Below are positions 1 through 64,000 of a stretch of DNA of 64,000 bases, in pieces (within the stretch, counting starts at the first letter, position 1; every line of letters starts with the position of its first letter). The notes below the pieces were generated by a model. The model did no database searches and was not told where the DNA came from. It saw only the letters and a list, made by a program, of their open reading frames with translations. The position numbers and the translations under genes are program-made. This DNA is from Caldilinea sp. CFX5. GTDB taxonomy: Bacteria; Chloroflexota; Anaerolineae; Caldilineales; Caldilineaceae. The stretch spans positions 23,534 through 87,533 of the forward strand of contig QWII01000064.1 of the NCBI GenBank assembly GCA_021405325.1, written 5' to 3'.

Positions 1-56
1 GCGACCAATCCAAAGAGAGCGGAAAAGAGTAACAGCGAGCGCATCGATCCAGTCAT
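1..56 (-). CDS. 5' end of an exported or membrane protein, cut by the window edge
   Basis: On the minus strand an ATG at 56 follows AAGGAAA at a usable distance and opens a frame that stays open to the left edge. The readable start is MTGSMRSLLLFSALFGLV, a short polar start with an Arg followed by a hydrophobic run, as in a signal peptide or first membrane segment. A second ATG at 44 is also possible. Only about 18 residues are visible, so no function can be given. It is divergent from the zinc-ribbon gene at 175, and the 57-174 gap would hold both promoters. Confidence 0.45.
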   Translation of the reverse strand, partial: MTGSMRSLLLFSALFGLV

Positions 57-174
57 AGTCGTTTTCCTTGTAGTGAGTATGTTGATGATCAGTGATTGTT
101 GCATTTTGTATACACCCCTTGTCCGCTGGGGGTTCCCTTGTCTAGCGGATCGGTTCAATCGGAGAAAACAACCT

Positions 175-504
175 ATGTCACAAATGATTCTCACATCACC
201 TATCCGCAAGCGGATGACCCGCCCTGAGCAACCGGCTCCGGTGGAGCAGCGCTGTGTCACCCCCGGTTGTACGGCTACGCACTGGACGGTGCAACTGCTC
301 TCGGCGGCCAATGCCCTCTGGCGTGTCAGTAGTGCAACGGGTGGGTCGTACCTGGTCGCCGGTGTGACGCCAGCCTGCCCGTGGTGCGGCGCCGACCTAT
401 TGGCGACGCCAGCACCCACTGATCAACTTGCCGACGATCTGCTACTGCCAGTCAGTGAAGCGTATCAACCAAGCGAAGTTGCGGGCGAGTCGAAGTGGAA
501 CTAA
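175..504 (+). CDS. small zinc-ribbon-like protein, copy 1 of a tandem pair
   Basis: A 109-residue protein. The frame is open further upstream, but the ATG at 175 has GGAGAA about nine bases before it, which sets this start. It carries two cysteine pairs, CVTPGC near residue 25 and CPWCG near residue 71, separated by a strongly conserved block (LWRVSS.TGGSYLVAG.TPACPWCGADLL) shared with the next gene. Paired CxxC-like knuckles suggest a single zinc-ribbon fold. The N-terminal 20 and C-terminal 35 residues differ from copy 2 except for a common ending, KWN or QWN. No enzyme motif is seen. The following gene starts 21 bp downstream, so the pair is probably cotranscribed. I do not recognise a named family. 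Confidence 0.75.
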   Translation: MSQMILTSPIRKRMTRPEQPAPVEQRCVTPGCTATHWTVQLLSAANALWRVSSATGGSYLVAGVTPACPWCGADLLATPAPTDQLADDLLLPVSEAYQPSEVAGESKWN

Positions 505-525
505 GCGAGAAATAAGGAGAAAACC

Positions 526-861
526 ATGACACCCAATGCTATCTTTGAGACAGGTGCGCCCATGCGCGCCACGCAAGAGCAGTTGATCGACCAGCCGTCA
601 TACACCTGTTCAGGTCTGAGTTGCAAAGGAGCGCAATGGCAAGTGCAATGCTTGTCGGCCCATGATCAGCTTTGGCGGGTGAGCAGTACGACGGGCGGTT
701 CTTATCTGGTCGCCGGCGCAACGCCCGCCTGCCCCTGGTGTGGGGCTGATCTACTCATGGTCGCCGTAGCACCAGCCGGGCAATCTACAAACGGGTTGCA
801 CCAGCCGAGCAGCGAATCCTTTCAACCGGAACGCGCAGGGCGCGAGTTGCAGTGGAACTAA
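526..861 (+). CDS. small zinc-ribbon-like protein, copy 2 of a tandem pair
   Basis: A 111-residue paralogue of the preceding gene. ATG at 526 follows AAGGAGAAAA, a strong ribosome binding site. Cysteine pairs CSGLSC (near residue 28) and CPWCG (near residue 74) match copy 1 in position, and the core between them is nearly identical, while the flanks have diverged. It also ends in W-N. The arrangement indicates a tandem duplication kept by selection on the core. The protein is small, lacks a signal peptide and has no catalytic motif; a metal-binding or nucleic-acid/protein-adaptor role is possible but is only inference. Confidence 0.75.
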   Translation: MTPNAIFETGAPMRATQEQLIDQPSYTCSGLSCKGAQWQVQCLSAHDQLWRVSSTTGGSYLVAGATPACPWCGADLLMVAVAPAGQSTNGLHQPSSESFQPERAGRELQWN

Positions 862-1167
862 TTAAGAAGGCCGATAAGCTAGTGCGGTTTGTAAACCATA
901 GGCATCAAGCGAAGGCGACCGCACCGGAAAACCAAGAAGACTCGTCTGTCACCCTGAAGGGGTCTTTAAGGTATGTACCTTAGAAGCTGTTTGAAAAGCG
1001 ATGATCGGGGCCGCAAGAGTGCCGGGGAAGGGCCGGGGATCGTTCCCAATGACTGAGTTGTTTCTGGCCCTTCCCCGGCACTCTTGCTAGTTATCTACTT
1101 TTCAAACAGTTTCTTAGAGACCCTTTCAGGGTGACAGGCGGCGCCTCTAGGTTTCACTGGGAACCTT
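862..1167. other. gene-free gap filled mainly by a palindromic element
   Basis: Between the zinc-ribbon pair and the NTF2-like gene there is no supported reading frame. Most of the gap is the palindrome at 946-1137, described separately. The first 80 bases contain a GTGCGGTTTGTAA word that also occurs in the hairpins near 9755 and 56984. Confidence 0.7.
946..1137. mobile_element. 192-bp palindromic MITE-like element
   Basis: Three nested inverted repeats are visible. The outer arms 946-965 and 1118-1137 match at 19 of 20 positions. The middle arms, starting at 972 and ending near 1117, match around GCTGTTTGAAAAG and CTTTTCAAACAG. The inner arms 1013-1034 and 1066-1087 are perfectly complementary over 22 bases. 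The inner unit (GCAAGAGTGCCGGGGA plus partner) recurs with one change at 31462-31535. Dispersed palindromes without a coding region are typical of MITE-like or REP-type elements. No target-site duplication was identified, so mobility is inferred. Confidence 0.65.
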
Positions 1168-1239
1168 TTGCTTGATGCGCATGGGTTTGCAACTGCGTCT
1201 ACCAGTGGCGCCTTGTTGAGTAGCAAAGTGAGTGCATCA

Positions 1240-1632
1240 ATGGATGAAGCAACGATACGAGCCGCGTTACGTCGGCACTGGGAATATGCCGGCGTTGATC
1301 AGGCGATCATGCACGAGATTTACCATGACGACGCCGTGCTGGAGTTTCCCCAATCACAGGAGCGCTTTGAAGGAAAAGCTAACTTTCTCGCCTGGCGGCA
1401 GATCTACCCGGCGGCCGTGGACTTCAAGCTCAGACGTATCCGGGGGCGCGGCGACTTCTGGGTCGTGGAACTCTCGCTCCGCTACGATGATGGTCCCTGG
1501 CAATATGGCTGTAGCCTGCTGGAATTTCGCGGGGAGAAAGTCGCCCGTGAAACAATCTACATCATGGCCGGCTGGGAAGCGCCGGAGTGGCGCGCGCCCT
1601 GGCGAGCGGCGTGGCAAGATGAAACTTTGTAG
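1240..1632 (+). CDS. NTF2-like (SnoaL-type) protein
   Basis: A 130-residue protein beginning MDEATIRAALRRHWEYAG. The frame is open back to 1168, but the homologous fold starts at the ATG at 1240; the ribosome binding site is weak. The pattern (an N-terminal helix, then HDDAVLEFPQSQERFEGKANFLAWR, then paired strands ending in a Trp-rich tail) is typical of the cone-shaped NTF2/SnoaL superfamily, which includes polyketide cyclases, isomerases and non-enzymatic binding proteins. Substrate cannot be told. It stands 13 bp before the racemase-like gene and is probably cotranscribed with it. Confidence 0.75.
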   Translation: MDEATIRAALRRHWEYAGVDQAIMHEIYHDDAVLEFPQSQERFEGKANFLAWRQIYPAAVDFKLRRIRGRGDFWVVELSLRYDDGPWQYGCSLLEFRGEKVARETIYIMAGWEAPEWRAPWRAAWQDETL

Positions 1633-1645
1633 TAGGAGAAATAGA

Positions 1646-2350
1646 ATGAAAACAATCGGTGTGCTGGGCGGCATCGGGCCGCAGGCGACTATGGATTTTG
1701 AACAACGGCTGCACCAGGCGGCGCAACAGGTGATCCCCCGGCGGGGCAACAGTGGCTATCCGCCGCTGGTGGTCTACTACCATCGCCGGCCGCCGGTGCT
1801 GGTGGATGAGGCGGGAAACACCCTTTTCCCCGTTCAGCCCGATCCACAGTTGCTGGACGGGGCGCGCAAGCTGGGCCAACTGGCCGACTTTCTAGTGATC
1901 GCCTCGAATGGCGTCCACATGCTTCAACCCTTGATTGAAGAAGCAGCGGGGCGCCCTGTCTTGAGCATGATCGAAGCGACCGTGGCCGAAGTGGTGCGTC
2001 GGGGCTGGCGCTATGTCGGCGTGTTGAGCTTTATGGGCAACCATGTCTACAGCCAGCCGCTCGACCGACAGGGCATCCGCTGGGAGAGCATTGACAGCGA
2101 ACTACAAACGCCACTGGATCGAGCCATCATGCAGGTGATGGATGGCAGCAACAATGCCGCATCGACCGAGTACGCCCAGCGGGCAGTGGCGGCGTTGCGC
2201 AGTCGCGGGGTGGATGGGATTATTCTGGGCTGTACAGAAATCCCGCTGCTGTTAGAAGCGGATCTGGACGATGCCGACCTGCTCAACCCCGGCGCGCTAT
2301 TGGCCGAGGCGGCGGTCCGCCACGCCATGAACGAGCAAAATCACGAATGA
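1646..2350 (+). CDS. aspartate/glutamate racemase-family protein lacking the first catalytic Cys
   Basis: A 234-residue protein. The start at 1646 is set by AGGAGAAATAGA just upstream. It opens with MKTIGVLGGIGPQAT, the usual start of aspartate racemases, and retains the second active-site motif GCTEIPLL with Cys196. At the first site, where the family normally has PCNTAH, it reads ASNGVH, so Ser87 replaces the proton-transfer cysteine. Family members with one cysteine are known to act as decarboxylases, lyases or isomerases instead of racemases, so a true two-base racemase is unlikely here. It is followed 13 bp later by the ABM protein gene, suggesting an operon. Confidence 0.8.
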   Translation: MKTIGVLGGIGPQATMDFEQRLHQAAQQVIPRRGNSGYPPLVVYYHRRPPVLVDEAGNTLFPVQPDPQLLDGARKLGQLADFLVIASNGVHMLQPLIEEAAGRPVLSMIEATVAEVVRRGWRYVGVLSFMGNHVYSQPLDRQGIRWESIDSELQTPLDRAIMQVMDGSNNAASTEYAQRAVAALRSRGVDGIILGCTEIPLLLEADLDDADLLNPGALLAEAAVRHAMNEQNHE

Positions 2351-2363
2351 GAGGATAACGGCT

Positions 2364-2735
2364 ATGTCGCTGACTGATCTGGGCGTCGCCAACACCATTT
2401 GCGCCAGCGATGGCACAACGGTTGTCGCCATCAACTATATCACCTGTGCCGAAGCGTACCGGGCTCGCTTTGAACAACTCTTCAAAACCAGGGCCGGCGC
2501 TATCGACCAAATGCCCGGCTTCCTTGGCATGGAGGTGCTCAAGCCCCATGACAACGGCGACTATCTCATCGTCAGTCGCTGGCGTGATGAGGCGGCGTTC
2601 CACGGCTGGCTGCAATCGGATGCCTTTGTGATAGGCCACCAGCGTGGCTTTGTCGATTTGCAAGCCTACAGCGCCGCCGGTGAAACGCCACCGCTACGTT
2701 CAGATTTCAAACTTTATCGCATTCTCGTTGAGTAA
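2364..2735 (+). CDS. antibiotic biosynthesis monooxygenase (ABM/IsdG-like) domain protein
   Basis: A 123-residue single-domain protein with the ferredoxin-like ABM fold: VVAINYITC, then F..LFKTRAGAIDQMPGFLGMEVLKP, then YLIVSRWRDEAAFHGWLQSDAF. The MPGF.G.EVL and W.....F..W patterns are the typical family signatures. Members are dimeric cofactor-free monooxygenases, haem-degrading enzymes or quinol-handling proteins; this sequence does not settle which. ATG at 2364 follows GAGAGGATAACGGCT. It lies in a same-strand run with the racemase-like gene and the FAD oxidoreductase. Confidence 0.8.
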   Translation: MSLTDLGVANTICASDGTTVVAINYITCAEAYRARFEQLFKTRAGAIDQMPGFLGMEVLKPHDNGDYLIVSRWRDEAAFHGWLQSDAFVIGHQRGFVDLQAYSAAGETPPLRSDFKLYRILVE

Positions 2736-2736
2736 G

Positions 2737-2775
2737 CGCTTTAATCCCTCTATCTCTCAATCTCTTAATACCACC
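2737..2775. repeat. octamer array (TCTCAATC-type)
   Basis: Between the ABM gene and the flavoprotein gene the sequence runs as 8-bp units, TTAATCCC TCTATCTC TCAATCTC TTAATACC. The same words build the palindrome at 7000-7075. Confidence 0.55.
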
Positions 2776-2805
2776 TTTCCTAAGTTCAAGCAGAGGAGTT
2801 TGCTC

Positions 2806-4206
2806 ATGTCTACTGAATCAGCGAAGAAAACGCCCGCCATCATTCGTGACGAAGCTGCTCGTCAGGCCATTGCCCAAGACTATGGCGGCTACATTCACCA
2901 TCTCCCTGCCGGCATTCTGCGGGCAACCAGTGTCGAAGATGTTGTGGATGGAGTGCGCTATGCCCGCCGGCATGGCTTGAAGGTGGCTGTCCGCGGCGCC
3001 GGCCATAGTACACATGGTCAGGCGCAGGTTGTCGACGGGCTGGTGATCGATCTACGCACTATGAATCGAGTGCTGGAAGTAACGCCGGACTCGATTTTGG
3101 TCGAAGCAGGGACACAATGGCGCACGGTAGCGCAGACGGCGTTGACCATTGGCCGCACCTTTCCGGTCTTTACCGACTATCTGGCGACGACTGTTGGCGG
3201 TACGCTGACGGTAGGCGGCGTCGGGTCGCGTACCTGGCAACTGGGGACGCAGACCGACCATGTCCTCGATCTGGAGGTGGTGACGGCTGATGGCAAAGTC
3301 CTGCACTGTTCACCGGAGTGTAACGCCGATCTGTTCAATGCGGTGCGCTGCGGATTGGGGCAATTCGGCATCATTACCAAAGCGCGTCTACGCCTGATCC
3401 CGGCCCCTCAGCATGTACACTACCACCGGGCGCTCTATGGCAATTATGATACATTTTGGCATGAGCTAACTCGATTGGTCGATGAAGCGGACTATGAGTG
3501 TATCCAGGGCTATGCGCTCGGCAACGATGCCCAGTCGATAGTCGGTCATATCGGGCCGGACGCCATTGGCTTCCCGTTGCCGACAGATGCCGGCCCCTGG
3601 CTCTATTGCATCGAAACAGTAAAATTCCTGGATCAGCCCGCCGATCTATCCACGACGGCGCCCAAACGTCAGGCGTGGTTGCCGGGCGGCTACTTCGCCT
3701 ATGATCTGCCCTATCTCGCCTACATTGATCGCTTGGGGCCAGTGGAGGAGATGCTCAAACAACTGGGCCTCTGGCAACTGCCCCACCCCATGCTTGATGT
3801 GATCATTCCCGGTTCAAAAGCACAGGGTTTTGTCCGTGAGACGCTGGCAGCGCTCAGTCCGGCGGAGGTGGCCGGCCCGGTGTTGATCTATCCGTACCAG
3901 CGTCAACACCTGCGCACTCCCTTCTTCCGTACGCCAAACGAAGAACGTGTGCTCCTCTTCGGCTTGATGCGCACCACGCTACCGCCAACGCCCGACCATG
4001 TACAGGCGCAGGTGGCCGAAAACCGACGGATCTACGAACGAGCAGTGGCGCAAGGCGGCTGTTATTATCCCATCGATTCCGTGCCGATGACGCTCACCGA
4101 CTGGCAACAGCACTTTGGCGCACAGTGGTGTGCCTTTACTGCGGCCAAAGAACAGTTCGATCCCAAGTACCTGCTAAATCCGGGGCAGGGCATTTTTGCT
4201 CGGTAG
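2806..4206 (+). CDS. FAD-linked oxidoreductase, cytokinin-dehydrogenase-like
   Basis: A 466-residue PCMH-type flavoprotein. The frame is open upstream of 2806 but crosses an octamer array; the ATG at 2806 has GAGGAG before it. RGAGHSTHGQAQ contains His67, expected to bind FAD covalently as in BBE and cytokinin dehydrogenase proteins. FTDYLATTVGGTL contains Asp124 in the same context as the catalytic Asp of plant cytokinin dehydrogenases, and NADLFNAVRCGLGQFGIIT and the C-terminal FDPKYLLNPGQGIF also resemble that family. It lacks an obvious signal peptide. Bacterial cytokinin dehydrogenases exist, but the true substrate here is unknown; a sugar or alcohol oxidase remains possible. It closes the 1240-4206 same-strand run. 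Confidence 0.8.
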   Translation: MSTESAKKTPAIIRDEAARQAIAQDYGGYIHHLPAGILRATSVEDVVDGVRYARRHGLKVAVRGAGHSTHGQAQVVDGLVIDLRTMNRVLEVTPDSILVEAGTQWRTVAQTALTIGRTFPVFTDYLATTVGGTLTVGGVGSRTWQLGTQTDHVLDLEVVTADGKVLHCSPECNADLFNAVRCGLGQFGIITKARLRLIPAPQHVHYHRALYGNYDTFWHELTRLVDEADYECIQGYALGNDAQSIVGHIGPDAIGFPLPTDAGPWLYCIETVKFLDQPADLSTTAPKRQAWLPGGYFAYDLPYLAYIDRLGPVEEMLKQLGLWQLPHPMLDVIIPGSKAQGFVRETLAALSPAEVAGPVLIYPYQRQHLRTPFFRTPNEERVLLFGLMRTTLPPTPDHVQAQVAENRRIYERAVAQGGCYYPIDSVPMTLTDWQQHFGAQWCAFTAAKEQFDPKYLLNPGQGIFAR

Positions 4207-4243
4207 CAGGGTGTCTTTCCAAACAGGCTGCCGCCGGCCCGGC

Positions 4244-4582
4244 TTACTCAGCGGTTTCCTGCGCTTCGAGGAAGACCTTGAGCCGCAGCAACCGCTCCTC
4301 CCACCGGGCGCTGATCGCCTTGACCCACTGTTCCACTTCGGTGAGTGGTTCCGGGGTCAAGGTGTAGCGCTTTTCGCGGCCCTGTTGGTGAACCGTGACC
4401 AGGCCGGCCTCGGCCAGAATGGTCAAATGCTTGAGAATCGCCTGGCGCGTGATCGGGTATTCGGTTGCCAACTGGGTGGCCGTTTTGGGGCTGCTTTCGG
4501 CCAAATTGGTCAACAACTGGCGACGGGTTGGGTCGGCCAGCGCTGTGAAGATGGGGGTAGCGAAAATGGGGGTATCGATCAA
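4244..4582 (-). CDS. ArsR-family winged-helix transcriptional regulator
   Basis: A 112-residue protein with the classic ArsR pattern IFTALADPTRRQLLTNLAE, then TATQLATEYPITRQAILKHLTILAEAGLVTVHQQGREKRYTL. No clustered cysteines are present, so it is unlikely to be a metal sensor. The ATG overlaps the stop of the SRPBCC gene by 4 bp (4579-4582), indicating translational coupling. ArsR regulators coupled to AHSA1/SRPBCC proteins are a common bacterial pairing. Self-regulation through the inverted repeat at 5482-5501 is inference. It is convergent with the flavoprotein gene ending at 4206. Confidence 0.88.
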   Translation of the reverse strand: MIDTPIFATPIFTALADPTRRQLLTNLAESSPKTATQLATEYPITRQAILKHLTILAEAGLVTVHQQGREKRYTLTPEPLTEVEQWVKAISARWEERLLRLKVFLEAQETAE

Positions 4583-5451
4583 TGGGGCAAACTCCTGCCT
4601 TCCAGCAAGGCTTGCAGATTTTCCAGCGTGATCGTGTAGCCCATGGCCGTTTGCGCCATGCGCTTCTCCCGCGCCTCCTCTGGTAGTGCGGCAAAACCGG
4701 TTTCAATCACCGCAACGCGGACGCCGTCATTCTCCGCAGCCAGCCGAAAGGTCGTCAACATGGGGTTCGCTTCTTCGTACCAACGCAACGCAAATTCATG
4801 CGGCGGGTCAAGGATCTCAATGGTGTGGAGGGCAGCTTCATCATCCGGTGTATTGTAGAATTTTACTACCCCGCCGACCGCCAACGTTTCTATTTCCCAT
4901 GCACCGCCGAACCATAAATCTAATTGCGTTGGCTCAGTGATCGCCTGCCAGGCGCGTTCCAACGAAGTGGCGATCCAAATGCTGCGTTCAACGAAGTTCT
5001 GCGCGTCGAAGGCAAGCTTATCGGCCAGCACACCGACCATCTTGGCCCAACCGGCGCGGCTGCGTTCGACAAAGTCCGCCCATTTGGGATCCATTTCGTG
5101 GGTCAGGGTGAGTTCACAGCCCTGCGCCAGTGGTGTAATGGCGATAATGACCCGCGATTGATCATCCGAATGCCCACGCACACCCCAGGTGAAAACCAGA
5201 CGACGGGGGCGCTCCATTTCCAGATATTCACCAATATGGTCGATCTCCTGCCCCTGCCGGCGCACGACAAAGGAAAACGCGCCACCGACACGGGCATCAA
5301 CCGTCAGCAGCACCACCTCTTCCTCCCGCAAGGCCGGGCCAAACATCCACTGGCCGATCAACTCCGGGGTTAGCCAGGCGTCGAAGACTCGTTCGGCGGC
5401 GACAGCAAAGTGCTGCGTAACGTGCGCCTGGATTGGTGACTGCAAGCTCAT
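4579..5451 (-). CDS. two-domain SRPBCC (AHSA1-like) protein
   Basis: A 290-residue protein with two copies of the AHSA1 START-like fold. The first covers about residues 5-145, beginning VTQHFAVAAERVFDAWLTPELIGQWMFGP. The second covers about residues 150-285, beginning VERSIWIATSLERAWQAITEPTQLDLWFGG. Each shows the W.T.P.....W signature of the family, which binds hydrophobic ligands or helps Hsp90-type chaperones. Fusion of two domains is less usual than a single domain of about 150 residues. ATG at 5451 follows AAAGGATC. The gene is first in a two-gene operon with the ArsR regulator. Confidence 0.87.
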   Translation of the reverse strand: MSLQSPIQAHVTQHFAVAAERVFDAWLTPELIGQWMFGPALREEEVVLLTVDARVGGAFSFVVRRQGQEIDHIGEYLEMERPRRLVFTWGVRGHSDDQSRVIIAITPLAQGCELTLTHEMDPKWADFVERSRAGWAKMVGVLADKLAFDAQNFVERSIWIATSLERAWQAITEPTQLDLWFGGAWEIETLAVGGVVKFYNTPDDEAALHTIEILDPPHEFALRWYEEANPMLTTFRLAAENDGVRVAVIETGFAALPEEAREKRMAQTAMGYTITLENLQALLEGRSLPH

Positions 5452-5481
5452 TCTGTTGATCCTTTCCGTTTACACACTGAT

Positions 5482-5536
5482 ATGCAACTAGATGGTTGCA
5501 TACAAACAGTATAAAAGAAAAAATGTTCTACGACAA
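5482..5536 (-). promoter_or_regulatory. promoter and operator of the SRPBCC-ArsR operon
   Basis: On the minus strand a -35 TTGTCG (5531-5536) and a -10 TATACT (5508-5513) are separated by 17 bases. Just downstream, over the expected start of transcription, lies the inverted repeat ATGCAAC-N6-GTTGCAT (5482-5501); a half-site GTGCAACCATCT occurs at 5539-5550 beside the -35. The placement fits repression by the ArsR protein encoded in the same operon. Confidence 0.55.
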
Positions 5537-5656
5537 ATGTGCAACCATCTATTTTCACATCAGTGTCGAAATACTCTTTAGCGAGGATCAACTTGACGGC
5601 GGCGATGTGTTGCCCGGTTTTACGACGCCAGTCGCCGATGTGTTTGATGGTGTGTA

Positions 5657-5713
5657 GGTGATTGGGTGACTCGGTGATTTCGACAAGCTCAATCACCGAG
5701 TCACCCAATCACC
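5657..5713. repeat. TTCGACAAGCTCA-centred palindrome, site 1
   Basis: Arms 5657-5678 and 5692-5713 are perfectly complementary over 22 bases and flank TTCGACAAGCTCA at 5679-5691. The arms read as 8-bp variants (GTGATTGG GTGACTCG GTGATT). It lies just beyond the stop codon of the ABC permease gene and could end its transcription, but there is no U-run. Confidence 0.8.
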
Positions 5714-5717
5714 GAAT

Positions 5718-6980
5718 TCATTGCACTCGGAATCCACGAATCCCGATGCCAAAGAGGACCAGCGCAATCGCCAGCAGGACGCCAACTTCCGGCAGCACAT
5801 CGATCAGCGTCCCTTGGTTAAAAAGCAGATCATGAAAGCCATCCATCGCCCAGGCGACCGGCGAGAGATGGCCGATCTGTTGCATAAACTCCGGCACAAT
5901 TTCCAGCGGCCACCAGGCGCCGCCTAAGGGCGCCAGCGTCAACGCCAACAGGTTGCGTAGACCGTTGGCCTGGCCTTCACTGGTCACGCGTGTGGCTAGG
6001 GCCAGGGCCAACGCCGTCATACAGAGGGCAAAGGCGGCCATCACCGCCACCATTGCCAACAGGTCATTGCCAAAATCCAGCCCGATGACCAGCCCCACAG
6101 CAAAGACAACACCATATTGGATCATGCCCAAGGTGAAATAGGCGAGGATCTTGCCGCCGAGAATGTGCGCTTTGGTCAACGGCAGGGCGGCCAGTCGTTG
6201 CAAAGTCCACTGTTGCCGCTCGCGCAAAAGGTTGCTCGTTCCCGCCAACACGGTGAAGATGACATAAAGGCTGCCCATACCGGGAATCGACTGGCCAAAG
6301 CCGTTCTGAATCCCGCTGATTTCGGTGGTATCCGCCTTGGTTGTTTCATAACGAACTGCGGCAGGACGGGTCGTGAGCAGGGTCTCGGCCCGTTGAAAAA
6401 GCGCCTGTTCCAAGGTTTGATCAGTCGGCGCGACGGCGTCAAGGGTGAGCAAAGGGGTGAGGAGTGCGAGCAAGCTGGCGCCGACCCGTGCCGTCACAAC
6501 GGCGCCGTTGACTCGTTGCAACACGCTCTCAATCGCCTGCCGAACCGGTCCCGGCAGAGTGGGATCACCGGTTGAATAATAGGGCAGTTGCAACGGTTGC
6601 GCCTGCGCCAACGCGGCGGCATAGCCGTTGGGGATGATAAGCAAGCCGTCCGTCTCTTCATTGCGCACTCGTTCCAGCGCCAAGGGTTCGGCCAGCGTCG
6701 CTCCCTCCAGCCCACAAATATCTTCCGGGGTATTATCCAACGGACAGAGAACTAGCGCCGGGTTGACTACGCGCAATTCAGCCAGCAATTCCGCCGACTG
6801 CCCACTCTGATCCTGATCGATCACATCGACTAACAGGCGCGTTGGCCCGGTGCGCCCACTGTTCGCCCAGCCGACCGCCAGGGTCAGCGTAACGGGCAGC
6901 ACGATCAGACCGATCAGGTTGCCACGGGCGCGGAAAAAGATAGCTAAATCATTGAGAGCAATAGTGATGATTGTATACAT
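5718..6980 (-). CDS. ABC-2 type transporter permease
   Basis: A 420-residue membrane protein starting MYTIITIALNDLAIFFR at 6980; the longer frame to 7055 only reads through a repeat palindrome. It has one N-terminal membrane segment, a large extracytoplasmic region of roughly 180 residues, then about five hydrophobic segments (from near residue 235) including the L.ERQQWTLQRLAALPLTKAHILGGKI loop typical of ABC2_membrane_3 permeases. It is third in the operon after the ATPase and a second permease, so the exporter probably uses a permease heterodimer. The substrate is unknown; such exporters often carry drugs or lipids. Confidence 0.87.
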   Translation of the reverse strand: MYTIITIALNDLAIFFRARGNLIGLIVLPVTLTLAVGWANSGRTGPTRLLVDVIDQDQSGQSAELLAELRVVNPALVLCPLDNTPEDICGLEGATLAEPLALERVRNEETDGLLIIPNGYAAALAQAQPLQLPYYSTGDPTLPGPVRQAIESVLQRVNGAVVTARVGASLLALLTPLLTLDAVAPTDQTLEQALFQRAETLLTTRPAAVRYETTKADTTEISGIQNGFGQSIPGMGSLYVIFTVLAGTSNLLRERQQWTLQRLAALPLTKAHILGGKILAYFTLGMIQYGVVFAVGLVIGLDFGNDLLAMVAVMAAFALCMTALALALATRVTSEGQANGLRNLLALTLAPLGGAWWPLEIVPEFMQQIGHLSPVAWAMDGFHDLLFNQGTLIDVLPEVGVLLAIALVLFGIGIRGFRVQ

Positions 6981-6999
6981 CGGTTTTAACTGGAGACTA

Positions 7000-7075
7000 G
7001 AGATTGAGAGATACAGAGATTGAGAGATTAACGGATGCAAGGGGCAATCTCTCAATCTCTGTATCTCTCAATCTC
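7000..7075. repeat. octamer palindrome (TCTCTCAA-type)
   Basis: Arms 7000-7026 and 7049-7075 are perfectly complementary over 27 bases. Each arm is a string of 8-bp units (TCTCTCAA TCTCTGTA TCTCTCAA TCTC). It separates the two permease genes and abuts the stop codon of the upstream one at 7076. Confidence 0.8.
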
Positions 7076-8581
7076 TTACAAATTCAAGCGGCGGCGGAAG
7101 AACCACGTTCCCGCCACAAAGAACAACAACCCTTGCCCGACCAGAACCAGAAAATTGAAACCAACCCCCGGTTCATTGGCTGCGATCTTGGTAAAGGCAT
7201 CAACGCCCCAGTAGATGAGCGATAACTGCCCTAACGCCGCCGGGAGGGCAAAGCCAAAGGAGCCACCGAGGACGCCCAACGCCATGTTGACCATCGGCCC
7301 AATCACCTGCACCTGTTCCGGCGTGCGCGCCAGCCCGACGATCAACACGCCAATACCCGAAACACAGAGCGCCAGCGCCAGCAGCACCCCGACGAGGGCC
7401 AGCGGATTGGTTCCCCAGATAAAGGTGGGGGTTCCCAGCACCAGCGAGGCAATGCCGGTCAAAGCCAGAAGCAGCACCGCCATCTGCACGACGACCACCA
7501 CCAGATTCCCGACCAATTTGCCCAGGAGAATGGTGTTGCCGCTGGTCGGCGAAACCAAAATCCGTTGGAGGGTCCACTGCTTGCGCTCCTCATAAATCGA
7601 GAGAATGCCAAAGACGCCGGTAAAGAGGGCAAAGAAGACCGCCTGCGCCGAGCCGACGACCACCAACAGAAACGCAAAGCGATTGCCGGCTTGCAATGTA
7701 TCCAACGGTCGCTGATCAAGCTGAATCGGATTAATCCCCGGCTGAAAGAGACAACCCAAAACCGCAAAGGTATCGGTATTGACCGTGGTAAAGGCGTTGT
7801 TCAAGGTGGTGTTGAGCGTTGTGGTGTTGACCCTGGTCAGGTCAAAGGTGTCCACCAAGGTGTCAAACGAAGCTTCCAGGGTGATGGTCAGGCGCAGGAA
7901 CTGGTTGACAATGCCTTCGACAATGCTGCGCACCACGCCGGCGGACAAAGCACGCCCACTGTTGCCATAAACTTCCACCGCGCTTGCTACCGTGCTGGAG
8001 ATTGGGTCGTTGGCGGTCGTCAGGGTCGGCAGAAAGCGTTGGGTAAAATCGGGCGGAATAATCACAGCAACAGCATAGTCGCCCTGTTCCACACCGGCGC
8101 GGGCAGCGGCGGGATCGGTCAGCGCCCTGGCTGCCAACAGGTCATCAAGTGAACCTTGAAAAGCGCCGTCGCCATCCTCGTCAGCCGCGACTAGATTACA
8201 ATTCAAGGAACTCACATCAAACGCGCCCTCCGCCGTTGAGATGGCGCCGCTCGCTGTAATCGGCTGGGAGAGCAGGATACTTGCCAGCATCGTGCCGACA
8301 TTAAAGGAAAATCCGTCCGGCAATCCAGTCATCGTTACTGGCTGCGTTACCGAAAGGGGAACCGTGTCGCTGATCAAAGCGCCAATGTCCAACCCACGAT
8401 CCAGGTTGACAACAGCGACCGGAATCTCGGCAATCGTCGGGGTGTCGCTGCCCAAGCCGCCAAAGGCCAACCCGATGATGGTCGAGAGCGCCAGCGGCGT
8501 CGCAAACATGATCAGGAGCAGGTTGCGGTCACGCAGCGTCGTGTATAGCTCTTTCCAAGCAATCGCCCAAATCTTGTGCAT
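7076..8581 (-). CDS. ABC-2 type transporter permease with large outer domain
   Basis: A 501-residue permease beginning MHKIWAIAWKELYTTLRDRNLLLIMFATPLA. After the first membrane segment comes an outer region of about 260 residues, then five to six hydrophobic segments with the coupling loop YEERKQWTLQRILVSPTSGNTILLGKLVGN. The protein ends in RRRLNL. It is homologous to the next permease downstream, and the two together with the ATPase at 8640-9653 form a three-gene ABC exporter transcribed leftward. The outer region contains Cys-bearing stretches (SSLNCNLVA, LGCLF) that might form a disulfide. Substrate not predictable. Confidence 0.87.
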   Translation of the reverse strand: MHKIWAIAWKELYTTLRDRNLLLIMFATPLALSTIIGLAFGGLGSDTPTIAEIPVAVVNLDRGLDIGALISDTVPLSVTQPVTMTGLPDGFSFNVGTMLASILLSQPITASGAISTAEGAFDVSSLNCNLVAADEDGDGAFQGSLDDLLAARALTDPAAARAGVEQGDYAVAVIIPPDFTQRFLPTLTTANDPISSTVASAVEVYGNSGRALSAGVVRSIVEGIVNQFLRLTITLEASFDTLVDTFDLTRVNTTTLNTTLNNAFTTVNTDTFAVLGCLFQPGINPIQLDQRPLDTLQAGNRFAFLLVVVGSAQAVFFALFTGVFGILSIYEERKQWTLQRILVSPTSGNTILLGKLVGNLVVVVVQMAVLLLALTGIASLVLGTPTFIWGTNPLALVGVLLALALCVSGIGVLIVGLARTPEQVQVIGPMVNMALGVLGGSFGFALPAALGQLSLIYWGVDAFTKIAANEPGVGFNFLVLVGQGLLFFVAGTWFFRRRLNL

Positions 8582-8595
8582 GGCTTTGTCCTTCG

Positions 8596-8640
8596 TCGCG
8601 TCGTCGTGTGGTCGCTTGGTCGCGTGGGCGCGTGGTCAGT
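8596..8640. repeat. octamer array (GTGTGGTC-type)
   Basis: The gap between the ATPase stop and the first permease start is made of 8-bp units: GTGTGGTC GCTTGGTC GCGTGGGC GCGTGGTC AGTTAATC. No inverted partner is seen. Confidence 0.6.
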
Positions 8641-9653
8641 TAATCGCGTAGGGCGCGACCGGTGAGGGCCAGGAAGACCGCTTCCAGATCGGGTTCACGC
8701 ACTTCGACAGCTTGGACGTCGACGCCGACGCGGTTCAGGAAATTGATGACATCCGGCAGCGCGCGCCGACCCCGTTTGGCAAAGACGGTGATGCGGCCAG
8801 GGGTAAGACGGTCGCCGGCGCCATTGGCGGTTTCGGGTTGGGTTAACAACACTTGAGAGACGCCCTCGACGCTCTGTTGAATGTCCGTCGCTAAGGTTGC
8901 CGCCAGCGGTTGGTCGCCGATAGTAAATTCCAGCCGGTCATCTTCGCCCACCTGTTGGGTAAGTTCGTTTTGGGTGCCTAGAGCGATAATTTCGCCATGA
9001 TCGATAATGGCGACGCGATCACTCAACTCTTGCGCCTCTTCCATCAAGTGGGTGGTGTAAAGGATGGTCATGCCCTGCTCATCGCGCAGATGTTTGACCG
9101 TGTCGAGAATGCGGCGACGGCTTTGCGGGTCGATGCCGACCGTTGGTTCATCCATGTAGACCAGTTGCGGGCGGTGGAGCAGCCCGACAGCAATGTTGAC
9201 CCGCCGCTTCATCCCACCGGAGAAGGTATCGATACGGTCATGTTGGCGGTCGGCCAGGTCGATAAAGGTCAGCAGCTCATCGACCCGTTGATTGAGCGCT
9301 TTGCCGCTCATGCCGTACATCTTGCCAAAGAAGCTCAGATTCCGGCGTGCGCTCAGTTCGGGGTAGAGGGCAATTTCTTGGGGAATAAAACCCATCAGCC
9401 GTTTGGCCGCCAGCGGCGCTTTGGTGATCGAGTGGCCGCCGATAAAAGCGTCGCCTGCGGTAGGTGGCAGCAAGCCGCTGATCATCGAGATGGTGGTCGT
9501 CTTGCCGGCGCCGTTGGGGCCAAGCAGGCTGAAGATTTCGCCCTGCTGAATGGTCAGGTTCACTCCTTTGACGGCATCGACCATTGTCCCATCGGCGCGC
9601 TTAAAGGACTTGCGCAGGTTTTCGGTTCTGACCATAATCGGCGTCGCCACCAT
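8640..9653 (-). CDS. ABC transporter ATP-binding protein
   Basis: A 337-residue ATPase. ATG at 9653 is chosen because AAGGAAG lies 7-8 bases before it; the upstream open frame is repeat. Walker A is GPNGAGKTT, the signature is FSGGMKRRVNIAVGLL, Walker B is QLVYMDEPTVGID, and an H-loop follows at ILYTTHLMEEA. The C-terminal extension of about 90 residues with VEVREPDLEAVFLALTGRALRD is the usual end of ABC-2 drug-exporter ATPases (DrrA/CcmA-like). First gene of the ATPase-permease-permease operon; acts on the cytoplasmic face of the membrane. Confidence 0.92.
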   Translation of the reverse strand: MVATPIMVRTENLRKSFKRADGTMVDAVKGVNLTIQQGEIFSLLGPNGAGKTTTISMISGLLPPTAGDAFIGGHSITKAPLAAKRLMGFIPQEIALYPELSARRNLSFFGKMYGMSGKALNQRVDELLTFIDLADRQHDRIDTFSGGMKRRVNIAVGLLHRPQLVYMDEPTVGIDPQSRRRILDTVKHLRDEQGMTILYTTHLMEEAQELSDRVAIIDHGEIIALGTQNELTQQVGEDDRLEFTIGDQPLAATLATDIQQSVEGVSQVLLTQPETANGAGDRLTPGRITVFAKRGRRALPDVINFLNRVGVDVQAVEVREPDLEAVFLALTGRALRD

Positions 9654-9681
9654 ATCATTATCTTCCTTTACTCTCGCACAC

Positions 9682-9935
9682 CCAGTCACGGAGTGACGAC
9701 TGACGGTAGACGAGGGTTTATGGGAGTTAAAAATTTGTTTCGGTAATCGTAGGTGCGGTTTGTAACCGCACTTGTTCCCTGAGAACCGTGCGGTTACAAA
9801 CCGCACCTACGATTACTATCAACCCTCGATCCCCCCAATCCCAGTCGGTTGCAAATGCGTCGATTGCAAATGGGATTGTTCGCAGACCCCGGTCTTGAAA
9901 GACCGGGCTACCATCAGTCGTCACTCCGTGACTGG
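9682..9935. repeat. nested palindromes between the ABC operon and the histidine phosphatase remnant
   Basis: Outer arms 9682-9703 and 9914-9935 are perfectly complementary over 22 bases. Inside them is a second palindrome, about 9741-9771 against 9788-9818, built on GTGCGGTTTGTAACCGCAC. A small hairpin, CCGGTCTT-GA-AAGACCGG, follows at 9894-9905. The outer right arm supplies the last codons and stop of the phosphatase remnant. Apart from these structures the gap holds no gene. Confidence 0.7.
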
Positions 9936-10473
9936 CACCGCAATAGTTCAACCCCTGTAAAGCGAGCCGGTTCACCGGTAAAAAGTAGCCGTGCGCCTTC
10001 ACAGTAGTCAAAGGGAACGCCCCAAGCGGCGTGGTCCGCCTGCAGGAAACAAGCGACCAGGGCAATTTCCAGATCACCCGAATGGGCAATGACTAGCGCT
10101 GTGGCCCCATCTGCTAGCGGGGTCAGGATGTCATGCCAGCAAGCAACCAACGCCGAGCCATAATGCCAGGTCGCCCCTTTGGTGGCAATTACTGCCGCCA
10201 GAGCAACGAAGGGCTGCGGCGCTTGCCACCACTTGCTGCGCTCCATTCCGGCATACATCGCGCGTCAGAGGCCAAGGTGACGATCTCTTGATCAACGGCA
10301 AAACCCATAGCAATCGCTGTCTCGCGCGCTCTGGGGGAAACACTGGTGGCGACATAGGCAAACGACCCCATTGTCACGCCCAGCCGTCGTGCGTACTCCA
10401 CCCCAACCTGCGATAGTTGCGACCCGCCGCCCTGTTTGCGAAAACTATGACGACGCACTTCAAGGATTTTCAT
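9914..10473 (-). pseudogene. histidine phosphatase (phosphoglycerate-mutase-like), frameshifted
   Basis: Two overlapping minus-strand frames together make one histidine phosphatase. The first (from 10473) begins MKILEVRRHSFRKQGGGSQLSQVGVEYARRLG, with the RH active-site motif near the start and SVSPRARETA. The second (to 9914) supplies WQAPQPFVALAAV and VIAHSGDLEIALVA, which contains the second catalytic His. The frames differ by two and must be joined between about 10200 and 10258. The C-terminus is formed by the arm of a palindrome. A single sequencing indel would give the same picture, so true inactivation is not certain. Confidence 0.7.
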
Positions 10474-10502
10474 CGGGTCATCGGCCTCAGGTTGATAACA
10501 GG

Positions 10503-10721
10503 TTAGGCATCAGCAAGCTTCGTCAGTTCCGCCAAAAACGCCTGCAATTTGGCGCTGGTGATGCCGGATTCGGGGTAGCTTGCCACCTCACCGAGGGTCA
10601 TGCCCCAGGCCATAGAGAGCATAGGGTGGCTGGTGGCGCCGGGGAAGTGCTTTTCCACCAGCGCTTTGGCTTGTTCATTGGACATAATCTTGCCAACGGT
10701 TGAGTAGAGTGTAAATGCCAT
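10503..10721 (-). CDS. small protein of unknown function
   Basis: A 72-residue protein beginning MAFTLYSTVGKIMSNEQAKALVEKHFPGATSHPMLSMAWGMTLGEVASYPESG. ATG at 10721 follows GGAGCAGG at a normal distance, which supports it as a real gene. It has an acidic, helical look, no cysteine and no membrane segment. It lies between hisS and the phosphatase remnant, all on the same strand. I do not recognise a family. Confidence 0.6.
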   Translation of the reverse strand: MAFTLYSTVGKIMSNEQAKALVEKHFPGATSHPMLSMAWGMTLGEVASYPESGITSAKLQAFLAELTKLADA

Positions 10722-10766
10722 AAACCTGCTCCAAATGAATACGAAGGAAGGATAAAAAAGTTGTTA

Positions 10767-10820
10767 GTTGGTAGGTTCGTTGGTTTCGACAAGCTCAACC
10801 AACGAACAAATCAACCTACT
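10767..10820. repeat. TTCGACAAGCTCA-centred palindrome, site 2
   Basis: TTCGACAAGCTCA lies at 10785-10797. Directly flanking it, GTTCGTTGGT and ACCAACGAAC pair perfectly, then the outer parts pair with slips (GTAGG with CCTAC). On the minus strand the structure follows the hisS stop and is followed by a T-run (10755-10760 read in reverse), so it may act as the hisS terminator. The arm words match those at 13780-13836. Confidence 0.75.
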
Positions 10821-10827
10821 ATCATTT

Positions 10828-12201
10828 TTAAGAAAGGCGGCTCTGCAACCAGCCGATCACCTCGCCGCTAGGTGTTTCCACCTGTTCGCCGGTCACTAAA
10901 TCTTTGATGGCGACGATACCCGCTTCGACTTCGCGGGGGCTGGCGAGCACGGCGTAGCGAATCCGCCGCTCTTCGGCATATTTGAATTGACGGCCATAGC
11001 GGTCGAGATCGGGGTAGAGATCGACCCGCAGACCGGCGGCGCGCAACTGTTGGGCCAGGGTAAAGCTGGTTCCGACCGTGCTTTCGTCAAACTGCGTCAC
11101 CAACACCTGGGGCTGACCGGCCAGCCGTTCGGGGAACATTTGCTGCTCTTCCATCATCAGCAGAATGCGTTCCAGGCCCAGGCTGAACCCGCAGGAAGGA
11201 ATACGCTGGCCGCTAAACATGCCGACCAATTCATCATAGCGCCCGCCGCCGCCGCCGGAGCCGCTAAAGCCGGGGAATTCGATCTCGAAGATGGGGCCGG
11301 TATAATAACTAAGGCCGCGCGCCAGGTAGGGATCAACGCGCAGGTGTTCCGCCGCCGGTCCGCCTTGGCTGTAGGCCACCACGCTTTTGAGTTCCGCCAC
11401 CCCTTTGCTACCCAATTCCGATTCTTCCAGCAAGTCGCTCAACCAGCCCAGGGTTTCCACATTGTTCTTGGGTGCAGCCGACAGGTTGACTAACAACTTT
11501 TCGGCAGCATCCGGCGCAATGCCCCGTTCACCTAACTCTTTACGCACGCCATCCAGCCCGATCTTATCGAGTTTATCAATGGCGACCAGTGCGTCTCCTT
11601 CCAATTCCGTCGGCACACCGGAGACCTCCATCAACCCACGCAGAATGCCGCGGTGGTTGAGCCGCAGGGCAAAGGGGTGCGCTTCGTTACCAAAACCTAG
11701 ATCCTTGAGCACTTGCGCGCCGGCAGCCAACACTTCGGCCTCGACTGTTTGGCTGGCCGAGCCGACGACATCCAGATCACACTGGAAAAATTCGCGATAG
11801 CGCCCCTTGGCCGGGCGGTCAGCGCGATAGACCGGCTGGATCTGGTAGCGCTTAAAGTAACGAGGCAAGCTGTTGCGATATTGGGCCACGACACGCGCCA
11901 GCGGCACGGTCAAATCATAGCGCATCCCGGCATCGCTGACGCCATTTTCGGTGCGCTCTTCGTCCAGCGCTCGCTGCAATTTGTCACCCCGCTTGAGAAC
12001 GCGAAAGATCAGTTGATCGCCCTCTTCGCCATATTTGCCTAGCAACGTCTCTAAGCGTTCCATCGTCGGCGTCTCTAGCGGCTCAAAGCCATAGCTCTGA
12101 TAGACGCGCTCGATCACATCAATCACATAGTTGCGCCGCAGGAGATCCAGCGGCAAAAAATCGCGCATACCGCTGAGGGGCGCGGTGTTTGTTTTCGCCA
12201 T
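10828..12201 (-). CDS. hisS: histidyl-tRNA synthetase
   Basis: A 457-residue class II synthetase. ATG at 12201 (MAKTNTAPLSGMRDFLPLD) follows GGGAGCAG; a TTG five codons earlier is the alternative. Motif 1 region is MRDFLPLDLLRR. Motif 2 is FKRYQIQPVYRADRPAKGRYREFFQCDLD, the standard HisRS pattern. The histidine-A loop LARGLSYYTGPIFEIEF and motif 3 CGFSLGLERILLMM are present, followed by the anticodon-binding domain from about residue 360. It charges tRNA-His with histidine in the cytoplasm. The gene is downstream of ald and the xisI remnant on the same strand. Confidence 0.96.
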   Translation of the reverse strand: MAKTNTAPLSGMRDFLPLDLLRRNYVIDVIERVYQSYGFEPLETPTMERLETLLGKYGEEGDQLIFRVLKRGDKLQRALDEERTENGVSDAGMRYDLTVPLARVVAQYRNSLPRYFKRYQIQPVYRADRPAKGRYREFFQCDLDVVGSASQTVEAEVLAAGAQVLKDLGFGNEAHPFALRLNHRGILRGLMEVSGVPTELEGDALVAIDKLDKIGLDGVRKELGERGIAPDAAEKLLVNLSAAPKNNVETLGWLSDLLEESELGSKGVAELKSVVAYSQGGPAAEHLRVDPYLARGLSYYTGPIFEIEFPGFSGSGGGGGRYDELVGMFSGQRIPSCGFSLGLERILLMMEEQQMFPERLAGQPQVLVTQFDESTVGTSFTLAQQLRAAGLRVDLYPDLDRYGRQFKYAEERRIRYAVLASPREVEAGIVAIKDLVTGEQVETPSGEVIGWLQSRLS

Positions 12202-12216
12202 ACAATCTGCTCCCAA

Positions 12217-12528
12217 TTATGCTGGTTCCAATACCAGCGAATTGTCGATCGGTTGAGCAAACGTCCATGCTTTAGCCGGGATAAACCCAAGTTCAATCTT
12301 TTCCGCAGGGACGCCCATTTCGATCAATTCAGTCTTGATTAGATCCTCTGTGTTATTTGCCTGAATCACTACCTTATCATCAATAATGTCAATGTGAATC
12401 AGGCAACGATGGACGCGCTTGTTTTTGTACCAGCCAACTCGCATTACAACATAGCCCATCCGCTCATCATCAAAAAACAGTTCTGTTTTCGCCCAAGGTG
12501 GTGATGAGAGTGCGTACTCAGATAGCAA
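12217..12528 (-). CDS. XisI-like protein, N-terminally shortened
   Basis: The frame from a TTG at 12528 encodes 103 residues: LLSEYAL, then KTELFFDDERMGYVVMRVGW, then HIDIIDDKVVIQANNTEDLIKTELIEMGVPAEKIELGFIPA, which is diagnostic of XisI, the fdxN-element excision control family. The usual first dozen residues are partly missing. In frame upstream are YYKCSVKK and then no ATG, with a stop a little further back. Immediately before it lies a piece of an XisH start, so the two genes appear to have been joined by deletion. Whether it is still translated is unclear. The family is common in cyanobacteria and Chloroflexota outside nif regions; its function there is unknown. Confidence 0.7.
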   Translation of the reverse strand: MLSEYALSSPPWAKTELFFDDERMGYVVMRVGWYKNKRVHRCLIHIDIIDDKVVIQANNTEDLIKTELIEMGVPAEKIELGFIPAKAWTFAQPIDNSLVLEPA

Positions 12529-12545
12529 CTTTTTAACAGAACACT

Positions 12546-12614
12546 TGTAATATCCCAGCCCTCGTCAACCAGTGCTTGTCTAACGATTTTATGATAGCTG
12601 TCTCGTCGTGACAT
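12546..12614 (-). pseudogene. XisH N-terminal remnant
   Basis: From an ATG at 12614 the minus strand reads MSRRDSYHKIVRQALVDEG and then WDIT, matching the start of XisH proteins (roughly M..RD.YH..V..AL..DGW.IT). The homology stops there, where normally over 100 further residues follow, and the XisI sequence begins within about 20 bases in another frame. This looks like the scar of a deletion running from early xisH into the start of xisI. Confidence 0.6.
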
Positions 12615-12632
12615 AACGCTCTACATCCTCGA

Positions 12633-13745
12633 TCAAATCGTTAGAGCCTTTACCGGCTCGACATACTCCATGCCAAATGCCTCTGCCACTGCGGCATAGG
12701 TCAGTTGACCATGATGGGTATTCAGACCATTGCAGAGCGGCTGGCTATTCTTGATGGCATCAAGGCCCGCGCTCGCCAGCCGCAGAGTATAGGTCATCGT
12801 TTCGTTGACCAGGGCGAAGGTGCTGGTGCGCGGCACCGCGCCCGGCATGTTAGCGACGCAGTAGTGAACCACGCCGTCGATCACATAAGTCGGGTTGCTA
12901 TGGGTGGTCGGGTGGGTGGTTTCGATACAGCCGCCCTGATCCACCGCCACATCGACAATGACGGCGCCGTTGCGCATATCCTTGAGCATTTTGCGCGTCA
13001 CCAGGTACGGGGCGCGACCACCGGGGATCAACACCGCACCGATGACCAGATCGGCCTCGTAAACAACCTCTTCAATATTATACTCGTTGCTGGCCCGTGT
13101 CTGTAAAGCGCCGGCATAAATATCATCCAAATATTGGAGGCGGTCATGGTTGATGTCCAACACAGTCACTTGGGCGCCCATGCCCACGGCGACACGCGCG
13201 GCATTCGCCCCCACGGTGCCGGCGCCCAAAATCGCCACGCTGGCCGGCGCTACACCGGGAACGCCCCCCATCAATACGCCACGGCCACCGTGATTCTTCT
13301 GCAAAAAGGTTGCGCCCACCTGCGTTGCCATGCGACCGGCGACCTCGCTCATCGGCATGAGCAAGGGTAGGCGACGGTCAGGCGTCTGCACCGTTTCATA
13401 AGCAATACCGGTGACGCCGCTGGCTAACATTGCTTCGGTCAGCCCGCGATCGGCGGCCAGATGGAGATAGGTAAAGAGCATGAGATCCGGTCGTAGGTAG
13501 CCATACTCCGGCGCAATGGGTTCCTTGACCTTGACCACCAGTTGGGTCGACCAGGCATCCGCCGCGGCCCGAACAATCTCAGCGCCGGCGGCTTGATATT
13601 CGGCATCGGTCAAAAAGCTGCCTTCACCGGCGCCCTGTTCCACCAACACCCGGTGGCCGCGCCCGACCAACGCCTTCACCGCCCCCGGCGTCAACCCCAC
13701 CCGATTTTCACCGTCTTTAATCTCTTTCGGCAGACCGATCAGCAT
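12633..13745 (-). CDS. ald: alanine dehydrogenase
   Basis: A 370-residue enzyme of normal family length that interconverts L-alanine and pyruvate plus ammonia with NAD. The start [23 protein letters not shown] is the standard one, with Arg15 at the substrate site. [19 protein letters not shown] and the NAD-binding [23 protein letters not shown] with the following Asp in VLDINHDRL are present. [47 protein letters not shown] is diagnostic. ATG at 13745 follows GAGGAGGAT. It stands alone upstream of the xisHI scar, with a TTCGACAAGCTCA palindrome just ahead of it. Confidence 0.96.
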
Positions 13746-13779
13746 ACCATCCTCCTCGTTGAGAACATAGGGTTAGCTT

Positions 13780-13836
13780 GGTGGTTGGTTGGTTCGTTGG
13801 TTTCGACAAGCTCAACCAACGAACCAACCAACCACC
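13780..13836. repeat. TTCGACAAGCTCA-centred palindrome, site 3
   Basis: Arms 13780-13801 and 13815-13836 are perfectly complementary over 22 bases and enclose TTCGACAAGCTCA at 13802-13814. The arms are built of GGTTGGTT-type 8-bp words like those at 10767. It lies 35 bp upstream of the ald start. Confidence 0.85.
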
Positions 13837-13931
13837 ATATCTTGTTCCAACTATAGCAGGCGCCGCCTATTCGAGCAAGGCATGGCTGTGGTAGTTTGCC
13901 AAAACGGGCGTTTGTCGCGAGAATAAGGGGA

Positions 13932-13979
13932 AGGTAGATAGGGAGACAAGTACACAGGTAGACAAGTAGATAGGTCGTT
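13932..13979. repeat. octamer array (GGTAGACA-type)
   Basis: Six 8-bp units in register: GGTAGATA GGGAGACA AGTACACA GGTAGACA AGTAGATA GGTCGTTT. The same word family forms the palindromes at 16228-16325 and 56375-56482. The array runs to within a few bases of the start codon of the next gene. Confidence 0.65.
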
Positions 13980-13983
13980 TTTG

Positions 13984-14328
13984 ATGACGGTTGAGCGCGC
14001 CACGTTCCAGCAGCCGACAGAACCACGCCCGCCTGTACCACCGCCGGATCCAACCGTGGCGGTGCTGGCGGAGATGCAAAATCAATTAAAGGAACAGACC
14101 CATCTGTTGCGCGCCATGCAACAGGAGTTGGTCGCCTTGCGGACAGCCCAGGCGACTCACAGCGACACGCTGGCAACGCTGGAACGGCAACTGCGTTGGG
14201 CGCGCTGGCGACGGCGTATCCGCCTCACCATCTTTGGCATCTTCTGGCTGGCCGTGGCGGCAGTCATCCTGTACTACTGGCAGGATCTATCTGGGTGGTG
14301 GAATGAGATTGCGCGTTATGTTTTGTAG
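13984..14328 (+). CDS. small coiled-coil protein with a C-terminal membrane anchor
   Basis: A 114-residue protein. It starts with a Pro-rich stretch (QPTEPRPPVPPPDPTVA), followed by a heptad-rich helix over about residues 30-75 (MQNQLKEQTHLLRAMQQELV and onward), a basic RRRIR stretch and one hydrophobic segment (LTIFGIFWLAVAAVILYYW) near residues 80-98. This predicts a tail-anchored cytoplasmic coiled coil. No ribosome binding site is evident because the octamer array abuts the start. It precedes sppA on the same strand, separated by a palindrome, so joint expression is possible. No known family recognised. Confidence 0.7.
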   Translation: MTVERATFQQPTEPRPPVPPPDPTVAVLAEMQNQLKEQTHLLRAMQQELVALRTAQATHSDTLATLERQLRWARWRRRIRLTIFGIFWLAVAAVILYYWQDLSGWWNEIARYVL

Positions 14329-14338
14329 CACACAATGG

Positions 14339-14413
14339 TTGCGTGATTCGTGATTCGTGCTGCGTTGCCTTCGACAGGCTCAGGCAACGCAGCACGAATC
14401 ACGAATCACGCAA
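14339..14413. repeat. TTCGACAGGCTCA-centred palindrome, site 4
   Basis: Arms 14339-14369 and 14383-14413 are perfectly complementary over 31 bases around TTCGACAGGCTCA at 14370-14382. The arms contain 7-bp units (GTGATTC GTGATTC GTGCTGC). It fills the gap between the small anchored protein and sppA. Confidence 0.85.
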
Positions 14414-14427
14414 AGGAAATAGGAATC

Positions 14428-16233
14428 ATGACTTTTCTCCAACGATTGGTAGGGGCCGGACGTGCTAGTGGCCGTGGCATCGCTTTGGGCTGGCAGCGGC
14501 TCCTCTGTGCGCTTGCCAATCGCCAGCGCTGGCTCCGGCGCAAGCAGCTTCCTGACTATGTTCTCTTTGTGTTGGATCAGGAGTTGCTGGAACGGGAGCC
14601 GCATACGCCCTGGTGGCAGGAGTATATCCCTGGTCGAAAGGCGCCGCTGACACTTGAATTTTTGACCGCCGCCCTTGAGCGCATTGCCGGCGACCCGACC
14701 GTCAAGGGGGTCATCTTGCTGGGCAAGAGTCCCACGTTGAGTCTGGCGCAGGCGCAAAGTCTGGCGCTGCTCTTTCAACGCTTTCGCCAGTGGGATCAGG
14801 CCCAGCGCACAGATAGCACAGCCCCAGCTAAGCGCGTCATCTTTCACCTAGAACAGGTGACAACACCTCTCTATGTCGCCGCCTGCGCCGCTGATCAAAT
14901 TTATGTCACGCCGTTAACCACCTGGGATGTGCTAGGGCTGCGCACCGCCCCTACCTTTTTCAGGCAGACGCTCGACAAGCTGGGCATTGTGATGGATGTG
15001 GTGCGCGTCTCGCCCTGGAAGAGCGCCGTGGACCAATTCAGCCTCGACGCCATGAGTCCAGAGCAGCAGGAGCAACTTTCCTGGCTGCTGGATAGCTGGT
15101 ACAGTGACATCGTTGCGGCCATCCACACCGGTCGGCGCTTACCAGCCGAAGCGGTGCGCACGATCATCGACGGCGCCCCTTGGTCGGCCAGCGAAGCGCA
15201 AGAACAGGGGTTAATTGACGGCATCGCCTACGAAGATGAGTTGCCGCCGCTCCTGGGGTCAGCGGTGCAACCGGCGAAGCTGCAATTCTATGCCAAGGCG
15301 CGCAAACTGCTCTGGCGCCGCCCCCGGCTGTATCACGCCAAACAGGTTGGCGTCATTAGCCTTTGCGGCGCGATACAGTCGGGGGAAAGCCAGTCGCGAC
15401 CGGTGCCGCTGCCGATTCTGGGCAAGGAAAGCCTGGGTAGCGCCACTGCCCAGCAGCAGATCCGCCATGCTCGCCAAAAAGAGGAAATTGCCGCGGTGGT
15501 GGTACACGTTGATTCACCCGGCGGTTCGGCGTTAGCCAGCGATCTGATCTGGCGCGAACTCTATCTCTTGAATCAGGAAAAACCGGTCATCATCTATATG
15601 GGCGACGTGGCGGCCAGCGGCGGTTACTACATTGCCGCCCCCGGTCGCAAAGTAGTGGCTCAACGGGCGACCCTCACCGGCAGCATCGGCGTGATCATCG
15701 CCAAAGCGGTCACCGCCGGCGCCTATGCCAAAATCGCCGCCAATCGCCAGTCGATTCAGCGGGGCGCCAACGCCGATCTCTATGATGACCAACACGCCTG
15801 GGTCGGCGACCAGCGGGCCAAAGTGGAAGCGAGCGTCTTTCAGGTCTACAATACCTTTAAAGAGCGGGTCGCCACTGGGCGCAAGCTGGTCTATGACTCG
15901 CTCGACGCCATCGCCAACGGTCGCGTTTGGACGGGGAGTCAAGCCTTGGCCCACGGCCTTGTCGATGAACTGGGCGATTTCCAACACGCCGTCACGGTTG
16001 CCTGTCATCTGGCAGAGCTACCGACCGATGGCACAGTCCGTCTACAACGCATCACGGCCGAAAAGGAAAAGCTGCTGGCCCAACCCCTCGCCGCCGTCAG
16101 CACGGCCCTTGGCCTGCCTCTCCTCCGGCAAACCGGCGCCTTCGTCACCCAAGTCATGACCGACGACGCCAACACCTTCCTCCACCAGGATCACCACTGG
16201 CTACTGGCGGAAGGTTTACCGAAGATTAGGTAG
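14428..16233 (+). CDS. sppA: signal peptide peptidase SppA, long two-domain form
   Basis: A 601-residue S49 peptidase. The open frame extends to 14350, but that part is palindrome; ATG at 14428 follows AAAGGAAATAGGAATC. The N-terminal S49 domain supplies the general base Lys198 in SPWKSAVDQF. The C-terminal domain supplies the nucleophile Ser397 in DVAASGGYYIAAP and has VVHVDSPGGSALASDLIWREL. These positions match the Lys/Ser dyad of the E. coli 67-kDa enzyme. It degrades left-over signal peptides at the membrane; a clear N-terminal anchor is not obvious here, and the small anchored protein encoded just upstream could help localise it (inference). Confidence 0.93.
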   Translation: MTFLQRLVGAGRASGRGIALGWQRLLCALANRQRWLRRKQLPDYVLFVLDQELLEREPHTPWWQEYIPGRKAPLTLEFLTAALERIAGDPTVKGVILLGKSPTLSLAQAQSLALLFQRFRQWDQAQRTDSTAPAKRVIFHLEQVTTPLYVAACAADQIYVTPLTTWDVLGLRTAPTFFRQTLDKLGIVMDVVRVSPWKSAVDQFSLDAMSPEQQEQLSWLLDSWYSDIVAAIHTGRRLPAEAVRTIIDGAPWSASEAQEQGLIDGIAYEDELPPLLGSAVQPAKLQFYAKARKLLWRRPRLYHAKQVGVISLCGAIQSGESQSRPVPLPILGKESLGSATAQQQIRHARQKEEIAAVVVHVDSPGGSALASDLIWRELYLLNQEKPVIIYMGDVAASGGYYIAAPGRKVVAQRATLTGSIGVIIAKAVTAGAYAKIAANRQSIQRGANADLYDDQHAWVGDQRAKVEASVFQVYNTFKERVATGRKLVYDSLDAIANGRVWTGSQALAHGLVDELGDFQHAVTVACHLAELPTDGTVRLQRITAEKEKLLAQPLAAVSTALGLPLLRQTGAFVTQVMTDDANTFLHQDHHWLLAEGLPKIR

Positions 16234-16325
16234 GTAGATGGGTAAACAGGTAAACAGGTAGACAGGTACAAAGGGTACAAGACGTATTTACCTGTCTACC
16301 TGTCTACCTGTCTACCTATCTACCT
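16228..16325. repeat. octamer palindrome (GGTAGACA-type)
   Basis: Arms of about 37 bases (ending 16268 and starting 16289) are complementary with about three mismatches and consist of 8-bp units GGTAAACA/GGTAGACA and CTGTCTAC. It fills the gap between sppA and the cysteine-desulfurase-like gene and starts on the sppA stop codon. Confidence 0.8.
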
Positions 16326-16349
16326 TTTACACACAGAACGGAGTACACC

Positions 16350-17591
16350 ATGTTCGATGTCCATGCCGTGCGCCAGCAATTTCCGGCGCTGCAAGAGTTG
16401 TTTGATGGTCGGCCAGGGATCTTTTTTGATAATCCGGGCGGAACGCAGGTGCCGCAGCGAGTGATCAGCGCCATAACAGATTACCTTGTGCGGAGTAATG
16501 CCAACACGCACGGCGGCTTTGCCACCAGTGTGCGCAGTGACGCCATTATCGACGACGCCCGCCAGGCTGCCGCCGATCTGCTGGGCGCTGACACGGATGA
16601 GATTGTCTTTGGTAACAATATGACCACGCTGGCTTTTGCCCTAAGCCGTACCCTAGTGCCGGAGTTGAAACGGGGGGACGAAGTGGTTGTCACCCGGCTC
16701 GACCATGACGCCAATGTGTCGCCCTGGCTGCGGCTGGCCGAAGATAGCGGCGCCGAGGTGCGCTGGGCCGATGTTGACACAGAAACTTGTACGCTCGATA
16801 TGGAGCATCTGCAGTCGCTCATCACCCCGCGCACCAAAGTGGTTGCCGTCGGCTATGCCAGCAATGCCATGGGGACGATTAATGATGTAAAGACGATCAT
16901 CGGCTGGGCCAAAGCGGTGGGCGCCTACAGCTTTATCGACGCCGTCCAATACGCGCCGCATGGATTCATTGACGTAAAAGCGCTCGGCTGTGATTTCCTC
17001 GCCTGTAGCGCCTATAAATTCTTCGGCCCCCATGTCGGCATTCTCTACGGCAAACGGGAGCATCTGCAACGGTTGCGCGCCTATCGCGTGCGTCCTGCCG
17101 GTGAAGCGTTGCCCGGCAAGTGGGAGACCGGCACCAAAAACCACGAAGGATTAGCGGGTACAGGCGCGGCGATTGATTACCTGGCCGATCTGGGCGTGCG
17201 CTACGGCAATGCGCCGGCCAGCGCCACTCGTCGCGAAAAGCTGCGCGCCGCCTGGCAGGTGATCGAACCCTACGAACAACAATTGGCCGCAAAGCTCATC
17301 CGCGGCTTACAGGCTATTCCCGGCCTTCGCATCTACGGCATCACCAGCCGTGATGAGTTACACAAACGGGTCGCCACCGTCTCTATCCGCAAAGAAGGCG
17401 CCACGCCCCATCAACTCGCCACCGCGCTGGCTGCCCAAAACATCTTCGCCTGGGAAGGCAACTTCTACGCCCTCGCCATCAGTGAACGCCTCGGCGTCGA
17501 ACAGAGCGGCGGTCTGCTCCGCCTCGGTCTGGCCCACTATAACACGGCGGAGGAGATTGACCGCTGTTTGCGTGTGCTGGAACGAATGTAA
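16350..17591 (+). CDS. cysteine-desulfurase-like PLP enzyme (aminotransferase class V)
   Basis: A 413-residue fold-type I PLP protein. ATG at 16350 follows ACGGAG. The start FFDNPGGTQVPQRVISAI, EIVFGNNMTTLAFALSR, and the cofactor sites TRLDHDANVSPWLRLAE, FIDAVQYAPHGFIDVKALG and CSAYKFFGPHVG with Lys223 as the Schiff-base lysine fit the cysteine-desulfurase-like (VC1184/TIGR01976) branch of the SufS group. The loop that carries the persulfide Cys in true desulfurases is not evident, so its reaction is unproven; cysteine-sulfinate-type or related lyase activity is possible. No suf or isc genes are nearby. Confidence 0.88.
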   Translation: MFDVHAVRQQFPALQELFDGRPGIFFDNPGGTQVPQRVISAITDYLVRSNANTHGGFATSVRSDAIIDDARQAAADLLGADTDEIVFGNNMTTLAFALSRTLVPELKRGDEVVVTRLDHDANVSPWLRLAEDSGAEVRWADVDTETCTLDMEHLQSLITPRTKVVAVGYASNAMGTINDVKTIIGWAKAVGAYSFIDAVQYAPHGFIDVKALGCDFLACSAYKFFGPHVGILYGKREHLQRLRAYRVRPAGEALPGKWETGTKNHEGLAGTGAAIDYLADLGVRYGNAPASATRREKLRAAWQVIEPYEQQLAAKLIRGLQAIPGLRIYGITSRDELHKRVATVSIRKEGATPHQLATALAAQNIFAWEGNFYALAISERLGVEQSGGLLRLGLAHYNTAEEIDRCLRVLERM

Positions 17592-17608
17592 GCAAGACAG
17601 GGCGCCTC

Positions 17609-17640
17609 TTCACCTTGTCACCTTGTCACCTTGTCACGCT
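17609..17640. repeat. octamer array (CACCTTGT-type) forming the 3' end of a gene
   Basis: Four 8-bp units CACCTTGT CACCTTGT CACCTTGT CACGCTT lie at the convergent junction. Read on the minus strand they encode the last residues and stop of the glycosyltransferase gene (DKVTR). The same word lies in frame in the DUF2723 gene at 19093-19118. Confidence 0.6.
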
Positions 17641-18403
17641 TCGCCCAGCGCCGCTGATAGAGATCATCCATCCGCTGCCAGGGTAGCGCATTGGTGCGGA
17701 GGCGGAGCAGCGTGTAAAATGCTTTGTAAATTTCGTTCTTGCTGATCTTGCTGACTCCCTTGCGGCGGTTGACAAAGGTGATGGGAACTTCGCCAATACG
17801 AAAGCCGGCCTGTTGACAGTGAAAGGCCATTTCGATCAGAAAGCTGTAGCCGCTGCTAAAGATGGCGTCGAGGTCGATGCTCTCCAGCACCTGGTTGCGA
17901 TAGCAGCGGAAACCGGCGGTGCAGTCGCGAGCAGTGAGACCGAGAAGGGTGTGGGCCAGCCAGTTGGCGCCGTAACTGACAAATTGACGGGCGGCGGTCG
18001 AGCCGACAATCCGACCGCCGGGAACGTAACGGCTGCCGATGACAAGATCATAACCTTGCGCAGCTTTGGTTAGAAGTTGCGGCAAGAGCGTCGGGTCATG
18101 GCTGAAGTCGGCGTCCATGGTGCAGAGGAAGGTGTAACCCTGGCGCAAACCCGCCTTAAAGCCGGCTTTGTAGGCCGACCCCAAGCCCAGTTTGCCGGGA
18201 CGGTGGAGCACATGGACGCCCTTGTCATGTACCGCCAATTTGTCGGCGAGATCACCGGTGCCGTCGGGCGAGTTGTCATCGACGATCAAAACATGAATGT
18301 TGCCGGGAAGGGCGCGCAGTTGTTGCACCAGGGTTTCAATATTTTCAGCTTCGTTGTAGGTCGGCACAATCATCAACGCCGAGCCACTCCAGGTTGCAGG
18401 CAT
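17618..18403 (-). CDS. polyprenol-phosphate mannosyltransferase-like glycosyltransferase (GT2)
   Basis: About 261 residues; ATG at 18403 is used, with a TTG at 18418 as the alternative and no strong ribosome binding site for either. The GT-A core is [19 protein letters not shown], then [21 protein letters not shown], the DxD-type [19 protein letters not shown], and [17 protein letters not shown] motif [15 protein letters not shown]. The basic C-terminal [17 protein letters not shown] matches dolichol/polyprenol-phosphate mannose synthases without membrane helices. It likely loads a lipid carrier with a sugar. The neighbouring divergent DUF2723 gene encodes a candidate user of such lipid-linked mannose, a suggestive pairing. 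Confidence 0.85.
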
Positions 18404-18525
18404 AGTGGTATGATCCAAACTCAGAAAATAGGATTACCATTCGCCCGTCGCCAATCGATGAACGACGAGCGGGTGAGATAAGTACAGATTCAATAGACCG
18501 CAACGCCATTGAGATAGTTCAGACT

Positions 18526-18566
18526 GACTTTGGACTACACGACTAAACGACTGCGGACTACTGAGA
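18526..18566. repeat. octamer array (GACTACAC-type)
   Basis: Units TGGACTAC ACGACTAA ACGACTGC GGACTACT directly precede the DUF2723 start. An inverted copy of nearly the same 40-base string stands at about 60966-61006, upstream of nuoCD, so whole arrays, not only words, are shared between loci. Confidence 0.65.
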
Positions 18567-18568
18567 TT

Positions 18569-20593
18569 ATGAAACAAGTAGGCTTAATGGTCAAATTTTT
18601 TTGGAACACATATCCTCGCGCCGATAGGCAAGTGGCGCTTTTGCTCTTTGCCGGCGCCTTTGGTCTCTACCTGCGCACATTGGCCCCCGGTTTACTTTTT
18701 GGCGATTCCGCCGAGTTTCAAGTGGCCGCCTGGCAACTGGGCCTGGCCCACCCCACCGGCTACCCACTCTACTTGCTTCTCGGCAGTATCTGGCAGCATC
18801 TACTCGCGTTGGGTGGTCTTAGCCCAGCGTATGCGCTCAATGCCCTGAGCGCGTTCTTTGGGGCGGCTACGGTTGCCTTACTCTACTTCTGTATGGTGGG
18901 CTGGCTGCAAAGTGCATTGGGCGTCCACCGCCTCGCCGCCCTCTTGACGGCGGTTCTCTTCGCCGTCAACTTCACCTTTTGGAGCCAAAATCTCATCGCC
19001 GAGGTCTACACCCTCCACACCTTCTTTGTCGTGCTACTATTGATGGTGGCAACGCAGCTATTTACCACGCCCCATGTACAAGACGTCGATCATCCTGTCA
19101 CCTTGTCACCCAGTCACCCCGCCAGGGCAAACCTTGTCATCCTGCTCGCCCTGCTCGTCGGCCTCTCCCTTACGCACCATGCCATGACGCTGTTGCTGCT
19201 CCCCAGCCTGCTTCTTGTCCTGTGGCAGGCGCGCCAGGGGTGGATCAGGCAGATGCGCACTTGGGCACTGGCTGGGCTGGCGTTGATCGCGCCGTTGCTG
19301 CTCTATCTTTACATTCCTTTGCGCAGCGGGCCGGCGGCATCACCCTGGTATCATCAACTGCTGGGCACAGCGCCGTTGACGCTCTATCCGCATAGCTGGT
19401 CAGCTTTTGTCAATTATATCACCGGCCAGTCGATTGCCGTCGGTTTTCGCAGCATCGAGGGTGCATTCCAACAGTTACCGCAAGCTTGGGTTCTCTGGCG
19501 GCTCCATTTCATGTGGCCGGGGATAATGTTGGCGCTCTTGGGTCTCTATCTGCTGATCCGCCAGCGCCAGTGGGCCATCCTGGCATTGACCGTTCCCTTT
19601 TTTCTGTTGCAACAGGGCTTCAACCTCTTTTACAACATTGGCGACATTTTGGTCTATTATATCCCACTCTATCTGATTGCCGCCATTTGGGCCGGCTTTG
19701 CCGCAAACGCCATCGGCGGCGGGCTGCAAGCGATGATGAATCGCGCCGAAGCCAACAGCCAGGCGACGACGCCCGCCCGCCCGGTGCTACAGGTAGGAAC
19801 AGTGCTGGTGCTGGTGCTCTTCTGGTTGCCGATCCAGTTGGCGACGCGGGACTTTGCCCTGATCGATCAGTCCGAGGCAACCCGTGCGCAAACCATGTGG
19901 CAAGCGATTACTGACGCCCAGCCGCCGGCGGACGCCATTCTAATCAGCAATGATCGCAATGAGATCGCTCCCCTCTTTTATCGGCAAGCGGTGGAAGGGC
20001 AGTTCCAGGGCGTGACCGGTCTCTTTCCTTTGATTGCGCCGGATGAGCGTTTTGCGGATGTGGGCGCAACCGTGGAAACAGCCCTACATGCGGGCAATGG
20101 GCGACCGGTTTATCTGATTAAAACGATGCCAGGGCTAGAGACAAAATTTGAGTTGGCAGCAGCAACGTCGCCCTTGGTGGAAGTGGTGGGGCCGGCAGTA
20201 ACCACGCCGCCGACGACAGTAGTCGATCAACCGTTTGGCCCCCTGCGCCTGCTGGGCTACGATTGGCAACCAACCGCTGATGGGGTGACAATACGGCTCC
20301 ACTGGCAGGTGCAGGAAGCGCTTGCCGCTGACTATACGACAACTGTCCAGCTTTTTGCCGCCAATGGTGACAAGGTAGCGCAAAACGACGCCCCGCCCGG
20401 TGGCGTCTACTACCCGACCTCACATTGGAAGCCGGGGGAGACGTTGGTCGATGCACACGCTTTAACCTTTACCAAGGATCAACAACCGGTGAAGTTGCTC
20501 GTTGGCATGTATGCCGGGCCAGACCTCACGCCATTAGCGCCGGCGTTGGAACTTTCTGTGGGGAATAGTAGCGGGAACGCGCCCCAAAAATAG
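18569..20593 (+). CDS. DUF2723 membrane protein (TMEM260-like, possible O-mannosyltransferase)
   Basis: About 674 residues; ATG at 18569 (MKQVGLMVKFFWNTYPR) or 18587 are both possible because an octamer array abuts the start. The N-terminal region LYLRTLAPGLLFGDSAEFQVAAWQLGLAHPTGYPLYLLLG is the DUF2723 signature, with the acidic GDSAEF motif in the first outer loop as in GT-C enzymes. About 11-12 membrane segments run to residue 440, followed by a soluble outer domain of roughly 200 residues with beta-rich composition. Human TMEM260, a DUF2723 protein, is an O-mannosyltransferase. An octamer array lies in frame between two membrane segments at 19093-19118 (residues near 175-184). Confidence 0.85.
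   Translation: MKQVGLMVKFFWNTYPRADRQVALLLFAGAFGLYLRTLAPGLLFGDSAEFQVAAWQLGLAHPTGYPLYLLLGSIWQHLLALGGLSPAYALNALSAFFGAATVALLYFCMVGWLQSALGVHRLAALLTAVLFAVNFTFWSQNLIAEVYTLHTFFVVLLLMVATQLFTTPHVQDVDHPVTLSPSHPARANLVILLALLVGLSLTHHAMTLLLLPSLLLVLWQARQGWIRQMRTWALAGLALIAPLLLYLYIPLRSGPAASPWYHQLLGTAPLTLYPHSWSAFVNYITGQSIAVGFRSIEGAFQQLPQAWVLWRLHFMWPGIMLALLGLYLLIRQRQWAILALTVPFFLLQQGFNLFYNIGDILVYYIPLYLIAAIWAGFAANAIGGGLQAMMNRAEANSQATTPARPVLQVGTVLVLVLFWLPIQLATRDFALIDQSEATRAQTMWQAITDAQPPADAILISNDRNEIAPLFYRQAVEGQFQGVTGLFPLIAPDERFADVGATVETALHAGNGRPVYLIKTMPGLETKFELAAATSPLVEVVGPAVTTPPTTVVDQPFGPLRLLGYDWQPTADGVTIRLHWQVQEALAADYTTTVQLFAANGDKVAQNDAPPGGVYYPTSHWKPGETLVDAHALTFTKDQQPVKLLVGMYAGPDLTPLAPALELSVGNSSGNAPQK
19093..19118. 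repeat. octamer array inside the DUF2723 coding region
   Basis: Three units CCTGTCAC CTTGTCAC CCAGTCAC lie in frame and add the residues HPVTLSPSH to a loop between membrane segments. The words equal those in the intergenic array at 17609-17640. Confidence 0.55.
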
Positions 20594-20642
20594 GAACAGA
20601 GGTGGTGAGATTTCTTGGGAGGATCTATTTCAACTTGGGGCA

Positions 20643-20674
20643 GACCTGTCAGGTTTTTGGAAACCTGACAGGTC
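20643..20674 (+). terminator. hairpin after the DUF2723 gene
   Basis: GACCTGTCAGGTTT (20643-20656) pairs perfectly with AAACCTGACAGGTC (20661-20674) across a TTGG loop. It lies 50 bp beyond the stop codon. It lacks a following U-run, so termination is likely but not certain; it may also be a dispersed hairpin repeat. Confidence 0.5.
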
Positions 20675-20700
20675 TTGCGCCCCCTTTTCGGGAAACCCTA

Positions 20701-20729
20701 TTGACAACACCCCTACCCTATGTTACAGT
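20701..20729 (+). promoter_or_regulatory. promoter of the T-box/alaS transcript
   Basis: A consensus -35 TTGACA (20701-20706), a 17-base spacer and a -10-like TACAGT (20724-20729) stand just upstream of the T-box leader. Transcription would start near 20735. Confidence 0.6.
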
Positions 20730-20869
20730 AAAGCAACAATTGATAGCAGAACAACGTTGACGGTGAAGAGTACGTGCCCAGCCAGGCTGACAGCGAGTCA
20801 AGGAGAGTGGAAGCTTGACCAGATGGCGGCGCCGAAGCCACACCTGAGTTGCCGCCGAACCGAGTTTGT

Positions 20870-20965
20870 CAGTACGACAGTGAAACAGTAAGACAGTAGA
20901 ACAGTTTGTCCCTTGGGGATCACTGTCCTACTGAGGGACTGTCACACTGTCTTACTACTCTACCT
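20870..20965. repeat. octamer palindrome inside the T-box leader
   Basis: Left part AACAGTAA GACAGTAG AACAGTTT and right part ACTGTCCT ... GACTGTCACACTGTCTTAC are 8-bp-unit arrays that pair with each other around 20911-20925. The bordering bases AACCGAG and CTCGGATAAGGTT can pair, so the array looks as if it sits at the tip of a leader stem. Confidence 0.7.
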
Positions 20966-21092
20966 CGGATAAGGTTGGCCGGTAGAGTCCACCGTGATCA
21001 GGACGCGCCCTCACTGGCGGTTGTTGGTTAGCAACCCAGTGGCGGCGGCAGAGATGGGGCGTTACGCCTCAATCAAGGTGGTACCGCGGATA

Positions 21093-21133
21093 ACACCGCC
21101 CTTGAGCCATTCGGCTTAGGGGCGGTGTTTTTG
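21093..21133 (+). terminator. T-box terminator
   Basis: ACACCGCCC (21093-21101) pairs with GGGCGGTGT (21120-21128), extended inward by GAGCC/GGCTT around ATTC, and is followed by TTTTT. It partly shares bases with the antiterminator region, as expected for a T-box attenuator. Confidence 0.85.
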
Positions 21134-21157
21134 TTTGTAGGGAAAGAAGGGTGACAT

Positions 21158-22912
21158 ATGAATGCCAATCGCTTGCGCAGGCTGTTTCTTGATTACTTTC
21201 GGGCGCATGACCACGCCATCATCGGCAGCGCCGCGCTGATCCCGGCGGGTGATGCCAGTGTGTTGTTTACAACCGCCGGGATGCACCCGCTCGCCCCGTT
21301 TCTGTTGGGCGAACCCCATCCGGCGGGCAAGCGGCTTGCCAGTTGCCAGAAGTGTCTGCGCACGAATGACATCTTGGAAGTAGGCGATGCAACTCATCTC
21401 ACCTTCTTTGAAATGCTGGGCAACTGGTCGCTGGGGGATTACTGGAAAGCGGCGTCAATCCGCTACAGCTATGATTTTCTGACCAACCACCTGGGGCTGG
21501 AAGCGGATCGCCTTTCCGTCACCTGTTTTGCCGGTGATGCGGTCGCGCCGCGCGATGACGAAGCGGCGGCCATTTGGCAATCGTTGGGCATTCCAACGCA
21601 ACGCATTTACTTTCTGCCGAAAGCCGATAATTGGTGGGGTCCCGCTGGCGCGACCGGCCCTTGTGGCCCTGACACCGAGATTTTCTACGACACCAATCCT
21701 GACGGGCCAACCGATGAAACACCGGCAACCAATGGTCAGCGCTTTGTCGAGATCTGGAACAACGTCTTTATGCAGTACGATCAACAGGCCGATGGGCAGA
21801 TGGCCCGCTTGCGTAGCCACAATGTTGACACCGGTTTGGGCTTGGAACGGGTGTTGACCATTCTGCAAGGGGTGGCGTCGCCCTATGAAACAGACCTTTT
21901 TGTGCCGGTGGTTGATGCCATTCAAAGTCTGGCGACCACACCCCAGCCTTTTGCTGTACGGGTGATCGCGGATCATGTACGGGCAGCCACCTTTGTGCTG
22001 GCCGAAGGGATTCGACCGGGCAATGTGGATCAACCCTATGTAGTGCGGCGGCTGATTCGGCGGGCGATTCGCTATGGGTGGACAATTGGCATCACCGGCC
22101 ATTTTTTGACGAAACTCGCCAACATGGTCATCGTCACCTTTGCCGATGTTTACCCTGAACTAGAGGAGCAAGGGGATCAGATTGCCGCCGCCCTTGATGA
22201 GGAAGAAACGCGTTTCCAACGTACCTTGGCGCGCGGCGAACGAGCCTCCGCCAAAGTGATTGCCGAGAGTCGAGAGCGGGGTGAAGGTGTGTTGGCCGGG
22301 CGGGAGGTCTTTCATCTCTATGAAACCTATGGCTACCCAGCCGAGTTGACGCAAGAACTGGCGGCGCAGCAAGGGTTGACGGTGGATATGACCGGCTTTC
22401 AAACCGCCTTTGCCGAACATCAAGCCACATCACAACAAGGGGCGGAGGGACGTTTCCGTGGCGGCCTGGCCGAGCGACGACCGGAAACGATGCGCTTACA
22501 CACGGCAACGCACTTGCTTCATGCCGCCCTCCGCCAGGTGCTTGGTCCTCATGTCGCGCAGCGGGGGAGCAATATCACGCTGGAACGGCTGCGCTTTGAC
22601 TTTAGCCATCCCACGCGCTTGACGGCAGATGAGTTGCAAGCGGTGGAAAGCCTGGTCAACGAACAGATCCGGCGTGACCTACCGGTGACCTGGGCAGAGA
22701 TATCCGTCGCCGCCGCAAAAGAGAGCGGCGCAATTGGCCTCTTTGAGGAACGCTATGACGAACAGGTGAAGGTCTATACCATCGGCGATTTCAGCAAAGA
22801 AATCTGCGGCGGCCCCCACATCGAACAGACCAGTGAACTGGGCCGCCTGCGGATTGTCAAAGAGGAAGCGGTGGGAACTGGTGTCCGGCGGATTCGGGCA
22901 GTGTTGGAATGA
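21158..22912 (+). CDS. alanyl-tRNA synthetase, short form without the C-Ala domain
   Basis: A 584-residue protein beginning MNANRLRRLFLDYFRAHDH. It contains the class II core (GDASVLFTTAGMHPLAPFLLG, SCQKCLRTNDILEVG, THLTFFEMLGNWS, DTGLGLERVLTILQG), the helical tRNA-binding part, and the editing domain with HTATHLLHAALR and CGGPHI, whose His/Cys residues bind zinc and clear Ser/Gly mischarging. It ends shortly after the editing domain; full bacterial AlaRS has about 870 residues including an oligomerising C-Ala domain. The T-box with Ala synthetase directly downstream supports a real charging role, though a second full-length alaS elsewhere cannot be excluded. Confidence 0.88.
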   Translation: MNANRLRRLFLDYFRAHDHAIIGSAALIPAGDASVLFTTAGMHPLAPFLLGEPHPAGKRLASCQKCLRTNDILEVGDATHLTFFEMLGNWSLGDYWKAASIRYSYDFLTNHLGLEADRLSVTCFAGDAVAPRDDEAAAIWQSLGIPTQRIYFLPKADNWWGPAGATGPCGPDTEIFYDTNPDGPTDETPATNGQRFVEIWNNVFMQYDQQADGQMARLRSHNVDTGLGLERVLTILQGVASPYETDLFVPVVDAIQSLATTPQPFAVRVIADHVRAATFVLAEGIRPGNVDQPYVVRRLIRRAIRYGWTIGITGHFLTKLANMVIVTFADVYPELEEQGDQIAAALDEEETRFQRTLARGERASAKVIAESRERGEGVLAGREVFHLYETYGYPAELTQELAAQQGLTVDMTGFQTAFAEHQATSQQGAEGRFRGGLAERRPETMRLHTATHLLHAALRQVLGPHVAQRGSNITLERLRFDFSHPTRLTADELQAVESLVNEQIRRDLPVTWAEISVAAAKESGAIGLFEERYDEQVKVYTIGDFSKEICGGPHIEQTSELGRLRIVKEEAVGTGVRRIRAVLE

Positions 22913-22979
22913 ATCGTAGCTGCCACGGGTTAGAAACCCACAGGCTACGGGTTGTCGCCCTGATGCCTGATTAGACGGC

Positions 22980-23180
22980 AACCCATGTGTATGGAGGGAA
23001 GAAAAGCAAGAAGCCCTTGGCCCGAACCCGGTGAATGATGAAGGTTAGCGAATGGTTTCGGTAATCCTTGGAACTTGTCACGCCGGCGGCGATGACCTAC
23101 AGTTACCGCTTTATTTTCGTAACGTTCATCAACCCGTGGGGACTCGCGCAATGCCTTCCCTTGATACACATGGGGCTGGT
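22980..23180. repeat. large decayed palindrome
   Basis: Partly complementary arms run through the gap after alaS: ACCCATGTGTAT near 22980 faces ATACACATGGGG near 23164-23175, GGAGGGAAG faces CTTCCCTT, and GATGAAGGTTAGCG faces CGTAACGTTCATC. Many mismatches and small shifts indicate an old element. A hairpin, GTAGCTGCCACGGGTT/AACCCACAGGCTAC, stands just before it at 22917-22948 and may end the alaS transcript. No gene is seen in 22913-23179. Confidence 0.45.
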
Positions 23181-24733
23181 TAGACAGCAACCCCAATCAA
23201 ATAAACGCGCAGGATCTTGCCATCGACTGTCAACTCAAAGCGATCCCCTTCCGCCGTCAGAACGGGGTTGGCCGTCACGTTTTCATCAAAAATAACAAGA
23301 TAGCCTTTTTCCAGGCCGGCGGCGCGCAGGTAATCAACCAACTGGGTCTTGCCGGCTTCGTATTTGGCGTTGTTGTACCAAATCTTGGTTTCGATAATAA
23401 AGCGTTGCCCGTGATACAAGGCGAGTAAATCGATCTCGCCCGCACTCGAAACGGATTCGATGACAACATAACCGCCCACACTTTGTAACGCGGCGGTGAG
23501 ATAGCTGAACAACAGGTACTGACCACTAATCTCTAGCGGGCGCTGCGTCTTTTCGCTCTTGAGCAGGTGCACGCCATGTTCTTCCATAAAAGCTTTGAAG
23601 TGATCGAGCAATTGGTCAAAGTGCAACATGCCTTCCACCAGGTAGCGATGCTGGACAGCACCATTGGTCGCCTGGCGAATCAGGTCATGGGTCGGCGCAA
23701 AGGCTTTGATCAACATCTTACGATAGATGGGGTTAGCTAGGCGGGCATAGTCAACCCCCTGTTCATCACGCAAGACACGGAAGACGCCATACATGACTAG
23801 ATCCTGTGTAACTTCATCCTGAAAATCGTAATAGCGGACTGGATTAAAGAGCGCTGTAAGCACAGCCGTTCGATGTAGATTCGCCTTGGAACGAATCGAA
23901 GCAAAGTGGGTATTATTCTCGTTTATCAACCGGATTAACGCATAGTCCAAATCCTTCGTCGTGATTGGTTGTGTAACATCAGGAACCAGATCGACGGTAA
24001 GTAATTGCCCCAGCCGATTCACCAAAAAAGGCTGCCCTTCCGTTTCGCGGACAATGCCATCAATAACTTCGGTCTCAAAGATTTGCCCGGTTGCCTGCGT
24101 ATGTTGTGTAAGCAAGTCGCTGACTTCATCCGGTGTAAAATAGGGTACGGTAAACTGATCAGCAATGTTAAAGGGAGACTGGGTTCCGCCAAGCAAGGAG
24201 GGAATGGTGCGCACGCCTACCAATAAAATACTATGGATCACATGTGCACTTGGTTTATTGCGCCGCAAATACATTGCACGAAATTGTGATAGAATGGCAA
24301 TTGCAATATCAACTGGAATAGAATCGAATTCATCAATGATTAGCACCCCTCGCCGATTTAGTTGACGTACAGTTTCCTGCAACCAATCAACGAAATCACC
24401 TTGATGTTGCATTGGTTGTGGCTCTGGAGTAGAAAACGGGTAATCCATTCGCCATTCTGTTACTAATTTCTGTAATCGTGGATAGAAATGCTCGGTACTA
24501 AAACGTGTCAACGTTTCAAAATTAAGTAGGATGCCAAAGTAATCACCCTCGGTTTCCAATTCGGTGATGATCTCGCGAAAGAGCGTAGTTTTCCCCGTTT
24601 GGCGAGAAGCGTTTAATGTCATATAACGCCCACGTACAACTTTGTCCCGCAAGGCAGCTTTAAGGGTGATACGATCAACATGATAATGTTGATCCGGATC
24701 GACAGGGCCAAAGGTATTAAACTCACGCGTCAT
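23180..24733 (-). CDS. AAA-like ATPase with a C-terminal PD-(D/E)XK nuclease-like domain
   Basis: A 517-residue protein beginning MTREFNTFGPVDPDQHYHVDR. The ATPase part has a Walker A-like NASRQTGKTT (Lys48) and Walker B GVLIIDEFDSIP, as in the AAA_35/archaeal-ATPase-like group. A winged-helix-like linker follows. The C-terminal part has GEIDLLALYHGQRFIIETKIW, where Asp and E-x-K are spaced as in a PD-(D/E)XK nuclease. ATG at 24733 follows AAAGGATC. Function in this family is unknown; a role in defence or genome maintenance is plausible. It lies 2 kb downstream of the Wadjet operon on the same strand, with GH127 between. Confidence 0.8.
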   Translation of the reverse strand: MTREFNTFGPVDPDQHYHVDRITLKAALRDKVVRGRYMTLNASRQTGKTTLFREIITELETEGDYFGILLNFETLTRFSTEHFYPRLQKLVTEWRMDYPFSTPEPQPMQHQGDFVDWLQETVRQLNRRGVLIIDEFDSIPVDIAIAILSQFRAMYLRRNKPSAHVIHSILLVGVRTIPSLLGGTQSPFNIADQFTVPYFTPDEVSDLLTQHTQATGQIFETEVIDGIVRETEGQPFLVNRLGQLLTVDLVPDVTQPITTKDLDYALIRLINENNTHFASIRSKANLHRTAVLTALFNPVRYYDFQDEVTQDLVMYGVFRVLRDEQGVDYARLANPIYRKMLIKAFAPTHDLIRQATNGAVQHRYLVEGMLHFDQLLDHFKAFMEEHGVHLLKSEKTQRPLEISGQYLLFSYLTAALQSVGGYVVIESVSSAGEIDLLALYHGQRFIIETKIWYNNAKYEAGKTQLVDYLRAAGLEKGYLVIFDENVTANPVLTAEGDRFELTVDGKILRVYLIGVAV

Positions 24734-24830
24734 TTTGCGATCCTTTCTACGTGATTACTACTACTGGTATAAGTATACCACAGAACCAGCGGTTCACCTG
24801 ATAACAGCGCACTGAGTGGCTGCAATGGCA

Positions 24831-24880
24831 CGTTCCCTGTCAACCGCCAGACAGTGACAAGTGAGCGGTTGACAGGAACG
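24831..24880 (-). terminator. hairpin beyond the GH127 gene
   Basis: CGTTCC(C)TGTCAACCGC (24831-24847) pairs with GCGGTTGACAGGAACG (24865-24880), with one extra base. It starts 4 bp past the GH127 stop. It has no U-run, so it may be a dispersed palindrome that also limits transcription. Confidence 0.5.
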
Positions 24881-24884
24881 CAGA

Positions 24885-26783
24885 TCATTCAGCCAACAGC
24901 GGAAACTCCGTCACACGCAGATTCGTGCAACCATACGGGATCAACGCCACCTCTTCCAGCGGCTCACCACTGGCGACCGGGCTAAGCGGGGGCGGGGCGG
25001 CGGCGCTATGTTGCAGACCCCAGCCCGGCACGCGACGCCCTTTGGCATAGGCGACGACCGGCGCGTTGCCGGGCGCAAAGGGCGGATTGCCAACGGGTTG
25101 CTGAGCAAAGTGGAAGCTGGCGGCGGGGTTGGTTTCGTCGACTTGTAGGGCGTAGTTCCAGGGCGTCGTCGGGTAGACTTCCCAGTCGCCGTGGGGCAGT
25201 TCGCCGCGGAAGTGTTGCCACTCTTCCTCAATGCGCAAGCTATAGACCAGCGGGCCACGGCTCATAGTGACGCTGTTGTTATAGCGGCGCTCCGCCTGCA
25301 CCGGCATCGGCAGGAGCAACTTGACTACGTCCCCGGCGTGCCACTCGCGCGCCAGGCGGTAAAACTGACCGCTGGTTACGGCATGAAGCGCCTCTTGATC
25401 AACGCTGACCGTTGCCCCCGTCGCCCAGGCGGGAATACGGAGATAGAGGGGGAAAGTCACCGGCTCCGGCGTCAACACGGTGAAGGTCAAGGTGTTGTCA
25501 AAGGGGTAGTCGGTCTCTAACTTGAGCTGGACAGGGACGCCCTTGATGGTTGTGTCAACGTAACTTGGCGCATAAGCGACTGCCGCAATGCCCTCGTCTG
25601 GGCTAGTCATCCAGAGGTGAGCGGCGAATTTGGGCCAGCCCTGGTGCATGTTGGCGGTGCAGCAACCATAGTGCGGTTCGAGGCCAAAGATGTTGGCGTC
25701 GGCGGCGTTGGTTTCAAACCAGCGATCTTCGCTCACTTTACAGAGAATCTGGTTCGCTTGCTGGTCATACTGGTGCGCCCACATATCAGGCGAGAAGGTG
25801 GCGGGGAGGGCGTTAAAGGCAATGCGTTCCAGCCGGTCGGCCAGCGCCGGTTCGCCCAGAATGCTCAAGAGGACTTCCAGTGAAAACATATATTCGACGA
25901 CGGCGCAGAGTTCGGTGCCTTGCGACGGGTTTTTGCCGGCGTAATGTTCATCGCCGGTAAAGACGCCGGTGGCCTGACCGTGCCAGCGATCCAACGTTTC
26001 CATAAATTGAAACGCGGCGGTACGATCCCGTTCATCCTGGGATTGGCGATACCAGACGCCGGGCAACTTGATTGCCATCGCGTTATTGACCACATGGGTG
26101 GCCTGGTTGGCCCACCCTTCGCGCACCTTTTCGCGGTCGCGGAAATCGGCGAAATGTTCACGCCAGTCAAAGCCCTGTTCCTGCACCTTGGCGGCCAGGG
26201 CCAGCAACCACGCTTCGCCGGTCTGTTCATAGAGCCAGTGGATGCTCAACACCAGATCCGCCCAGCGTGACCGGCCCCAAACAAAGAGCGGACGTTCATC
26301 GAGCAACGCATCCAACCGCTGCAAAAAGCGCAACATGGTGATGAGGACGCGGTGATCCTCGCTGGTGTCGTAGTATTGGGTCAGCGCCTTGAAGAGTACA
26401 TAGACCGGCCAGGGATCATAGGCCTGATAGCGGTTGCCGTAAGCTGTGTCGCGGATGGGGCCGAGCCAGCCGTCTTCATGCTGGTGGGTGAGAATATAAT
26501 CCAGCCAGAAACCGATCTTGCCCTTGAGCCGGTCGTCGTCGAGCAAATAGGCCAGGGGGACGATGCCGTCGAGCCAGTAGGGGCCGCGCTCCCAGCCCTC
26601 GGCCTGCCCGCCGATCCAGGCGCTGTCGGCGACGTCGGGCCAGAACTCGTCGAGGTGGCCGCTCAAGCCGTCGGCCTGGATGCGTAGTTGATCGTGGAGC
26701 CAGCCCAGCGGGCGGATCGCGCCGAGGGGCAAGGGACGAAAGACAGGTGGTAACAGGGGGGCGGTTTCGGGTGTGTTTGTCAT
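24885..26783 (-). CDS. beta-L-arabinofuranosidase, glycoside hydrolase family 127
   Basis: A 632-residue protein of normal GH127 (former DUF1680) length. The N-terminal PLGAIRPLGWLHDQLRIQADGLSGHLDEFW is the standard start. The catalytic region near residues 325-375 reads GTELCAVVEYMFSLEVL (acid Glu) and HYGCCTANMHQGWPKFA, where the Cys cluster binds zinc and supplies the thiolate nucleophile. C-terminal beta domains follow from about residue 420. No signal peptide is seen, so it should act in the cytoplasm on imported arabino-oligosaccharides from plant glycans. It stands alone, with no sugar-uptake genes beside it. Confidence 0.92.
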   Translation of the reverse strand: MTNTPETAPLLPPVFRPLPLGAIRPLGWLHDQLRIQADGLSGHLDEFWPDVADSAWIGGQAEGWERGPYWLDGIVPLAYLLDDDRLKGKIGFWLDYILTHQHEDGWLGPIRDTAYGNRYQAYDPWPVYVLFKALTQYYDTSEDHRVLITMLRFLQRLDALLDERPLFVWGRSRWADLVLSIHWLYEQTGEAWLLALAAKVQEQGFDWREHFADFRDREKVREGWANQATHVVNNAMAIKLPGVWYRQSQDERDRTAAFQFMETLDRWHGQATGVFTGDEHYAGKNPSQGTELCAVVEYMFSLEVLLSILGEPALADRLERIAFNALPATFSPDMWAHQYDQQANQILCKVSEDRWFETNAADANIFGLEPHYGCCTANMHQGWPKFAAHLWMTSPDEGIAAVAYAPSYVDTTIKGVPVQLKLETDYPFDNTLTFTVLTPEPVTFPLYLRIPAWATGATVSVDQEALHAVTSGQFYRLAREWHAGDVVKLLLPMPVQAERRYNNSVTMSRGPLVYSLRIEEEWQHFRGELPHGDWEVYPTTPWNYALQVDETNPAASFHFAQQPVGNPPFAPGNAPVVAYAKGRRVPGWGLQHSAAAPPPLSPVASGEPLEEVALIPYGCTNLRVTEFPLLAE

Positions 26784-26892
26784 AGTTGGTCTTCCTCTAT
26801 TTACAATATCCCAGATACCATACTCGTCACGCTGCTCCGCGGCGGAATGCAGGCGGGAGCCTGGGGGCGCGGCGGAACGAGCAAACGAGCAA

Positions 26893-28032
26893 TCAAGGCA
26901 AGTGTTGTAGGACGTAGGTATGATGAATCCGTTCTTGCTCCAGTCGTAGTTGGTTGGCAGCCAGGGAATCGTACAAGGTGCGTTCGTCGGGGGTGAGTTG
27001 GGATGGCGGCGCCAGGGATGTGGGCATCCCTGGCACCACGAATGGCTGAAAGGCGGCGAACGTTGCCTGATCCATCATTAGTGACTGCGTTTGGGGGAAA
27101 AGGGTGCGCACCTGGGCTAAGATTTGAAAGCCTTGGACATCCAGATCGCCCCAATACCAGATGGCGCACTGGTACAGCCAATTGACCGTGCGCAGGCTGT
27201 TGACTTGAAAGCCCTGGCCCCAGAGGGCAATGGTATCCGTCAACGACGGCAAGGTGAGAAAATTCATTTTGTTTTCCGTGATGATCACCCGTTTCCCGGC
27301 CAACGACAATGCTGTTGCTTGGGAAAACGGTAGACTCAGATCAGGGCTGGGCCACTGCAAGGCTGGTTGCCACGCCGGGTCGAGCAGCCGTAAGCGGAGC
27401 AACGGTTCATCATAGCGCAGATAAAAGCGCCGTTCAAAGCTTGTCTCTTCGGGCCGGATCGCATCGACAGGCAGCAACCCATCCAGCAGTTGGCGCAGGA
27501 TGGCGCTGTTCTCTTCGATAAATTTGGTATGCACCGCAATTGGCAACTCGCGCAGATACAACCCTGGCCGGGGATGGGCCAGAAAGTAGGCGCAGACTTG
27601 TAACAATTCCGGCCAAACATTCAGGTTCTCCACCAGCCGTTGGGGGTAGCGCGCCAACCAATCGACCAGTTGGGGGAGCTGTTGCCGGGTCAGGTCAACC
27701 ATTGCGCGAAAGCGGTCAACTTCCCGTTGTTTGCCCAGCAGCCGTAAAAAATCACGTTCGGTTTCGATCAAAAGCTGGGCCGGCAGCGATTGCTCGCCAT
27801 AGCGGCGGGTGGTGCGAGTTTCTAAGACCACTGTGTAACCGTAGCCGGTCGTCGCTTTGGCCTGGGCCAGCAGATCGGTTACCCACTTTTTTAACTCGGT
27901 ATAGGCCACCGACGCGGCCGGCTTGCCAAAGGGGATCTCCAGCGGGAAGAACGGCTCGCCGGTGATCTTACTGCGCAGGAAGGGCCAGTAGTGGCGCTGG
28001 GTTTTCTGTGTGATTTCCTGTGGCGTGATCAT
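26893..28032 (-). CDS. jetD: Wadjet protein JetD (DUF3322/DUF2220, Toprim nuclease subunit)
   Basis: A 379-residue protein. The N-terminal arm domain (to about residue 190) starts MITPQEITQKTQRHYWPFLRSKITGEPFFPLEIPFGKPAAS, typical of DUF3322. The C-terminal DUF2220 region has the Toprim acidic residues: Glu in RVIITENKMNFLTLP (near residue 250) and Asp-x-Asp in IWYWGDLDVQGF (near residue 293). In Wadjet systems this subunit cuts circular plasmid DNA after loop extrusion by JetABC. Its ATG overlaps the end of jetC by 65 bp. Residues needed for cutting appear intact. Confidence 0.9.
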   Translation of the reverse strand: MITPQEITQKTQRHYWPFLRSKITGEPFFPLEIPFGKPAASVAYTELKKWVTDLLAQAKATTGYGYTVVLETRTTRRYGEQSLPAQLLIETERDFLRLLGKQREVDRFRAMVDLTRQQLPQLVDWLARYPQRLVENLNVWPELLQVCAYFLAHPRPGLYLRELPIAVHTKFIEENSAILRQLLDGLLPVDAIRPEETSFERRFYLRYDEPLLRLRLLDPAWQPALQWPSPDLSLPFSQATALSLAGKRVIITENKMNFLTLPSLTDTIALWGQGFQVNSLRTVNWLYQCAIWYWGDLDVQGFQILAQVRTLFPQTQSLMMDQATFAAFQPFVVPGMPTSLAPPSQLTPDERTLYDSLAANQLRLEQERIHHTYVLQHLP

Positions 28033-31000
28033 CCTCTATCCCTGTGCCGTTTTGGTAGGCAAGCCGCTGGGCGCGCAGTTGCTGAATGGTCATCGTTTCA
28101 ACCTGCGAGTAGTTGCCATCGGTGTTGTTAAAGACAAAGTGACAGGCGGCAATATACGGCTCGACAATATGGATGCCGGTCATGGGGGTGACGACCAGCA
28201 GTTGCAATTCCAGTTCTTTGAAGAGCGCCATTGCGTACCGGGAGTTCTCCTGATCCGAGCGGCTAAAGGCTTCATCGACGACGACAAAACGAAACGCGCC
28301 GCTCTGCGCTTCGCCCGCCTTCAGGCCATATTGGTAGGCAATGGCCGAGGCGAGAATGGTATAGGCCAGCTTGGCCTTTTGCCCGCCCGATTTGCCGGCA
28401 GAATCGGAGTAATATTCCTTGATGCTGTCATCGGCGCGATAACGTTCGGTAGCGGCAAAGTCGAGCCACTGGCGCACATCGGTCACTTTGTCGGTCCAGC
28501 GCGCCTCCTCTTTGAACTTGGTGATGAGCGCTTGAATGCGGCGGAAACTGGCTTCGTAATCCTCTTCTTGTTGCCGTATCGACAAGCTCACGGTGAAACG
28601 GCGACCCACATCGGGCAGACAGGCTTGCAACTCCTGTTTGAAAGCACGAATTTCGGCATCGCGACTGGCTTCGGTGTGCAACTCGATGTAGGTGTCGCTG
28701 GTGTAGTTGATGGTGCGCAGCGAGACGTTGAGGGTGGCGATATTTTCCTCAATCTCCTCCTGGTAGCGGTGGAGGTCGCCATGTAGGAGGGCGATGTTCT
28801 CGATCACCTTTTCGTTGAGCAGGCTTTTGAAGCGTTCGCGATAGCGGGGCAGATCATCCTGGCGGATGCGCAGCAGTTCGCGCTCAAATTCGGGGATGGC
28901 GTTGACCGTGGCGTCAAAGTCGGCGGTCTCGTCGGGGTAGGTCGATTTGTACTCCTGCATTGCCTTGATGAGTGTCCCCATGTGGGTGTTGCGGCGGCGT
29001 TCGGCGGTGCTGCGGGCTTGGCGGTAATGTTCTTCGATCTGGCGGCGCTCACTGTTGATGTTGACCAGGGTCAAGGTCACTTTGAGCAACTGGTCGATCT
29101 GGACGCTGACTTTGGCTAACGAGGCTTGCCGCCGCTGCTCTAATTCCTGCTGGCATTCGTAAAGTTCGCGTTGGTATTGTTGACGCAGATGCTCGACCTG
29201 GCCGCTGCTCTTGACAACGCTGCGCAACTCCTGATCCTCAGCGGTGATCTGCTCTTGCATCTGGCGTAGTTCGCTCTGTAATTGTTGGAGGCGGTTTGAG
29301 CTTTGTTCCAGGCGCGCCTTCTGGTCGGCCAGTGTACGAAGACAGGTCTCTTCACTCTGCCAGTCGATGGCGGCAAAGGAGTCAAAGCTCAACAGGTTTT
29401 CCAGCCGTTGACCGAGGGTGTGTAAATTGCGTTGTTGCCGGCGCGCCCCTTCCAGGGCGGTGACAAGCTGTTGGCGCTGCTTTTCCAGGGTGGCGACTTC
29501 TTGTTCAATGGCGCGGATTTTGTCGGCGTTGGTCCAGCCGAGGATGTAGCTGCGCCGGTCGTGGAGATCACGGCGGTCATCTTTTTCGTGGCGGCTGCCA
29601 CCGCTTTTGGTCAGGCCGCTGGGGGTGATCGCTTTGGCGGCGCGGTCAAAGTCGCTCATGTTTTCGCAGCAGAGATAGTCGAACTGGTGTTGGATCTCGT
29701 GTTCGATCCAGCCATAGTAGGGCGTGTCCGGTTTGATTTGCAGCTTGTGGATCAGGGCGTTATCGGCAAGGGCGCGGGGCGGGGCATAGCTTTCATCGAG
29801 CGCCACGCGGTGAAAGACAATGCGCCCGCGCAGGTTGGTCTGGTTGACATAGCGGCTGAAGCGGGGGTAATGGGTCTCCGGCACGAGTAACCGCAGGCCA
29901 AAGTTGTGCAGCAGCCGCTCGACAGCTCCTTCCCAGTTGCGTTCTTTTTCGCGCACGCGCAGCAGTTCACCGACGAAGGGTACGTCGCTTTCGGGGATTT
30001 GCAAGGCATCAAGGATCTGGCTGCGCAGGGCAAGATTCTGGCTGGGGATCTGACTCTGGCGCTGTTTGAGCGAGGCCAATTCCGCCGTCACCTGTTGCCA
30101 CTGTTCGTTGACCTGGTTCTGTTGAATGAGCAACTGGCCCAGCGTCTCCTCTACCCGTTGCAACTGCTGTTCCAACGCCGGTTTGCGCGCTTCGGCCTGG
30201 CGGCGGGTTTGGTAGAAGGTCGTCTCGTCGCTGTAGCGGGGCAGGTCAAAGGCGAGGGCGAGATCATCGTATTGCCGGGCCAGGGTCTGGCGGCGTTTGA
30301 CCTCCTGGGCGGCATAGTTCATCTCCTGCGCCAGGGCTTGCAATTGGCGACCGGTCTCGTCGCTGGCAATGGCAATCTTGAGATCGGTCTCTTGTTGGCG
30401 CAAGCCGGCCAGCCGTTGTTCACTGGCGCGCTGCTGGTTTTGCAGCCGCAACAGGTCGCGCACGGTCTGTTCCAGGGCGCTTTGCAGCAGTTGTTCCTTT
30501 TTGGCAGCAAAGTAGACCGGTGTAAGCGCTTCACAAGACGTCAGATCGGCGATCTCCGCTTCGGCCTGTTGATATTTACCGGCATCCACCATGAGCGGTT
30601 CGAGCAGCGCCAGTTGGCGTTCGGCTTTTTGGATGGCGTCGTGGGCGCGAGTCAGGTTTTCATAGTTTTCGTAGAGACCGCGCACCTTCTCCTGAGCGTC
30701 GGTCTTTTCCAACATGTGGTCGCGCACAAAGTCATTCAGGCGGCGGATCTCTTTGATCATCACCGTCTGGTTGAAGAGTTCCAGCGCCTTTTCCGAACGC
30801 AGACCAAAGAGGCGACGAAAGCGTTGGCTGTACTGGTTGAACTGGTCAAAGACTTCGGCCTTCTGGCTGCGCAGCCGTTTTTTCAGGGCGGCAATGTCGG
30901 CAAAGTGGCTGAAATGGCTGGCAATCGCCAGCGGCGTCTGCGCCACGACAAAGAACTTTTGCAACCCGTCCTGATGCCAGAAGAATTGGGCCAGTGTAAC

Positions 31001-31384
31001 ATCCCGGTCAGCCGCGGCGTTATGAAAGTGAGCGAGCAAAACGGAATAGCTATTGGCGCCACGCAGATATTGGGTCTGGCCGCCATAGTCATCGGCGCGC
31101 TGGATGCGGCCATACGCACCCAGGACATAGGAGCGTTCGTCCCGTTCGCGCTTGCCCATTGTCCCCGCCGCCTGGTTATAGTTGCGCTTCTGATTCGGCA
31201 CGAGCAAGGTGAGCAGAGCATCCACCAGGGTCGATTTGCCGGAACCGTTTTCGCCGGTCAACAGGGCCGTGTGGCCGCCGGTCGCCATGCGCCAGACCTG
31301 CCGGTCAAAGGTGCCCCAGTTGAGGACTTCCAGGCGGTGGAGGCGGAAGCCGGCACACTCGTTTTGGGTTGGCTGTTCAGGCAT
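27968..31384 (-). CDS. jetC: Wadjet protein JetC (SMC/MukB-like ATPase)
   Basis: About 1138 residues. The ATG at 31384 (MPEQPTQNECAGFRLHRLEVLNWGTFD) follows GGGAAG; an upstream ATG at 31405 is the alternative. Walker A is LLTGENGSGKSTLVDALLTLL near residue 45, and Walker B is FVVVDEAFSRSD near residue 1035. Long coiled coils lie between, with a central globular part around residues 450-560 (hinge-like), as in MukB-type SMC proteins. The signature-like YYSDSAGKSGGQKAKLAYTILASAI precedes Walker B. The motor extrudes DNA loops to sense small circular DNA. Unlike in typical operons, it does not follow jetB directly but an extra ATPase gene and a palindrome. Confidence 0.92.
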   Translation of the reverse strand: MPEQPTQNECAGFRLHRLEVLNWGTFDRQVWRMATGGHTALLTGENGSGKSTLVDALLTLLVPNQKRNYNQAAGTMGKRERDERSYVLGAYGRIQRADDYGGQTQYLRGANSYSVLLAHFHNAAADRDVTLAQFFWHQDGLQKFFVVAQTPLAIASHFSHFADIAALKKRLRSQKAEVFDQFNQYSQRFRRLFGLRSEKALELFNQTVMIKEIRRLNDFVRDHMLEKTDAQEKVRGLYENYENLTRAHDAIQKAERQLALLEPLMVDAGKYQQAEAEIADLTSCEALTPVYFAAKKEQLLQSALEQTVRDLLRLQNQQRASEQRLAGLRQQETDLKIAIASDETGRQLQALAQEMNYAAQEVKRRQTLARQYDDLALAFDLPRYSDETTFYQTRRQAEARKPALEQQLQRVEETLGQLLIQQNQVNEQWQQVTAELASLKQRQSQIPSQNLALRSQILDALQIPESDVPFVGELLRVREKERNWEGAVERLLHNFGLRLLVPETHYPRFSRYVNQTNLRGRIVFHRVALDESYAPPRALADNALIHKLQIKPDTPYYGWIEHEIQHQFDYLCCENMSDFDRAAKAITPSGLTKSGGSRHEKDDRRDLHDRRSYILGWTNADKIRAIEQEVATLEKQRQQLVTALEGARRQQRNLHTLGQRLENLLSFDSFAAIDWQSEETCLRTLADQKARLEQSSNRLQQLQSELRQMQEQITAEDQELRSVVKSSGQVEHLRQQYQRELYECQQELEQRRQASLAKVSVQIDQLLKVTLTLVNINSERRQIEEHYRQARSTAERRRNTHMGTLIKAMQEYKSTYPDETADFDATVNAIPEFERELLRIRQDDLPRYRERFKSLLNEKVIENIALLHGDLHRYQEEIEENIATLNVSLRTINYTSDTYIELHTEASRDAEIRAFKQELQACLPDVGRRFTVSLSIRQQEEDYEASFRRIQALITKFKEEARWTDKVTDVRQWLDFAATERYRADDSIKEYYSDSAGKSGGQKAKLAYTILASAIAYQYGLKAGEAQSGAFRFVVVDEAFSRSDQENSRYAMALFKELELQLLVVTPMTGIHIVEPYIAACHFVFNNTDGNYSQVETMTIQQLRAQRLAYQNGTGIEDDHATGNHTENPAPLLALPAQ

Positions 31385-31461
31385 TGGCTTCTTCCCATTC
31401 AACATTCATTACGATGTTTGGACCATATCTTCTTTAGCCTGGTCTAAGTAGCGGAAAACCA

Positions 31462-31535
31462 GCAAGAGTGCCGGGGACGGGCCACTAACATCTGGTAATT
31501 GCGAACTACTTCTGGCCCGTCCCCGGCACTCTTGC
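31462..31535. mobile_element. second copy of the GCAAGAGTGCCGGGGA palindrome
   Basis: Arms 31462-31483 and 31514-31535 are perfectly complementary over 22 bases and equal the inner arms of the element at 946-1137 except for one compensated change (GGGGAAGGG to GGGGACGGG). The outer arms of copy 1 are not recognisable here. It sits between jetC and the stop of the extra ATPase gene. Confidence 0.7.
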
Positions 31536-31555
31536 GTCCCCTAAGTAGCAGCTTT

Positions 31556-32845
31556 TCAGACGATTGATTTGGCCATTGCAAGCGTTAAGCGCTCCTCCAC
31601 CTGTTGTTGCACAAGCAAATTAGGGATGCGCAAAACGAGTTCGCCCAACTTTGATAAATTGCAACTAAGCGTAAGGTAGCCCCAATAGTAGAGTAGTGCA
31701 AGTATTGCGGATTCAGCACCTGATTCAGTTGCCAGCCTGCGTAGATTAAAATAGTCTTCCAATTCAATGATCGTCACGGGCTTTGTTGAATCAAGCGTCT
31801 GCTGAATTACCTGTGAGCCTTTGGGTAACTGCGCCAGATACGTAACTATTCGATGATCTGAATCAACGGTGGTTTCTACCATAGGCGGTGGATAACCATT
31901 GGCTTGTTGTAAATGCTCTAAAAAATGCAAGGTGGCAGCAGGATTATAGATAGACTCGCCACCCTCATGGCTAAAGAGCGCGCCATTGTAAAAGGTGCGC
32001 ATCAGGTGAAGCGCTTCTGCTGTCTGCTCGGCGGACATGTTGCACGTTTCCGTAACCCGGTGTAAAAGCTGCGTCACCTCCGCTTCGGTAAAACCGCATA
32101 GATCATTAAAATCTTCGCGGAAATAGATATTTTCGGCAATATTGAAACCGCTGGAAACATCATTCAGCACCACCGGGGAGACGCCGGCAATAAAGGTGCG
32201 ATCCAGCCCACGCCCGCTCATGGCGGCCTTGATCGCTTTGAAAACCGCTTTGAATTCGCCTTCGCCAAAGACCAGCGCCTCATAACGCTCCTGGTTTTGT
32301 GGACGCTCGGCCATGAGCAATTCATTGGCAAAGTTGTCATATTCATCTACCAGCAGGTAGACCTTATGTTGCGCCTGTTGCACTACACTAAGCAGCGACC
32401 AAAAGGAGACGGTGGCATTGGTTGGATTGATTTCAATCGGACTCAACAGCAAAGATTGGTATTTGAGCGCAAAGGCTTTGATCTCAGCATTCAGATAGTC
32501 GGTCAGAACCTGCTGCTGTTGTTGATAATCGGGCTTCGGCGCAATCACAGAGAAATCCCAGCGCAGGATCAGGTATTGGTTGTGCAAGGGCGTTGGTGCA
32601 GCGCCGATGGCTAACTCGCTAAAGAGGCGGTCATATTCGTCTGCTTTGGCAATATCGTAATAGTTTTCCAGTGTGGAGAGCAAAAGACTCTTGCCATAGC
32701 GGCGCGGACGCAGAAAGAGCAATGTCTTGCCGACCTCTTCTAGTTGCGCAATACGGTCGGTGCGATCAACGTAGAGGTAATCTTCGGTGATCAGTTGATA
32801 AAAATCATTGTTGCCATACGGGAATTTGATCTTCTTGCCTGTCAT
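31556..32845 (-). CDS. AAA-ATPase-like (PF09820 type) protein inside the Wadjet operon, nuclease end missing
   Basis: A 429-residue protein starting MTGKKIKFPYGNNDFYQLITEDYLYVDRTD. Walker A is LFLRPRRYGKSLLLSTLENYY and Walker B lies in VYLLVDEYDNFANELL, both standard for the AAA-ATPase_like family. FIAGVSPVVLNDVSSGFNIAENI and FCGFTEAEVTQLL are also typical. Family members normally continue with a PD-(D/E)XK_9 nuclease domain of about 100 residues; this one stops at MAKSIV just after the winged-helix-like part. A palindromic element begins 21 bp beyond the stop. The gene starts 15 bp after jetB, so it is transcribed with the operon. Its role there is unknown. Confidence 0.85.
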   Translation of the reverse strand: MTGKKIKFPYGNNDFYQLITEDYLYVDRTDRIAQLEEVGKTLLFLRPRRYGKSLLLSTLENYYDIAKADEYDRLFSELAIGAAPTPLHNQYLILRWDFSVIAPKPDYQQQQQVLTDYLNAEIKAFALKYQSLLLSPIEINPTNATVSFWSLLSVVQQAQHKVYLLVDEYDNFANELLMAERPQNQERYEALVFGEGEFKAVFKAIKAAMSGRGLDRTFIAGVSPVVLNDVSSGFNIAENIYFREDFNDLCGFTEAEVTQLLHRVTETCNMSAEQTAEALHLMRTFYNGALFSHEGGESIYNPAATLHFLEHLQQANGYPPPMVETTVDSDHRIVTYLAQLPKGSQVIQQTLDSTKPVTIIELEDYFNLRRLATESGAESAILALLYYWGYLTLSCNLSKLGELVLRIPNLLVQQQVEERLTLAMAKSIV

Positions 32846-32859
32846 ACGCCTGCCACCTT

Positions 32860-33465
32860 CTACTCATCCTGTTTTTCACCCTCACCATATTCTACCAGTT
32901 GATTGCGGATCTCGACTAACTTGTCAGCCGAAAGCTTGGCCTTGATGATGCGTTTGACTTCGTAGCTCTCTTCCGCTTGCTCGCTCAGGCGGCGCAGAAA
33001 GCCGACGGCCACCACCTGGCTGATCACCCGGTCGATCTTGGCTTCGAGGCGGGTGAGATCGGCGCGCTCCGGGTAGAACTGGCGGATCAGGTCGCGGATC
33101 TGGGCTTTGGTCAGGATCAGGCGATCCAGATCCGGCTCGCGGGCGTCGAAATTTTGCAGTTCCTCACGCAACAGGACGCAAAGCAGGGTGGCATCGTAGG
33201 TCAACCGGGTGCGACGTACAAGGCGGGGCAAGGTCGGCGGGGCTTCTTCCCCTTCCCACTCGTCATCCTGCGTGGGATCGGGCTGGACGAGATAAGCATA
33301 GCCCTCGGCTTCATCAAAGCGCAAGGCCAGTCCAATGGCGGCAAAGTGTTGCCGCACGGCGCTCTGATAGGTGAGCAGCGTTTCCCACTCTTTGTCCTCA
33401 TGATACAGAATATCACTCAGGAGTTTGAGGATGACGGCGGCGTAGGGCAGAATTGGTTGGGTCAT
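32860..33465 (-). CDS. jetB: Wadjet protein JetB (DUF4194, MukE-like)
   Basis: A 201-residue protein of normal length with the DUF4194 pattern: LPYAAVILKLLSDILYHEDKEWETLLTYQSAVRQHFAAIGLALRFDEAEGYAYLVQ, then RLVRRTRLTYDATLLCVLLREELQNFD, and KAQIRDLIRQFYPERAD...LEAKIDRVISQVVAVGFLRRL. Tandem winged helices are expected. It bridges the kleisin-like JetA and the ATPase heads of JetC in the loop-extruding complex. It lies between jetA and the extra ATPase gene, on the same strand. Confidence 0.9.
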   Translation of the reverse strand: MTQPILPYAAVILKLLSDILYHEDKEWETLLTYQSAVRQHFAAIGLALRFDEAEGYAYLVQPDPTQDDEWEGEEAPPTLPRLVRRTRLTYDATLLCVLLREELQNFDAREPDLDRLILTKAQIRDLIRQFYPERADLTRLEAKIDRVISQVVAVGFLRRLSEQAEESYEVKRIIKAKLSADKLVEIRNQLVEYGEGEKQDE

Positions 33466-33704
33466 AAGTCTTTTGAAAAGTTATTTGATACTTGTATCAG
33501 GCTGGAACACTACAGCGGATGAAGGCGGAAACGGATTGATTTGCTCCTGGGCGAAAACTCAGTATCACAGAAATTTTTATTCAATCAATCATTGTTGAAT
33601 TCAAAACTACTCATCAATACCGAAACATCCGTTCCCGCCTTCATCCGCTGTAGTGTTGTCTGCATCCTGACACCTTCGTTTGATACTCACGATATTTTAC
33701 AACA
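33466..33704. other. jetA-jetB gap with palindrome
   Basis: The 239-bp gap is unusual because jetA and jetB commonly abut. It holds arms at 33506-33536 and 33626-33656 that pair at 30 of 31 positions around an AT-rich loop of 89 bases. No gene or transposase is seen. The element may be a MITE or REP-like insertion, and its transcript would fold into a long hairpin within the operon mRNA. Confidence 0.65.
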
Positions 33705-35195
33705 CTACCCCGCGCGAAAAATGATCTGTGGCAAGCTGATTCGACGGCTGCGTTGCTCTATTGATATGCCATTGGATGTGCCGACAGGGACAGCACTTTC
33801 ACCTAATAAGTCCACCGTTTCGCTCACCCCCGGATCAATCGTATGTTGGGCATTCTTGGCCGCAATGGCAACATAAGTCACGACTTCCGCCAACCCTTGC
33901 TGCACCGGAAAAGCGGTCAGCACCTCGGTCAGCGTTACCTGGGGACGTTGGTCGAGCAGGATGTCGATGTTGCGCCGCAGGCGGGTCTCATCCACATAAC
34001 GTTGGTTGAAGAGCGCGGCCCAGTTGGCTTCCGCCAGATCAGCAGCGGCGATGGCAAGGTCGGTGGCGTCAAAAGCGGTTTTGACGGTGGGTCGCCAGAA
34101 TTGCCGCTCCATCGGCAAGTTGACCGCGGGCAGGCCATCGATCTCGGTAAAGTCAGCGCCTTCAGGGAAAGCCTGTTCCAGGCGAATGGCGGCTTGTTTG
34201 ATTTCGGCGATTAGCTCCTGAACCCGTCGCGCTTCGGCCAGCCGTTGTTCATCGAGCAGCTTGCGCAACTGTTCGGCCAGGCGGCGGTTGGAATCGACAA
34301 TCTTGCTGCCGGCGTCGATCAGGCGGCGTTTCAACTGGCGGACGATCTGTTGATCTTCACGGGCGGTGGGCAGATCGAGCAGGGCATAGACCTTATCCAG
34401 CAGGACGCGCAACTCTTCCTGTTTCGAGTGGGAGAGCAGGAATTGCCAGAACGCATAAAAGCTGCGCCCCTGGTCGGACTCCTTGAGGGCAATGTCGGCG
34501 TCCAGCACATAGCCGACAATCTGCCCTTTGCTGACACCGGCTTGGAGTTGTTGTTTCTGCACATCACGGGCGATGGCGCGGAAATTTTCTTCCACTTCGC
34601 GAAAGTCGGCAATCAAGCGGCGCGCCAGATCGTTGGCGTCGAAAAAGCGTTCCTTGAGTTGGGTACTAGACGAGCGTTGCACCTGACCGGTGGCCTGAAT
34701 GGCATCGATTTGCGCCTGGATCGCACTCTTTTGCGCTTCCAGTTGCGCCAGACGGTCGGCGGCGTTGACGGTGCTCATCTCGACAATTTCGCGCAGCAAG
34801 TCGAAGATCCGCAGAAAACGCGATTCTGTCCCGACAAACTCGCTGCGGTGGAGTTCTTGTACCCAGCCCAGCGCTCGTTCGGTGTCAGCGGTCAGTTCAT
34901 AGACCGGATCATCACTGTTCGCTTCGTGGTAGCGGCGGAGAAAGCGATGCTCTTCATCACACCACTGGCGCAGATAGACCGCCGCCGCGCCGGGGTAGCG
35001 TTCCGGGTGATCCAGCCGCAACGCTTCCAAAGATTCGTCCAACGTTTCGGCCAAGGTGCTGTGGGGAATCGTCACGCGCCCGCTCTGCTTAAATTCCCGA
35101 TAGAGAAAGCTGAGGATCAAGGGCGCGTGCGGCGTGCGCAACAGTTTCACACTGACAGCGTTGGCGAGGTCAAAGAGCAGTTGATCGTGATCCAT
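33705..35195 (-). CDS. jetA: Wadjet protein JetA (DUF3375, kleisin/MukF-like)
   Basis: A 496-residue protein. The ATG at 35195 (MDHDQLLFDLANAVSVKLLRTPHAPLILSFLYREFKQSG) gives the usual DUF3375 start; the frame continues six codons upstream. RYPGAAAVYLRQWCDEEHRFLRRYHEANSDDPVYELTADTERALGWVQEL and FVGTESRFLRIFDLLREIVEMST are diagnostic. The C-terminal half is helical and acidic, as in MukF-like subunits. First gene of the operon. A -10-like TACAAT stands only about seven bases before the ATG and no Shine-Dalgarno sequence is visible, so a leaderless mRNA is possible. Confidence 0.9.
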   Translation of the reverse strand: MDHDQLLFDLANAVSVKLLRTPHAPLILSFLYREFKQSGRVTIPHSTLAETLDESLEALRLDHPERYPGAAAVYLRQWCDEEHRFLRRYHEANSDDPVYELTADTERALGWVQELHRSEFVGTESRFLRIFDLLREIVEMSTVNAADRLAQLEAQKSAIQAQIDAIQATGQVQRSSSTQLKERFFDANDLARRLIADFREVEENFRAIARDVQKQQLQAGVSKGQIVGYVLDADIALKESDQGRSFYAFWQFLLSHSKQEELRVLLDKVYALLDLPTAREDQQIVRQLKRRLIDAGSKIVDSNRRLAEQLRKLLDEQRLAEARRVQELIAEIKQAAIRLEQAFPEGADFTEIDGLPAVNLPMERQFWRPTVKTAFDATDLAIAAADLAEANWAALFNQRYVDETRLRRNIDILLDQRPQVTLTEVLTAFPVQQGLAEVVTYVAIAAKNAQHTIDPGVSETVDLLGESAVPVGTSNGISIEQRSRRISLPQIIFRAG

Positions 35196-35282
35196 GACGG
35201 TATTGTAGCACAAGTCACCTGAATCGAGTTCACCGCAAATGATGAAGAAGAGAGAACGCGGGTTCTACGGATTCGAGCGAAG

Positions 35283-35732
35283 TCACTGATGCTTTTGCCA
35301 TTCCTCCCAGGTCACAACGCCGAGTGCCGGTTGGGGCGATTGAGGCAACATGGCGATAAATTCCAGCGAATGCCCATCCGAGTCGCGAAAATAGATGGCA
35401 ATGGCCGGCATCCAGCCGAAGACCATTGGGCGCTTGATGCCATCATCGAAAAAGTTGTGACTCTCCAGCCCACGCGCGTCGAGATAGGCCACGGCGCGCT
35501 CTAGTACATCCGCCACTGTTGACCGAAAGGCAAAGTGTTGGGGCAGAATCTGCTCCGCCGGTTTTTCCCAGAGACCCAGCATCGCTTCGCCCCGGCCACC
35601 GATCCAGTAGAAAGCCGCCCGCCGGCCTTCCTCCTTGATGCCCAGTTCCAGACCGAGTACGTTTTCGTAAAAGGCCATCGCCCGTTCCAGATTGGCGACA
35701 TTGATATGGGTTTCAAAAAGATACACCGTCAT
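35283..35732 (-). CDS. VOC-superfamily (glyoxalase/bleomycin-resistance-like) protein
   Basis: A 149-residue protein starting at MTVYLFETHINVANLERAMAFYENVLGLELG (ATG 35732); the longer frame has no support. Two beta-alpha-beta-beta-beta modules are recognisable, with His9 near the start, a Glu-bearing GEAMLGLWE, and the C-terminal IAIYFRDSDGHSLEFIAMLP containing the metal-binding Glu. These three residue positions fit a metal-dependent VOC enzyme. Substrate unknown. It is divergent from the protoglobin-MoaD gene, and a promoter for that gene lies in the gap. Confidence 0.85.
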   Translation of the reverse strand: MTVYLFETHINVANLERAMAFYENVLGLELGIKEEGRRAAFYWIGGRGEAMLGLWEKPAEQILPQHFAFRSTVADVLERAVAYLDARGLESHNFFDDGIKRPMVFGWMPAIAIYFRDSDGHSLEFIAMLPQSPQPALGVVTWEEWQKHQ

Positions 35733-35774
35733 TGGCAACCCATTACAACCAAGACAACACAAAGTGCTGACAGA

Positions 35775-35803
35775 TTGACAAGCCGCCCGCCCTATGCTAT
35801 GTT
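35775..35803 (+). promoter_or_regulatory. promoter of the protoglobin-MoaD operon
   Basis: A consensus -35 TTGACA (35775-35780), a 17-base spacer and -10 TATGTT (35798-35803) precede the GTG start at 35848 by a 5' leader of about 38 bases. Confidence 0.6.
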
Positions 35804-35847
35804 ACCAATAGTACAATCTGAGCATTTTACAGCAGAGAGGAACTAGC

Positions 35848-36768
35848 GTGGACCCTTTCCGCAAGCTTGACGGCTATCAACAGGGCCGTTGTTGGCGCTT
35901 AACGGGACTAGAGCCGCTGCCGGACGAAGAGTGGCAGCGAATGCTCGCCTTTCTCCAACTGAGCCAGGATGAACGCAGCGCCATGCTGGCGACGGTGGAA
36001 GTGTTGTTTCGCCGGGGTTATGAATTGGTCGTCGGCACCTATGACCTGCTCTTACAGAACCCCGATACGGCAGCGATCCTGGGGTGGGAACAGGGCGCCG
36101 ACCCGGCCCATCTCAGCGAACGGCGGCGGTTTTTTACAATCTGGCTGGCGCGTCTCCTGGCGCTCGATATGAGCAGCGAGTTGGCCTACTACCTCTTTCG
36201 GGCCGGAAAGTACCATGCCGCTCATGGCCCGCGCCGCACCCATGTGCCGCCACTCTATGTCACCGGTTCTATCAGCCTGGTCCATGCCGCTTTTGCCCGT
36301 TTCCTGCATGAGGAAATGCATGGTGATCCGGTTGTACCAGTCGCGCTGGCCGGTTGGAACAAACTGCTGACGGCCCATCTCCACCTGATGCAACTGGGGT
36401 ATCAGGCGGCGTTGGCGGTAGATAGCGGCGACTTTCCGATCCATGTAGCGCTCTTTGGGAAAATGCGCGATCTATTGGGGACACAGGCCCTGACCCTCCA
36501 TCTGCCCACCGGCGCCCAGATGGACCAACCCTTGCGCAAGCTCTTTAACTATTTTCCGGCGGCGCGCGCCACTGTTTTTGATCTGGAATGGCAGGGCGGC
36601 GAACAGGTAGACCACCGGGGGACGCCCTGGTTTACCCCGCAAAAAGTCTATCGCATCAAGCCGATGTGGCGCGTTCTCTTAAATGGCCGTGATATTAGCT
36701 ATCTGGAAGGCGCCGACACCATCATCCATGACCAGGATGAGATCCAAATCTTCCCGCCTGGTCGCTAA
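35848..36768 (+). CDS. protoglobin fused to a MoaD/ThiS-like beta-grasp domain
   Basis: A 306-residue protein. The GTG start at 35848 is set by AGAGAGGAAC seven bases upstream. Residues about 20-195 match the protoglobin fold: an N-terminal pre-helix, FFTIWLARLLALDMSSELAYYLFRAGKYHAAHG with candidate haem-binding His123 or His126, then the usual VPPLYVTGSISLVHAAFARFLHEEM. Residues about 205-306 form a MoaD-like domain: LLGTQALTLHLPTGAQMDQPLRKLFNYFP, then WRVLLNGRDISYLEGADTIIHDQDEIQIFPPGR. It ends PPGR, without the Gly-Gly tail that MoaD needs for adenylation. It precedes a free MoaD by 11 bp, so the haem domain may sense gas or redox for molybdo/tungstopterin metabolism (inference). Confidence 0.75.
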   Translation: MDPFRKLDGYQQGRCWRLTGLEPLPDEEWQRMLAFLQLSQDERSAMLATVEVLFRRGYELVVGTYDLLLQNPDTAAILGWEQGADPAHLSERRRFFTIWLARLLALDMSSELAYYLFRAGKYHAAHGPRRTHVPPLYVTGSISLVHAAFARFLHEEMHGDPVVPVALAGWNKLLTAHLHLMQLGYQAALAVDSGDFPIHVALFGKMRDLLGTQALTLHLPTGAQMDQPLRKLFNYFPAARATVFDLEWQGGEQVDHRGTPWFTPQKVYRIKPMWRVLLNGRDISYLEGADTIIHDQDEIQIFPPGR

Positions 36769-36779
36769 AAGGAGCCCTT

Positions 36780-37051
36780 ATGCAAATTCGCCTCTACGCC
36801 ACGCTTCGTCCCATCGTCGGCAGCGCCACCGTGACTTTGGACACGCAACCCGGCGATACGGTGCGTTCGATGTTGGCCGAGTTGATGACGCGCTGGCCGG
36901 ATCTTAAGCCCCACCTCTTTCGCAAAGAAGAGTTGCATCCCAGCATTCATATCTTTCTCAATGGCCGTGACATCCGCTATCTTGGCGGGCTGGACATGGC
37001 AATTCCTGAGGAGACCGAGATCTGCATCTTCCCGCCGGTCGGAGGCGGTCA

Positions 37052-37055
<4 letters not shown>
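36780..37055 (+). CDS. MoaD/ThiS-family sulfur carrier
   Basis: A 91-residue beta-grasp protein. ATG at 36780 follows AAAGGAG. MQIRLYATLRPIVGSATVTLDTQPGDTVRSMLAELMTRWP and IFLNGRDIRYLGGLDMAIPEETEICIFPPVGGGQ are the archaeal-type MoaD pattern used with tungsten aldehyde oxidoreductases. The C-terminus is GGGQ instead of a bare GG, so the carrier would need trimming or use an internal Gly. Its second half closely resembles the end of the protoglobin fusion. The stop overlaps the start of the next gene (ATGA). The AOR gene that would use the cofactor lies convergent 365 bp away. Confidence 0.85.
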
Positions 37056-37303
<248 letters not shown>

Positions 37304-37334
37304 GGCGCTTTCAAAAAATAAAATATCCCTTGTC

Positions 37335-37389
37335 GTAGGGGCGTCCCGGTCTCACAGAAACCGAGGCGCCCGCAAGGGGACGCCCCTAC
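37335..37389. terminator. hairpin between the convergent MoaD operon and AOR gene
   Basis: GTAGGGGCGTCCC (37335-37347) and GGGACGCCCCTAC (37377-37389) are perfectly complementary over 13 bases. The position between two convergent stops suits a bidirectional terminator, though no T-run follows; it may be a dispersed hairpin. Confidence 0.5.
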
Positions 37390-37419
37390 AGATACTTATT
37401 TCTTTGAATTGCGAACAAC

Positions 37420-39249
<1,830 letters not shown>

Positions 39250-39648
39250 GTTTGTCCTCCTTCTTGAAACACAGATAGCAAATTAATAGGCTAATACCGC
39301 TGACAACGGTGGGTAATGCCGGCATTTTTTGACGCCGTTTCCTGCCACTGTTATGAATCGGTACTGACCGGAATGCAAGCCGATAGTTCTAGCCGAGCCA
39401 GTTATAAAGCCGCCCGAACATCCTTAGCCAGTGATGAAGCAAACTGTAGGTGGAATTTCTAAGTACAATACCAAAAGTTAGCAGTTTTGCCAAACTGGAC
39501 TTACGACCATAAGCAGCGTAGGGCAAGATGTCATTATCAGGATGGCATTATTTCGGCTGATTTGATGCAAGCTTGCAGTTTACCCCATTGCAGTTGCATA
39601 GGATGATGATATAGCAACAATGCGCGCCGCAATGACAGAAAGGATTCC
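39250..39648. other. 399-bp gene-free gap between divergent AOR and metallopeptidase genes
   Basis: This region should hold promoters for both divergent genes. No frame, hairpin repeat or octamer array is convincing here, which is itself unlike most other gaps in the window. No clear sigma-70 promoter pair stood out by eye. Confidence 0.5.
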
Positions 39649-40764
39649 ATGAAGCTCTTTAAATGTCAGCATTGTAATCAGTTGTTGTACTTTGAGAATA
39701 CGCGCTGTGAGCGCTGTGGTCATGCCTTGGGTTATCTCTGGCAAGTGGATCAGGTCAGCGCCTTAATGGCGACCGCTGACGGCAACTGGCAGGCAATGGC
39801 TGATCCGGATCGCCGCTATCGTTCCTGCGCCAATGCCGTTCATGATGTGTGTAACTGGTTAATACCAATGGACACCTCCGATCCGCGCTGTCTGGCCTGC
39901 CGACTAAACAAAACCATCCCTAATCTCAGCGAGCCAACGAATCTGGCGCACTGGCGCAAACTGGAATTTGCCAAACATCGGCTGGTCTATACACTGTTGC
40001 ACTTAGGCTTGCCGGTTGTCAACAAACAGGTTGATCCGACAATGGGGCTGGCCTTTGACTTTTTGGCCCCATCCGGCCCGGAGACACAAGGCAGCGTCAT
40101 CACCGGACATGCCGACGGCTTGATCACCATCAACATTGCCGAAGCCGATGAGGCCGAACGTGAGCGGGTGCGGCTGGCAATGGGTGAACCCTATCGCACC
40201 TTGCTGGGTCATTTCCGGCATGAAGTGGGCCACTATTATTGGCAATGGTTCGCCCGTTCGCAAGAATGGCTGACGGCATTTCGCACCTGCTTTGGTGATG
40301 AACAGCAAGACTATGCGCAAGCGCTGGCAAACCATTATGGCCAGGCTGACAACACCGATTGGACAACCACCTTTGTCAGTCAATATGCCTCGGCCCACCC
40401 GTGGGAGGATTGGGCGGAAACGTGGGCGCATTATCTCCACATGATTGATGCGCTGGAAACTGCCTATGCCTTTGGGCTGCGCGTGCGCCCCAAGATCAAG
40501 AGCGATGAAAATTTAGCCGTCACCGTCGATTTCAATGCTTACAACCAAAGCGACTTTGCCGAGATTGTCGAAGCCTGGTTGCCCTTGACCTACGCCCTCA
40601 ACAGCCTCAATCGGAGCATGGGTCTACTCGATCTCTACCCCTTTGTCCTTTCGCCCGCAGTGATCCAAAAGATGGCCTTTGTTCATCACAGCATTCGCCA
40701 ACACGCAAGCGGCGCGCCCAGTGCAACCGCGCCCAGTGCAATCGCACCCAGTGCAATAAGGTAG
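39649..40764 (+). CDS. putative zinc-binding metallopeptidase with N-terminal zinc ribbon
   Basis: A 371-residue protein; ATG at 39649 follows AGAAAGGATT. The N-terminus MKLFKCQHCNQLLYFENTRCERCGHALGYL is a rubredoxin-like CxxC...CxxC ribbon; CANAVHDVCNWLI and CLACRLNKTIPNL add a second cysteine set. The catalytic HFRHEVGHYYWQ (near residue 190) is a HExxH-like zinc site, with an acidic WEDWAETWAHYLHMIDALETA further on. This is the putative zinc-binding metallo-peptidase family (PF15890 type). The C-terminus ends in short APSA repeats. Substrate unknown. It stands as a single gene. Confidence 0.87.
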   Translation: MKLFKCQHCNQLLYFENTRCERCGHALGYLWQVDQVSALMATADGNWQAMADPDRRYRSCANAVHDVCNWLIPMDTSDPRCLACRLNKTIPNLSEPTNLAHWRKLEFAKHRLVYTLLHLGLPVVNKQVDPTMGLAFDFLAPSGPETQGSVITGHADGLITINIAEADEAERERVRLAMGEPYRTLLGHFRHEVGHYYWQWFARSQEWLTAFRTCFGDEQQDYAQALANHYGQADNTDWTTTFVSQYASAHPWEDWAETWAHYLHMIDALETAYAFGLRVRPKIKSDENLAVTVDFNAYNQSDFAEIVEAWLPLTYALNSLNRSMGLLDLYPFVLSPAVIQKMAFVHHSIRQHASGAPSATAPSAIAPSAIR

Positions 40765-40778
40765 GCAACATTACGCGA

Positions 40779-40806
40779 TTGACAGTTTGTCAATCCTTTG
40801 TATAAT
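40779..40806 (+). promoter_or_regulatory. promoter of the GNAT gene
   Basis: Consensus -35 TTGACA (40779-40784) and consensus -10 TATAAT (40801-40806) with a 16-base spacer, giving a leader of about 48 bases before the ATG at 40861. Confidence 0.7.
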
Positions 40807-40860
40807 GGTGTCTATGATTAATCGAGACGCAAGCTAACGATGAAGAGATGAGCGACGTTT

Positions 40861-41385
40861 ATGACCCGTTTGCAAGCCTATTCCATTCGGCCGGTGCGCC
40901 GGGCCGAGTTGCCCAAACTTCAGCGCATTGAACAGGCCGCCGGTCAACGCTTTGCCGATACCGTCCACGCCTGGATTGCCGGGGATGAGGGCATGGGGCT
41001 AGACACGTTGAAACATTGGTATAAGCATGGCAAAATCTGGGTCGTTGTTACCGAAGACGATGAACCGGTCGGGTTTGCCATCGCGCGCCCGCTGGACGGC
41101 AAGGCGTATCTGCATGAACTGGATATTCATCCGGATCATAGCCGCCGGGGCTTGGGGGCGCGGTTGATTGACACGGTAAGCGACTGGGCGCACGCGAATG
41201 GCTATCCGGCTGTGACCCTCACTACCTGTGTCGATATTCCATGGAATGCGCCCTACTATGCACGGCTCGGCTTCCGTCTGTTGAACGAGGAAGAGTTAGA
41301 GCCGGGGTTGCGCGCTGTACGCACCCACGAGATCGAAGCGGGCTGGGCGCCGGCAGAGCGGGTTTGTATGCTGCGACCGGTCTGA
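40861..41385 (+). CDS. GNAT-family N-acetyltransferase
   Basis: A 174-residue acetyltransferase. The core WVVVTEDDEPVGFAIARPLDGKAYLHELDIHPDHSRRGLGARLIDTVSDWAHANGYPAVTLTTC contains motif A with the acetyl-CoA pyrophosphate loop R-R-G-L-G-A. WNAPYYARLGFRLLNEEEL is the usual motif B. Substrate not predictable; it could acetylate small amines or protein termini. It is led by a strong promoter and is followed 5 bp later by the small regulator gene, so they are probably cotranscribed. Confidence 0.9.
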   Translation: MTRLQAYSIRPVRRAELPKLQRIEQAAGQRFADTVHAWIAGDEGMGLDTLKHWYKHGKIWVVVTEDDEPVGFAIARPLDGKAYLHELDIHPDHSRRGLGARLIDTVSDWAHANGYPAVTLTTCVDIPWNAPYYARLGFRLLNEEELEPGLRAVRTHEIEAGWAPAERVCMLRPV

Positions 41386-41390
41386 TCATA

Positions 41391-41654
41391 ATGATTCAAA
41401 CCATACCATTCATGACACAACAACCGACCTACACCGAAAAACAAGGTCAATATCTGGCCTTTATCTACTACACTAAGATCAACCGTCAACCACCGGCAGA
41501 AGCTGACATCCAACGCTATTTCCAAACAACGCCGCCCACTGTTCATCAAATGAGCCTAAAACTGGAAGAACGTGGTTTTATTACAAGAGCGCCAGGCCAG
41601 GCGCGCTCCATTACCGTTCTACTGCCACCGGAAGAGCTACCACTGCTGAAGTAA
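41391..41654 (+). CDS. small winged-helix (LexA N-domain-like) DNA-binding protein
   Basis: An 87-residue protein from ATG 41391, or 80 residues from ATG 41412 (MTQQPTYTEKQGQYLAFIYYTKIN), which matches the usual length of relatives. The sequence RQPPAEADIQRYFQTTPPTVHQMSLKLEERGFITRAPGQARSITVLLPPEELP is a LexA-type helix-turn-helix with wing but no protease domain. Stand-alone proteins of this sort are common in cyanobacteria and Chloroflexota and are of unknown target. It follows the GNAT gene by 5 bp. Confidence 0.8.
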   Translation: MIQTIPFMTQQPTYTEKQGQYLAFIYYTKINRQPPAEADIQRYFQTTPPTVHQMSLKLEERGFITRAPGQARSITVLLPPEELPLLK

Positions 41655-41707
41655 GCGCCGGCAGACCTACCCATTGCAGCCAGAACCTTTGGAAAGGAGA
41701 CGAGCCT

Positions 41708-42094
41708 ATGCAAATGGTCATGTTTGTTTTGGATAACCCTGATCAACTGGATGACCTCCTGAACGCCTGGCGCGCCGTGGGCATGAGCGGCGTTACCATC
41801 ATTGAAAGCACCGGCTTCCACCGCCATCGCGCCCAACAGCTGGCCGCCCAGCAAGTGCTGCTTCCCGCGACATTGAGCGAACGCATTGACAAAGGTCACT
41901 ATACACTCTTTGCCGTTGTGCCCGATGTCGAGGCGGCGCAAGAATGTCTCTACGCCACCGAAAGTGTGGTGGGCAATTTGGATGCACAAAGCACAGGCGT
42001 TTTTGCCACCTGGGAAACAACGCTGACCAAAGGGGTTCTCAACCACCTCCTCCGCCCGGAGCCAGGGTTGGAAGATGAGGACGTTAATCTTTAG
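41708..42094 (+). CDS. PII-like signalling protein (tentative)
   Basis: A 128-residue protein; ATG at 41708 follows [54 protein letters not shown] resembles the first beta-alpha-beta unit of PII proteins (G..GVTI.E..G). GHYTLFAVVPDVEAAQECLYATESVVGNLDAQSTGVFATWETTLTKG fits the second unit. The uridylylated T-loop Tyr motif and a classic ATP site are not evident, so it belongs at best to the degenerate PII-like group. It lies between the winged-helix gene and the Tat flavoprotein gene on the same strand. Confidence 0.65.
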   Translation: MQMVMFVLDNPDQLDDLLNAWRAVGMSGVTIIESTGFHRHRAQQLAAQQVLLPATLSERIDKGHYTLFAVVPDVEAAQECLYATESVVGNLDAQSTGVFATWETTLTKGVLNHLLRPEPGLEDEDVNL

Positions 42095-42117
42095 CAGAAA
42101 TCAATCGGTATCCATCT

Positions 42118-43728
42118 ATGACAAAATCTGTTCCTACCATTTCGCGCCGTGCGGCGCTTGTCACCCTGGCCGCCGTCGGCGCGATTGCCGTCACCGGGCG
42201 GGAAGCGCTTCAACTCGCCGCCGACCCGGTCGGCGAGGAAGAATGTCACCCTGCACCCCTGAGCGAAAGCAATTTGACCAACCCACCCGCCAGCCAGCCC
42301 ACGACCGCAGCCGCCGAGTTGCCGTGGGCGCAACAGGGTGGTTTTATCAATGACGCCAGTTGTCTCAATCGCACGCCCATTCATGGCATTGTCCAGGTGC
42401 GCACCGAGGCTGATCTGCAGAACGCCCTGGCCTTTGCCCGTGAACATGGGCGCAAAGTAGCGCTGGCCGGCGTGCGCCACAGCATGGGCGGCCAGGCGTT
42501 TTACAACGATGCCGTTGTCCTCGACATGCGCGCTTTTAACGCCATCACCCTCAACGAAGCCGACCAGACTATCACCGTCCAGAGCGGCGCCACCTGGCAT
42601 GACATTCAAAACCTGCTCCACCCCAACTATGCCGTCAAAGCGATGCAATCCACCGACATCTTTACTGTGGGTGGTTCGATAGCGGTCAACGCGCACGGCA
42701 TGGATCACCAAGTCGGCGCCATCGGGCGGACGATTCGGTCGATGCGGGTTATGTTGACCGACGGCACAATTCAAACCCTCAGCGCCGGTGAAAACCCAGA
42801 GCTTTTCCGCCTGGTCATCGGCGGTTATGGACTCTTTGGTATTATTTTGGAAGCGACATTGGAGATCACGGCCAACGTCATCTATGAACCGGGGCGCCGC
42901 GTCATTCACTATGAAGCCTTTCCCGCCGTCTTTGCCAACGAACTGGCGCCCAATCCCGGTTTAGGCTTGATGTACAGCCATCTCTCGACGGCGCCCCAAT
43001 CGCTCCTACGCGAGATGTTGATCTACACCTACGAGCAACGCGATCTACCCGACGCCGTCATTGAACCGTTGGGCGAAGTCTCGGCCACCAAATTGCGGCG
43101 CTTTGTTCTCAACTTTTCCAAACAGGGCAACCTCCCCATGCGCATCAAGTGGTTTGCCGAAAAGCGCATCGAACCGTTGATGGAGAGTTGTTCCGTCAGC
43201 CGCGCCCAGGCCCAGAGCGAAGGGGAAGCCTGTCTGGTCTCGCGCAACCAGCCTATGCACGACTCGGTGAAATATTTGCAGAACAATCTGAAGAACGAAA
43301 CCGATATTCTGCACGAGTATTTCATCCCGCGCGAAAACTTTGTCCCCTTTGTCGATGGGTTACGGGCCATTGTACAGGAACAGCAGGTCAATTTGTTGAA
43401 CGCCTCGGTGCGTGTGGTTTATCGTGAGGAAAATTTTCTGAACTATGCCCCGGTTGACGCCTTCTCGGTCGTGCTGTATATCAACCAACGCATCGACGAC
43501 GCCGGCAATGAGAAAATGCGCACAGTGACCAGCGCGTTGATCGACCTCACCACCAGCCTCAACGGGCGCTTCTTCCTGCCCTATCAACTACACTATACAG
43601 CAGAACAACTGGAACGATCTTACCCGGAGATTCGCGCCTTCTTCGCCGCCAAACGCCAATATGACCCCGATCTGCTCTTGACCAATACGTGGTACGAGAA
43701 GTATGCGCCGAGTTTTATAGATGGGTGA
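42118..43728 (+). CDS. exported FAD-binding oxidoreductase (PCMH type) with Tat-like signal
   Basis: A 536-residue protein. The N-terminus MTKSVPTISRRAALVTLAAVGAIAVTG has a twin-arginine motif and hydrophobic stretch. The FAD_binding_4 domain starts near residue 90: IVQVRTEADLQNALAFAREHGRKVALAGVRHSMGGQAFYNDAVVLDM, with the His in RHS. FTVGGSIAVNAHGMDHQVGAIGRTIRSMRVMLTDG is the second flavin-binding stretch. The C-terminal RQYDPDLLLTNTWYEKY is common in sugar-lactone/alditol oxidase relatives. It probably folds with FAD in the cytoplasm and is exported. The donor is unknown. It shares the strand with the PII-like gene 23 bp upstream. Confidence 0.87.
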   Translation: MTKSVPTISRRAALVTLAAVGAIAVTGREALQLAADPVGEEECHPAPLSESNLTNPPASQPTTAAAELPWAQQGGFINDASCLNRTPIHGIVQVRTEADLQNALAFAREHGRKVALAGVRHSMGGQAFYNDAVVLDMRAFNAITLNEADQTITVQSGATWHDIQNLLHPNYAVKAMQSTDIFTVGGSIAVNAHGMDHQVGAIGRTIRSMRVMLTDGTIQTLSAGENPELFRLVIGGYGLFGIILEATLEITANVIYEPGRRVIHYEAFPAVFANELAPNPGLGLMYSHLSTAPQSLLREMLIYTYEQRDLPDAVIEPLGEVSATKLRRFVLNFSKQGNLPMRIKWFAEKRIEPLMESCSVSRAQAQSEGEACLVSRNQPMHDSVKYLQNNLKNETDILHEYFIPRENFVPFVDGLRAIVQEQQVNLLNASVRVVYREENFLNYAPVDAFSVVLYINQRIDDAGNEKMRTVTSALIDLTTSLNGRFFLPYQLHYTAEQLERSYPEIRAFFAAKRQYDPDLLLTNTWYEKYAPSFIDG

Positions 43729-43788
43729 TCACCCCTACCAGTCCAAAAACCGTTTGCCAACCGTTCTAACTTGCCTTATAATTCTACC

Positions 43789-44796
43789 ATGATTACTTAT
43801 ACACCGATTGTTCAACATTTGCCTTCCGATTTGCAAGTCGCACTGCTCCAATTGGTCGAAGCAGTGGAACAAAATCTGCGCGAGCAACTGACGCCGCCAC
43901 GTGAGGAAATTATCGACGTGCGTGCGATGAGCAATGGAATTATTGAGATGCAACAAGCTTCGCAACAACGAATGGCTCGTTTAGAAAATATATTACAGCA
44001 GGTTGCTGAAGCGCAACAACGCACCGAAGCGCGCATGGGACAGTTGACCGAAGCGCAACAACGCACCGAAGCGCGCATGGGACAGTTGACCGAAGCGCAA
44101 CAACGCACCGAAGCGCGCATGGGGCAGCTGACCGAAGCGCAACAACGCACCGAAGCGCGCATGGGGCAGCTGACCGAAGCGCAACAACGCACCGAAGCGC
44201 GCATGGGGCAGTTGGCCGAAGCGCAACAACGCACCGAAGCGCGCATGGGGCAGTTGACCGAAGCGCAACAACGCGCCGAACATGAATTAGCCCAACTAGC
44301 TTCCTCTGTTACTGAATTAACAAATAGTGTTCGCGTTATGCAACCACGGCTCGCCAAAGCGGATGGTCAGTTGCTGGAGCAGCGCTATATCGAACGGGCT
44401 TCCAGTTACTTTGGACGTTGGTTACGGCAAATTGAGGTGCTTTGGCCGGGTCGCCTGAATCGTACCTTGGAAGAAGCGCTAGACAATAAGCTAACACCTG
44501 ATGAAAAAGATGAAGTTCTTCGCTTGGATGCTATTCTACGGGGCAAGGCGGCATTGCCGACAGGTGCAGACGAAGTCTATGTGGCGTTAGAAGTATCGGT
44601 GACGGTTAACCAATATGATGTTGAGCGCGCCGCCAACCGTGCGGCGTTGTTGCGTCGCTTAGGTGTACGTGTTGTTCCCGTTGTTGCGGGTGAAGCAATC
44701 GAAGCCGAGGCTATTACCGCTGCACAAAGCAGTGCGGTTGCCATTTTGCGCAATGGCCGCCGCCAAGGCTGGGAACAGGCATTGGCGGCGGCTTAA
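43789..44796 (+). CDS. coiled-coil repeat protein with a nuclease-like C-terminal domain
   Basis: A 335-residue protein from ATG 43789 (MITYTPIVQHLPSDLQVALLQLVEAVEQNLREQL). Residues about 74-171 form six perfect or near-perfect 14-residue repeats (EAQQRTEARMGQLT) plus a decayed seventh, predicting a long parallel coiled coil. Residues about 190-335 resemble a PD-(D/E)XK fold: RLDAILRGKAALPTG, then EVYVALEVSVTVNQYDVERAANRAALLRRLGVRVVPVVAGE; Asp and E-x-S stand where D and E-x-K are usual, so catalytic activity is doubtful. Proteins with the same ends and variable coiled coils are frequent in Chloroflexota and cyanobacteria; function unknown. Confidence 0.8.
   Translation: MITYTPIVQHLPSDLQVALLQLVEAVEQNLREQLTPPREEIIDVRAMSNGIIEMQQASQQRMARLENILQQVAEAQQRTEARMGQLTEAQQRTEARMGQLTEAQQRTEARMGQLTEAQQRTEARMGQLTEAQQRTEARMGQLAEAQQRTEARMGQLTEAQQRAEHELAQLASSVTELTNSVRVMQPRLAKADGQLLEQRYIERASSYFGRWLRQIEVLWPGRLNRTLEEALDNKLTPDEKDEVLRLDAILRGKAALPTGADEVYVALEVSVTVNQYDVERAANRAALLRRLGVRVVPVVAGEAIEAEAITAAQSSAVAILRNGRRQGWEQALAAA
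44008..44301 (+). repeat. 42-bp tandem repeat inside the coiled-coil gene
   Basis: Six consecutive 42-bp units from 44008 to 44259 with only a few differences (GGGACAG or GGGGCAG, TTGACC or TTGGCC), then a seventh, decayed unit to 44301. The near identity at the DNA level points to recent unit gain by slippage or unequal recombination; the unit number may vary between strains. Confidence 0.92.
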
Positions 44797-44800
44797 GCGT

Positions 44801-45025
44801 TTATCGTCCGCAAGAGTTCAACATCCCCAGTCGGAACAAAACGTCCTGTAGTGGGGCAGCCGCAAGGCGTGTTTGCGTCTCCCGCCGGTTTGCTTGCCAG
44901 GCGAACAGAAGCAAGGTAGCCGCCAGCAAGAGCAGTAAATTGGCGGCCAACGTAAAGAGCCATTTCAAGACGGTTGATACGTACGCGTTTACTCCTTGGA
45001 CGTCAGACCCTTGATCAGTAGTCAT
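44801..45025 (-). CDS. small membrane protein, last gene of a membrane operon
   Basis: A 74-residue protein with one long hydrophobic segment (VLKWLFTLAANLLLLLAATLLLFAW) followed by a basic QANRRETQTR stretch, predicting one membrane span. Its start overlaps the end of the preceding gene by 11 bp, which supports it as a translated member of the operon. No known family. Confidence 0.65.
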   Translation of the reverse strand: MTTDQGSDVQGVNAYVSTVLKWLFTLAANLLLLLAATLLLFAWQANRRETQTRLAAAPLQDVLFRLGMLNSCGR

Positions 45026-46145
45026 AAATGTGTTCGACCGTGATGCCTTGTTGTTCCATTTGCGCCAGGACAGTGTGCAGCGCAGCCACCGGAATATTCA
45101 GCCCCAGCCGTTGGCGCGCCGGGTCGATCAGCACGGGCATGGCAAACATTACCTCAACATCGGGTAAACTGGATTGCCAATCGCTCGGTGCAAAGGCGGT
45201 CAACATGACATGATCGTTGCCGGCAAAATCAATAAAGCGCACGCCCCGCTGCGCCAGTTGTGGTGTCAGATCGGTGAAGGGTTGGTAGTGGGGAATGGTA
45301 ATCATGGCCCGCTGGTCATCAAACCGTTCGACCAGCCGCACAGCGGGTAGCGCGGCCAGCGTCTCGTCGGTCACGTTCTCGGCCGTGACAAAGATTTCCT
45401 CAGCCACGGCGCCATAGGTCACTTCCGTACCCCAGCCGATAAGCGCACCATAGCCGGCCTTGATCAGAAACTCAGCGCTCAAGGCCAACTTGCGTTCCCA
45501 CTTGCGAATGGGGTTCGGCCCCCACCAGTCGGTCGTCGTCCAGAGAGCGCGCAAATCCGCCATATAAGGATAATCAAACCAGGGGATGGCGTGGATAAAG
45601 TCGCCATAGGCTTTGGCATAGCGCCGCGCCAGCGCGTCTTCGGGCGTGAGTTCATCATTGCTGATCCACTCGGTGAAGCGGCCAATGGTTCCCTCATAGA
45701 TGCCTTTGATACCATTTTCCACCGTAAAGCTTGTGCCGATCACATAGAGCATCAGGTGGTAGCCGCCGTTAAATTCATAGTTGCCGGCGGTGACGCGACA
45801 GACGCCGGCATAGCCTTGCCAGTATTGCCAGACCGAAGCAAAGAAGGGAAAAGCGCTGGGCGCTTTTTCGGCGACATGGGCGGCATACTCATCGGCGCTA
45901 AAGACAATATACCATTCGGGGAAGGTGAGGTAGGTCTGATCTTCGGGGCGCAGATGGTCGCTGTGCGCAGCCCATGCCGCGGCCACAGCCGGTTCCCGCA
46001 CCGGCGGCGCGGCACTGACAGTGCGAAATGGGCCGCAAGTCACACCAATAAAAATTAACGGCGCGACGAGGATAATCACAATGATCAGCAGCGGAATGCG
46101 AATAATACGCCAAAGGCGGCGTAAGCCCTTCCTCAGATTACGCAT
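45015..46145 (-). CDS. membrane-anchored protein of unknown function
   Basis: A 376-residue protein from ATG 46145 (MRNLRKGLRRLWRIIRIPLLIIVIILVAPLIFIGVTCG). A basic N-terminus and one strong membrane segment are followed by a large outer domain rich in Trp and Tyr (TYLTFPEWYIVFSADEYAAHV, FASVWQYWQGYAGVCRV, NGGYHLMLYVIGTSFTVENGIKGIYEGTIGRFTEWI). No hydrolase motif is recognised. A Cys in the FRTVSAAPP region could be a lipid or disulfide site, but a lipobox is not clear. It overlaps both neighbours (8 bp upstream, 11 bp downstream), so the three genes form a tightly coupled operon. Confidence 0.75.
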   Translation of the reverse strand: MRNLRKGLRRLWRIIRIPLLIIVIILVAPLIFIGVTCGPFRTVSAAPPVREPAVAAAWAAHSDHLRPEDQTYLTFPEWYIVFSADEYAAHVAEKAPSAFPFFASVWQYWQGYAGVCRVTAGNYEFNGGYHLMLYVIGTSFTVENGIKGIYEGTIGRFTEWISNDELTPEDALARRYAKAYGDFIHAIPWFDYPYMADLRALWTTTDWWGPNPIRKWERKLALSAEFLIKAGYGALIGWGTEVTYGAVAEEIFVTAENVTDETLAALPAVRLVERFDDQRAMITIPHYQPFTDLTPQLAQRGVRFIDFAGNDHVMLTAFAPSDWQSSLPDVEVMFAMPVLIDPARQRLGLNIPVAALHTVLAQMEQQGITVEHIYDY

Positions 46146-46569
46146 AGCGGGTTTTGGTCTGGCTGCGGAAGAGAACAAAGCCAATCAGGACGGCAATACC
46201 GCCAATGAGAATGTGCGGGATGTTGGTGTTAATGTTATGGGCTAACGTATGTGAATCTACCAATTCAAAGTTTTTACGAAAAATCCCTAAATCCAGATAC
46301 GCCTCGCCAAAGAGCAGCCCGACAATGCCATCAAAGAAATAGACCAAGCCAAAGAGTCGGAAATAAAATTGCGTCGCCCAGGTGGAACGCATCGCCGCCA
46401 GCGCCGCCCAGACCGCTGAACCGGCGTGCAGCAGATCATCATGCAGTTGCAGGCTAAAGAGGCCAAAGAGCAAGCCCTGATCGTCTTTCAGGCCGGGAAT
46501 ATAGCTTAACGAAGCAATTGCCAGAAACATGGCGGCGTAGAGCCAGCCTAGTTTACGTATCGAATCCAT
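46138..46569 (-). CDS. four-helix membrane protein (DUF4383-like), first gene of the operon
   Basis: A 143-residue protein with four hydrophobic segments: LGWLYAAMFLAIASLSYIPG, DLLHAGSAVWAALAAM, FYFRLFGLVYFFDGIVGLLFG and IPHILIGGIAVLIGFVLF. NTNIPHILIGGIA and the LHDDLLHAGSA motif before the second helix resemble DUF4383-type proteins. Histidines near membrane ends might bind a cofactor, but that is speculation. It starts the three-gene membrane operon running to 44801. Confidence 0.75.
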   Translation of the reverse strand: MDSIRKLGWLYAAMFLAIASLSYIPGLKDDQGLLFGLFSLQLHDDLLHAGSAVWAALAAMRSTWATQFYFRLFGLVYFFDGIVGLLFGEAYLDLGIFRKNFELVDSHTLAHNINTNIPHILIGGIAVLIGFVLFRSQTKTRYA

Positions 46570-46706
46570 TGGTGAACTCTCCCAAGTTTGCTGAAGTATG
46601 AACAGTGTAAAACAGCTACCGAGGAGTATACCACAACCAAAGGTGCAAAAATACTGTCAAATTTGCTGTTTTCTTACATTTTTCGTATGACAGGGATTGG
46701 CGGCAA

Positions 46707-46778
46707 AGAGAGTGCGTTGCACGGGTCACAAAAGTTCCCATAGCAGCATCATCGTCTGACTCGTGCAACGCACTCTCT
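46707..46778. repeat. palindrome (AGAGAGTGCGTTGCACG)
   Basis: Arms 46707-46723 and 46762-46778 are perfectly complementary over 17 bases with a 38-base loop. A second CGCACTCT partial word follows at 46789-46796. It may be another short dispersed element. Confidence 0.65.
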
Positions 46779-46829
46779 ATTCGGCAAAACGCACTCTGAA
46801 TCTGAACTACATCCCCATTACAAATCCTC

Positions 46830-46908
46830 TTGACATGAAGGTTTCCATGAGCTACAATAGGCAATACATTATTGTATATAATTTTGTATATAATTTTATA
46901 TACAATTG
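46830..46908 (+). promoter_or_regulatory. promoter and AT-rich operator of the toxin-antitoxin pair
   Basis: A -35 TTGACA (46830-46835), 17-base spacer and -10 TACAAT (46853-46858) are followed by two head-to-tail copies of TTGTATATAATTTT (46872-46885 and 46884-46897) and an inverted TATATACAA. Several overlapping ATTGTATATA/TATATACAAT half-sites just after the promoter fit cooperative binding by the RHH antitoxin for autorepression. Confidence 0.6.
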
Positions 46909-46947
46909 TGTAACTGATATGATTAATCAAGATAAGTGGAGGGCAAG

Positions 46948-47193
46948 ATGAGTACAACGATTCGTATCAGCACAGAAACGCGAACTGTATTAAGTGAGCT
47001 AGTACAGATGACCGGGCTATCGATGCAGGCGGTTCTTGACCAAGCCATTGATATGTACCGCCGCCAACAAATGTTAATGGCGCTTAACGATGCCTATGCT
47101 GCTCTACAAGCCGACCAGAGTGCATGGAACGATTTAGAAGCAGAACGTGAGGAATGGGATGCAACGTTGCATGACGAATTGGAGCAGAACTAA
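46948..47193 (+). CDS. RHH-type antitoxin of a MazEF/PemIK-like pair
   Basis: An 81-residue protein. ATG at 46948 follows GGAGGGCAAG, which decides this start over earlier frames. MSTTIRISTETRTVLSELVQMTGLSMQAVLDQAIDMYRRQQ has the ribbon-helix-helix pattern, and the acidic C-terminal half (DLEAEREEWDATLHDELEQN) is the likely toxin-wrapping tail. The stop overlaps the toxin start by one base (TAATG), typical for such pairs. It should bind the palindromic operator region upstream. Confidence 0.87.
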   Translation: MSTTIRISTETRTVLSELVQMTGLSMQAVLDQAIDMYRRQQMLMALNDAYAALQADQSAWNDLEAEREEWDATLHDELEQN

Positions 47194-47540
47194 TGGCTGC
47201 ACAACCGTTACGCGGCGAAATTTGGTTAGCGAATCTTGACCCAACACTTAGTCATGAACAGGCGGGCAACCGACCGGTTCTTATCATATCGACAAATCAA
47301 TTCAACAGAGGGCCAGCAGGGTTGATTATGGTTTTACCCGTTACACGGACGGATCGGGGAATCCCTGCCCATGTTGTTGTAAACCCGCCAGAAGGCGGGC
47401 TTTCAGCGCGTAGCTTTATTCTTTGTGATGGCATTCGTTCAATTTCCAAGCGCAGACTTGGCCCTCAGGCTTGGGGTAGCATCAGTCCACAGACAATGAC
47501 AAGAGTCGAAGAATACCTACGCTTGTTACTTGAATTGTGA
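47193..47540 (+). CDS. MazF/PemK-type endoribonuclease toxin
   Basis: A 115-residue toxin. RGEIWLANLDPTLSHEQAGNRPVLIISTNQFN is the hallmark MazF start with the active-site Arg in the GNRPVLI segment. VMVLPVTRTDRGIPAHVVVNPPEGGLSARSFILCDGIRSISKRRLG supplies the Thr and following basic loop used in RNA cutting (first residues here read IMVLPVT). Length and spacing are normal, so it looks intact. It forms an operon with the antitoxin and is convergent with the EEP-family gene 17 bp away. Confidence 0.92.
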   Translation: MAAQPLRGEIWLANLDPTLSHEQAGNRPVLIISTNQFNRGPAGLIMVLPVTRTDRGIPAHVVVNPPEGGLSARSFILCDGIRSISKRRLGPQAWGSISPQTMTRVEEYLRLLLEL

Positions 47541-47557
47541 AATCTGATTTCATGACC

Positions 47558-48511
47558 CTACTCCTGCTCAAGCATCAGATCCGCCTGAACCGGAATGTGA
47601 TCCGAGCGGATGTCGCCGCCCTCGACATAATTCACCACGTGCCACGCCGGCGACACCAGAATGTAATCCAACGGCGCACCCAGCAGCACACCCGCCAATC
47701 GCCAGGTCAGCCCGATACCATAGCCTTGCATGGCGTATCGCAATTCCGTATTCGCTATCAATTGCCGCATCGGCTGCGACCAGGGCGAGGCATTGAGATC
47801 GCCCAACAGCATAAAGGGTTGCGTCGCCTCATTCGCCAGTTGCCCCATGAGCGCGATTTCGCTGTTGCGGCTGGCGGCCCAGTCGCCATTGATCGGCGGC
47901 AGAGGATGGATCCCCACAATGGTCACGGGTTGCCCTTGCCAATCCAACACCGCACGCAGATAGCGGCGCCCACGTCCGCCCGGTATCACCGTTTCGACCT
48001 CCTGAAAGGGTTGGCGACTGAGAAAGGCCACACCCAGCGTCATGCGCGACGGTTCGGCATGAAGATAAGGATACTTGTCCGTCAATTCTTCCCGTAACAC
48101 CACCAGCAAATCTTCCCGCACTTCCGACATAAAGACCAGATCGGGCTGGCGTTCACGAATCAATTCAACCACTTGACCATAGCCGGCATTGCTGGTGGAG
48201 ATATTGAGCGCCATCACGCGTAAGGGCGCGGCCGCGGTCGCCGCTTGGGCTATTGGGCCGATTGGGAGGAAAAAAGGTATCACAAGCATCAGATTGACCA
48301 GGAAGGCAGCGACTACGCCGAGCAAATAAAAGCGAAAGTCACGCAGCAGGAGGAGAATGAGTAGACAGAGTGCCAGGCCCACCGTATATTGCAGATGGTA
48401 ATGGGAGAGCAGATCGAACGTCCAGTGGAATTGACCGGCCAGGCTGCCACAGGTGAACAAGGTGAAGAGTAAGCCAAGCCCCAGGAAAATCCGATGAAAT
48501 ACCCGTTTCAT
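47558..48511 (-). CDS. membrane-anchored endonuclease/exonuclease/phosphatase family protein
   Basis: A 317-residue protein starting MKRVFHRIFLGLGLLFTLF. Three hydrophobic segments cover about residues 8-85, followed by the EEP catalytic domain: LRVMALNISTSNAGYGQVVELIRERQPDLVFMSEV (Asn and Glu metal ligands), VTIVGIHPLPPING, FMLLGDLNASPWSQPMRQLI (Asp/Asn) and GGDIRSDHIPVQADL (Asp-His). All catalytic positions are present. The soluble part should face outside. Such proteins act on phosphodiester or phosphate substrates; the target is unknown. Confidence 0.88.
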   Translation of the reverse strand: MKRVFHRIFLGLGLLFTLFTCGSLAGQFHWTFDLLSHYHLQYTVGLALCLLILLLLRDFRFYLLGVVAAFLVNLMLVIPFFLPIGPIAQAATAAAPLRVMALNISTSNAGYGQVVELIRERQPDLVFMSEVREDLLVVLREELTDKYPYLHAEPSRMTLGVAFLSRQPFQEVETVIPGGRGRRYLRAVLDWQGQPVTIVGIHPLPPINGDWAASRNSEIALMGQLANEATQPFMLLGDLNASPWSQPMRQLIANTELRYAMQGYGIGLTWRLAGVLLGAPLDYILVSPAWHVVNYVEGGDIRSDHIPVQADLMLEQE

Positions 48512-48632
48512 AAACTAAAGCCGCCTTTTGCCGGAATACAGATGAACGAAATTCTGTTCGCTGAAGCGCCGCTGTGATATACTGAATCCTATCCGTTATC
48601 ATACAACAACTCAACAGAAAGTGCAGAAAAGC

Positions 48633-49511
48633 ATGAAAATTGGTGTCAGTTCCTATAGCTTTAGCCGTCTGGTCAATGCCGGTGTGCTGGAACAGATCGC
48701 GGTGATCGGTAAGGCCAAAGAGATTGGCTTTGATGTCATCGAATTTTCCACCATCGCCGTCCCCGCCGGCAAAACCCTGCCGGAGTACGCCAAAGCGTTG
48801 CGCGCCGAAGCAGATCGCCAGGGCATGGCGATTGTCAATTATACGATTGGCGCTGATTTCCTGAAAGGCTCCAACGGCAATTTACAGGCCGAGATCGAAC
48901 GGGTCAAACGGGAAGTCGATATTGCCGCCATCCTGGGCGTCCCCGGTATGCGTCACGACGCCTCTAGCGGCTGGCCGGCGACCCATAGCGGCCCCAAGAG
49001 CTTTGACGCCGCCTTGCCCCGTCTTGCCGAAGGCTGTCGCGCCGTCACCGAATATGCGGCAAGCAAAGGCATCAAGACGATGGTGGAGAATCACGGCTTC
49101 TTCTGCCAGGAGAGCATCCGTGTCGAGAAATTAGTTACGGCGGTCGATCACCCCAACTTTGGCATCTTGGTCGATATGGGCAACTTCCTCTGCGCTGATG
49201 ACGAACCGACCATCGCCGTGAGCCGCTTGATGCCCTATGCCTTTCACTGTCACGCTAAAGATTTTCATGTCAAGCCGGGAAGTGATGTGGCGCCGGGCAA
49301 AGGTTGGTTCCAGTCCCGTGCCGGCAACTATCTCCGGGGCGCGATTATCGGGCATGGCAATGTCCCTGTCTGGCAATGTCTCAAGATCATGCAGCGCGAC
49401 GGCTATCAGGGCGTCCTGTCGATTGAATACGAAGGCATCGAAGATGTGTTGATGGGCATTCAAATCGGGCATGATAACTTGCGTCGTATGGTAGGGATGT
49501 TGGGCAATTAA
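48633..49511 (+). CDS. sugar phosphate isomerase/epimerase-like TIM-barrel protein
   Basis: A 292-residue AP-endonuclease-2-type barrel from ATG 48633 (MKIGVSSYSFSRLVNAG); a GTG at 48621 is the alternative. IGFDVIEFSTIAV, KTMVENHGFFCQESIRVEKLVTAVDHPNFGILVDMGNF (metal-binding Glu, His, Asp), AFHCHAKDFHVKPG and GVLSIEYEG carry the expected metal ligands (Glu, Asp, His, Glu). It probably isomerises a keto-sugar or inositol derivative. It is followed 2 bp later by the YchJ gene, so they share a transcript. Confidence 0.88.
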   Translation: MKIGVSSYSFSRLVNAGVLEQIAVIGKAKEIGFDVIEFSTIAVPAGKTLPEYAKALRAEADRQGMAIVNYTIGADFLKGSNGNLQAEIERVKREVDIAAILGVPGMRHDASSGWPATHSGPKSFDAALPRLAEGCRAVTEYAASKGIKTMVENHGFFCQESIRVEKLVTAVDHPNFGILVDMGNFLCADDEPTIAVSRLMPYAFHCHAKDFHVKPGSDVAPGKGWFQSRAGNYLRGAIIGHGNVPVWQCLKIMQRDGYQGVLSIEYEGIEDVLMGIQIGHDNLRRMVGMLGN

Positions 49512-49513
49512 CC

Positions 49514-49978
49514 ATGTTGAACGAGCGCTGTCCTTGCGGTAGTGGCAATCTGTATCAGGCTTGTTGTCAACCATACCTGGCCGGCAAGGCAATTCCTTCA
49601 TCACCGGAGCAGTTAATGCGGTCGCGCTATAGCGCGTTCTGCACAGGCCAGGTCGATTATTTGATCGCCACGCGCCACCCCAGCAAACGCCAGGACGATG
49701 ACCGACAGAGCCTGTCACAGACGATAGCCATGACCGAATGGTTACATTTGCGCGTCCTCCATAGTCAAGCAGCGGCGGAGACAGGCACAGTCGAATTTGT
49801 AGCCTTCTTCAAAGCGCAAGGCCAAGTCAGCCAGTTGCACGAACGCTCCGACTTTGTCCACCAGGATGGCCGCTGGTATTACCTGCAAGGCCAGCACTTG
49901 CCGCCGATCCGCCTGGAACGCAACGACCCTTGCTGGTGCGGCAGTGGGAAAAAGGTTAAGAAGTGCCACGGAAGGTGA
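49514..49978 (+). CDS. YchJ-family protein with two SEC-C zinc motifs
   Basis: A 154-residue protein of normal YchJ length. The N-terminal SEC-C motif is CPCGSGNLYQACCQPYLAG, and the C-terminal one is CWCGSGKKVKKCHG; each binds one zinc. The middle part (PEQLMRSRYSAFCTGQVDYLIATRHPSKR...) is the NTF2-like YchJ core. Biochemical role is unproven. It starts 2 bp after the isomerase-like gene. Confidence 0.92.
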   Translation: MLNERCPCGSGNLYQACCQPYLAGKAIPSSPEQLMRSRYSAFCTGQVDYLIATRHPSKRQDDDRQSLSQTIAMTEWLHLRVLHSQAAAETGTVEFVAFFKAQGQVSQLHERSDFVHQDGRWYYLQGQHLPPIRLERNDPCWCGSGKKVKKCHGR

Positions 49979-49982
49979 TAAT

Positions 49983-50060
49983 GTGCTGCGTGCTGCGTGC
50001 TGCGTGGCCTGAGCCTGTCGAAGGCCACGAATCACGCAGCACGCAGCACGAATCACGCGC
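49983..50060. repeat. TTCGACAGGCTCA-centred palindrome, site 5 (inverted), heptamer arms
   Basis: The core lies at 50010-50022 as TGAGCCTGTCGAA, the reverse complement of site 4. The left arm is 7-bp units GTGCTGC x3 then GTGGCC. The right arm is GGCCACG AATCACG CAGCACG CAGCACG AATCACG. The arms agree in register, but some units are exchanged (AATCACG for CAGCACG), which shows that units change as wholes. It fills the gap between convergent YchJ and mannonate dehydratase genes. Confidence 0.85.
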
Positions 50061-51108
50061 CCCGTTCCAACATCGTCACCACCGCTTTCATCCATCCTAG
50101 CGCAAAGGCCATGCCGGCGTGCCAACCGGCGGCGCAACTCATGTGCGGCGTGTGGTCGGGGATGATGACGCCGTCGTAGCCGTTTTTGTGGTAGATGCGC
50201 AGCGATTGAATCATGTCCACGTCGCCGTCATCGACAAAGGATTCGGTGTAGTTCGGCACCTTGCCCACCACGTTGCGGAAGTGGACATAGGCGATCTTGC
50301 CCTGGGCGCTGTAGGTGTCGATCGCTTCGTAGACATCGCCCACCGCCATCTCGGCAATGGTCCCCTGACAAAATTCGAGGGCATTGTAATAGCTCGGCAC
50401 AATGTCGAGTAGGCGTTGGTAGCGATCCGGCGTGTAGACCAGGCGCGGCGTCTGGCGCAGCACCGGCAACGGCGGATCATCAGGATGAGCCGCCAAACGC
50501 ACACCCGCTTCTTCGGCCACCGGCACAATCGTCGTGAGAAAATCGCTGAGCCGTTGCCATAGCGCTTCTTCCGTCACCGGCGCAATCGGGCCTGGCGGTG
50601 CCTCTTTGTCATAGACCGTGTTCCAGATCGTGCCATTCGGGATCGGATCTTGTGGCGGCGCTTGATCAGCCAGGTAGCCAATCGATTCCGCCCCACCACG
50701 GCCAAAGGGGCCACGCACCCGCCCCCACACGCCGGCCAGACTAAAGTTATAGCCCATCACCGGAATGCCCGCCTTGCCCAGATTGCGGATCGAGATTTTC
50801 AAGTTCTCCAGTTGGGCTTGCTTCCGTGGGCCGTCGAGCAGGACATCATGCCAGTGCGGCACCGGGAAATTTTCTAACGCGGCAATATCCACGCCCTCGG
50901 CATTCGCCGCCGCCCGCAGATCGCGCAAATCTTCATAAGTCCAGTAGGGCAGCGTCGGATCAGTGACGCCCCAACAGCCGGCCGGCGCTTTGGCTTTGGG
51001 CAGCAACGCCGGAATGTGAGCGACAACATGGGTCGCCCCCGCCTGTCTGGCAAAGCGAAAATTCTCCGCCGTGAGCATGTTGTCGTAGAGACCAAGACCG
51101 AGTTTCAT
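50053..51108 (-). CDS. uxuA: mannonate dehydratase
   Basis: A 351-residue TIM-barrel enzyme that converts D-mannonate to 2-keto-3-deoxygluconate. It starts MKLGLGLYDNMLTAENFRFARQAGATHVVAHIPAL. Recognisable parts are IRNLGKAGIPVMGYNFSLAGVWGR, AGVRLAAHPDDPPLPVLRQTPRL, NALEFCQGTIAEM, AYVHFRNVVGKVPNYTESFVDDGDVDMIQSLRIYHKNGYDGVIIPDHTPHM. The His, Cys, His and Asp that bind the metal in the family are present. ATG at 51108 follows AGAAAGAAAAACCC. It is a lone gene with no other hexuronate genes near. Confidence 0.9.
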   Translation of the reverse strand: MKLGLGLYDNMLTAENFRFARQAGATHVVAHIPALLPKAKAPAGCWGVTDPTLPYWTYEDLRDLRAAANAEGVDIAALENFPVPHWHDVLLDGPRKQAQLENLKISIRNLGKAGIPVMGYNFSLAGVWGRVRGPFGRGGAESIGYLADQAPPQDPIPNGTIWNTVYDKEAPPGPIAPVTEEALWQRLSDFLTTIVPVAEEAGVRLAAHPDDPPLPVLRQTPRLVYTPDRYQRLLDIVPSYYNALEFCQGTIAEMAVGDVYEAIDTYSAQGKIAYVHFRNVVGKVPNYTESFVDDGDVDMIQSLRIYHKNGYDGVIIPDHTPHMSCAAGWHAGMAFALGWMKAVVTMLERGA

Positions 51109-51123
51109 GGGTTTTTCTTTCTA

Positions 51124-51242
51124 GTGAAACGTGATGACGTGATTCGTGAAACGTGATTCGTGAAACGTGATTCGTGATGACGTGCTGAATGATTGACGTC
51201 TTGCTACGGTTCACGCATCACGCATCACGCATCACGTTTCAC
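51124..51242. repeat. heptamer palindrome (GTGATTC/GTGAAAC-type)
   Basis: Left arm 51124-51184 is 7-bp units GTGAAAC GTGATGA, then alternating GTGATTC and GTGAAAC. Right arm 51211-51242 is TCACGCA repeated, then TCACGTTTCAC. The arms pair in register despite unit differences. It separates the mannonate dehydratase and UspA genes, and the UspA stop codon lies inside its right edge. Confidence 0.8.
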
Positions 51243-51694
51243 TCATCAGCCGGATGTAAAACCATAATGGGAATCGACGTGTGGTGGATCAAATGTTCGG
51301 CAATGCTGCCGTAGAGCAATTTGCTGAAGCCGGTGCGCGCGTAGGTGGTCATGGCGACCATGTCGATGTTGGCTTCTTTGATAAAGCGTTCGATTTCAAA
51401 GGCGGCGCTGCCAAAGCGTACTTCGCTGGAAACGGTGTAGCCGGCCTCTTCCAACATCTGTTTGGTGGCAAGCAACTCTTCGCGCAGTTGGTTCGATAGG
51501 GTGGCTTCCGATTGGGTGTCGTCCACACTGACGAAGATGGGGCCTTCCACATAGTAGACGCTTTGGGGGGGGTCGGCCACCCGTGTCAGAACCAAGTGGG
51601 TGTCTTCGGGGCGTAAGAAACGCCGAACATAGGGCAAAATTTGTTCGCGAAACTTCGAGCCGTCGAGCAGGATTAAAACGCGGTTTTTACTCAT
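51239..51694 (-). CDS. universal stress protein (UspA family)
   Basis: A 151-residue protein from ATG 51694 (MSKNRVLILLDGSKFREQILPYVRRFL), which follows GGAGGTGTCCG. The C-terminal IDMVAMTTYARTGFSKLLYGSIAEHLIHHTSIPIMVLHP carries the family pattern; the ATP-binding G-2x-G-9x-G(S/T) appears as an altered TGFSKLLYGSIAEH with a Gly-Ser end, so nucleotide binding is uncertain. Acts in the cytoplasm in stress tolerance. Single gene. Confidence 0.9.
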   Translation of the reverse strand: MSKNRVLILLDGSKFREQILPYVRRFLRPEDTHLVLTRVADPPQSVYYVEGPIFVSVDDTQSEATLSNQLREELLATKQMLEEAGYTVSSEVRFGSAAFEIERFIKEANIDMVAMTTYARTGFSKLLYGSIAEHLIHHTSIPIMVLHPADE

Positions 51695-51862
51695 CGGACA
51701 CCTCCAGGTTGCAAAAGATTCTATGGTCATAGAACAAGCATGAAGCGGCCAGAGACAAAGGATGACACTTGCCGGTGCGATGGGGGCAAACAGGGTGGAT
51801 TGGGTTTGCGCCTTTGTCCCAGGCCGTCAGTGGGTGCGCTCATAGTATAGCAAAAAAGTTGG

Positions 51863-52474
51863 ATGATTGCTACTCGCTCTTTCGTCATTTTCATGTATAA
51901 TTATTCGACCGAATTTGCTGATCTCTTTCCTGAAATGGCGCGTAACTGGAATTTTGTGCCGCGTTTTGCTCATGTGCTGATTGATCAGTCAGGACTTGAT
52001 CCGAAACAGGTACAGGGTGGGCTACGCGCCCGTATCCTACAACTGTTGATGTTTGCCGCCTATCACGAACCGATCCGGGAAGCGTTACAATTGGCAGCGC
52101 AATTGTTGGCCCAGCTACCGGAAACGGGCGGCATCAACTATGTACGCGTTTTTGTGCGTTACCTGACTGCAACGCAAGAAAATAAAACAGTAGAAGCGTT
52201 CGCCGAGACAGTGGCCCAGTACGTACCACAGAAAGGACAAAAGATTATGACCTTTGCCCAACAACTGTTACAAGAAGGCGAAATGATTGGGGAAATTAAA
52301 GCTAAAATTGAAATGATCGAAAAGCTACTACGGGCCGGCGTCAGTTGGGCTACCATTGAACAAGCCATGGAAATTAATGCCCGACAATTTGTCGAACTAA
52401 AGCAAGAATTAGCGCGCCTAACCAAAGCCAGAGGGTCAATTCTATTTCTTGACGAAGCTGCTGAACCAGCCTAG
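51863..52474 (+). pseudogene. C-terminal part of an Rpn-type recombination-promoting nuclease
   Basis: The frame from 51863 encodes 203 residues (an ATG at 51896 gives 192). FAHVLIDQSGLDPKQVQGGLRARILQLLMFAAYHEPIREALQLAAQLLAQL and the tail EGEMIGEIKAKIEMIEKLLRAGVSWATIEQAMEINARQFVELKQEL match the C-terminal half of Rpn/PD-(D/E)XK transposase-like proteins (PF04754 group). The N-terminal nuclease part with its Asp and E-x-K is absent, and no matching piece is seen upstream. It is probably a truncated remnant, although a short product could still be made. Confidence 0.6.
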
Positions 52475-52483
52475 CGCCACCCC

Positions 52484-53293
52484 TCAATTCAACGGCTCAT
52501 ACTCCCGAATCTCGCCATTGCGCCAGGCCAGCAGCCGGCCATAGAGCGCATATTGGCGACTGGCCGCATCCTTGCTCACCTGCCGGGCCAAGCCGGTGAC
52601 GCCGGCGGGGTTTTTCTCGCTAAAGGCGATGATAAAATCGCGGTTGGGGATGCCGATGAGCATATTGCCAGGGATGCGCCGCGCCCACTTCTCCATCACT
52701 TCGGGCAATAGCACCTGAACCGCCGCATAGCCTTCCTGGGTCTCACAACTGATCATGGTTTGGTAGAGGCTGCCGTGGGTCTCGATCTTATACTCTTTGA
52801 CCCGTTTGCGCAGGTTATTAAGGGCGTAGGTGTGGATGTCATCCAACGTACCGCCCTTGTCGAAGATTTCGCCAAACATATTCTGGCTGACATAGGCGCG
52901 CGCCGTCGGCATATCAAAGATGTAGACAATGACCAGCCCGGTGAGGAAAGGGCGGTGCAAGATGGGGGCGACTTCCTGAATCTGCCGATCCACCAACCAC
53001 TGGCTGGTCTGAAGCATCGGCAGGAGCGATTCCGCCGCCTCCTGCTCGGTGGGTGGCGGCGGCGGCGGCGGTAATTGACGTAGGACTTTGAGATGCGCGC
53101 CCACAATGTCAGCCAGCCGGTGGGGAGCATTGGTATAGGCATGGTAAGCCGTACTCAGGTTCAACCGGCTTGACTGCCCATACAAGGTGACAAACAGATA
53201 AGAGTCGCTGTATCGTTCGACGGGGAAGCCGGCTTCAAGCGTCACCTTTGACATATACGCCATGAAGGCATCCAGGGAGCGCAAATCGTTCAT
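52484..53293 (-). CDS. DUF1444 (YtpQ-like) protein
   Basis: A 269-residue cytoplasmic protein. The central YLFVTLYGQSSRLNLSTAYHAYTNAPHRLADIVGAHLKVL and the C-terminal MLIGIPNRDFIIAFSEKNPAGVTGLARQVSKDAASRQYALYGRLLAWRNGEIREY follow the DUF1444 pattern. A Pro run (PPPPPPP, near residue 75) is a local oddity. No catalytic motif is known. It starts 4 bp after the Mrp ATPase stop, so the two are cotranscribed and may act together in Fe-S or protein maintenance (inference from position only). Confidence 0.75.
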   Translation of the reverse strand: MNDLRSLDAFMAYMSKVTLEAGFPVERYSDSYLFVTLYGQSSRLNLSTAYHAYTNAPHRLADIVGAHLKVLRQLPPPPPPPTEQEAAESLLPMLQTSQWLVDRQIQEVAPILHRPFLTGLVIVYIFDMPTARAYVSQNMFGEIFDKGGTLDDIHTYALNNLRKRVKEYKIETHGSLYQTMISCETQEGYAAVQVLLPEVMEKWARRIPGNMLIGIPNRDFIIAFSEKNPAGVTGLARQVSKDAASRQYALYGRLLAWRNGEIREYEPLN

Positions 53294-53297
53294 GATT

Positions 53298-54356
53298 TCA
53301 TAGGATCCGTAGTTCTGGGTCGGAGGTCATGCCCATGACGCTGATGCGGGCCGCAATCTTACGGGCCAGGGCACGAAAGGCTTGAGCAGCGGCGCTCTCT
53401 GGAGCGGCAATGACAATGGGCAGACCACTGTCGCCGCCACGGCGCACTTGCGGATCGAGCTCCACTCGGCCCAAAAATTCCACGCCGAGGGTCTTGGCGG
53501 CGCCTTCACCCCCACCGCTGCCAAAGACTTCACCGCTCATGTTTTCAATCACGCCGAGGATCGGCACTTGCAATTGCTGGAACGCTTCGGCGCCGCGCAG
53601 GGCATCGCTCACCGCTACCGCTTGCGGCCCTGTCACCATGACGCCGCCGGTCAGCGGTACGCTTTGCGCCAGACTGAGTTGCGCGTCACCCGTACCGGGC
53701 GGCAGATCGACGATCAAATAGTCCAGTTCGCCCCAGCGCACATCGGTGAAAAGCTGCTGAATCGCCTTATGCAACATCGGGCCGCGCCAAACCAACGCTT
53801 TGCCTTCCGGCACCAGGAAGCCCATGCTGATCACTTCCACATCAAAGGCGGTGAAGGGCAGCATCTTGTTGCCTTCTACGCGTGGCTTTCCGGAAAGGCC
53901 AAACATCATGGGAATGTTCGGGCCATAAATATCGGCATCCAGGACGCCGACCTTTGCCCCTTCCAATGCCAGGCTCACGGCCAGGTTGGTAGAGACGGTG
54001 CTTTTGCCCACGCCCCCTTTGCCGCTCGCCACGGCGACAATATTTTTCACCGGGATGTTGAGTTTGTTGGCAATGCGGTTGTCGCTACGCACCTGAGCGT
54101 CAAAGCGGACGTTAACTTGACCAACCCCCGGCACCAGTTGCTTGACCGCCGCAATCGACTCCTGCTCCATTTGGCTGCGCAGGGGACAGGCGGGCGTCGT
54201 CAACATAATGGTGAAACCGACCTGGGCGCCGCTAATCGTCACATCGCGAATCATTTTCAACGTGACCAAATCGTTGTGCAATTCGGGTTCCTGCACCGTA
54301 CTCAACGCCTGCAAAATGGCGTCTTCGGTAATCCCTTTATTTTTTTGACCAAACAT
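53298..54356 (-). CDS. Mrp/ApbC-type P-loop ATPase, iron-sulfur cluster carrier
   Basis: A 352-residue protein. The N-terminal DUF59/MIP18 domain (about residues 8-85) reads [26 protein letters not shown]. Then comes the deviant Walker A of the Mrp/NBP35 group, [22 protein letters not shown], with switch motifs [16 protein letters not shown] and [16 protein letters not shown]. The usual C-terminal CxxC for cluster binding is not found in the expected place ([16 protein letters not shown] replaces the common ENMS.f.CP.Cg), an odd loss. ATG at 54356 follows TAAAAGGAAACAGC. It probably carries Fe-S clusters or acts on cofactors. Confidence 0.9.
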
Positions 54357-54544
54357 GCTGTTTCCTTTTAAGTGAATTGTCGCAAATCACAGATCTAGTG
54401 CGAGACGTAAACCCTGATCTAAAAGATACAGGGATTGGGGCGACAATTCAGTAACTTTCTCCATCAGGAGTTTGCCAGTAGTAGTATAAACAAAGTTCAA
54501 CGTCTGGCAAAATAGTAAGCGACGACAATGCGCTTTGTCATTTT

Positions 54545-55885
54545 TCAACGAATGCGCATATCTTCCTGCATCATGGTAGCAACGTTGTGCCCCAATTCAA
54601 CGGCATAATTCGTGCCGCGATCCCACGGGTAGACTTGGCTCATGGAGGCAAAGTATAACCCGCTCAACGGCGTGCGAATAGCCGGGATCATGTCGAGATA
54701 ACCGACTGGCGGAATGGGTTGGGCATATTTGGCTTTATGCACCCATGCGCCGGTAATCCAGTTCGGCTGGAAGGCGGGATTAAAGCGCGAGAGGTACGGG
54801 CTAAACTCTGCCACTAATTGCGCGGCGTCCATGCTGAAATAGGGGTGATCCGGATCAAGATAGTTACCCAAATAGAGCAGATGATCACCGGCATAATGAA
54901 CCGGGTCGATCATATTGGTATGCTCAACCATCGCCAGCAACGGGATGCCCTCGCGCTTGGGCAGGCTGATCCAGTACATTTGCTCAGTCAGGCGTCGATC
55001 CAGCGCCACAGTCAACACGACCGCGCCCATACTCTTCAACTTGCTCAACTGGCCGAGGTACGCTGCGGGTAGATCAGGCGTCATCCGCTGCATCAAACCA
55101 GGGCCGACGGTACTGAGTACGCGATCATAGTGGGCAGCCGGGGCATCTTTCACTTGCACAACATAGCCACCCGCCGCTCCGGGGCGAATCGACTCGACCG
55201 CCGCGCTCAGTTGGATCTGCACACCCAGTTTGCGTACCGTGTCGCCTAATGTATTAGCAAACGCCTGAAAACCGCCGTCAAAATAGCCCAGCTTTGGCGT
55301 GCGTGCATAGATGCGCGCCCACAGCCAGGCCATGTTGACCTCTTTGTAGTGCGCCCCAAATTTGCCTTCCAACTGAAACTGCCAGGCGGCATCCCAGGCG
55401 CGATCCCCCATCCAGCGGCGCGTCCACTCTTCGGCACGCAGCTTGTCAAAGTGACGCCAGGGTTTGCGTGGGTCAAAGCGCAGGTAGGCGATGACCATGC
55501 CCATACGCAGGCGGTCAATGAATGGAATTGCCGGAAAGGTTAAAATGCGGGTGACACTATCAAGCGGGTAATCTTTGCCCTGGTAGTGGATGCCGGTGTT
55601 GGGGCGATAGAGTTTAAGGGCGTCGGCCATGCCGATCTCGCGCACCAAGTCAAACATGGCGCGATCCGAGGTAAAGAGATGGTGGTAATATTGCTCCAGC
55701 GGCCATTCCCACTCCGGTCGACCTTTGAAGCCAGCCGCCAGCCCGCCCAGTTGGGAACTGCTTTCATAAATGGTGATCGCCACTGGCGAGCTGGATGCAC
55801 GGGCCAGATCATAGGCCGCCGTTAAGCCTGTGACGCCCCCGCCGATGATGGCAATGCGGGCTGGGGGAGATGTTTGATTGGTCAT
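54545..55885 (-). CDS. FAD-dependent amine-oxidase-like oxidoreductase (HemY/UGM-like)
   Basis: A 446-residue protein. The N-terminal Rossmann motif IAIIGGGVTGLTAAYDLARA, followed by ITIYESSSQLGGLAAGFKG, binds FAD. YDRVLSTVGPGLMQRM is the usual second motif, and the C-terminal PPVGYLDMIPAIRTPLSGLYFASMSQVYPWDRGTNYAVELG completes the flavin site. It resembles protoporphyrinogen-oxidase-like and UDP-galactopyranose-mutase-like amine-oxidase proteins; W-E-W-P-LEQYYHHLF is typical of a group linked to polysaccharide genes. Substrate unknown. It runs leftward, upstream of the Mrp gene but separated by 188 bp. Confidence 0.85.
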   Translation of the reverse strand: MTNQTSPPARIAIIGGGVTGLTAAYDLARASSSPVAITIYESSSQLGGLAAGFKGRPEWEWPLEQYYHHLFTSDRAMFDLVREIGMADALKLYRPNTGIHYQGKDYPLDSVTRILTFPAIPFIDRLRMGMVIAYLRFDPRKPWRHFDKLRAEEWTRRWMGDRAWDAAWQFQLEGKFGAHYKEVNMAWLWARIYARTPKLGYFDGGFQAFANTLGDTVRKLGVQIQLSAAVESIRPGAAGGYVVQVKDAPAAHYDRVLSTVGPGLMQRMTPDLPAAYLGQLSKLKSMGAVVLTVALDRRLTEQMYWISLPKREGIPLLAMVEHTNMIDPVHYAGDHLLYLGNYLDPDHPYFSMDAAQLVAEFSPYLSRFNPAFQPNWITGAWVHKAKYAQPIPPVGYLDMIPAIRTPLSGLYFASMSQVYPWDRGTNYAVELGHNVATMMQEDMRIR

Positions 55886-55932
55886 TAGATTTGTAATTTA
55901 CTTTTATGGTATAAGCAACATCAAAAACGAAA

Positions 55933-55958
55933 AAACCAGCGCAATTGCGCTGGTTTTT
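55933..55958. terminator. bidirectional rho-independent terminator
   Basis: A perfect palindrome, AAAACCAGCGCAAT and its complement ending in GGTTTT, spans 55933-55958 with A and T runs on each side. It lies 2 bp beyond the stop of the Cys-rich small gene, so it ends that leftward transcript. Confidence 0.85.
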
Positions 55959-55960
55959 GC

Positions 55961-56344
55961 TTAAAGCGCCTGAACCGGAGCCAGCGCTGAAAGCGCCGGT
56001 CGCGTCCCCTGCTGTAGGTGCTGATTCAGTTCCACTTTCATCCGCTCATACAAATCAAGCAGATCGCGATCTGATCCCTTATACGATTGAATCGTCTGGG
56101 TGGCGCAGAGATAGCAGCCGCGCAAGAATTTATAGTTGTTGCTGTTACAGCGCAGACAGCCATCCAACTCAATCATCATCAGCACAAAGGCCAGGCTGTC
56201 CGGGTGCGTCTCCGGCAGGGTTGAGACACGGTCAACCAACCGTTGCCATTCCTCCCCGCGCAATTCGCGCAAACTGGGGATGAGATGGGCGGGAAAGAGT
56301 AACTCGGCCTTGGTGTGAACACCATAGTCGTTTAAGTCGGCCAC
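55961..56344 (-). CDS. small cysteine-bearing protein of unknown function
   Basis: About 127 residues. GGAGG lies five bases before the GTG at 56344, which favours it over the GTG at 56356. The body is helical (AELLFPAHLIPSLRELRGEEWQRLVDRVSTLPETHPDSLAFVLMMIELDGCLRC). Four cysteines lie in CLRCNSNNYKFLRGCYLC, forming CxxC-N11-CxxC, a likely zinc or Fe-S site. RDLLDLYERMKVELNQHLQ follows. No family recognised. The gene is closed by a strong terminator. Confidence 0.7.
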   Translation of the reverse strand: MADLNDYGVHTKAELLFPAHLIPSLRELRGEEWQRLVDRVSTLPETHPDSLAFVLMMIELDGCLRCNSNNYKFLRGCYLCATQTIQSYKGSDRDLLDLYERMKVELNQHLQQGTRPALSALAPVQAL

Positions 56345-56374
56345 GTTAACCTCCACGGCATCCTCTTTCTAGTC

Positions 56375-56482
56375 TATAGGTAGACAGGTAGACAGGTAGA
56401 CAGGTAGACAGGTAGATAGGTAGATAGGTGCTTTGTCAGTAATACTTGTGTACCTGTCTACCTGTCTACCTATTTACCTATC
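56375..56482. repeat. octamer palindrome (GGTAGACA-type), second large copy
   Basis: Left arm: repeated AGGTAGAC units followed by AGGTAGAT units (56377-56429). Right arm: TACCTGTC TACCTGTC TACCTATT TACCTATC (56450-56482). The words equal those at 13932 and 16228. It separates two leftward genes and overlaps the stop of the DUF1858-like gene. Confidence 0.8.
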
Positions 56483-56965
56483 CCCAAAACTCAATTCAAC
56501 ATTCGGTACTTTGATGACGGACGGTTGGCCGTTGGCGCTTTTGGGGGTCGCCGTCAACAAATTCAGATTTTGCAGCAATTGCGCCAGATTGCGGTCGTGT
56601 TCGCGGCAGATGTCGGTCAGCGTGTCGTTGGGATCAACGGTGCAACTGTTGCAGCCGCCTAGGTGGAACGCCGCCAGGATCTGCTCGACCTGGGGGTGGA
56701 CGGCCAGGGCGTCGCGTACTTTCATCTGGGGTGTGAAGCGCAGTTGCGCGCCACTGGGCAGGCGGCTTTCCGCCCGCACTTGGGCCAGCGCCGCGGTCAA
56801 CTCTTCCCGCACTTTGCGAATCTCATCGTTGGCGTCAAAGAGCGCACGGTTATAGCGATCCAGGCGACGAGTAGCGGTCTGTAGCTCTTGCTGTAGCTTC
56901 CAGGCATAGGCAACCGCCGCCCCACCCACCACCAGCGCTAACCAACCAATCATTGTTCCCACCAT
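56474..56965 (-). CDS. membrane-anchored coiled-coil protein with DUF1858-like disulfide domain
   Basis: About 163 residues from ATG 56965 (MVGTMIGWLALVVGGAAVAYAWKLQQELQTATRRLDRYNRAL); an ATG at 56953 is equally possible and the longer frame reads through repeats. One N-terminal membrane segment is followed by a coiled coil (to about residue 75). The C-terminal domain MKVRDALAVHPQVEQILAAFHLGGCNSCTVDPNDTLTDICREHDRNLAQLLQNLN resembles DUF1858, whose Cys pair (here CNSC) is near a helix start. The domain may bind a metal or do thiol chemistry. Alone between repeats. Confidence 0.75.
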   Translation of the reverse strand: MVGTMIGWLALVVGGAAVAYAWKLQQELQTATRRLDRYNRALFDANDEIRKVREELTAALAQVRAESRLPSGAQLRFTPQMKVRDALAVHPQVEQILAAFHLGGCNSCTVDPNDTLTDICREHDRNLAQLLQNLNLLTATPKSANGQPSVIKVPNVELSFGDR

Positions 56966-56983
56966 TCCTCCTGACAAACGTAG

Positions 56984-57095
56984 GTGCGGTTTGCAACCGC
57001 ACGGACTTCCATGTGCGGTTTGCAACCGCACGGACTTCGGTGGACATGTGCGGTTTGCAACCGCACGGACTTCCATGTGCGGTTTGCAACCGCAC
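56984..57095. repeat. four tandem copies of the GTGCGGTTTGCAACCGCAC palindrome
   Basis: Copies at 56984-57002, 57013-57031, 57048-57066 and 57077-57095, spaced 29, 35 and 29 bases and joined by GGACTTCCAT-type linkers. Each is a hairpin on its own. A single related copy (with TTTGTAACC) is at 9755. It separates the UPF0173 and DUF1858-like genes. Confidence 0.88.
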
Positions 57096-57101
57096 CTACG
57101 A

Positions 57102-57794
57102 CTACAACGTAAATTCTTCACCGGGGGCAAGGACGGTGCAATCGATATCGGCGTCACGGCGCAACTTTTGAGCAAATGCTTTTGCGTCCTGCTTAATTGG
57201 CGGGAAGGTGTTGTAATGGATCGGAATAACCCGTTTTGCCTGGACAAATTGCGCAGCCACGACGGCGTCATCCGGCCCCATCGTGAAGTTGTCGCCAATC
57301 GGCAGCAACGCCACATCAACGCCGCCGGATTCGCCGATCAATTTCATGTCGTAGGTCAGGGCCGTGTCGCCGGCAAAGTAGACATCGTGACCATCGTTGA
57401 AGTGGATCAAGAAGCCGTTCGGGTGGCCGCCGCTGCTGCCGTCGGGCAGGGTGCTGCTGTGATGGGCAATGGTCAATTTGATGCGGCCAAAGGGAAAGGT
57501 ATAGGCGCCGCCAGTGTTCATGCCGTGGCCATTGGTTGCGCCCTGTTGCCCCAGCCAAGTAACAATTTCAAAGTTGCTGATCACCGTCGCGCCGGTGCGC
57601 TTGGCAATCGCCGCGGCATCGGCAATATGATCGCCATGCCCGTGGGAGACGAGAATGAAGTCAGCCGCAATGGCATCCGCCGCCGCCGGAGCCAGCGGGT
57701 TGTTGGGCGCCAGGAAGGGATCAATGACCAACTTAATCCCATCGGCATCAATGGTAAAGGTTGAGTGACCGTAATATTTGAAGCGAAGCGACAT
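57102..57794 (-). CDS. UPF0173-type metal-dependent hydrolase (beta-lactamase fold)
   Basis: A 230-residue protein from ATG 57794 (MSLRFKYYGHSTFTIDADGIKLVIDPFLAPNN), following GGGGGAAGGAAC. The metallo-hydrolase motif FILVSHGHGDHIADA, the later AHHSSTLPDGSSGGHPNGFLI, VYFAGDTALTYDMKLIGE and VIPIHYNTFPPI hold the metal ligands. The length is normal for UPF0173, relatives of L-ascorbate-6-phosphate lactonase (UlaG). Substrate unproven. Cytoplasmic. It lies downstream of the small RHH-like gene on the same strand. Confidence 0.93.
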   Translation of the reverse strand: MSLRFKYYGHSTFTIDADGIKLVIDPFLAPNNPLAPAAADAIAADFILVSHGHGDHIADAAAIAKRTGATVISNFEIVTWLGQQGATNGHGMNTGGAYTFPFGRIKLTIAHHSSTLPDGSSGGHPNGFLIHFNDGHDVYFAGDTALTYDMKLIGESGGVDVALLPIGDNFTMGPDDAVVAAQFVQAKRVIPIHYNTFPPIKQDAKAFAQKLRRDADIDCTVLAPGEEFTL

Positions 57795-57818
57795 GTTCCT
57801 TCCCCCTTTGCGCAAAAT

Positions 57819-58070
57819 TTAGTGAGTATGGGTCAAACCATTCTCATAGATATGGCTGTCTTGACGTATCTCATGCAATTGGGCAGTACAAGCTCTTTGA
57901 ATCCAAAGCTGGCGTGAAATCCCCAACGTGCAGCATTCGACATCAATTGACCGGAGCAATTCTAGCGGAAAGTCAACAGAAACGCGCTGCTTTGCCCGAA
58001 AGTTACCGGTAAAGTGGCTTGACACATCTTCGCCACGTTGCGCCATTTCCGCAATTTCTTCAATTGTCAT
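57819..58070 (-). CDS. orphan RHH/BrnA-like antitoxin-type protein
   Basis: An 83-residue protein; ATG at 58070 follows GGGGCAG. MTIEEIAEMAQRGEDVSSHFTGNFRAKQRVSVDFPLELLRSIDVECCTLGISRQLWIQRACTAQL has the ribbon-helix-helix pattern seen in BrnA/CopG-type antitoxins. No toxin-like gene is adjacent: downstream is the hydrolase, upstream a terminator and nuoI. It may be an orphan antitoxin or a regulator. Confidence 0.75.
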   Translation of the reverse strand: MTIEEIAEMAQRGEDVSSHFTGNFRAKQRVSVDFPLELLRSIDVECCTLGISRQLWIQRACTAQLHEIRQDSHIYENGLTHTH

Positions 58071-58163
58071 TTGATCTGCCCCTGCCCCGACACAATCGGT
58101 TTCTCGGCCCAACACTTTACAACAAAAATCGATTTTTGTCCACCTTTGTGCGTATAGCTATAA

Positions 58164-58201
58164 AAAAACAGAGCCAGACCCACCGCACGATGAGTCTGGC
58201 T
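58164..58201 (-). terminator. rho-independent terminator of the nuoB-nuoCD-nuoI operon
   Basis: Read leftward, AGCCAGAC and GTCTGGCT pair around a CATCGTGCGGTGG loop and are followed by CTG and a run of seven T. It lies about 60 bp beyond the nuoI stop. Confidence 0.85.
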
Positions 58202-58258
58202 TTGGCGACAATCCAGTAGTCTAGAGCAACCAGGCACAAGGAAGCATTGCAGAGGGTA

Positions 58259-59059
58259 TTAATTCTCTTTGCGTTGTTTGGCTTTTTCGGCGGCTTTGCG
58301 CTTCATCTCTTCCAGGCGGGCCTTCTTGGCAGCAGCATCATCGCCACCAGCATCAGCCGTAGCGGTGGCGGCGCCATTGGTGGTCGGAGCAGCCTTGGGA
58401 GCAGCAGCGGCGGCGGCTTTGGCGGCAGCCGCTTTCGCCGCATCGGCAGCCTTGGCGGCTTCCTTGGCCTTTTCCTCTTCGGCGGCTTTGCGGCGCGCCT
58501 CTTCCTCAACGGCGTATTGGGCCGGCCAGAGGGCGGCGTAATACTCAACCGGGACGGTCAACTCTTCCTTGTCGTAGACCAGTTGCGGGTAGCGATCATA
58601 GACGGCCAGTTCATAGTCGTGGTTCATCTTGATCGCATCAAAGGGGCAAAACTCAACGCAGAAGCTGCAACTCATGCAGACCGCAGCGTCAATGTAAAAC
58701 TCCGCCGGGCGGGTGACGGGCTTGCCGGCAGCATCGCTATCGCGCACAATCCAGATACACTGGGGCGGGCAGACTTTGGCGCAAATGCCACAGGCGGTGC
58801 AGCGATCTTCGCCGGTTTGCGTGTCCCAAATCAACATGGGAATATAGCGGAAGCGTTCCGGCAACAGGCGCTTCTCTTCCGGATATTGAATGGTCAACAA
58901 CCCTTCCTGGTCGATGGGTTGCTCAATAATGCGGCGTTGATTGTCAAGCTTGACGCTATCGACATAGCGACTGGGCGTGCCTTTGCGGTCATCCGTAAAG
59001 GTGTCGAGCGCATGCTTCAGGGTGATACCCAACCCTTTTAGTAATCCACTTCCAAACAT
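58259..59059 (-). CDS. nuoI: NADH-quinone oxidoreductase subunit I with a long Ala/Lys-rich tail
   Basis: A 266-residue protein. ATG at 59059 follows AAGGAGAATGCC. Residues about 1-165 are NuoI: LGITLKHALDTFT, RFRYIPMLIWDTQTGEDRCTACGICAKVCPPQCIWI and CMSCSFCVEFCPFDAIKMNHDYELAVYDR, two complete 4Fe4S ligand sets of the peripheral arm. From about residue 175 it carries a tail of roughly 90 residues rich in Ala, Lys and Glu ending in a basic helix RLEEMKRKAAEKAKQRKEN. Usual NuoI has 160-180 residues. NuoB in the same operon has a similar tail, so a shared binding role is plausible. Confidence 0.92.
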   Translation of the reverse strand: MFGSGLLKGLGITLKHALDTFTDDRKGTPSRYVDSVKLDNQRRIIEQPIDQEGLLTIQYPEEKRLLPERFRYIPMLIWDTQTGEDRCTACGICAKVCPPQCIWIVRDSDAAGKPVTRPAEFYIDAAVCMSCSFCVEFCPFDAIKMNHDYELAVYDRYPQLVYDKEELTVPVEYYAALWPAQYAVEEEARRKAAEEEKAKEAAKAADAAKAAAAKAAAAAAPKAAPTTNGAATATADAGGDDAAAKKARLEEMKRKAAEKAKQRKEN

Positions 59060-59075
59060 GGCATTCTCCTTAATA

Positions 59076-59130
59076 ATTAATTGTCAATGGAGAATCATTA
59101 ATTGTTAATCATTTTCCATTGACAATTAAT
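59076..59130. repeat. AT-rich palindrome between nuoCD and nuoI
   Basis: Arms 59076-59091 (ATTAATTGTCAATGGA) and 59115-59130 are perfectly complementary over 16 bases. The whole gap can be read as 8-bp units (AATTGTCA ATGGAGAA TCATTAAT TGTTAATC), though less cleanly than elsewhere. Confidence 0.65.
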
Positions 59131-59136
59131 AATTCT

Positions 59137-60936
59137 TTAGCGATCTACTTCACCCAATACGATGTCGATGGCGCCTAAGACGACGATGGCGTCGGCCACT
59201 TTGTAGCCGACCGACATGGGGCCGAGGGCGTTCAAGTTGATGTAGCTTGGGGCGCGCACATGGTAACGATAGGGGTTGGGCTTAGCGTCGCTCACCAGGT
59301 AGAAGCCAAGTTCACCCTTGGGCGCTTCGACGCGGGCATAGACTTCGCCTTCGGGTGGGCGCAGGGTGTAGCCGCCTTTGCCGCCCAGAATCTCCCCTTT
59401 GGGCAGGTCACGGAACGCCTGCTTGAGGATCTTGACACTCTCGCGCGCTTCGAGCAAACGGATGTAATAGCGGTCGTAGATGTCGCTATTGGGCAGCGTC
59501 GGAATGTCGAAATCAAAGCGGTCGTAGATGCAATAGGGTTCAGCCTTGCGAATGTCATAAGCGAGGCCGGCGGCGCGAATCATCGGGCCACTGATGCTGA
59601 GGGAGAGTAACGCCTCGGCCGGTAGGTAGCCGACGCCCCGGCCACGCGCCTTGACAATTTCGTTGCCGGTCAACATGCGATCCAGTTCATCAAGAACACG
59701 GGGCAAGCGCTCGTTGACCACATATTCGGCCTTCTTCTGCCAGCCGTCGGGCAGGTCGCGCACGACGCCGCCAAAGCGCATATAGTTACACATGAGCCGG
59801 GCGCCGCTCACCTCTTCAAAGAGGTCGAGAATCATTTCGCGTTCTTCGATGGCGTAGAGCGCCGGCGTTTGCAGCGCGCCCAGGTCGTTCAAGATAAAGC
59901 CAATCGACCAGAGGTGGTTCACCACACGGGTCATCTCGGCCATGATGATGCGCAGATAATTGGCCCGCTCCGGCACTTCGATGCCGGCCAGTTTCTCCAC
60001 AGCAAGGGCATAGGCCAAGTTGTTGCTCATAGAGTTGATGTAATCGAGCCGGTCGGTGAAGGGCATGTTCATCAACCAAGTGTTGCGCTCACCGATCTTC
60101 TCGTGGTTGCGATGGAGATAACCCATTTCCGGCTCCAGGGCCAGAATGGTCTCGCCTTCAATGCGGGTGATCATACGAAAGACGCCGTGGGTGCTGGGGT
60201 GATGTGGCCCCAGGTTGACGACAATGCTTTCAGTATCGAGCGCACCCTCTTCGTCGTGGTGGGGCGCCTGGCTGATCGGCACATAAGTCACCGGCTCTTG
60301 CCAGCTTTCGGGATCCCAACCGGCTGGATAGGTGGTGTTTTTACCCCAAGGCAGCTTGTCTTCGTGCCAGACGTAACCGCCACCCGGATGGCGACTCTTG
60401 AAGGGCTTGGCATCTTCTTCGTAATAGGCTTCCTTCCAATCCTTGCGCATGGGGTGGCCGTTAAAGCCTTCCCACAGGAGAATGCGGCGCAGGTTGGGAT
60501 GACCGGCAAATTTAATGCCGTAGAGGTCATAGACTTCACGCTCTTGCAAGTTGGCGCCGGGATAGACGCCGGTGGCGGAAGGCACGGTGTCGTTCTTGGG
60601 CACGCGCACATGGAGCGCCAGATGACCGCCGCCCTTCTTGGTGCTATATAAATGGTAGACCACATCAAAGCGCTCGGCCACGCCGGCGCGGGCCTTGCCT
60701 TTGTAGGCGGAATAGTCGGTGCAGGTCACGCTGGAAAGGAAATCGTACCCTTCCTGGTCGCGCAGGTGGGTCAACAGATCCACCAATTTATCGGGCGCGA
60801 CCACCAGCGCCGGTTCAGTGTCAGTGAGCCATTTGCCGACCACAGCGCCCGGCACGGCAGTATTGTATGGCAGATTGGTGTCAACGGCCGGCGCGCTTTT
60901 CGGTGGGGCTGTGACCACTGCGGTTGCTTCACTCAT
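59137..60936 (-). CDS. nuoCD: NADH-quinone oxidoreductase subunits C and D, fused
   Basis: A 599-residue fusion. Residues about 30-200 are NuoC (30-kDa subunit): [26 protein letters not shown] and [46 protein letters not shown]. Residues about 215-599 are NuoD (49-kDa subunit), starting [19 protein letters not shown] [18 protein letters not shown], with [12 protein letters not shown], and the C-terminal [23 protein letters not shown]. His residues of the quinone site (GPHHPSTHG) are present. Fused NuoCD is found in several phyla. ATG at 60936 follows AGAGAGGCTC. It lies between nuoB and nuoI. Confidence 0.95.
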
Positions 60937-60962
60937 ATTTGAGCCTCTCTTAGCAGGTAATT

Positions 60963-61060
60963 AGAGATTCAGTAGTCCGCAGTCTTTTAGTCGCGTAGTC
61001 CAGAGTCAATCTATACTACTTGACAGTAGGTTGCGGTCTGCTGAGATGTAGAGAACCAGA
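60963..61060. repeat. octamer array (GTAGTCCG-type) between nuoB and nuoCD
   Basis: ATTCAGTA GTCCGCAG TCTTTTAG TCGCGTAG TCCAGAGT are 8-bp units. Read in reverse complement the string almost equals 18526-18566. A weak inverted partner (TTGCGGTCTGCTGAGA) follows at 61031-61046. Confidence 0.65.
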
Positions 61061-61123
61061 GAGTAAGCGCTCTTAGACGCCTAAGCCCTCAATCTCCAAC
61101 AGTGTAAACAATTTAATCACAGA

Positions 61124-61978
<855 letters not shown>

Positions 61979-62239
61979 GAACCGCTTCCTTTAAACTAAA
62001 TTCTATTGAATTTTCAGAGAGTATATCAACGAGCGCCGGAAAGTAATCCATTACTGCTGTAAAAAGTGTTACTTTCCGCGCTGCTCGTGAATATAAAACT
62101 GTGTAGAAATAAGATCATACAGAGTCCCCTCTTGAAGAGGTCAACTCTTTTGTAAGCCTATCCCCTAAATTTTACCCAAATCGGTCATGAATTGCAACTT
62201 TTGGCCGTGTTGTAAACCTTCGGGTTGGATGTAGTGGGC

Positions 62240-62268
62240 ATTATACTAGGGCTACTTTGCGCTGTCAA
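62240..62268 (-). promoter_or_regulatory. consensus promoter of the nuoB operon
   Basis: On the minus strand TTGACA (62263-62268) and TATAAT (62240-62245) are both perfect sigma-70 hexamers separated by exactly 17 bases. Transcription would start near 62233 and give nuoB a leader of about 255 bases. Confidence 0.8.
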
Positions 62269-62330
62269 GTTCTTTTTTTCACAAGCAGAGTTTCGCCATG
62301 CCAAAATAATTATCATCTTTTTTATAAAAA

Positions 62331-62359
62331 TTGACAGGCCATGTTCCCTATGCTATACT
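62331..62359 (+). promoter_or_regulatory. promoter of the radical SAM gene
   Basis: TTGACA (62331-62336) and TATACT (62354-62359) are separated by 17 bases. The expected leader is about 170 bases long and includes the heptamer array. Confidence 0.78.
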
Positions 62360-62406
62360 CCGCGGCGAATGATAAAGATGCTATGAGCAAAGAGGCGCGA
62401 GGGCCG

Positions 62407-62520
62407 AGACACGAGACACGAGACACGAGACACGAGACACGAGACACGAGATTCTTCTTCTGTCCTCTGTCCTCTATCTTCTGTCCTCTATCTTCTGTCT
62501 TCTGTCTCTCCGTCTCCGAC
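62407..62520. repeat. heptamer arrays (ACACGAG- and TCTTCTG-type)
   Basis: Six AGACACG units (62407-62451) are followed by a second array in 7-bp register, TCCTCTG TCCTCTA TCTTCTG TCCTCTA TCTTCTG TCTTCTG TCTC. The two word sets lie back to back in the leader of the radical SAM transcript and are not complementary to each other. Confidence 0.8.
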
Positions 62521-62537
62521 TAATCTTGGAGGCAACC

Positions 62538-63932
62538 GTGGCACTATCCTGGCCCTGGAGTAAGAAGAAGACATCGACGATCGTTTGGCTCGACCTGGGC
62601 GATCTGGGGGATCTGGTTCATCCTGATGGGCCGCACGAGCAGTGGCAGGATCATGGCCTGGGCCTGTTACGCACGATCCTCCATCAGAATGGCATTCAGA
62701 CGGATCTGGCTTCGACCCGCGCGGTTACTTCCTGGGAGCAGTTGGCGAAGCAGATCAAGGGCTATGACACCCTGATCATGAATGTACGCAGCTATACCTA
62801 CCCCGTTGCGCTCAAATCGGCCCAGCTCTTCAAAGAACTGAATCCGCATGGTATGGTTTTGACCGGCGGGATGCACGCCACTGTGGCGCCCGACGAGATG
62901 GAAGAGATCAAGGAGTTCGACCGCATCTGCAAAGGGCCGGGCGAAAAGGTGATTGTTGATCTGGTGCGCGACCCCAGCGCTTTTCCCCGCGTCTTCACCG
63001 GCGAGGGGGCGCGTTCGATGGCGGAGTGGCCGGCGATTGACCGTACCTTGTGGCCGAAGCCGGCCAGTTGGAAGACGCGCCGCCGCTTTAACTGGCCGCT
63101 GGAGCCGGAGTGCGGTTGGGGTCCCGGCCCGGTGGCGACGGTGTTGACCAGCCGCGTCTGTCCGTGGCAATGTGTCTTCTGCAATGAGAATTCCTACATC
63201 CCCAACATGGGGCGCCGGCCCGTTGATGCGGTCATTGATGAACTGAATTTTCTGGATCGCAAGTATGGCATCGGCTCGGTCGTCATTCATGATTCCATGT
63301 TCTTCCAAAACCCCAAATGGTTGAAAGAGTGGATCGAAAAGTATCCCAGCCAAACCAAACGTTGGCCCTACTGGGCCGCCGGTCGCGCCGACACAGTGAA
63401 GCAATGGCCGGATCTGTTTGAAGCGCTGGTCAAAGAGACCAACTGGCGCACCATCTCGATTGGTTTTGAGTCGGGCAGCGACCGCATTCTCCGTTTGCTT
63501 AACAAAGAATGCACCGAAGAAGACAACTATTTTGCCATCGATCTGGTCAATCGCATTGGTGATGAACTGGCCGCCAAAGGGGAACAGCCGCCCGTCTTTT
63601 GGTCGAATATCATGTTGGGTATTCCCGGCGAAACGCCCGAAGACGCCTTCAAGACCATGCGCATGCTCAAGCGCATGAAGCGGGTCTTCCCGTCGATTGC
63701 TTTCTATGCCCCCTATCCCGGTTCAGCGTTGGGCAACCAACTGATCGCCGAAGGCAAGAGCCGGATGACCAAAGATAACTATCACCGCTTCCCCGATGAT
63801 GAAAAGGTCAAAGGTGTCGATTATCAATTCTATCGGGACTTGATGGCCGGCAAGTATGACGAGGAGATCAACCGCGGTCTCAACGCCCTGCGCGGCGCCG
63901 ACCTTTATCAAGGCACGCTGGTAAAAGCGTAA
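62538..63932 (+). CDS. B12-binding-domain radical SAM protein
   Basis: A 464-residue protein. GGAGG lies five bases before the GTG at 62538, which decides this start over a TTG at 62526. The N-terminal part (to about residue 150) has the cobalamin-binding look: WLDLGDLGDLVHPDGPHEQWQDHGLGLL, DTLIMNVRSYTYPVALKSAQLFKELNPHGMVLTGGMHATVAP. The radical SAM cluster motif CPWQCVFC lies near residues 207-214, and ISIGFESGSDRILRLLNK and NIMLGIPGETPEDAFKTMRM are typical. Such enzymes methylate or rearrange unreactive carbons (for example BchE- or hopanoid-type). Substrate is unknown. Confidence 0.9.
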   Translation: MALSWPWSKKKTSTIVWLDLGDLGDLVHPDGPHEQWQDHGLGLLRTILHQNGIQTDLASTRAVTSWEQLAKQIKGYDTLIMNVRSYTYPVALKSAQLFKELNPHGMVLTGGMHATVAPDEMEEIKEFDRICKGPGEKVIVDLVRDPSAFPRVFTGEGARSMAEWPAIDRTLWPKPASWKTRRRFNWPLEPECGWGPGPVATVLTSRVCPWQCVFCNENSYIPNMGRRPVDAVIDELNFLDRKYGIGSVVIHDSMFFQNPKWLKEWIEKYPSQTKRWPYWAAGRADTVKQWPDLFEALVKETNWRTISIGFESGSDRILRLLNKECTEEDNYFAIDLVNRIGDELAAKGEQPPVFWSNIMLGIPGETPEDAFKTMRMLKRMKRVFPSIAFYAPYPGSALGNQLIAEGKSRMTKDNYHRFPDDEKVKGVDYQFYRDLMAGKYDEEINRGLNALRGADLYQGTLVKA

Positions 63933-64000
63933 CCCATCATTGTCATTTAATGATCAAAGATTTCGCCGATTCCGCAGATTTATTTTGCTGCAATTTTAAT
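63933..64000. other. right edge, no feature
   Basis: AT-rich sequence after the radical SAM stop; no hairpin with a T-run or further start codon is supported before the window ends. Confidence 0.5.

Follow-up and report, generated by a model that had tools for sequence, protein, structure and literature searches.

The window, a 64-kb stretch of DNA from Caldilinea sp. CFX5, carries 18 arrays of short units phased at 7 or 8 bp, which lie in co-directional, convergent and divergent gaps between genes, in a T-box leader and in the interior of one gene. The organisms named for relatives of one of its proteins belong to Chloroflexota and are for the most part Caldilineaceae. Periodicity was assessed over the whole window, in which 8,788 bases are non-coding according to a hand-made gene map, with a cut-off of at least 10 for the local self-match score and ten first-order shuffles as control. 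Periods of 7 and 8, along with multiples of either, stood far above all other periods in the non-coding DNA: period 7 gave seven segments (0.4 expected; five mostly non-coding) and period 8 gave 12 (0.2 expected; ten non-coding), and the non-coding segments at periods 14, 16, 21, 24 and 28 were also numerous (4, 9, 6, 4 and 4, respectively). The remaining periods had 0-2 non-coding segments each; the segments of periods 6, 9, 12, 15 and 18 were coding for the most part, and periods 5, 10, 11, 13, 17 and 20 gave none in this test. Long inverted repeats (arms of at least 20 nt, at least 90% paired, loop of 3-50) numbered 13, of which eight are phased arrays, compared to 0 and 0 in two shuffles of the window. 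The phased arrays in the gaps are real, and the first-pass annotation, which had read many gaps as 7- or 8-bp unit arrays often folded into long palindromes, was borne out in the window.

That annotation had listed 17 sites in exact 7- or 8-bp registers. Thirteen are strong by repeat finder or as long palindromes (5657, 7000, 8596, 13780, 13932, 14339, 16228, 17609, 20870, 49983, 51124, 56375 and 62407) and four are weaker, namely 2737, with about three octamers, 19093, with three, and 18526 and 60963, in which 7- and 8-nt steps are mixed. Registers are thus not exact throughout, the pitch being mixed at 51124 as well as at the latter two. An array at 10754 is an additional site, absent from the original list.

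Four palindromes have perfect arms. Site 5657 (5654..5717) carries the octamer anchor GGTGA three times per arm around an 11-nt loop, TCGACAAGCTC (23 nt at 100%, 26 nt at 90% or more), and site 7000 (6996..7080), which takes up the whole gap of two ABC-2 membrane genes (Pfam of both neighbors), carries AGAGAT four times per arm around a 16-nt loop (octamers; 31 nt at 100%). Site 13780 (13777..13840) combines the anchor GTTGGTT with the loop TCGACAAGCTC (24 nt at 100%), and site 14339 (14336..14417) is a heptamer palindrome of CGTGATT, CGTGATT, CGTGCTG and CGTTGCC with the loop TCGACAGGCTC (32 nt at 100%), close upstream of an ATG of an S49 peptidase gene (Pfam S49); a search of the genome contigs for the S49 peptidase gave one locus, which is unrelated.

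In five further palindromes the anchors of both arms mostly agree and the fillers between them do not. The decayed palindrome at 10754..10828 shares its anchor GTTGGTT and its loop TCGACAAGCTC with site 13780 (arms 72%; similarity score 87). Site 16228 (16227..16326), in the gap of the S49 peptidase and aminotransferase V genes, has the octamer anchor GGTA five times per arm at pitch 8, with one more copy, the sixth, outermost on the left (37 nt, 92%), and site 56375 (56376..56482) has the same octamer anchor six times on the left and four times on the right (39 nt, 90%; score 97 with 16228). Heptamers CGTGCTG/CGTGATT flank the reverse of loop TCGACAGGCTC at 49983..50050, in a convergent-gene gap (28 nt, 93%; score 76 with 14339), and at 51124..51248 the heptamer anchor GTGA occurs eight times on the left, with one 8-nt step, and five times on the right, the arm fillers being different (38 nt, 84%). 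The claim that arms are complementary over 20-37 bases thus stands for the four perfect palindromes (23-32 nt) and not for these five, in which pairing is 72-93%.

The T-box leader (20748-21106, 66.5 bits, with a 115-nt insert) hosts an octamer palindrome at 20870..20960 with anchor CAGT, five times on the left and four times plus one altered copy on the right, and non-complementary fillers. The mixed 7/8 array of site 18526 (18523..18566, minus strand) and the decayed palindrome at 60963..61050 both have the anchor AGTC five times. Site 62407 (62403..62514) consists of six to seven CGAGACA heptamers followed by an opposite GARGAYA array (TRF 100% over 62405-62451). Single octamer arrays are found at 8592..8657 (plus strand; GTCGCGTG-like; TRF period 8 and 24), at 13932..13975 (plus strand; GTAGA/GTACA family, detected by TRF, similar to 16228 and 56375 with scores of 62 and 63) and at 17609..17637 (minus strand; GGTGACAA, convergent-gene gap, TRF 100%). 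The weak array of site 2737 (2745..2773, minus strand; anchor GAGAT, about three degenerate octamers) lies directly 3' of a stop codon and is related to the array at 7000 (score 40); the three GGTGA octamers at 19090..19119 (minus strand) lie within a DUF2723/TMEM260-like gene, as judged from the units, Pfam and a homolog alignment. Separate GTAG-type palindromes are located at 9743-9816 and 56979-57100. A PADLOC run on 10 ORFs of the window gave no match.

The typical unit consists of a fixed anchor and a free filler, and for this reason arms often match at the anchors only. At least three near-identical head-to-tail units occur at 17609 and in the left arms of 49983, 56375 and 62407, the other window arrays having variable fillers; the number of anchors per arm is 3-8, and some arrays have fewer than four. 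Though the constant pitch with differing words was described correctly at the outset, the words are not site-specific as had been claimed: they recur between sites, and the 18 arrays can be sorted into about nine groups, six of them with two or three members that are not all palindromic. Sites 18526 and 60963 hold copies of a single palindrome at a distance of 42 kb (local alignment of about 70 columns, score 73 versus a maximum of 22 in 300 shuffles), and 16228-56375, 10754-13780 and 14339-49983 are further related pairs. As in REP elements, intergenic palindromes are present in several copies within 64 kb; no GTAG or CGTC tag common to the groups was seen at the stem ends of the window units, read by eye. 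Five window palindromes have the loop TTTCGACAAGCTCAA in common. A scan for this loop returned at least 120 stretches, nearly all of them short-armed and resembling chance matches, and therefore says little about the loop shared in the window; the 120 loci listed (1.06 Mb) had 12 period-7 and seven period-8 segments, no excess over periods 6, 9 and 12.

The same architecture, together with the word CGTGATT, is also present in uncultivated tailed phages. Three CGTGATT units were found in 10 stretches of nine phage contigs, including L124 with terminase, portal and capsid genes and L125 with a capsid gene, and in 0 of 299 genomes from the phylum of G001. The AGGTAGAC array occurred in one IMG/VR contig and GTAGTCNGCAGTCNTTTAGTC in no viral stretch. 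With the low-complexity filter on, the array of 56375 had no plasmid match and the element of L168 no match in the phage collection. Four TCAGCNN units matched in 6/200, five times as homogeneous arrays and once (G028) as a palindrome with variable filler, and the backwards control CGACTNN matched G051, G195 and G197, the 16 matches of G195 being homogeneous CGACTGC arrays on two contigs. Plasmid matches in E. coli and Agrobacterium were homogeneous, and the one in Pseudoalteromonas comprised 28 units with three fillers. Named relatives of the phages are distant (<60%). One 34-kb phage, G307, contains 39 clusters, 17 of which cannot fold on themselves because their anchors are in a single orientation. 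Judged by eye from the printed flanks, many phage elements have a stop codon on one side and an RBS on the other. The link between host and phage elements lies in architecture and words rather than in demonstrated transfer.

The GCTGA family of the phages allowed a comparison of pitches. At pitch 7, 94 of 235 distinct arrays are paired and 183 have variable filler; the pitch 8 control, a scan that gave 94 stretches, for the most part ordinary tandem repeats, has 3 and 33 of 90, respectively (Fisher 7e-13 and 6e-12, both too strong given the dependence among arrays within a contig). AGTCG at pitch 7 was rejected as a backwards control of GCTGA, being the same kind of element (80 stretches). Block size is sharply peaked in two phages, with four anchors in 45 of 71 pitch-7 blocks of one and 23 of 33 of the other, a sharpness that applies to the phage GCTGA family only because window arrays have a broader range of anchor numbers. 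The terminal inverted repeats occur in a fixed order, as at the ends of MITEs or transposons: TCAGC precedes GCTGA in 45/45 pairs, 17 of them from G307, and in the whole records of G307 (22/22) and G306 (5/5), which overlap with the 45 pairs. A rule that the 5' arm is always G-rich was rejected, as the TCAGC->GCTGA elements contradict it. One order per anchor could reflect mere common descent of each family.

Arms are not generally kept matched, as the first reading had it. Full complementarity of opposing fillers was seen in 11 of 86 pairs versus 8.5 expected, in a sample of 42 palindromes of which about 19 come from G307 and three are nested duplicates; the first filler letter was complementary in 34 pairs (25.9 expected, SD 4.1) and the second in 15 (22.4, SD 4.0). 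Filler sharing among the blocks of one phage is close to chance, except that G307 has one identical pair where 0.15 is expected and G306 has two where 0.84 is expected. The alphabet of the fillers is specific to the genome: they start with T or C in 88/88 cases in G306 and with A, G or T in 159/160 in G307.

Gain and loss of units among close relatives, predicted from the window, was found at phage loci. In 104 comparisons with at least 80% identity of both flanks, some pairs being counted both ways, 28 elements were unchanged, a different number of units was seen in 44, 13 had a letter change and 19 had lost the word. Among three related phages, at least five of 12 places where the alignment breaks hold different palindrome families. 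The suggestion of an active process that copies short units is only partly sustained: turnover outpaces the flanks, both arms change together and whole palindromes are replaced, but copying of short units is not enough, because block size peaks so sharply at four anchors in the two phages. No clear target-site duplication was detected (k=3, 12/40 versus 7.7 +/- 2.6 shuffled; k=4, 5/40 versus 2.8 +/- 1.5; one 7-nt case). Y1 transposase, reverse transcriptase (RVT_1) and RHH_1 were found in 0 of 27 array-bearing phage records, many of them fragments; RHH_1 occurred in 1/30 controls, below the cut-off, and a Pfam scan of 47 of the 56 ORFs of G307 gave HTH and MerR and no RHH family.

We tentatively favor, short of considering it probable, the reading that the arrays are REP-like, non-autonomous, swappable intergenic palindromes, the anchors of which are read by a putative oligomeric factor, with later editing by slippage. 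The basic module would be an anchor, usually of 4-6 nt, of which three to eight copies follow each other at a 7- or 8-nt pitch, the filler being little constrained, and a palindrome would comprise two such blocks in fixed inverted order with a short loop between them. Copies of the element would spread into permissive gaps, and the anchors may be contact points for an oligomeric DNA- or RNA-binding factor, a mobilizer or a reader; such contacts would explain the fixed anchors, the free fillers and the near-constant block size of the phages. After arrival, slippage may alter the unit number and template switching may sometimes make the arms identical. The pitch, the groups, the recurrence of one whole element within the window, the architecture and word in phages, the single order per anchor and the replacement of whole palindromes support this reading. 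Chance-level filler sharing within a phage is contrary to its prediction of recent copying, and the absence of clear target duplications and of Y1, RT and RHH_1 from the 27 phage records speaks against it.

The arrays could instead be ordinary short tandem repeats, with slippage giving 7- or 8-nt units, the length of the polymerase-held duplex, and template switching matching the arms, without mobility or a reader. This is unlikely in our view, even if unit-number changes are frequent among relatives (44/104), sites 7000 and 14339 have perfect arms with an idiosyncratic unit order, and the polymerase-length idea has been put forward for heptamers (in the accessible part of PMC4679880). The swapping of whole families in corresponding phage gaps and the peak at four anchors put it under strain, as do one palindrome at two distant places (18526/60963) and the non-complementary opposing fillers. 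Operator- or centromere-like arrays with a stoperator-like scatter, serving an oligomeric regulator of the ribbon-helix-helix type that recognizes a core of 4-5 bp at each step of 7 or 8 bp, appear improbable. The omega/ParB heptads of pSM19035 likewise follow one another without gaps, 7 bp each; their end letters are loose, they are direct or inverted, and at least four are needed (PMC9499535, available text), one phage holds 39 clusters, and the GTGAT core is common to CGTGATT and the heptad consensus WATCACW. That consensus differs, however, and is not matched by the window anchors, the core being present in the CGTGATT word only; the blocks described here are paired around a loop and occur in a single inverted order, families are freely replaced in phage gaps, several anchors per 64 kb would demand several readers, and neither RHH_1 in the 27 phage records nor any RHH family among the 47 scanned ORFs of G307 was found.

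If the elements were terminator hairpins or marked the ends of transcripts, and were traded as mobile regulatory stem-loops in the manner of the PeSLs known from T4-type phages, this would fit the many phage elements lying between stop codon and RBS and the substitution of palindrome families for each other in the same gap. We nevertheless regard this as quite improbable, given the single-orientation clusters of G307 (17/39), which have no self-folding, the unpaired fillers and the presence of arrays in divergent gaps, a T-box leader and a gene. Finally, a telomerase-like reverse transcriptase could extend the two 3' ends of a break with templated repeats before these are joined, a DRT10-like synthesis reaching the chromosome, which would account for the inverted order and for the independence of the fillers. 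Short tandem repeats are made enzymatically by DRT10, 9 nt long and off an A-B-A' template, as protein-primed cDNA from one template, and chromosomal arrays are not mentioned in the accessible part of the report (PMC12632851). Many filler values per genome are unlike the product of one template, block size is sharp and RVT_1 was missing from the 27 phage records, though a host enzyme could still act; this explanation is very hard to credit.

Among previously known elements, the STRR of cyanobacteria are heptanucleotide direct repeats, mycobacteriophage stoperators are single asymmetric sites and are not known as phased blocks, and PeSL cassettes are ordinary hairpins joined to early promoters. 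Heptamer arrays in gaps have been described as TAACTGA in Beggiatoaceae (PMC4679880) and GATAGRA in Chloroflexus (PMC6749651). Such direct repeats, STRR included, share the pitch of 7, the intergenic location, the occurrence in distant lineages and the lack of a known transfer mechanism with the present arrays; they differ in having one word per family and identical units, whereas the present arrays combine an anchor with free filler, pair their blocks in a single order and use several anchors per genome. STRR heptamers had been named initially as the nearest parallel; no description of the phased palindromic architecture was found in the literature searched. REP elements of the GTAG and CGTC families are also short, multi-copy intergenic palindromes, but they have a terminal tag (PMC3733652, in part), whereas here no constant tag was seen and conservation lies mainly in the anchors. 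Stoperators resemble the arrays in their many sites scattered over a phage genome (PMC9283540; PMC6550527, both as far as accessible), and PeSL cassettes resemble them as stem-loops that lie in phage gaps and mediate shuffling (PMC4503421, accessible part).

Earlier reports of heptamer repeats offered no evident way in which the repeats spread. What the phages contribute is a set of relatives with different whole palindromes in the same gap, a control with a different pitch, and blocks of near-constant size. This makes the question testable as a search for a factor able to bind or move a block of 31 nt. It is conceivable, if doubtful, that the blocks are a previously undescribed class of site, in which four to five anchors follow each other every 7 or 8 bp for a putative oligomeric reader, present in many gaps of phages and bacteria and exchanged by them as whole palindromic cassettes; on this reading the genome-specific filler alphabets might add information on the strain to a block. 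If one type of machine indeed reads many anchors at one pitch, this would be a new way to mark or move DNA; if not, the arrays remain a repeat class without annotation, one that makes assembly and annotation harder.

Lags of 7 and 8 and their multiples are over-represented in the non-coding DNA of the 64 kb window (G+C 56%; 8,788 non-coding bases by a gene map chosen by hand out of the ORF list), and neighboring lags little, as assessed by self-matching at fixed lags: 7 segments at lag 7 against 0.4 per shuffle, and 12 at lag 8 against 0.2 (ten shuffles). The 17 sites listed as arrays in the first-pass annotation all hold something phased, 13 strongly and 4 weakly; the list had missed a site at 10754. 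Thirteen long inverted repeats were identified in the window versus none in two shuffles, and eight of these are phased arrays.

Once written in register, most units of the window arrays (named by start position) consist of a constant anchor and a variable filler: CAGT+4 at 20870, GGTA+4 at 16228 and 56375, GTGA+3 or 4 at 51124, AGTC+3 or 4 at 18526 and 60963, GGTGA+3 at 5657, 17609 and 19093, and AGAGAT+2 at 7000. The arms are perfect, odd units included, at 5657, 7000, 13780 and 14339. Copying through a hairpin, as a source of arm matching, accounts for these four palindromes, but fails on non-complementary fillers. At 20870, five CAGT anchors in the left arm face four, and a fifth that is altered, in the right, with fillers that differ from arm to arm. 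The loop TCGACA(A/G)GCTC is common to five palindromes with differing arms (5657, 10754, 13780, 14339 and 49983); it lies at 5680, 10786, 13803, 14371 and 50011, conserved while the arms change.

The words had been described as site-specific, which pairwise comparison contradicts: with pairs scoring at least 34 grouped, the 18 arrays fall into nine groups, namely 16228, 56375 and 13932; 14339, 49983 and 51124; 10754, 13780 and 5657 (the last placed there partly because of the common loop); 17609 and 19093; 2737 and 7000; 18526 and 60963; and the singles 8596, 20870 and 62407. Arrays 18526 and 60963 align over approximately 70 columns with a score of 73 (maximum 22 in 300 shuffles of this pair only), and by sequence alignment are to be read as a single palindrome present in two gaps that lie 42 kb from each other. 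The window also contains palindromes that bear GTAG and have GTGCGGTTTGCAACCGCAC, or something close to it, as their core (9743-9816 and, in tandem, 56979-57100), two copies of a GCAAGAGTGCCGGGG palindrome with no phased units (1013-1087 and 31462-31535), an Acido-Lenti-1 RNA match over its gathering score (9888-9933, 41.2 bits), and a 42-bp repeat of 6.5 copies within an ORF (44008-44280).

Arrays occur in co-directional, convergent (17609, 49983) and divergent (18526, 62407) gaps. Array 20870-20960 lies inside a T-box leader match (20748-21106; 66.5 bits, under the gathering score of 93), in which a 115-nt insert after Stem I holds the octamer palindrome, upstream of an alanyl-tRNA-synthetase-like gene (21158-22912, Pfam). 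Array 19093 is located within a DUF2723 gene, for which 2,028 homologs were found. Among the 120 matches listed, 12 carry organism names, all Chloroflexota at no more than 66% identity (8 Caldilineaceae, Litorilinea, an Anaerolineales and two unplaced). The translation of the octamers, HPVT.SP.H, stands at the array's place in five of the first 40 homologs aligned (69-84% identical), besides P0001, the twin of the window's own protein; variants occur in about 10 more, and the majority of the remoter homologs are without it. As only proteins were compared, phased DNA in these homologs is at most implied, and the stretch may be constrained at the protein level. Three homologs (P0018, P0019 and P0020) have other inserts (SAETSASS.EP) in the same loop; thus relatives differ in what is inserted at this point of the coding sequence.

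Between 21158 and 49978 none of 16 gaps has an array, versus 16 of 26 outside (Fisher 4e-5), and this stretch may be younger than the rest or of foreign origin. It includes a Wadjet-type operon (26893-35213) with JetD C-terminal/DUF3322, SbcC-like SMC ATPase and DUF3375 proteins, the last presumably JetA, in a domain scan of all its genes but 32860-33465.

Outside the window, the AGGTAGAC array matched one IMG/VR contig, between two ORFs and directly before an ATG; the single ORF scanned nearby encodes a glycosyltransferase. Three successive CGTGATT units gave 10 stretches on 9 contigs, four of these contigs having the same context; one contig (L124) carries terminase, portal and capsid genes and another (L125) a capsid gene. 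Patterns of anchor plus free filler at pitch 7 matched at least 120 stretches for GCTGA, 99 for CGTGA and 80 for AGTCG, against 94 for the control, GCTGA at a pitch of 8. The two GCTGA sets differ in kind: in distinct arrays (pitch-7 set from at least 120 stretches; arrays on one contig not independent), pairing was found in 94/235 at pitch 7 versus 3/90 at pitch 8, and variable filler in 183/235 versus 33/90. Pairing at pitch 7 is rarer for CGTGA (8/92) and AGTCG (12/65). Because the patterns demanded exact anchors, some anchor constancy comes from the search itself; yet of 936 five-base stretches directly following two exact TCAGC anchors, 539 were exact, a figure inflated by picking loci for having four anchors, while 84 were off by one base, 45 by two and 268 by at least three. 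Further period-7 arrays with fixed core and changing filler were seen in two viral contigs chosen on other grounds (L042, 3119-3189 and 6449-6521; L058, 5143-5174 and 5514-5543). Pseudoalteromonas shioyasakiensis plasmid p1 has 28 GCTGA heptamers (~1370-1565) with only CG, TG and AA as fillers, lying between an S9 peptidase gene and an isocitrate lyase gene, and a bacterial genome of 41% G+C (locus L517) has one phage-type GCTGA palindrome ending just before a GGAGG.

The phage GCTGA element has the form AGC-NN-(TCAGC-NN)3-TCAGC, loop, then inverse. The order is TCAGC then GCTGA in 45/45 pairs, 17 of them in the single phage G307, in which loci L213, L168 and L217 adjoin one another; CGTGA and AGTCG, with 4 pairs each, likewise keep a single order, one CGTGA pair being the AGTCG array of L389 in another register. 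Both arms have four units in 20/42 GCTGA palindromes, and opposing fillers are fully complementary in 11/86 pairs, versus 8.5 expected. By eye, many elements extend from a stop codon to just before an RBS; they show no clear target duplication. Phage G307 (34,160 bases) has 39 clusters of at least three anchors, 22 paired, and phage G306 (34,027 bases) 23, 5 paired, all TCAGC then GCTGA. Four-anchor blocks make up 45/71 (G307) and 23/33 (G306) of blocks of at least two. The filler alphabets of the two phages differ, filler sharing between blocks is about at chance level in both, and identical block pairs number one in G307, against 0.15 expected, and two in G306, against 0.84. On its piece L168, G307 carries a terminase gene along with portal and head genes; among the 47 of 56 G307 ORFs scanned there are HTH, MerR and methylase domains, and no RHH, RT or transposase.

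When three related phage contigs, A (L387+L404), B (L389) and C (L362+L401), are compared, gap contents differ despite aligned blocks 81-94% identical, most at least 87%. The gap at B 2776-2968 holds a GCGACTGCGGTCGC-type palindrome in B, an AGTCG pair in A and a GCTGA pair in C. The one at B 4477-4596 has a GAGTGRC pair in A, and in both B and C an AGTCG pair whose loop is identical but whose units differ. In two further gaps, B 6643-6787 and B 9128-9335, GCTGA in C stands opposite other palindromes in A and B; at B 9719-9853, A equals C and B is different. Judged by eye, 5 of the 12 alignment breaks in B change family and 2 (8190, 10215) keep words with other loops or units, the remaining 5 being left unclassed. 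Other swapped palindromes, of CCTGCGACTGCGGTCGCATGGCA and CCCTCACCCCCAACCCCTCTCCC types, occupy these same gaps in L387, L389, L401 and L362. In 104 flank-matched comparisons, not all independent, 28 were identical, 44 had another unit number, 13 other letters and 19 lacked the word. Slippage is visible in the arrays, but it does not yield whole-family replacement, one palindrome copied at two places, or blocks whose size peaks at four.

Heptamer repeats in gaps (PMC4679880, PMC6749651) and REPs (PMC3733652) have already been described. No description of phased anchor palindromes was found in the literature searched, sequence words included, most subscription journals lying outside that search. 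Anchors that are fixed and constant in number, with free fillers between them, look like a row of binding sites. The nearest precedent found for such a phased row is the omega/ParB heptad array, in which each 7-bp repeat is read by one dimer and a run of four adjacent repeats is required (PMC9499535). We therefore favor, tentatively and at somewhat less than even odds, swappable REP-like elements with anchors read by a factor. Factor, mobility and function are all inferred here.
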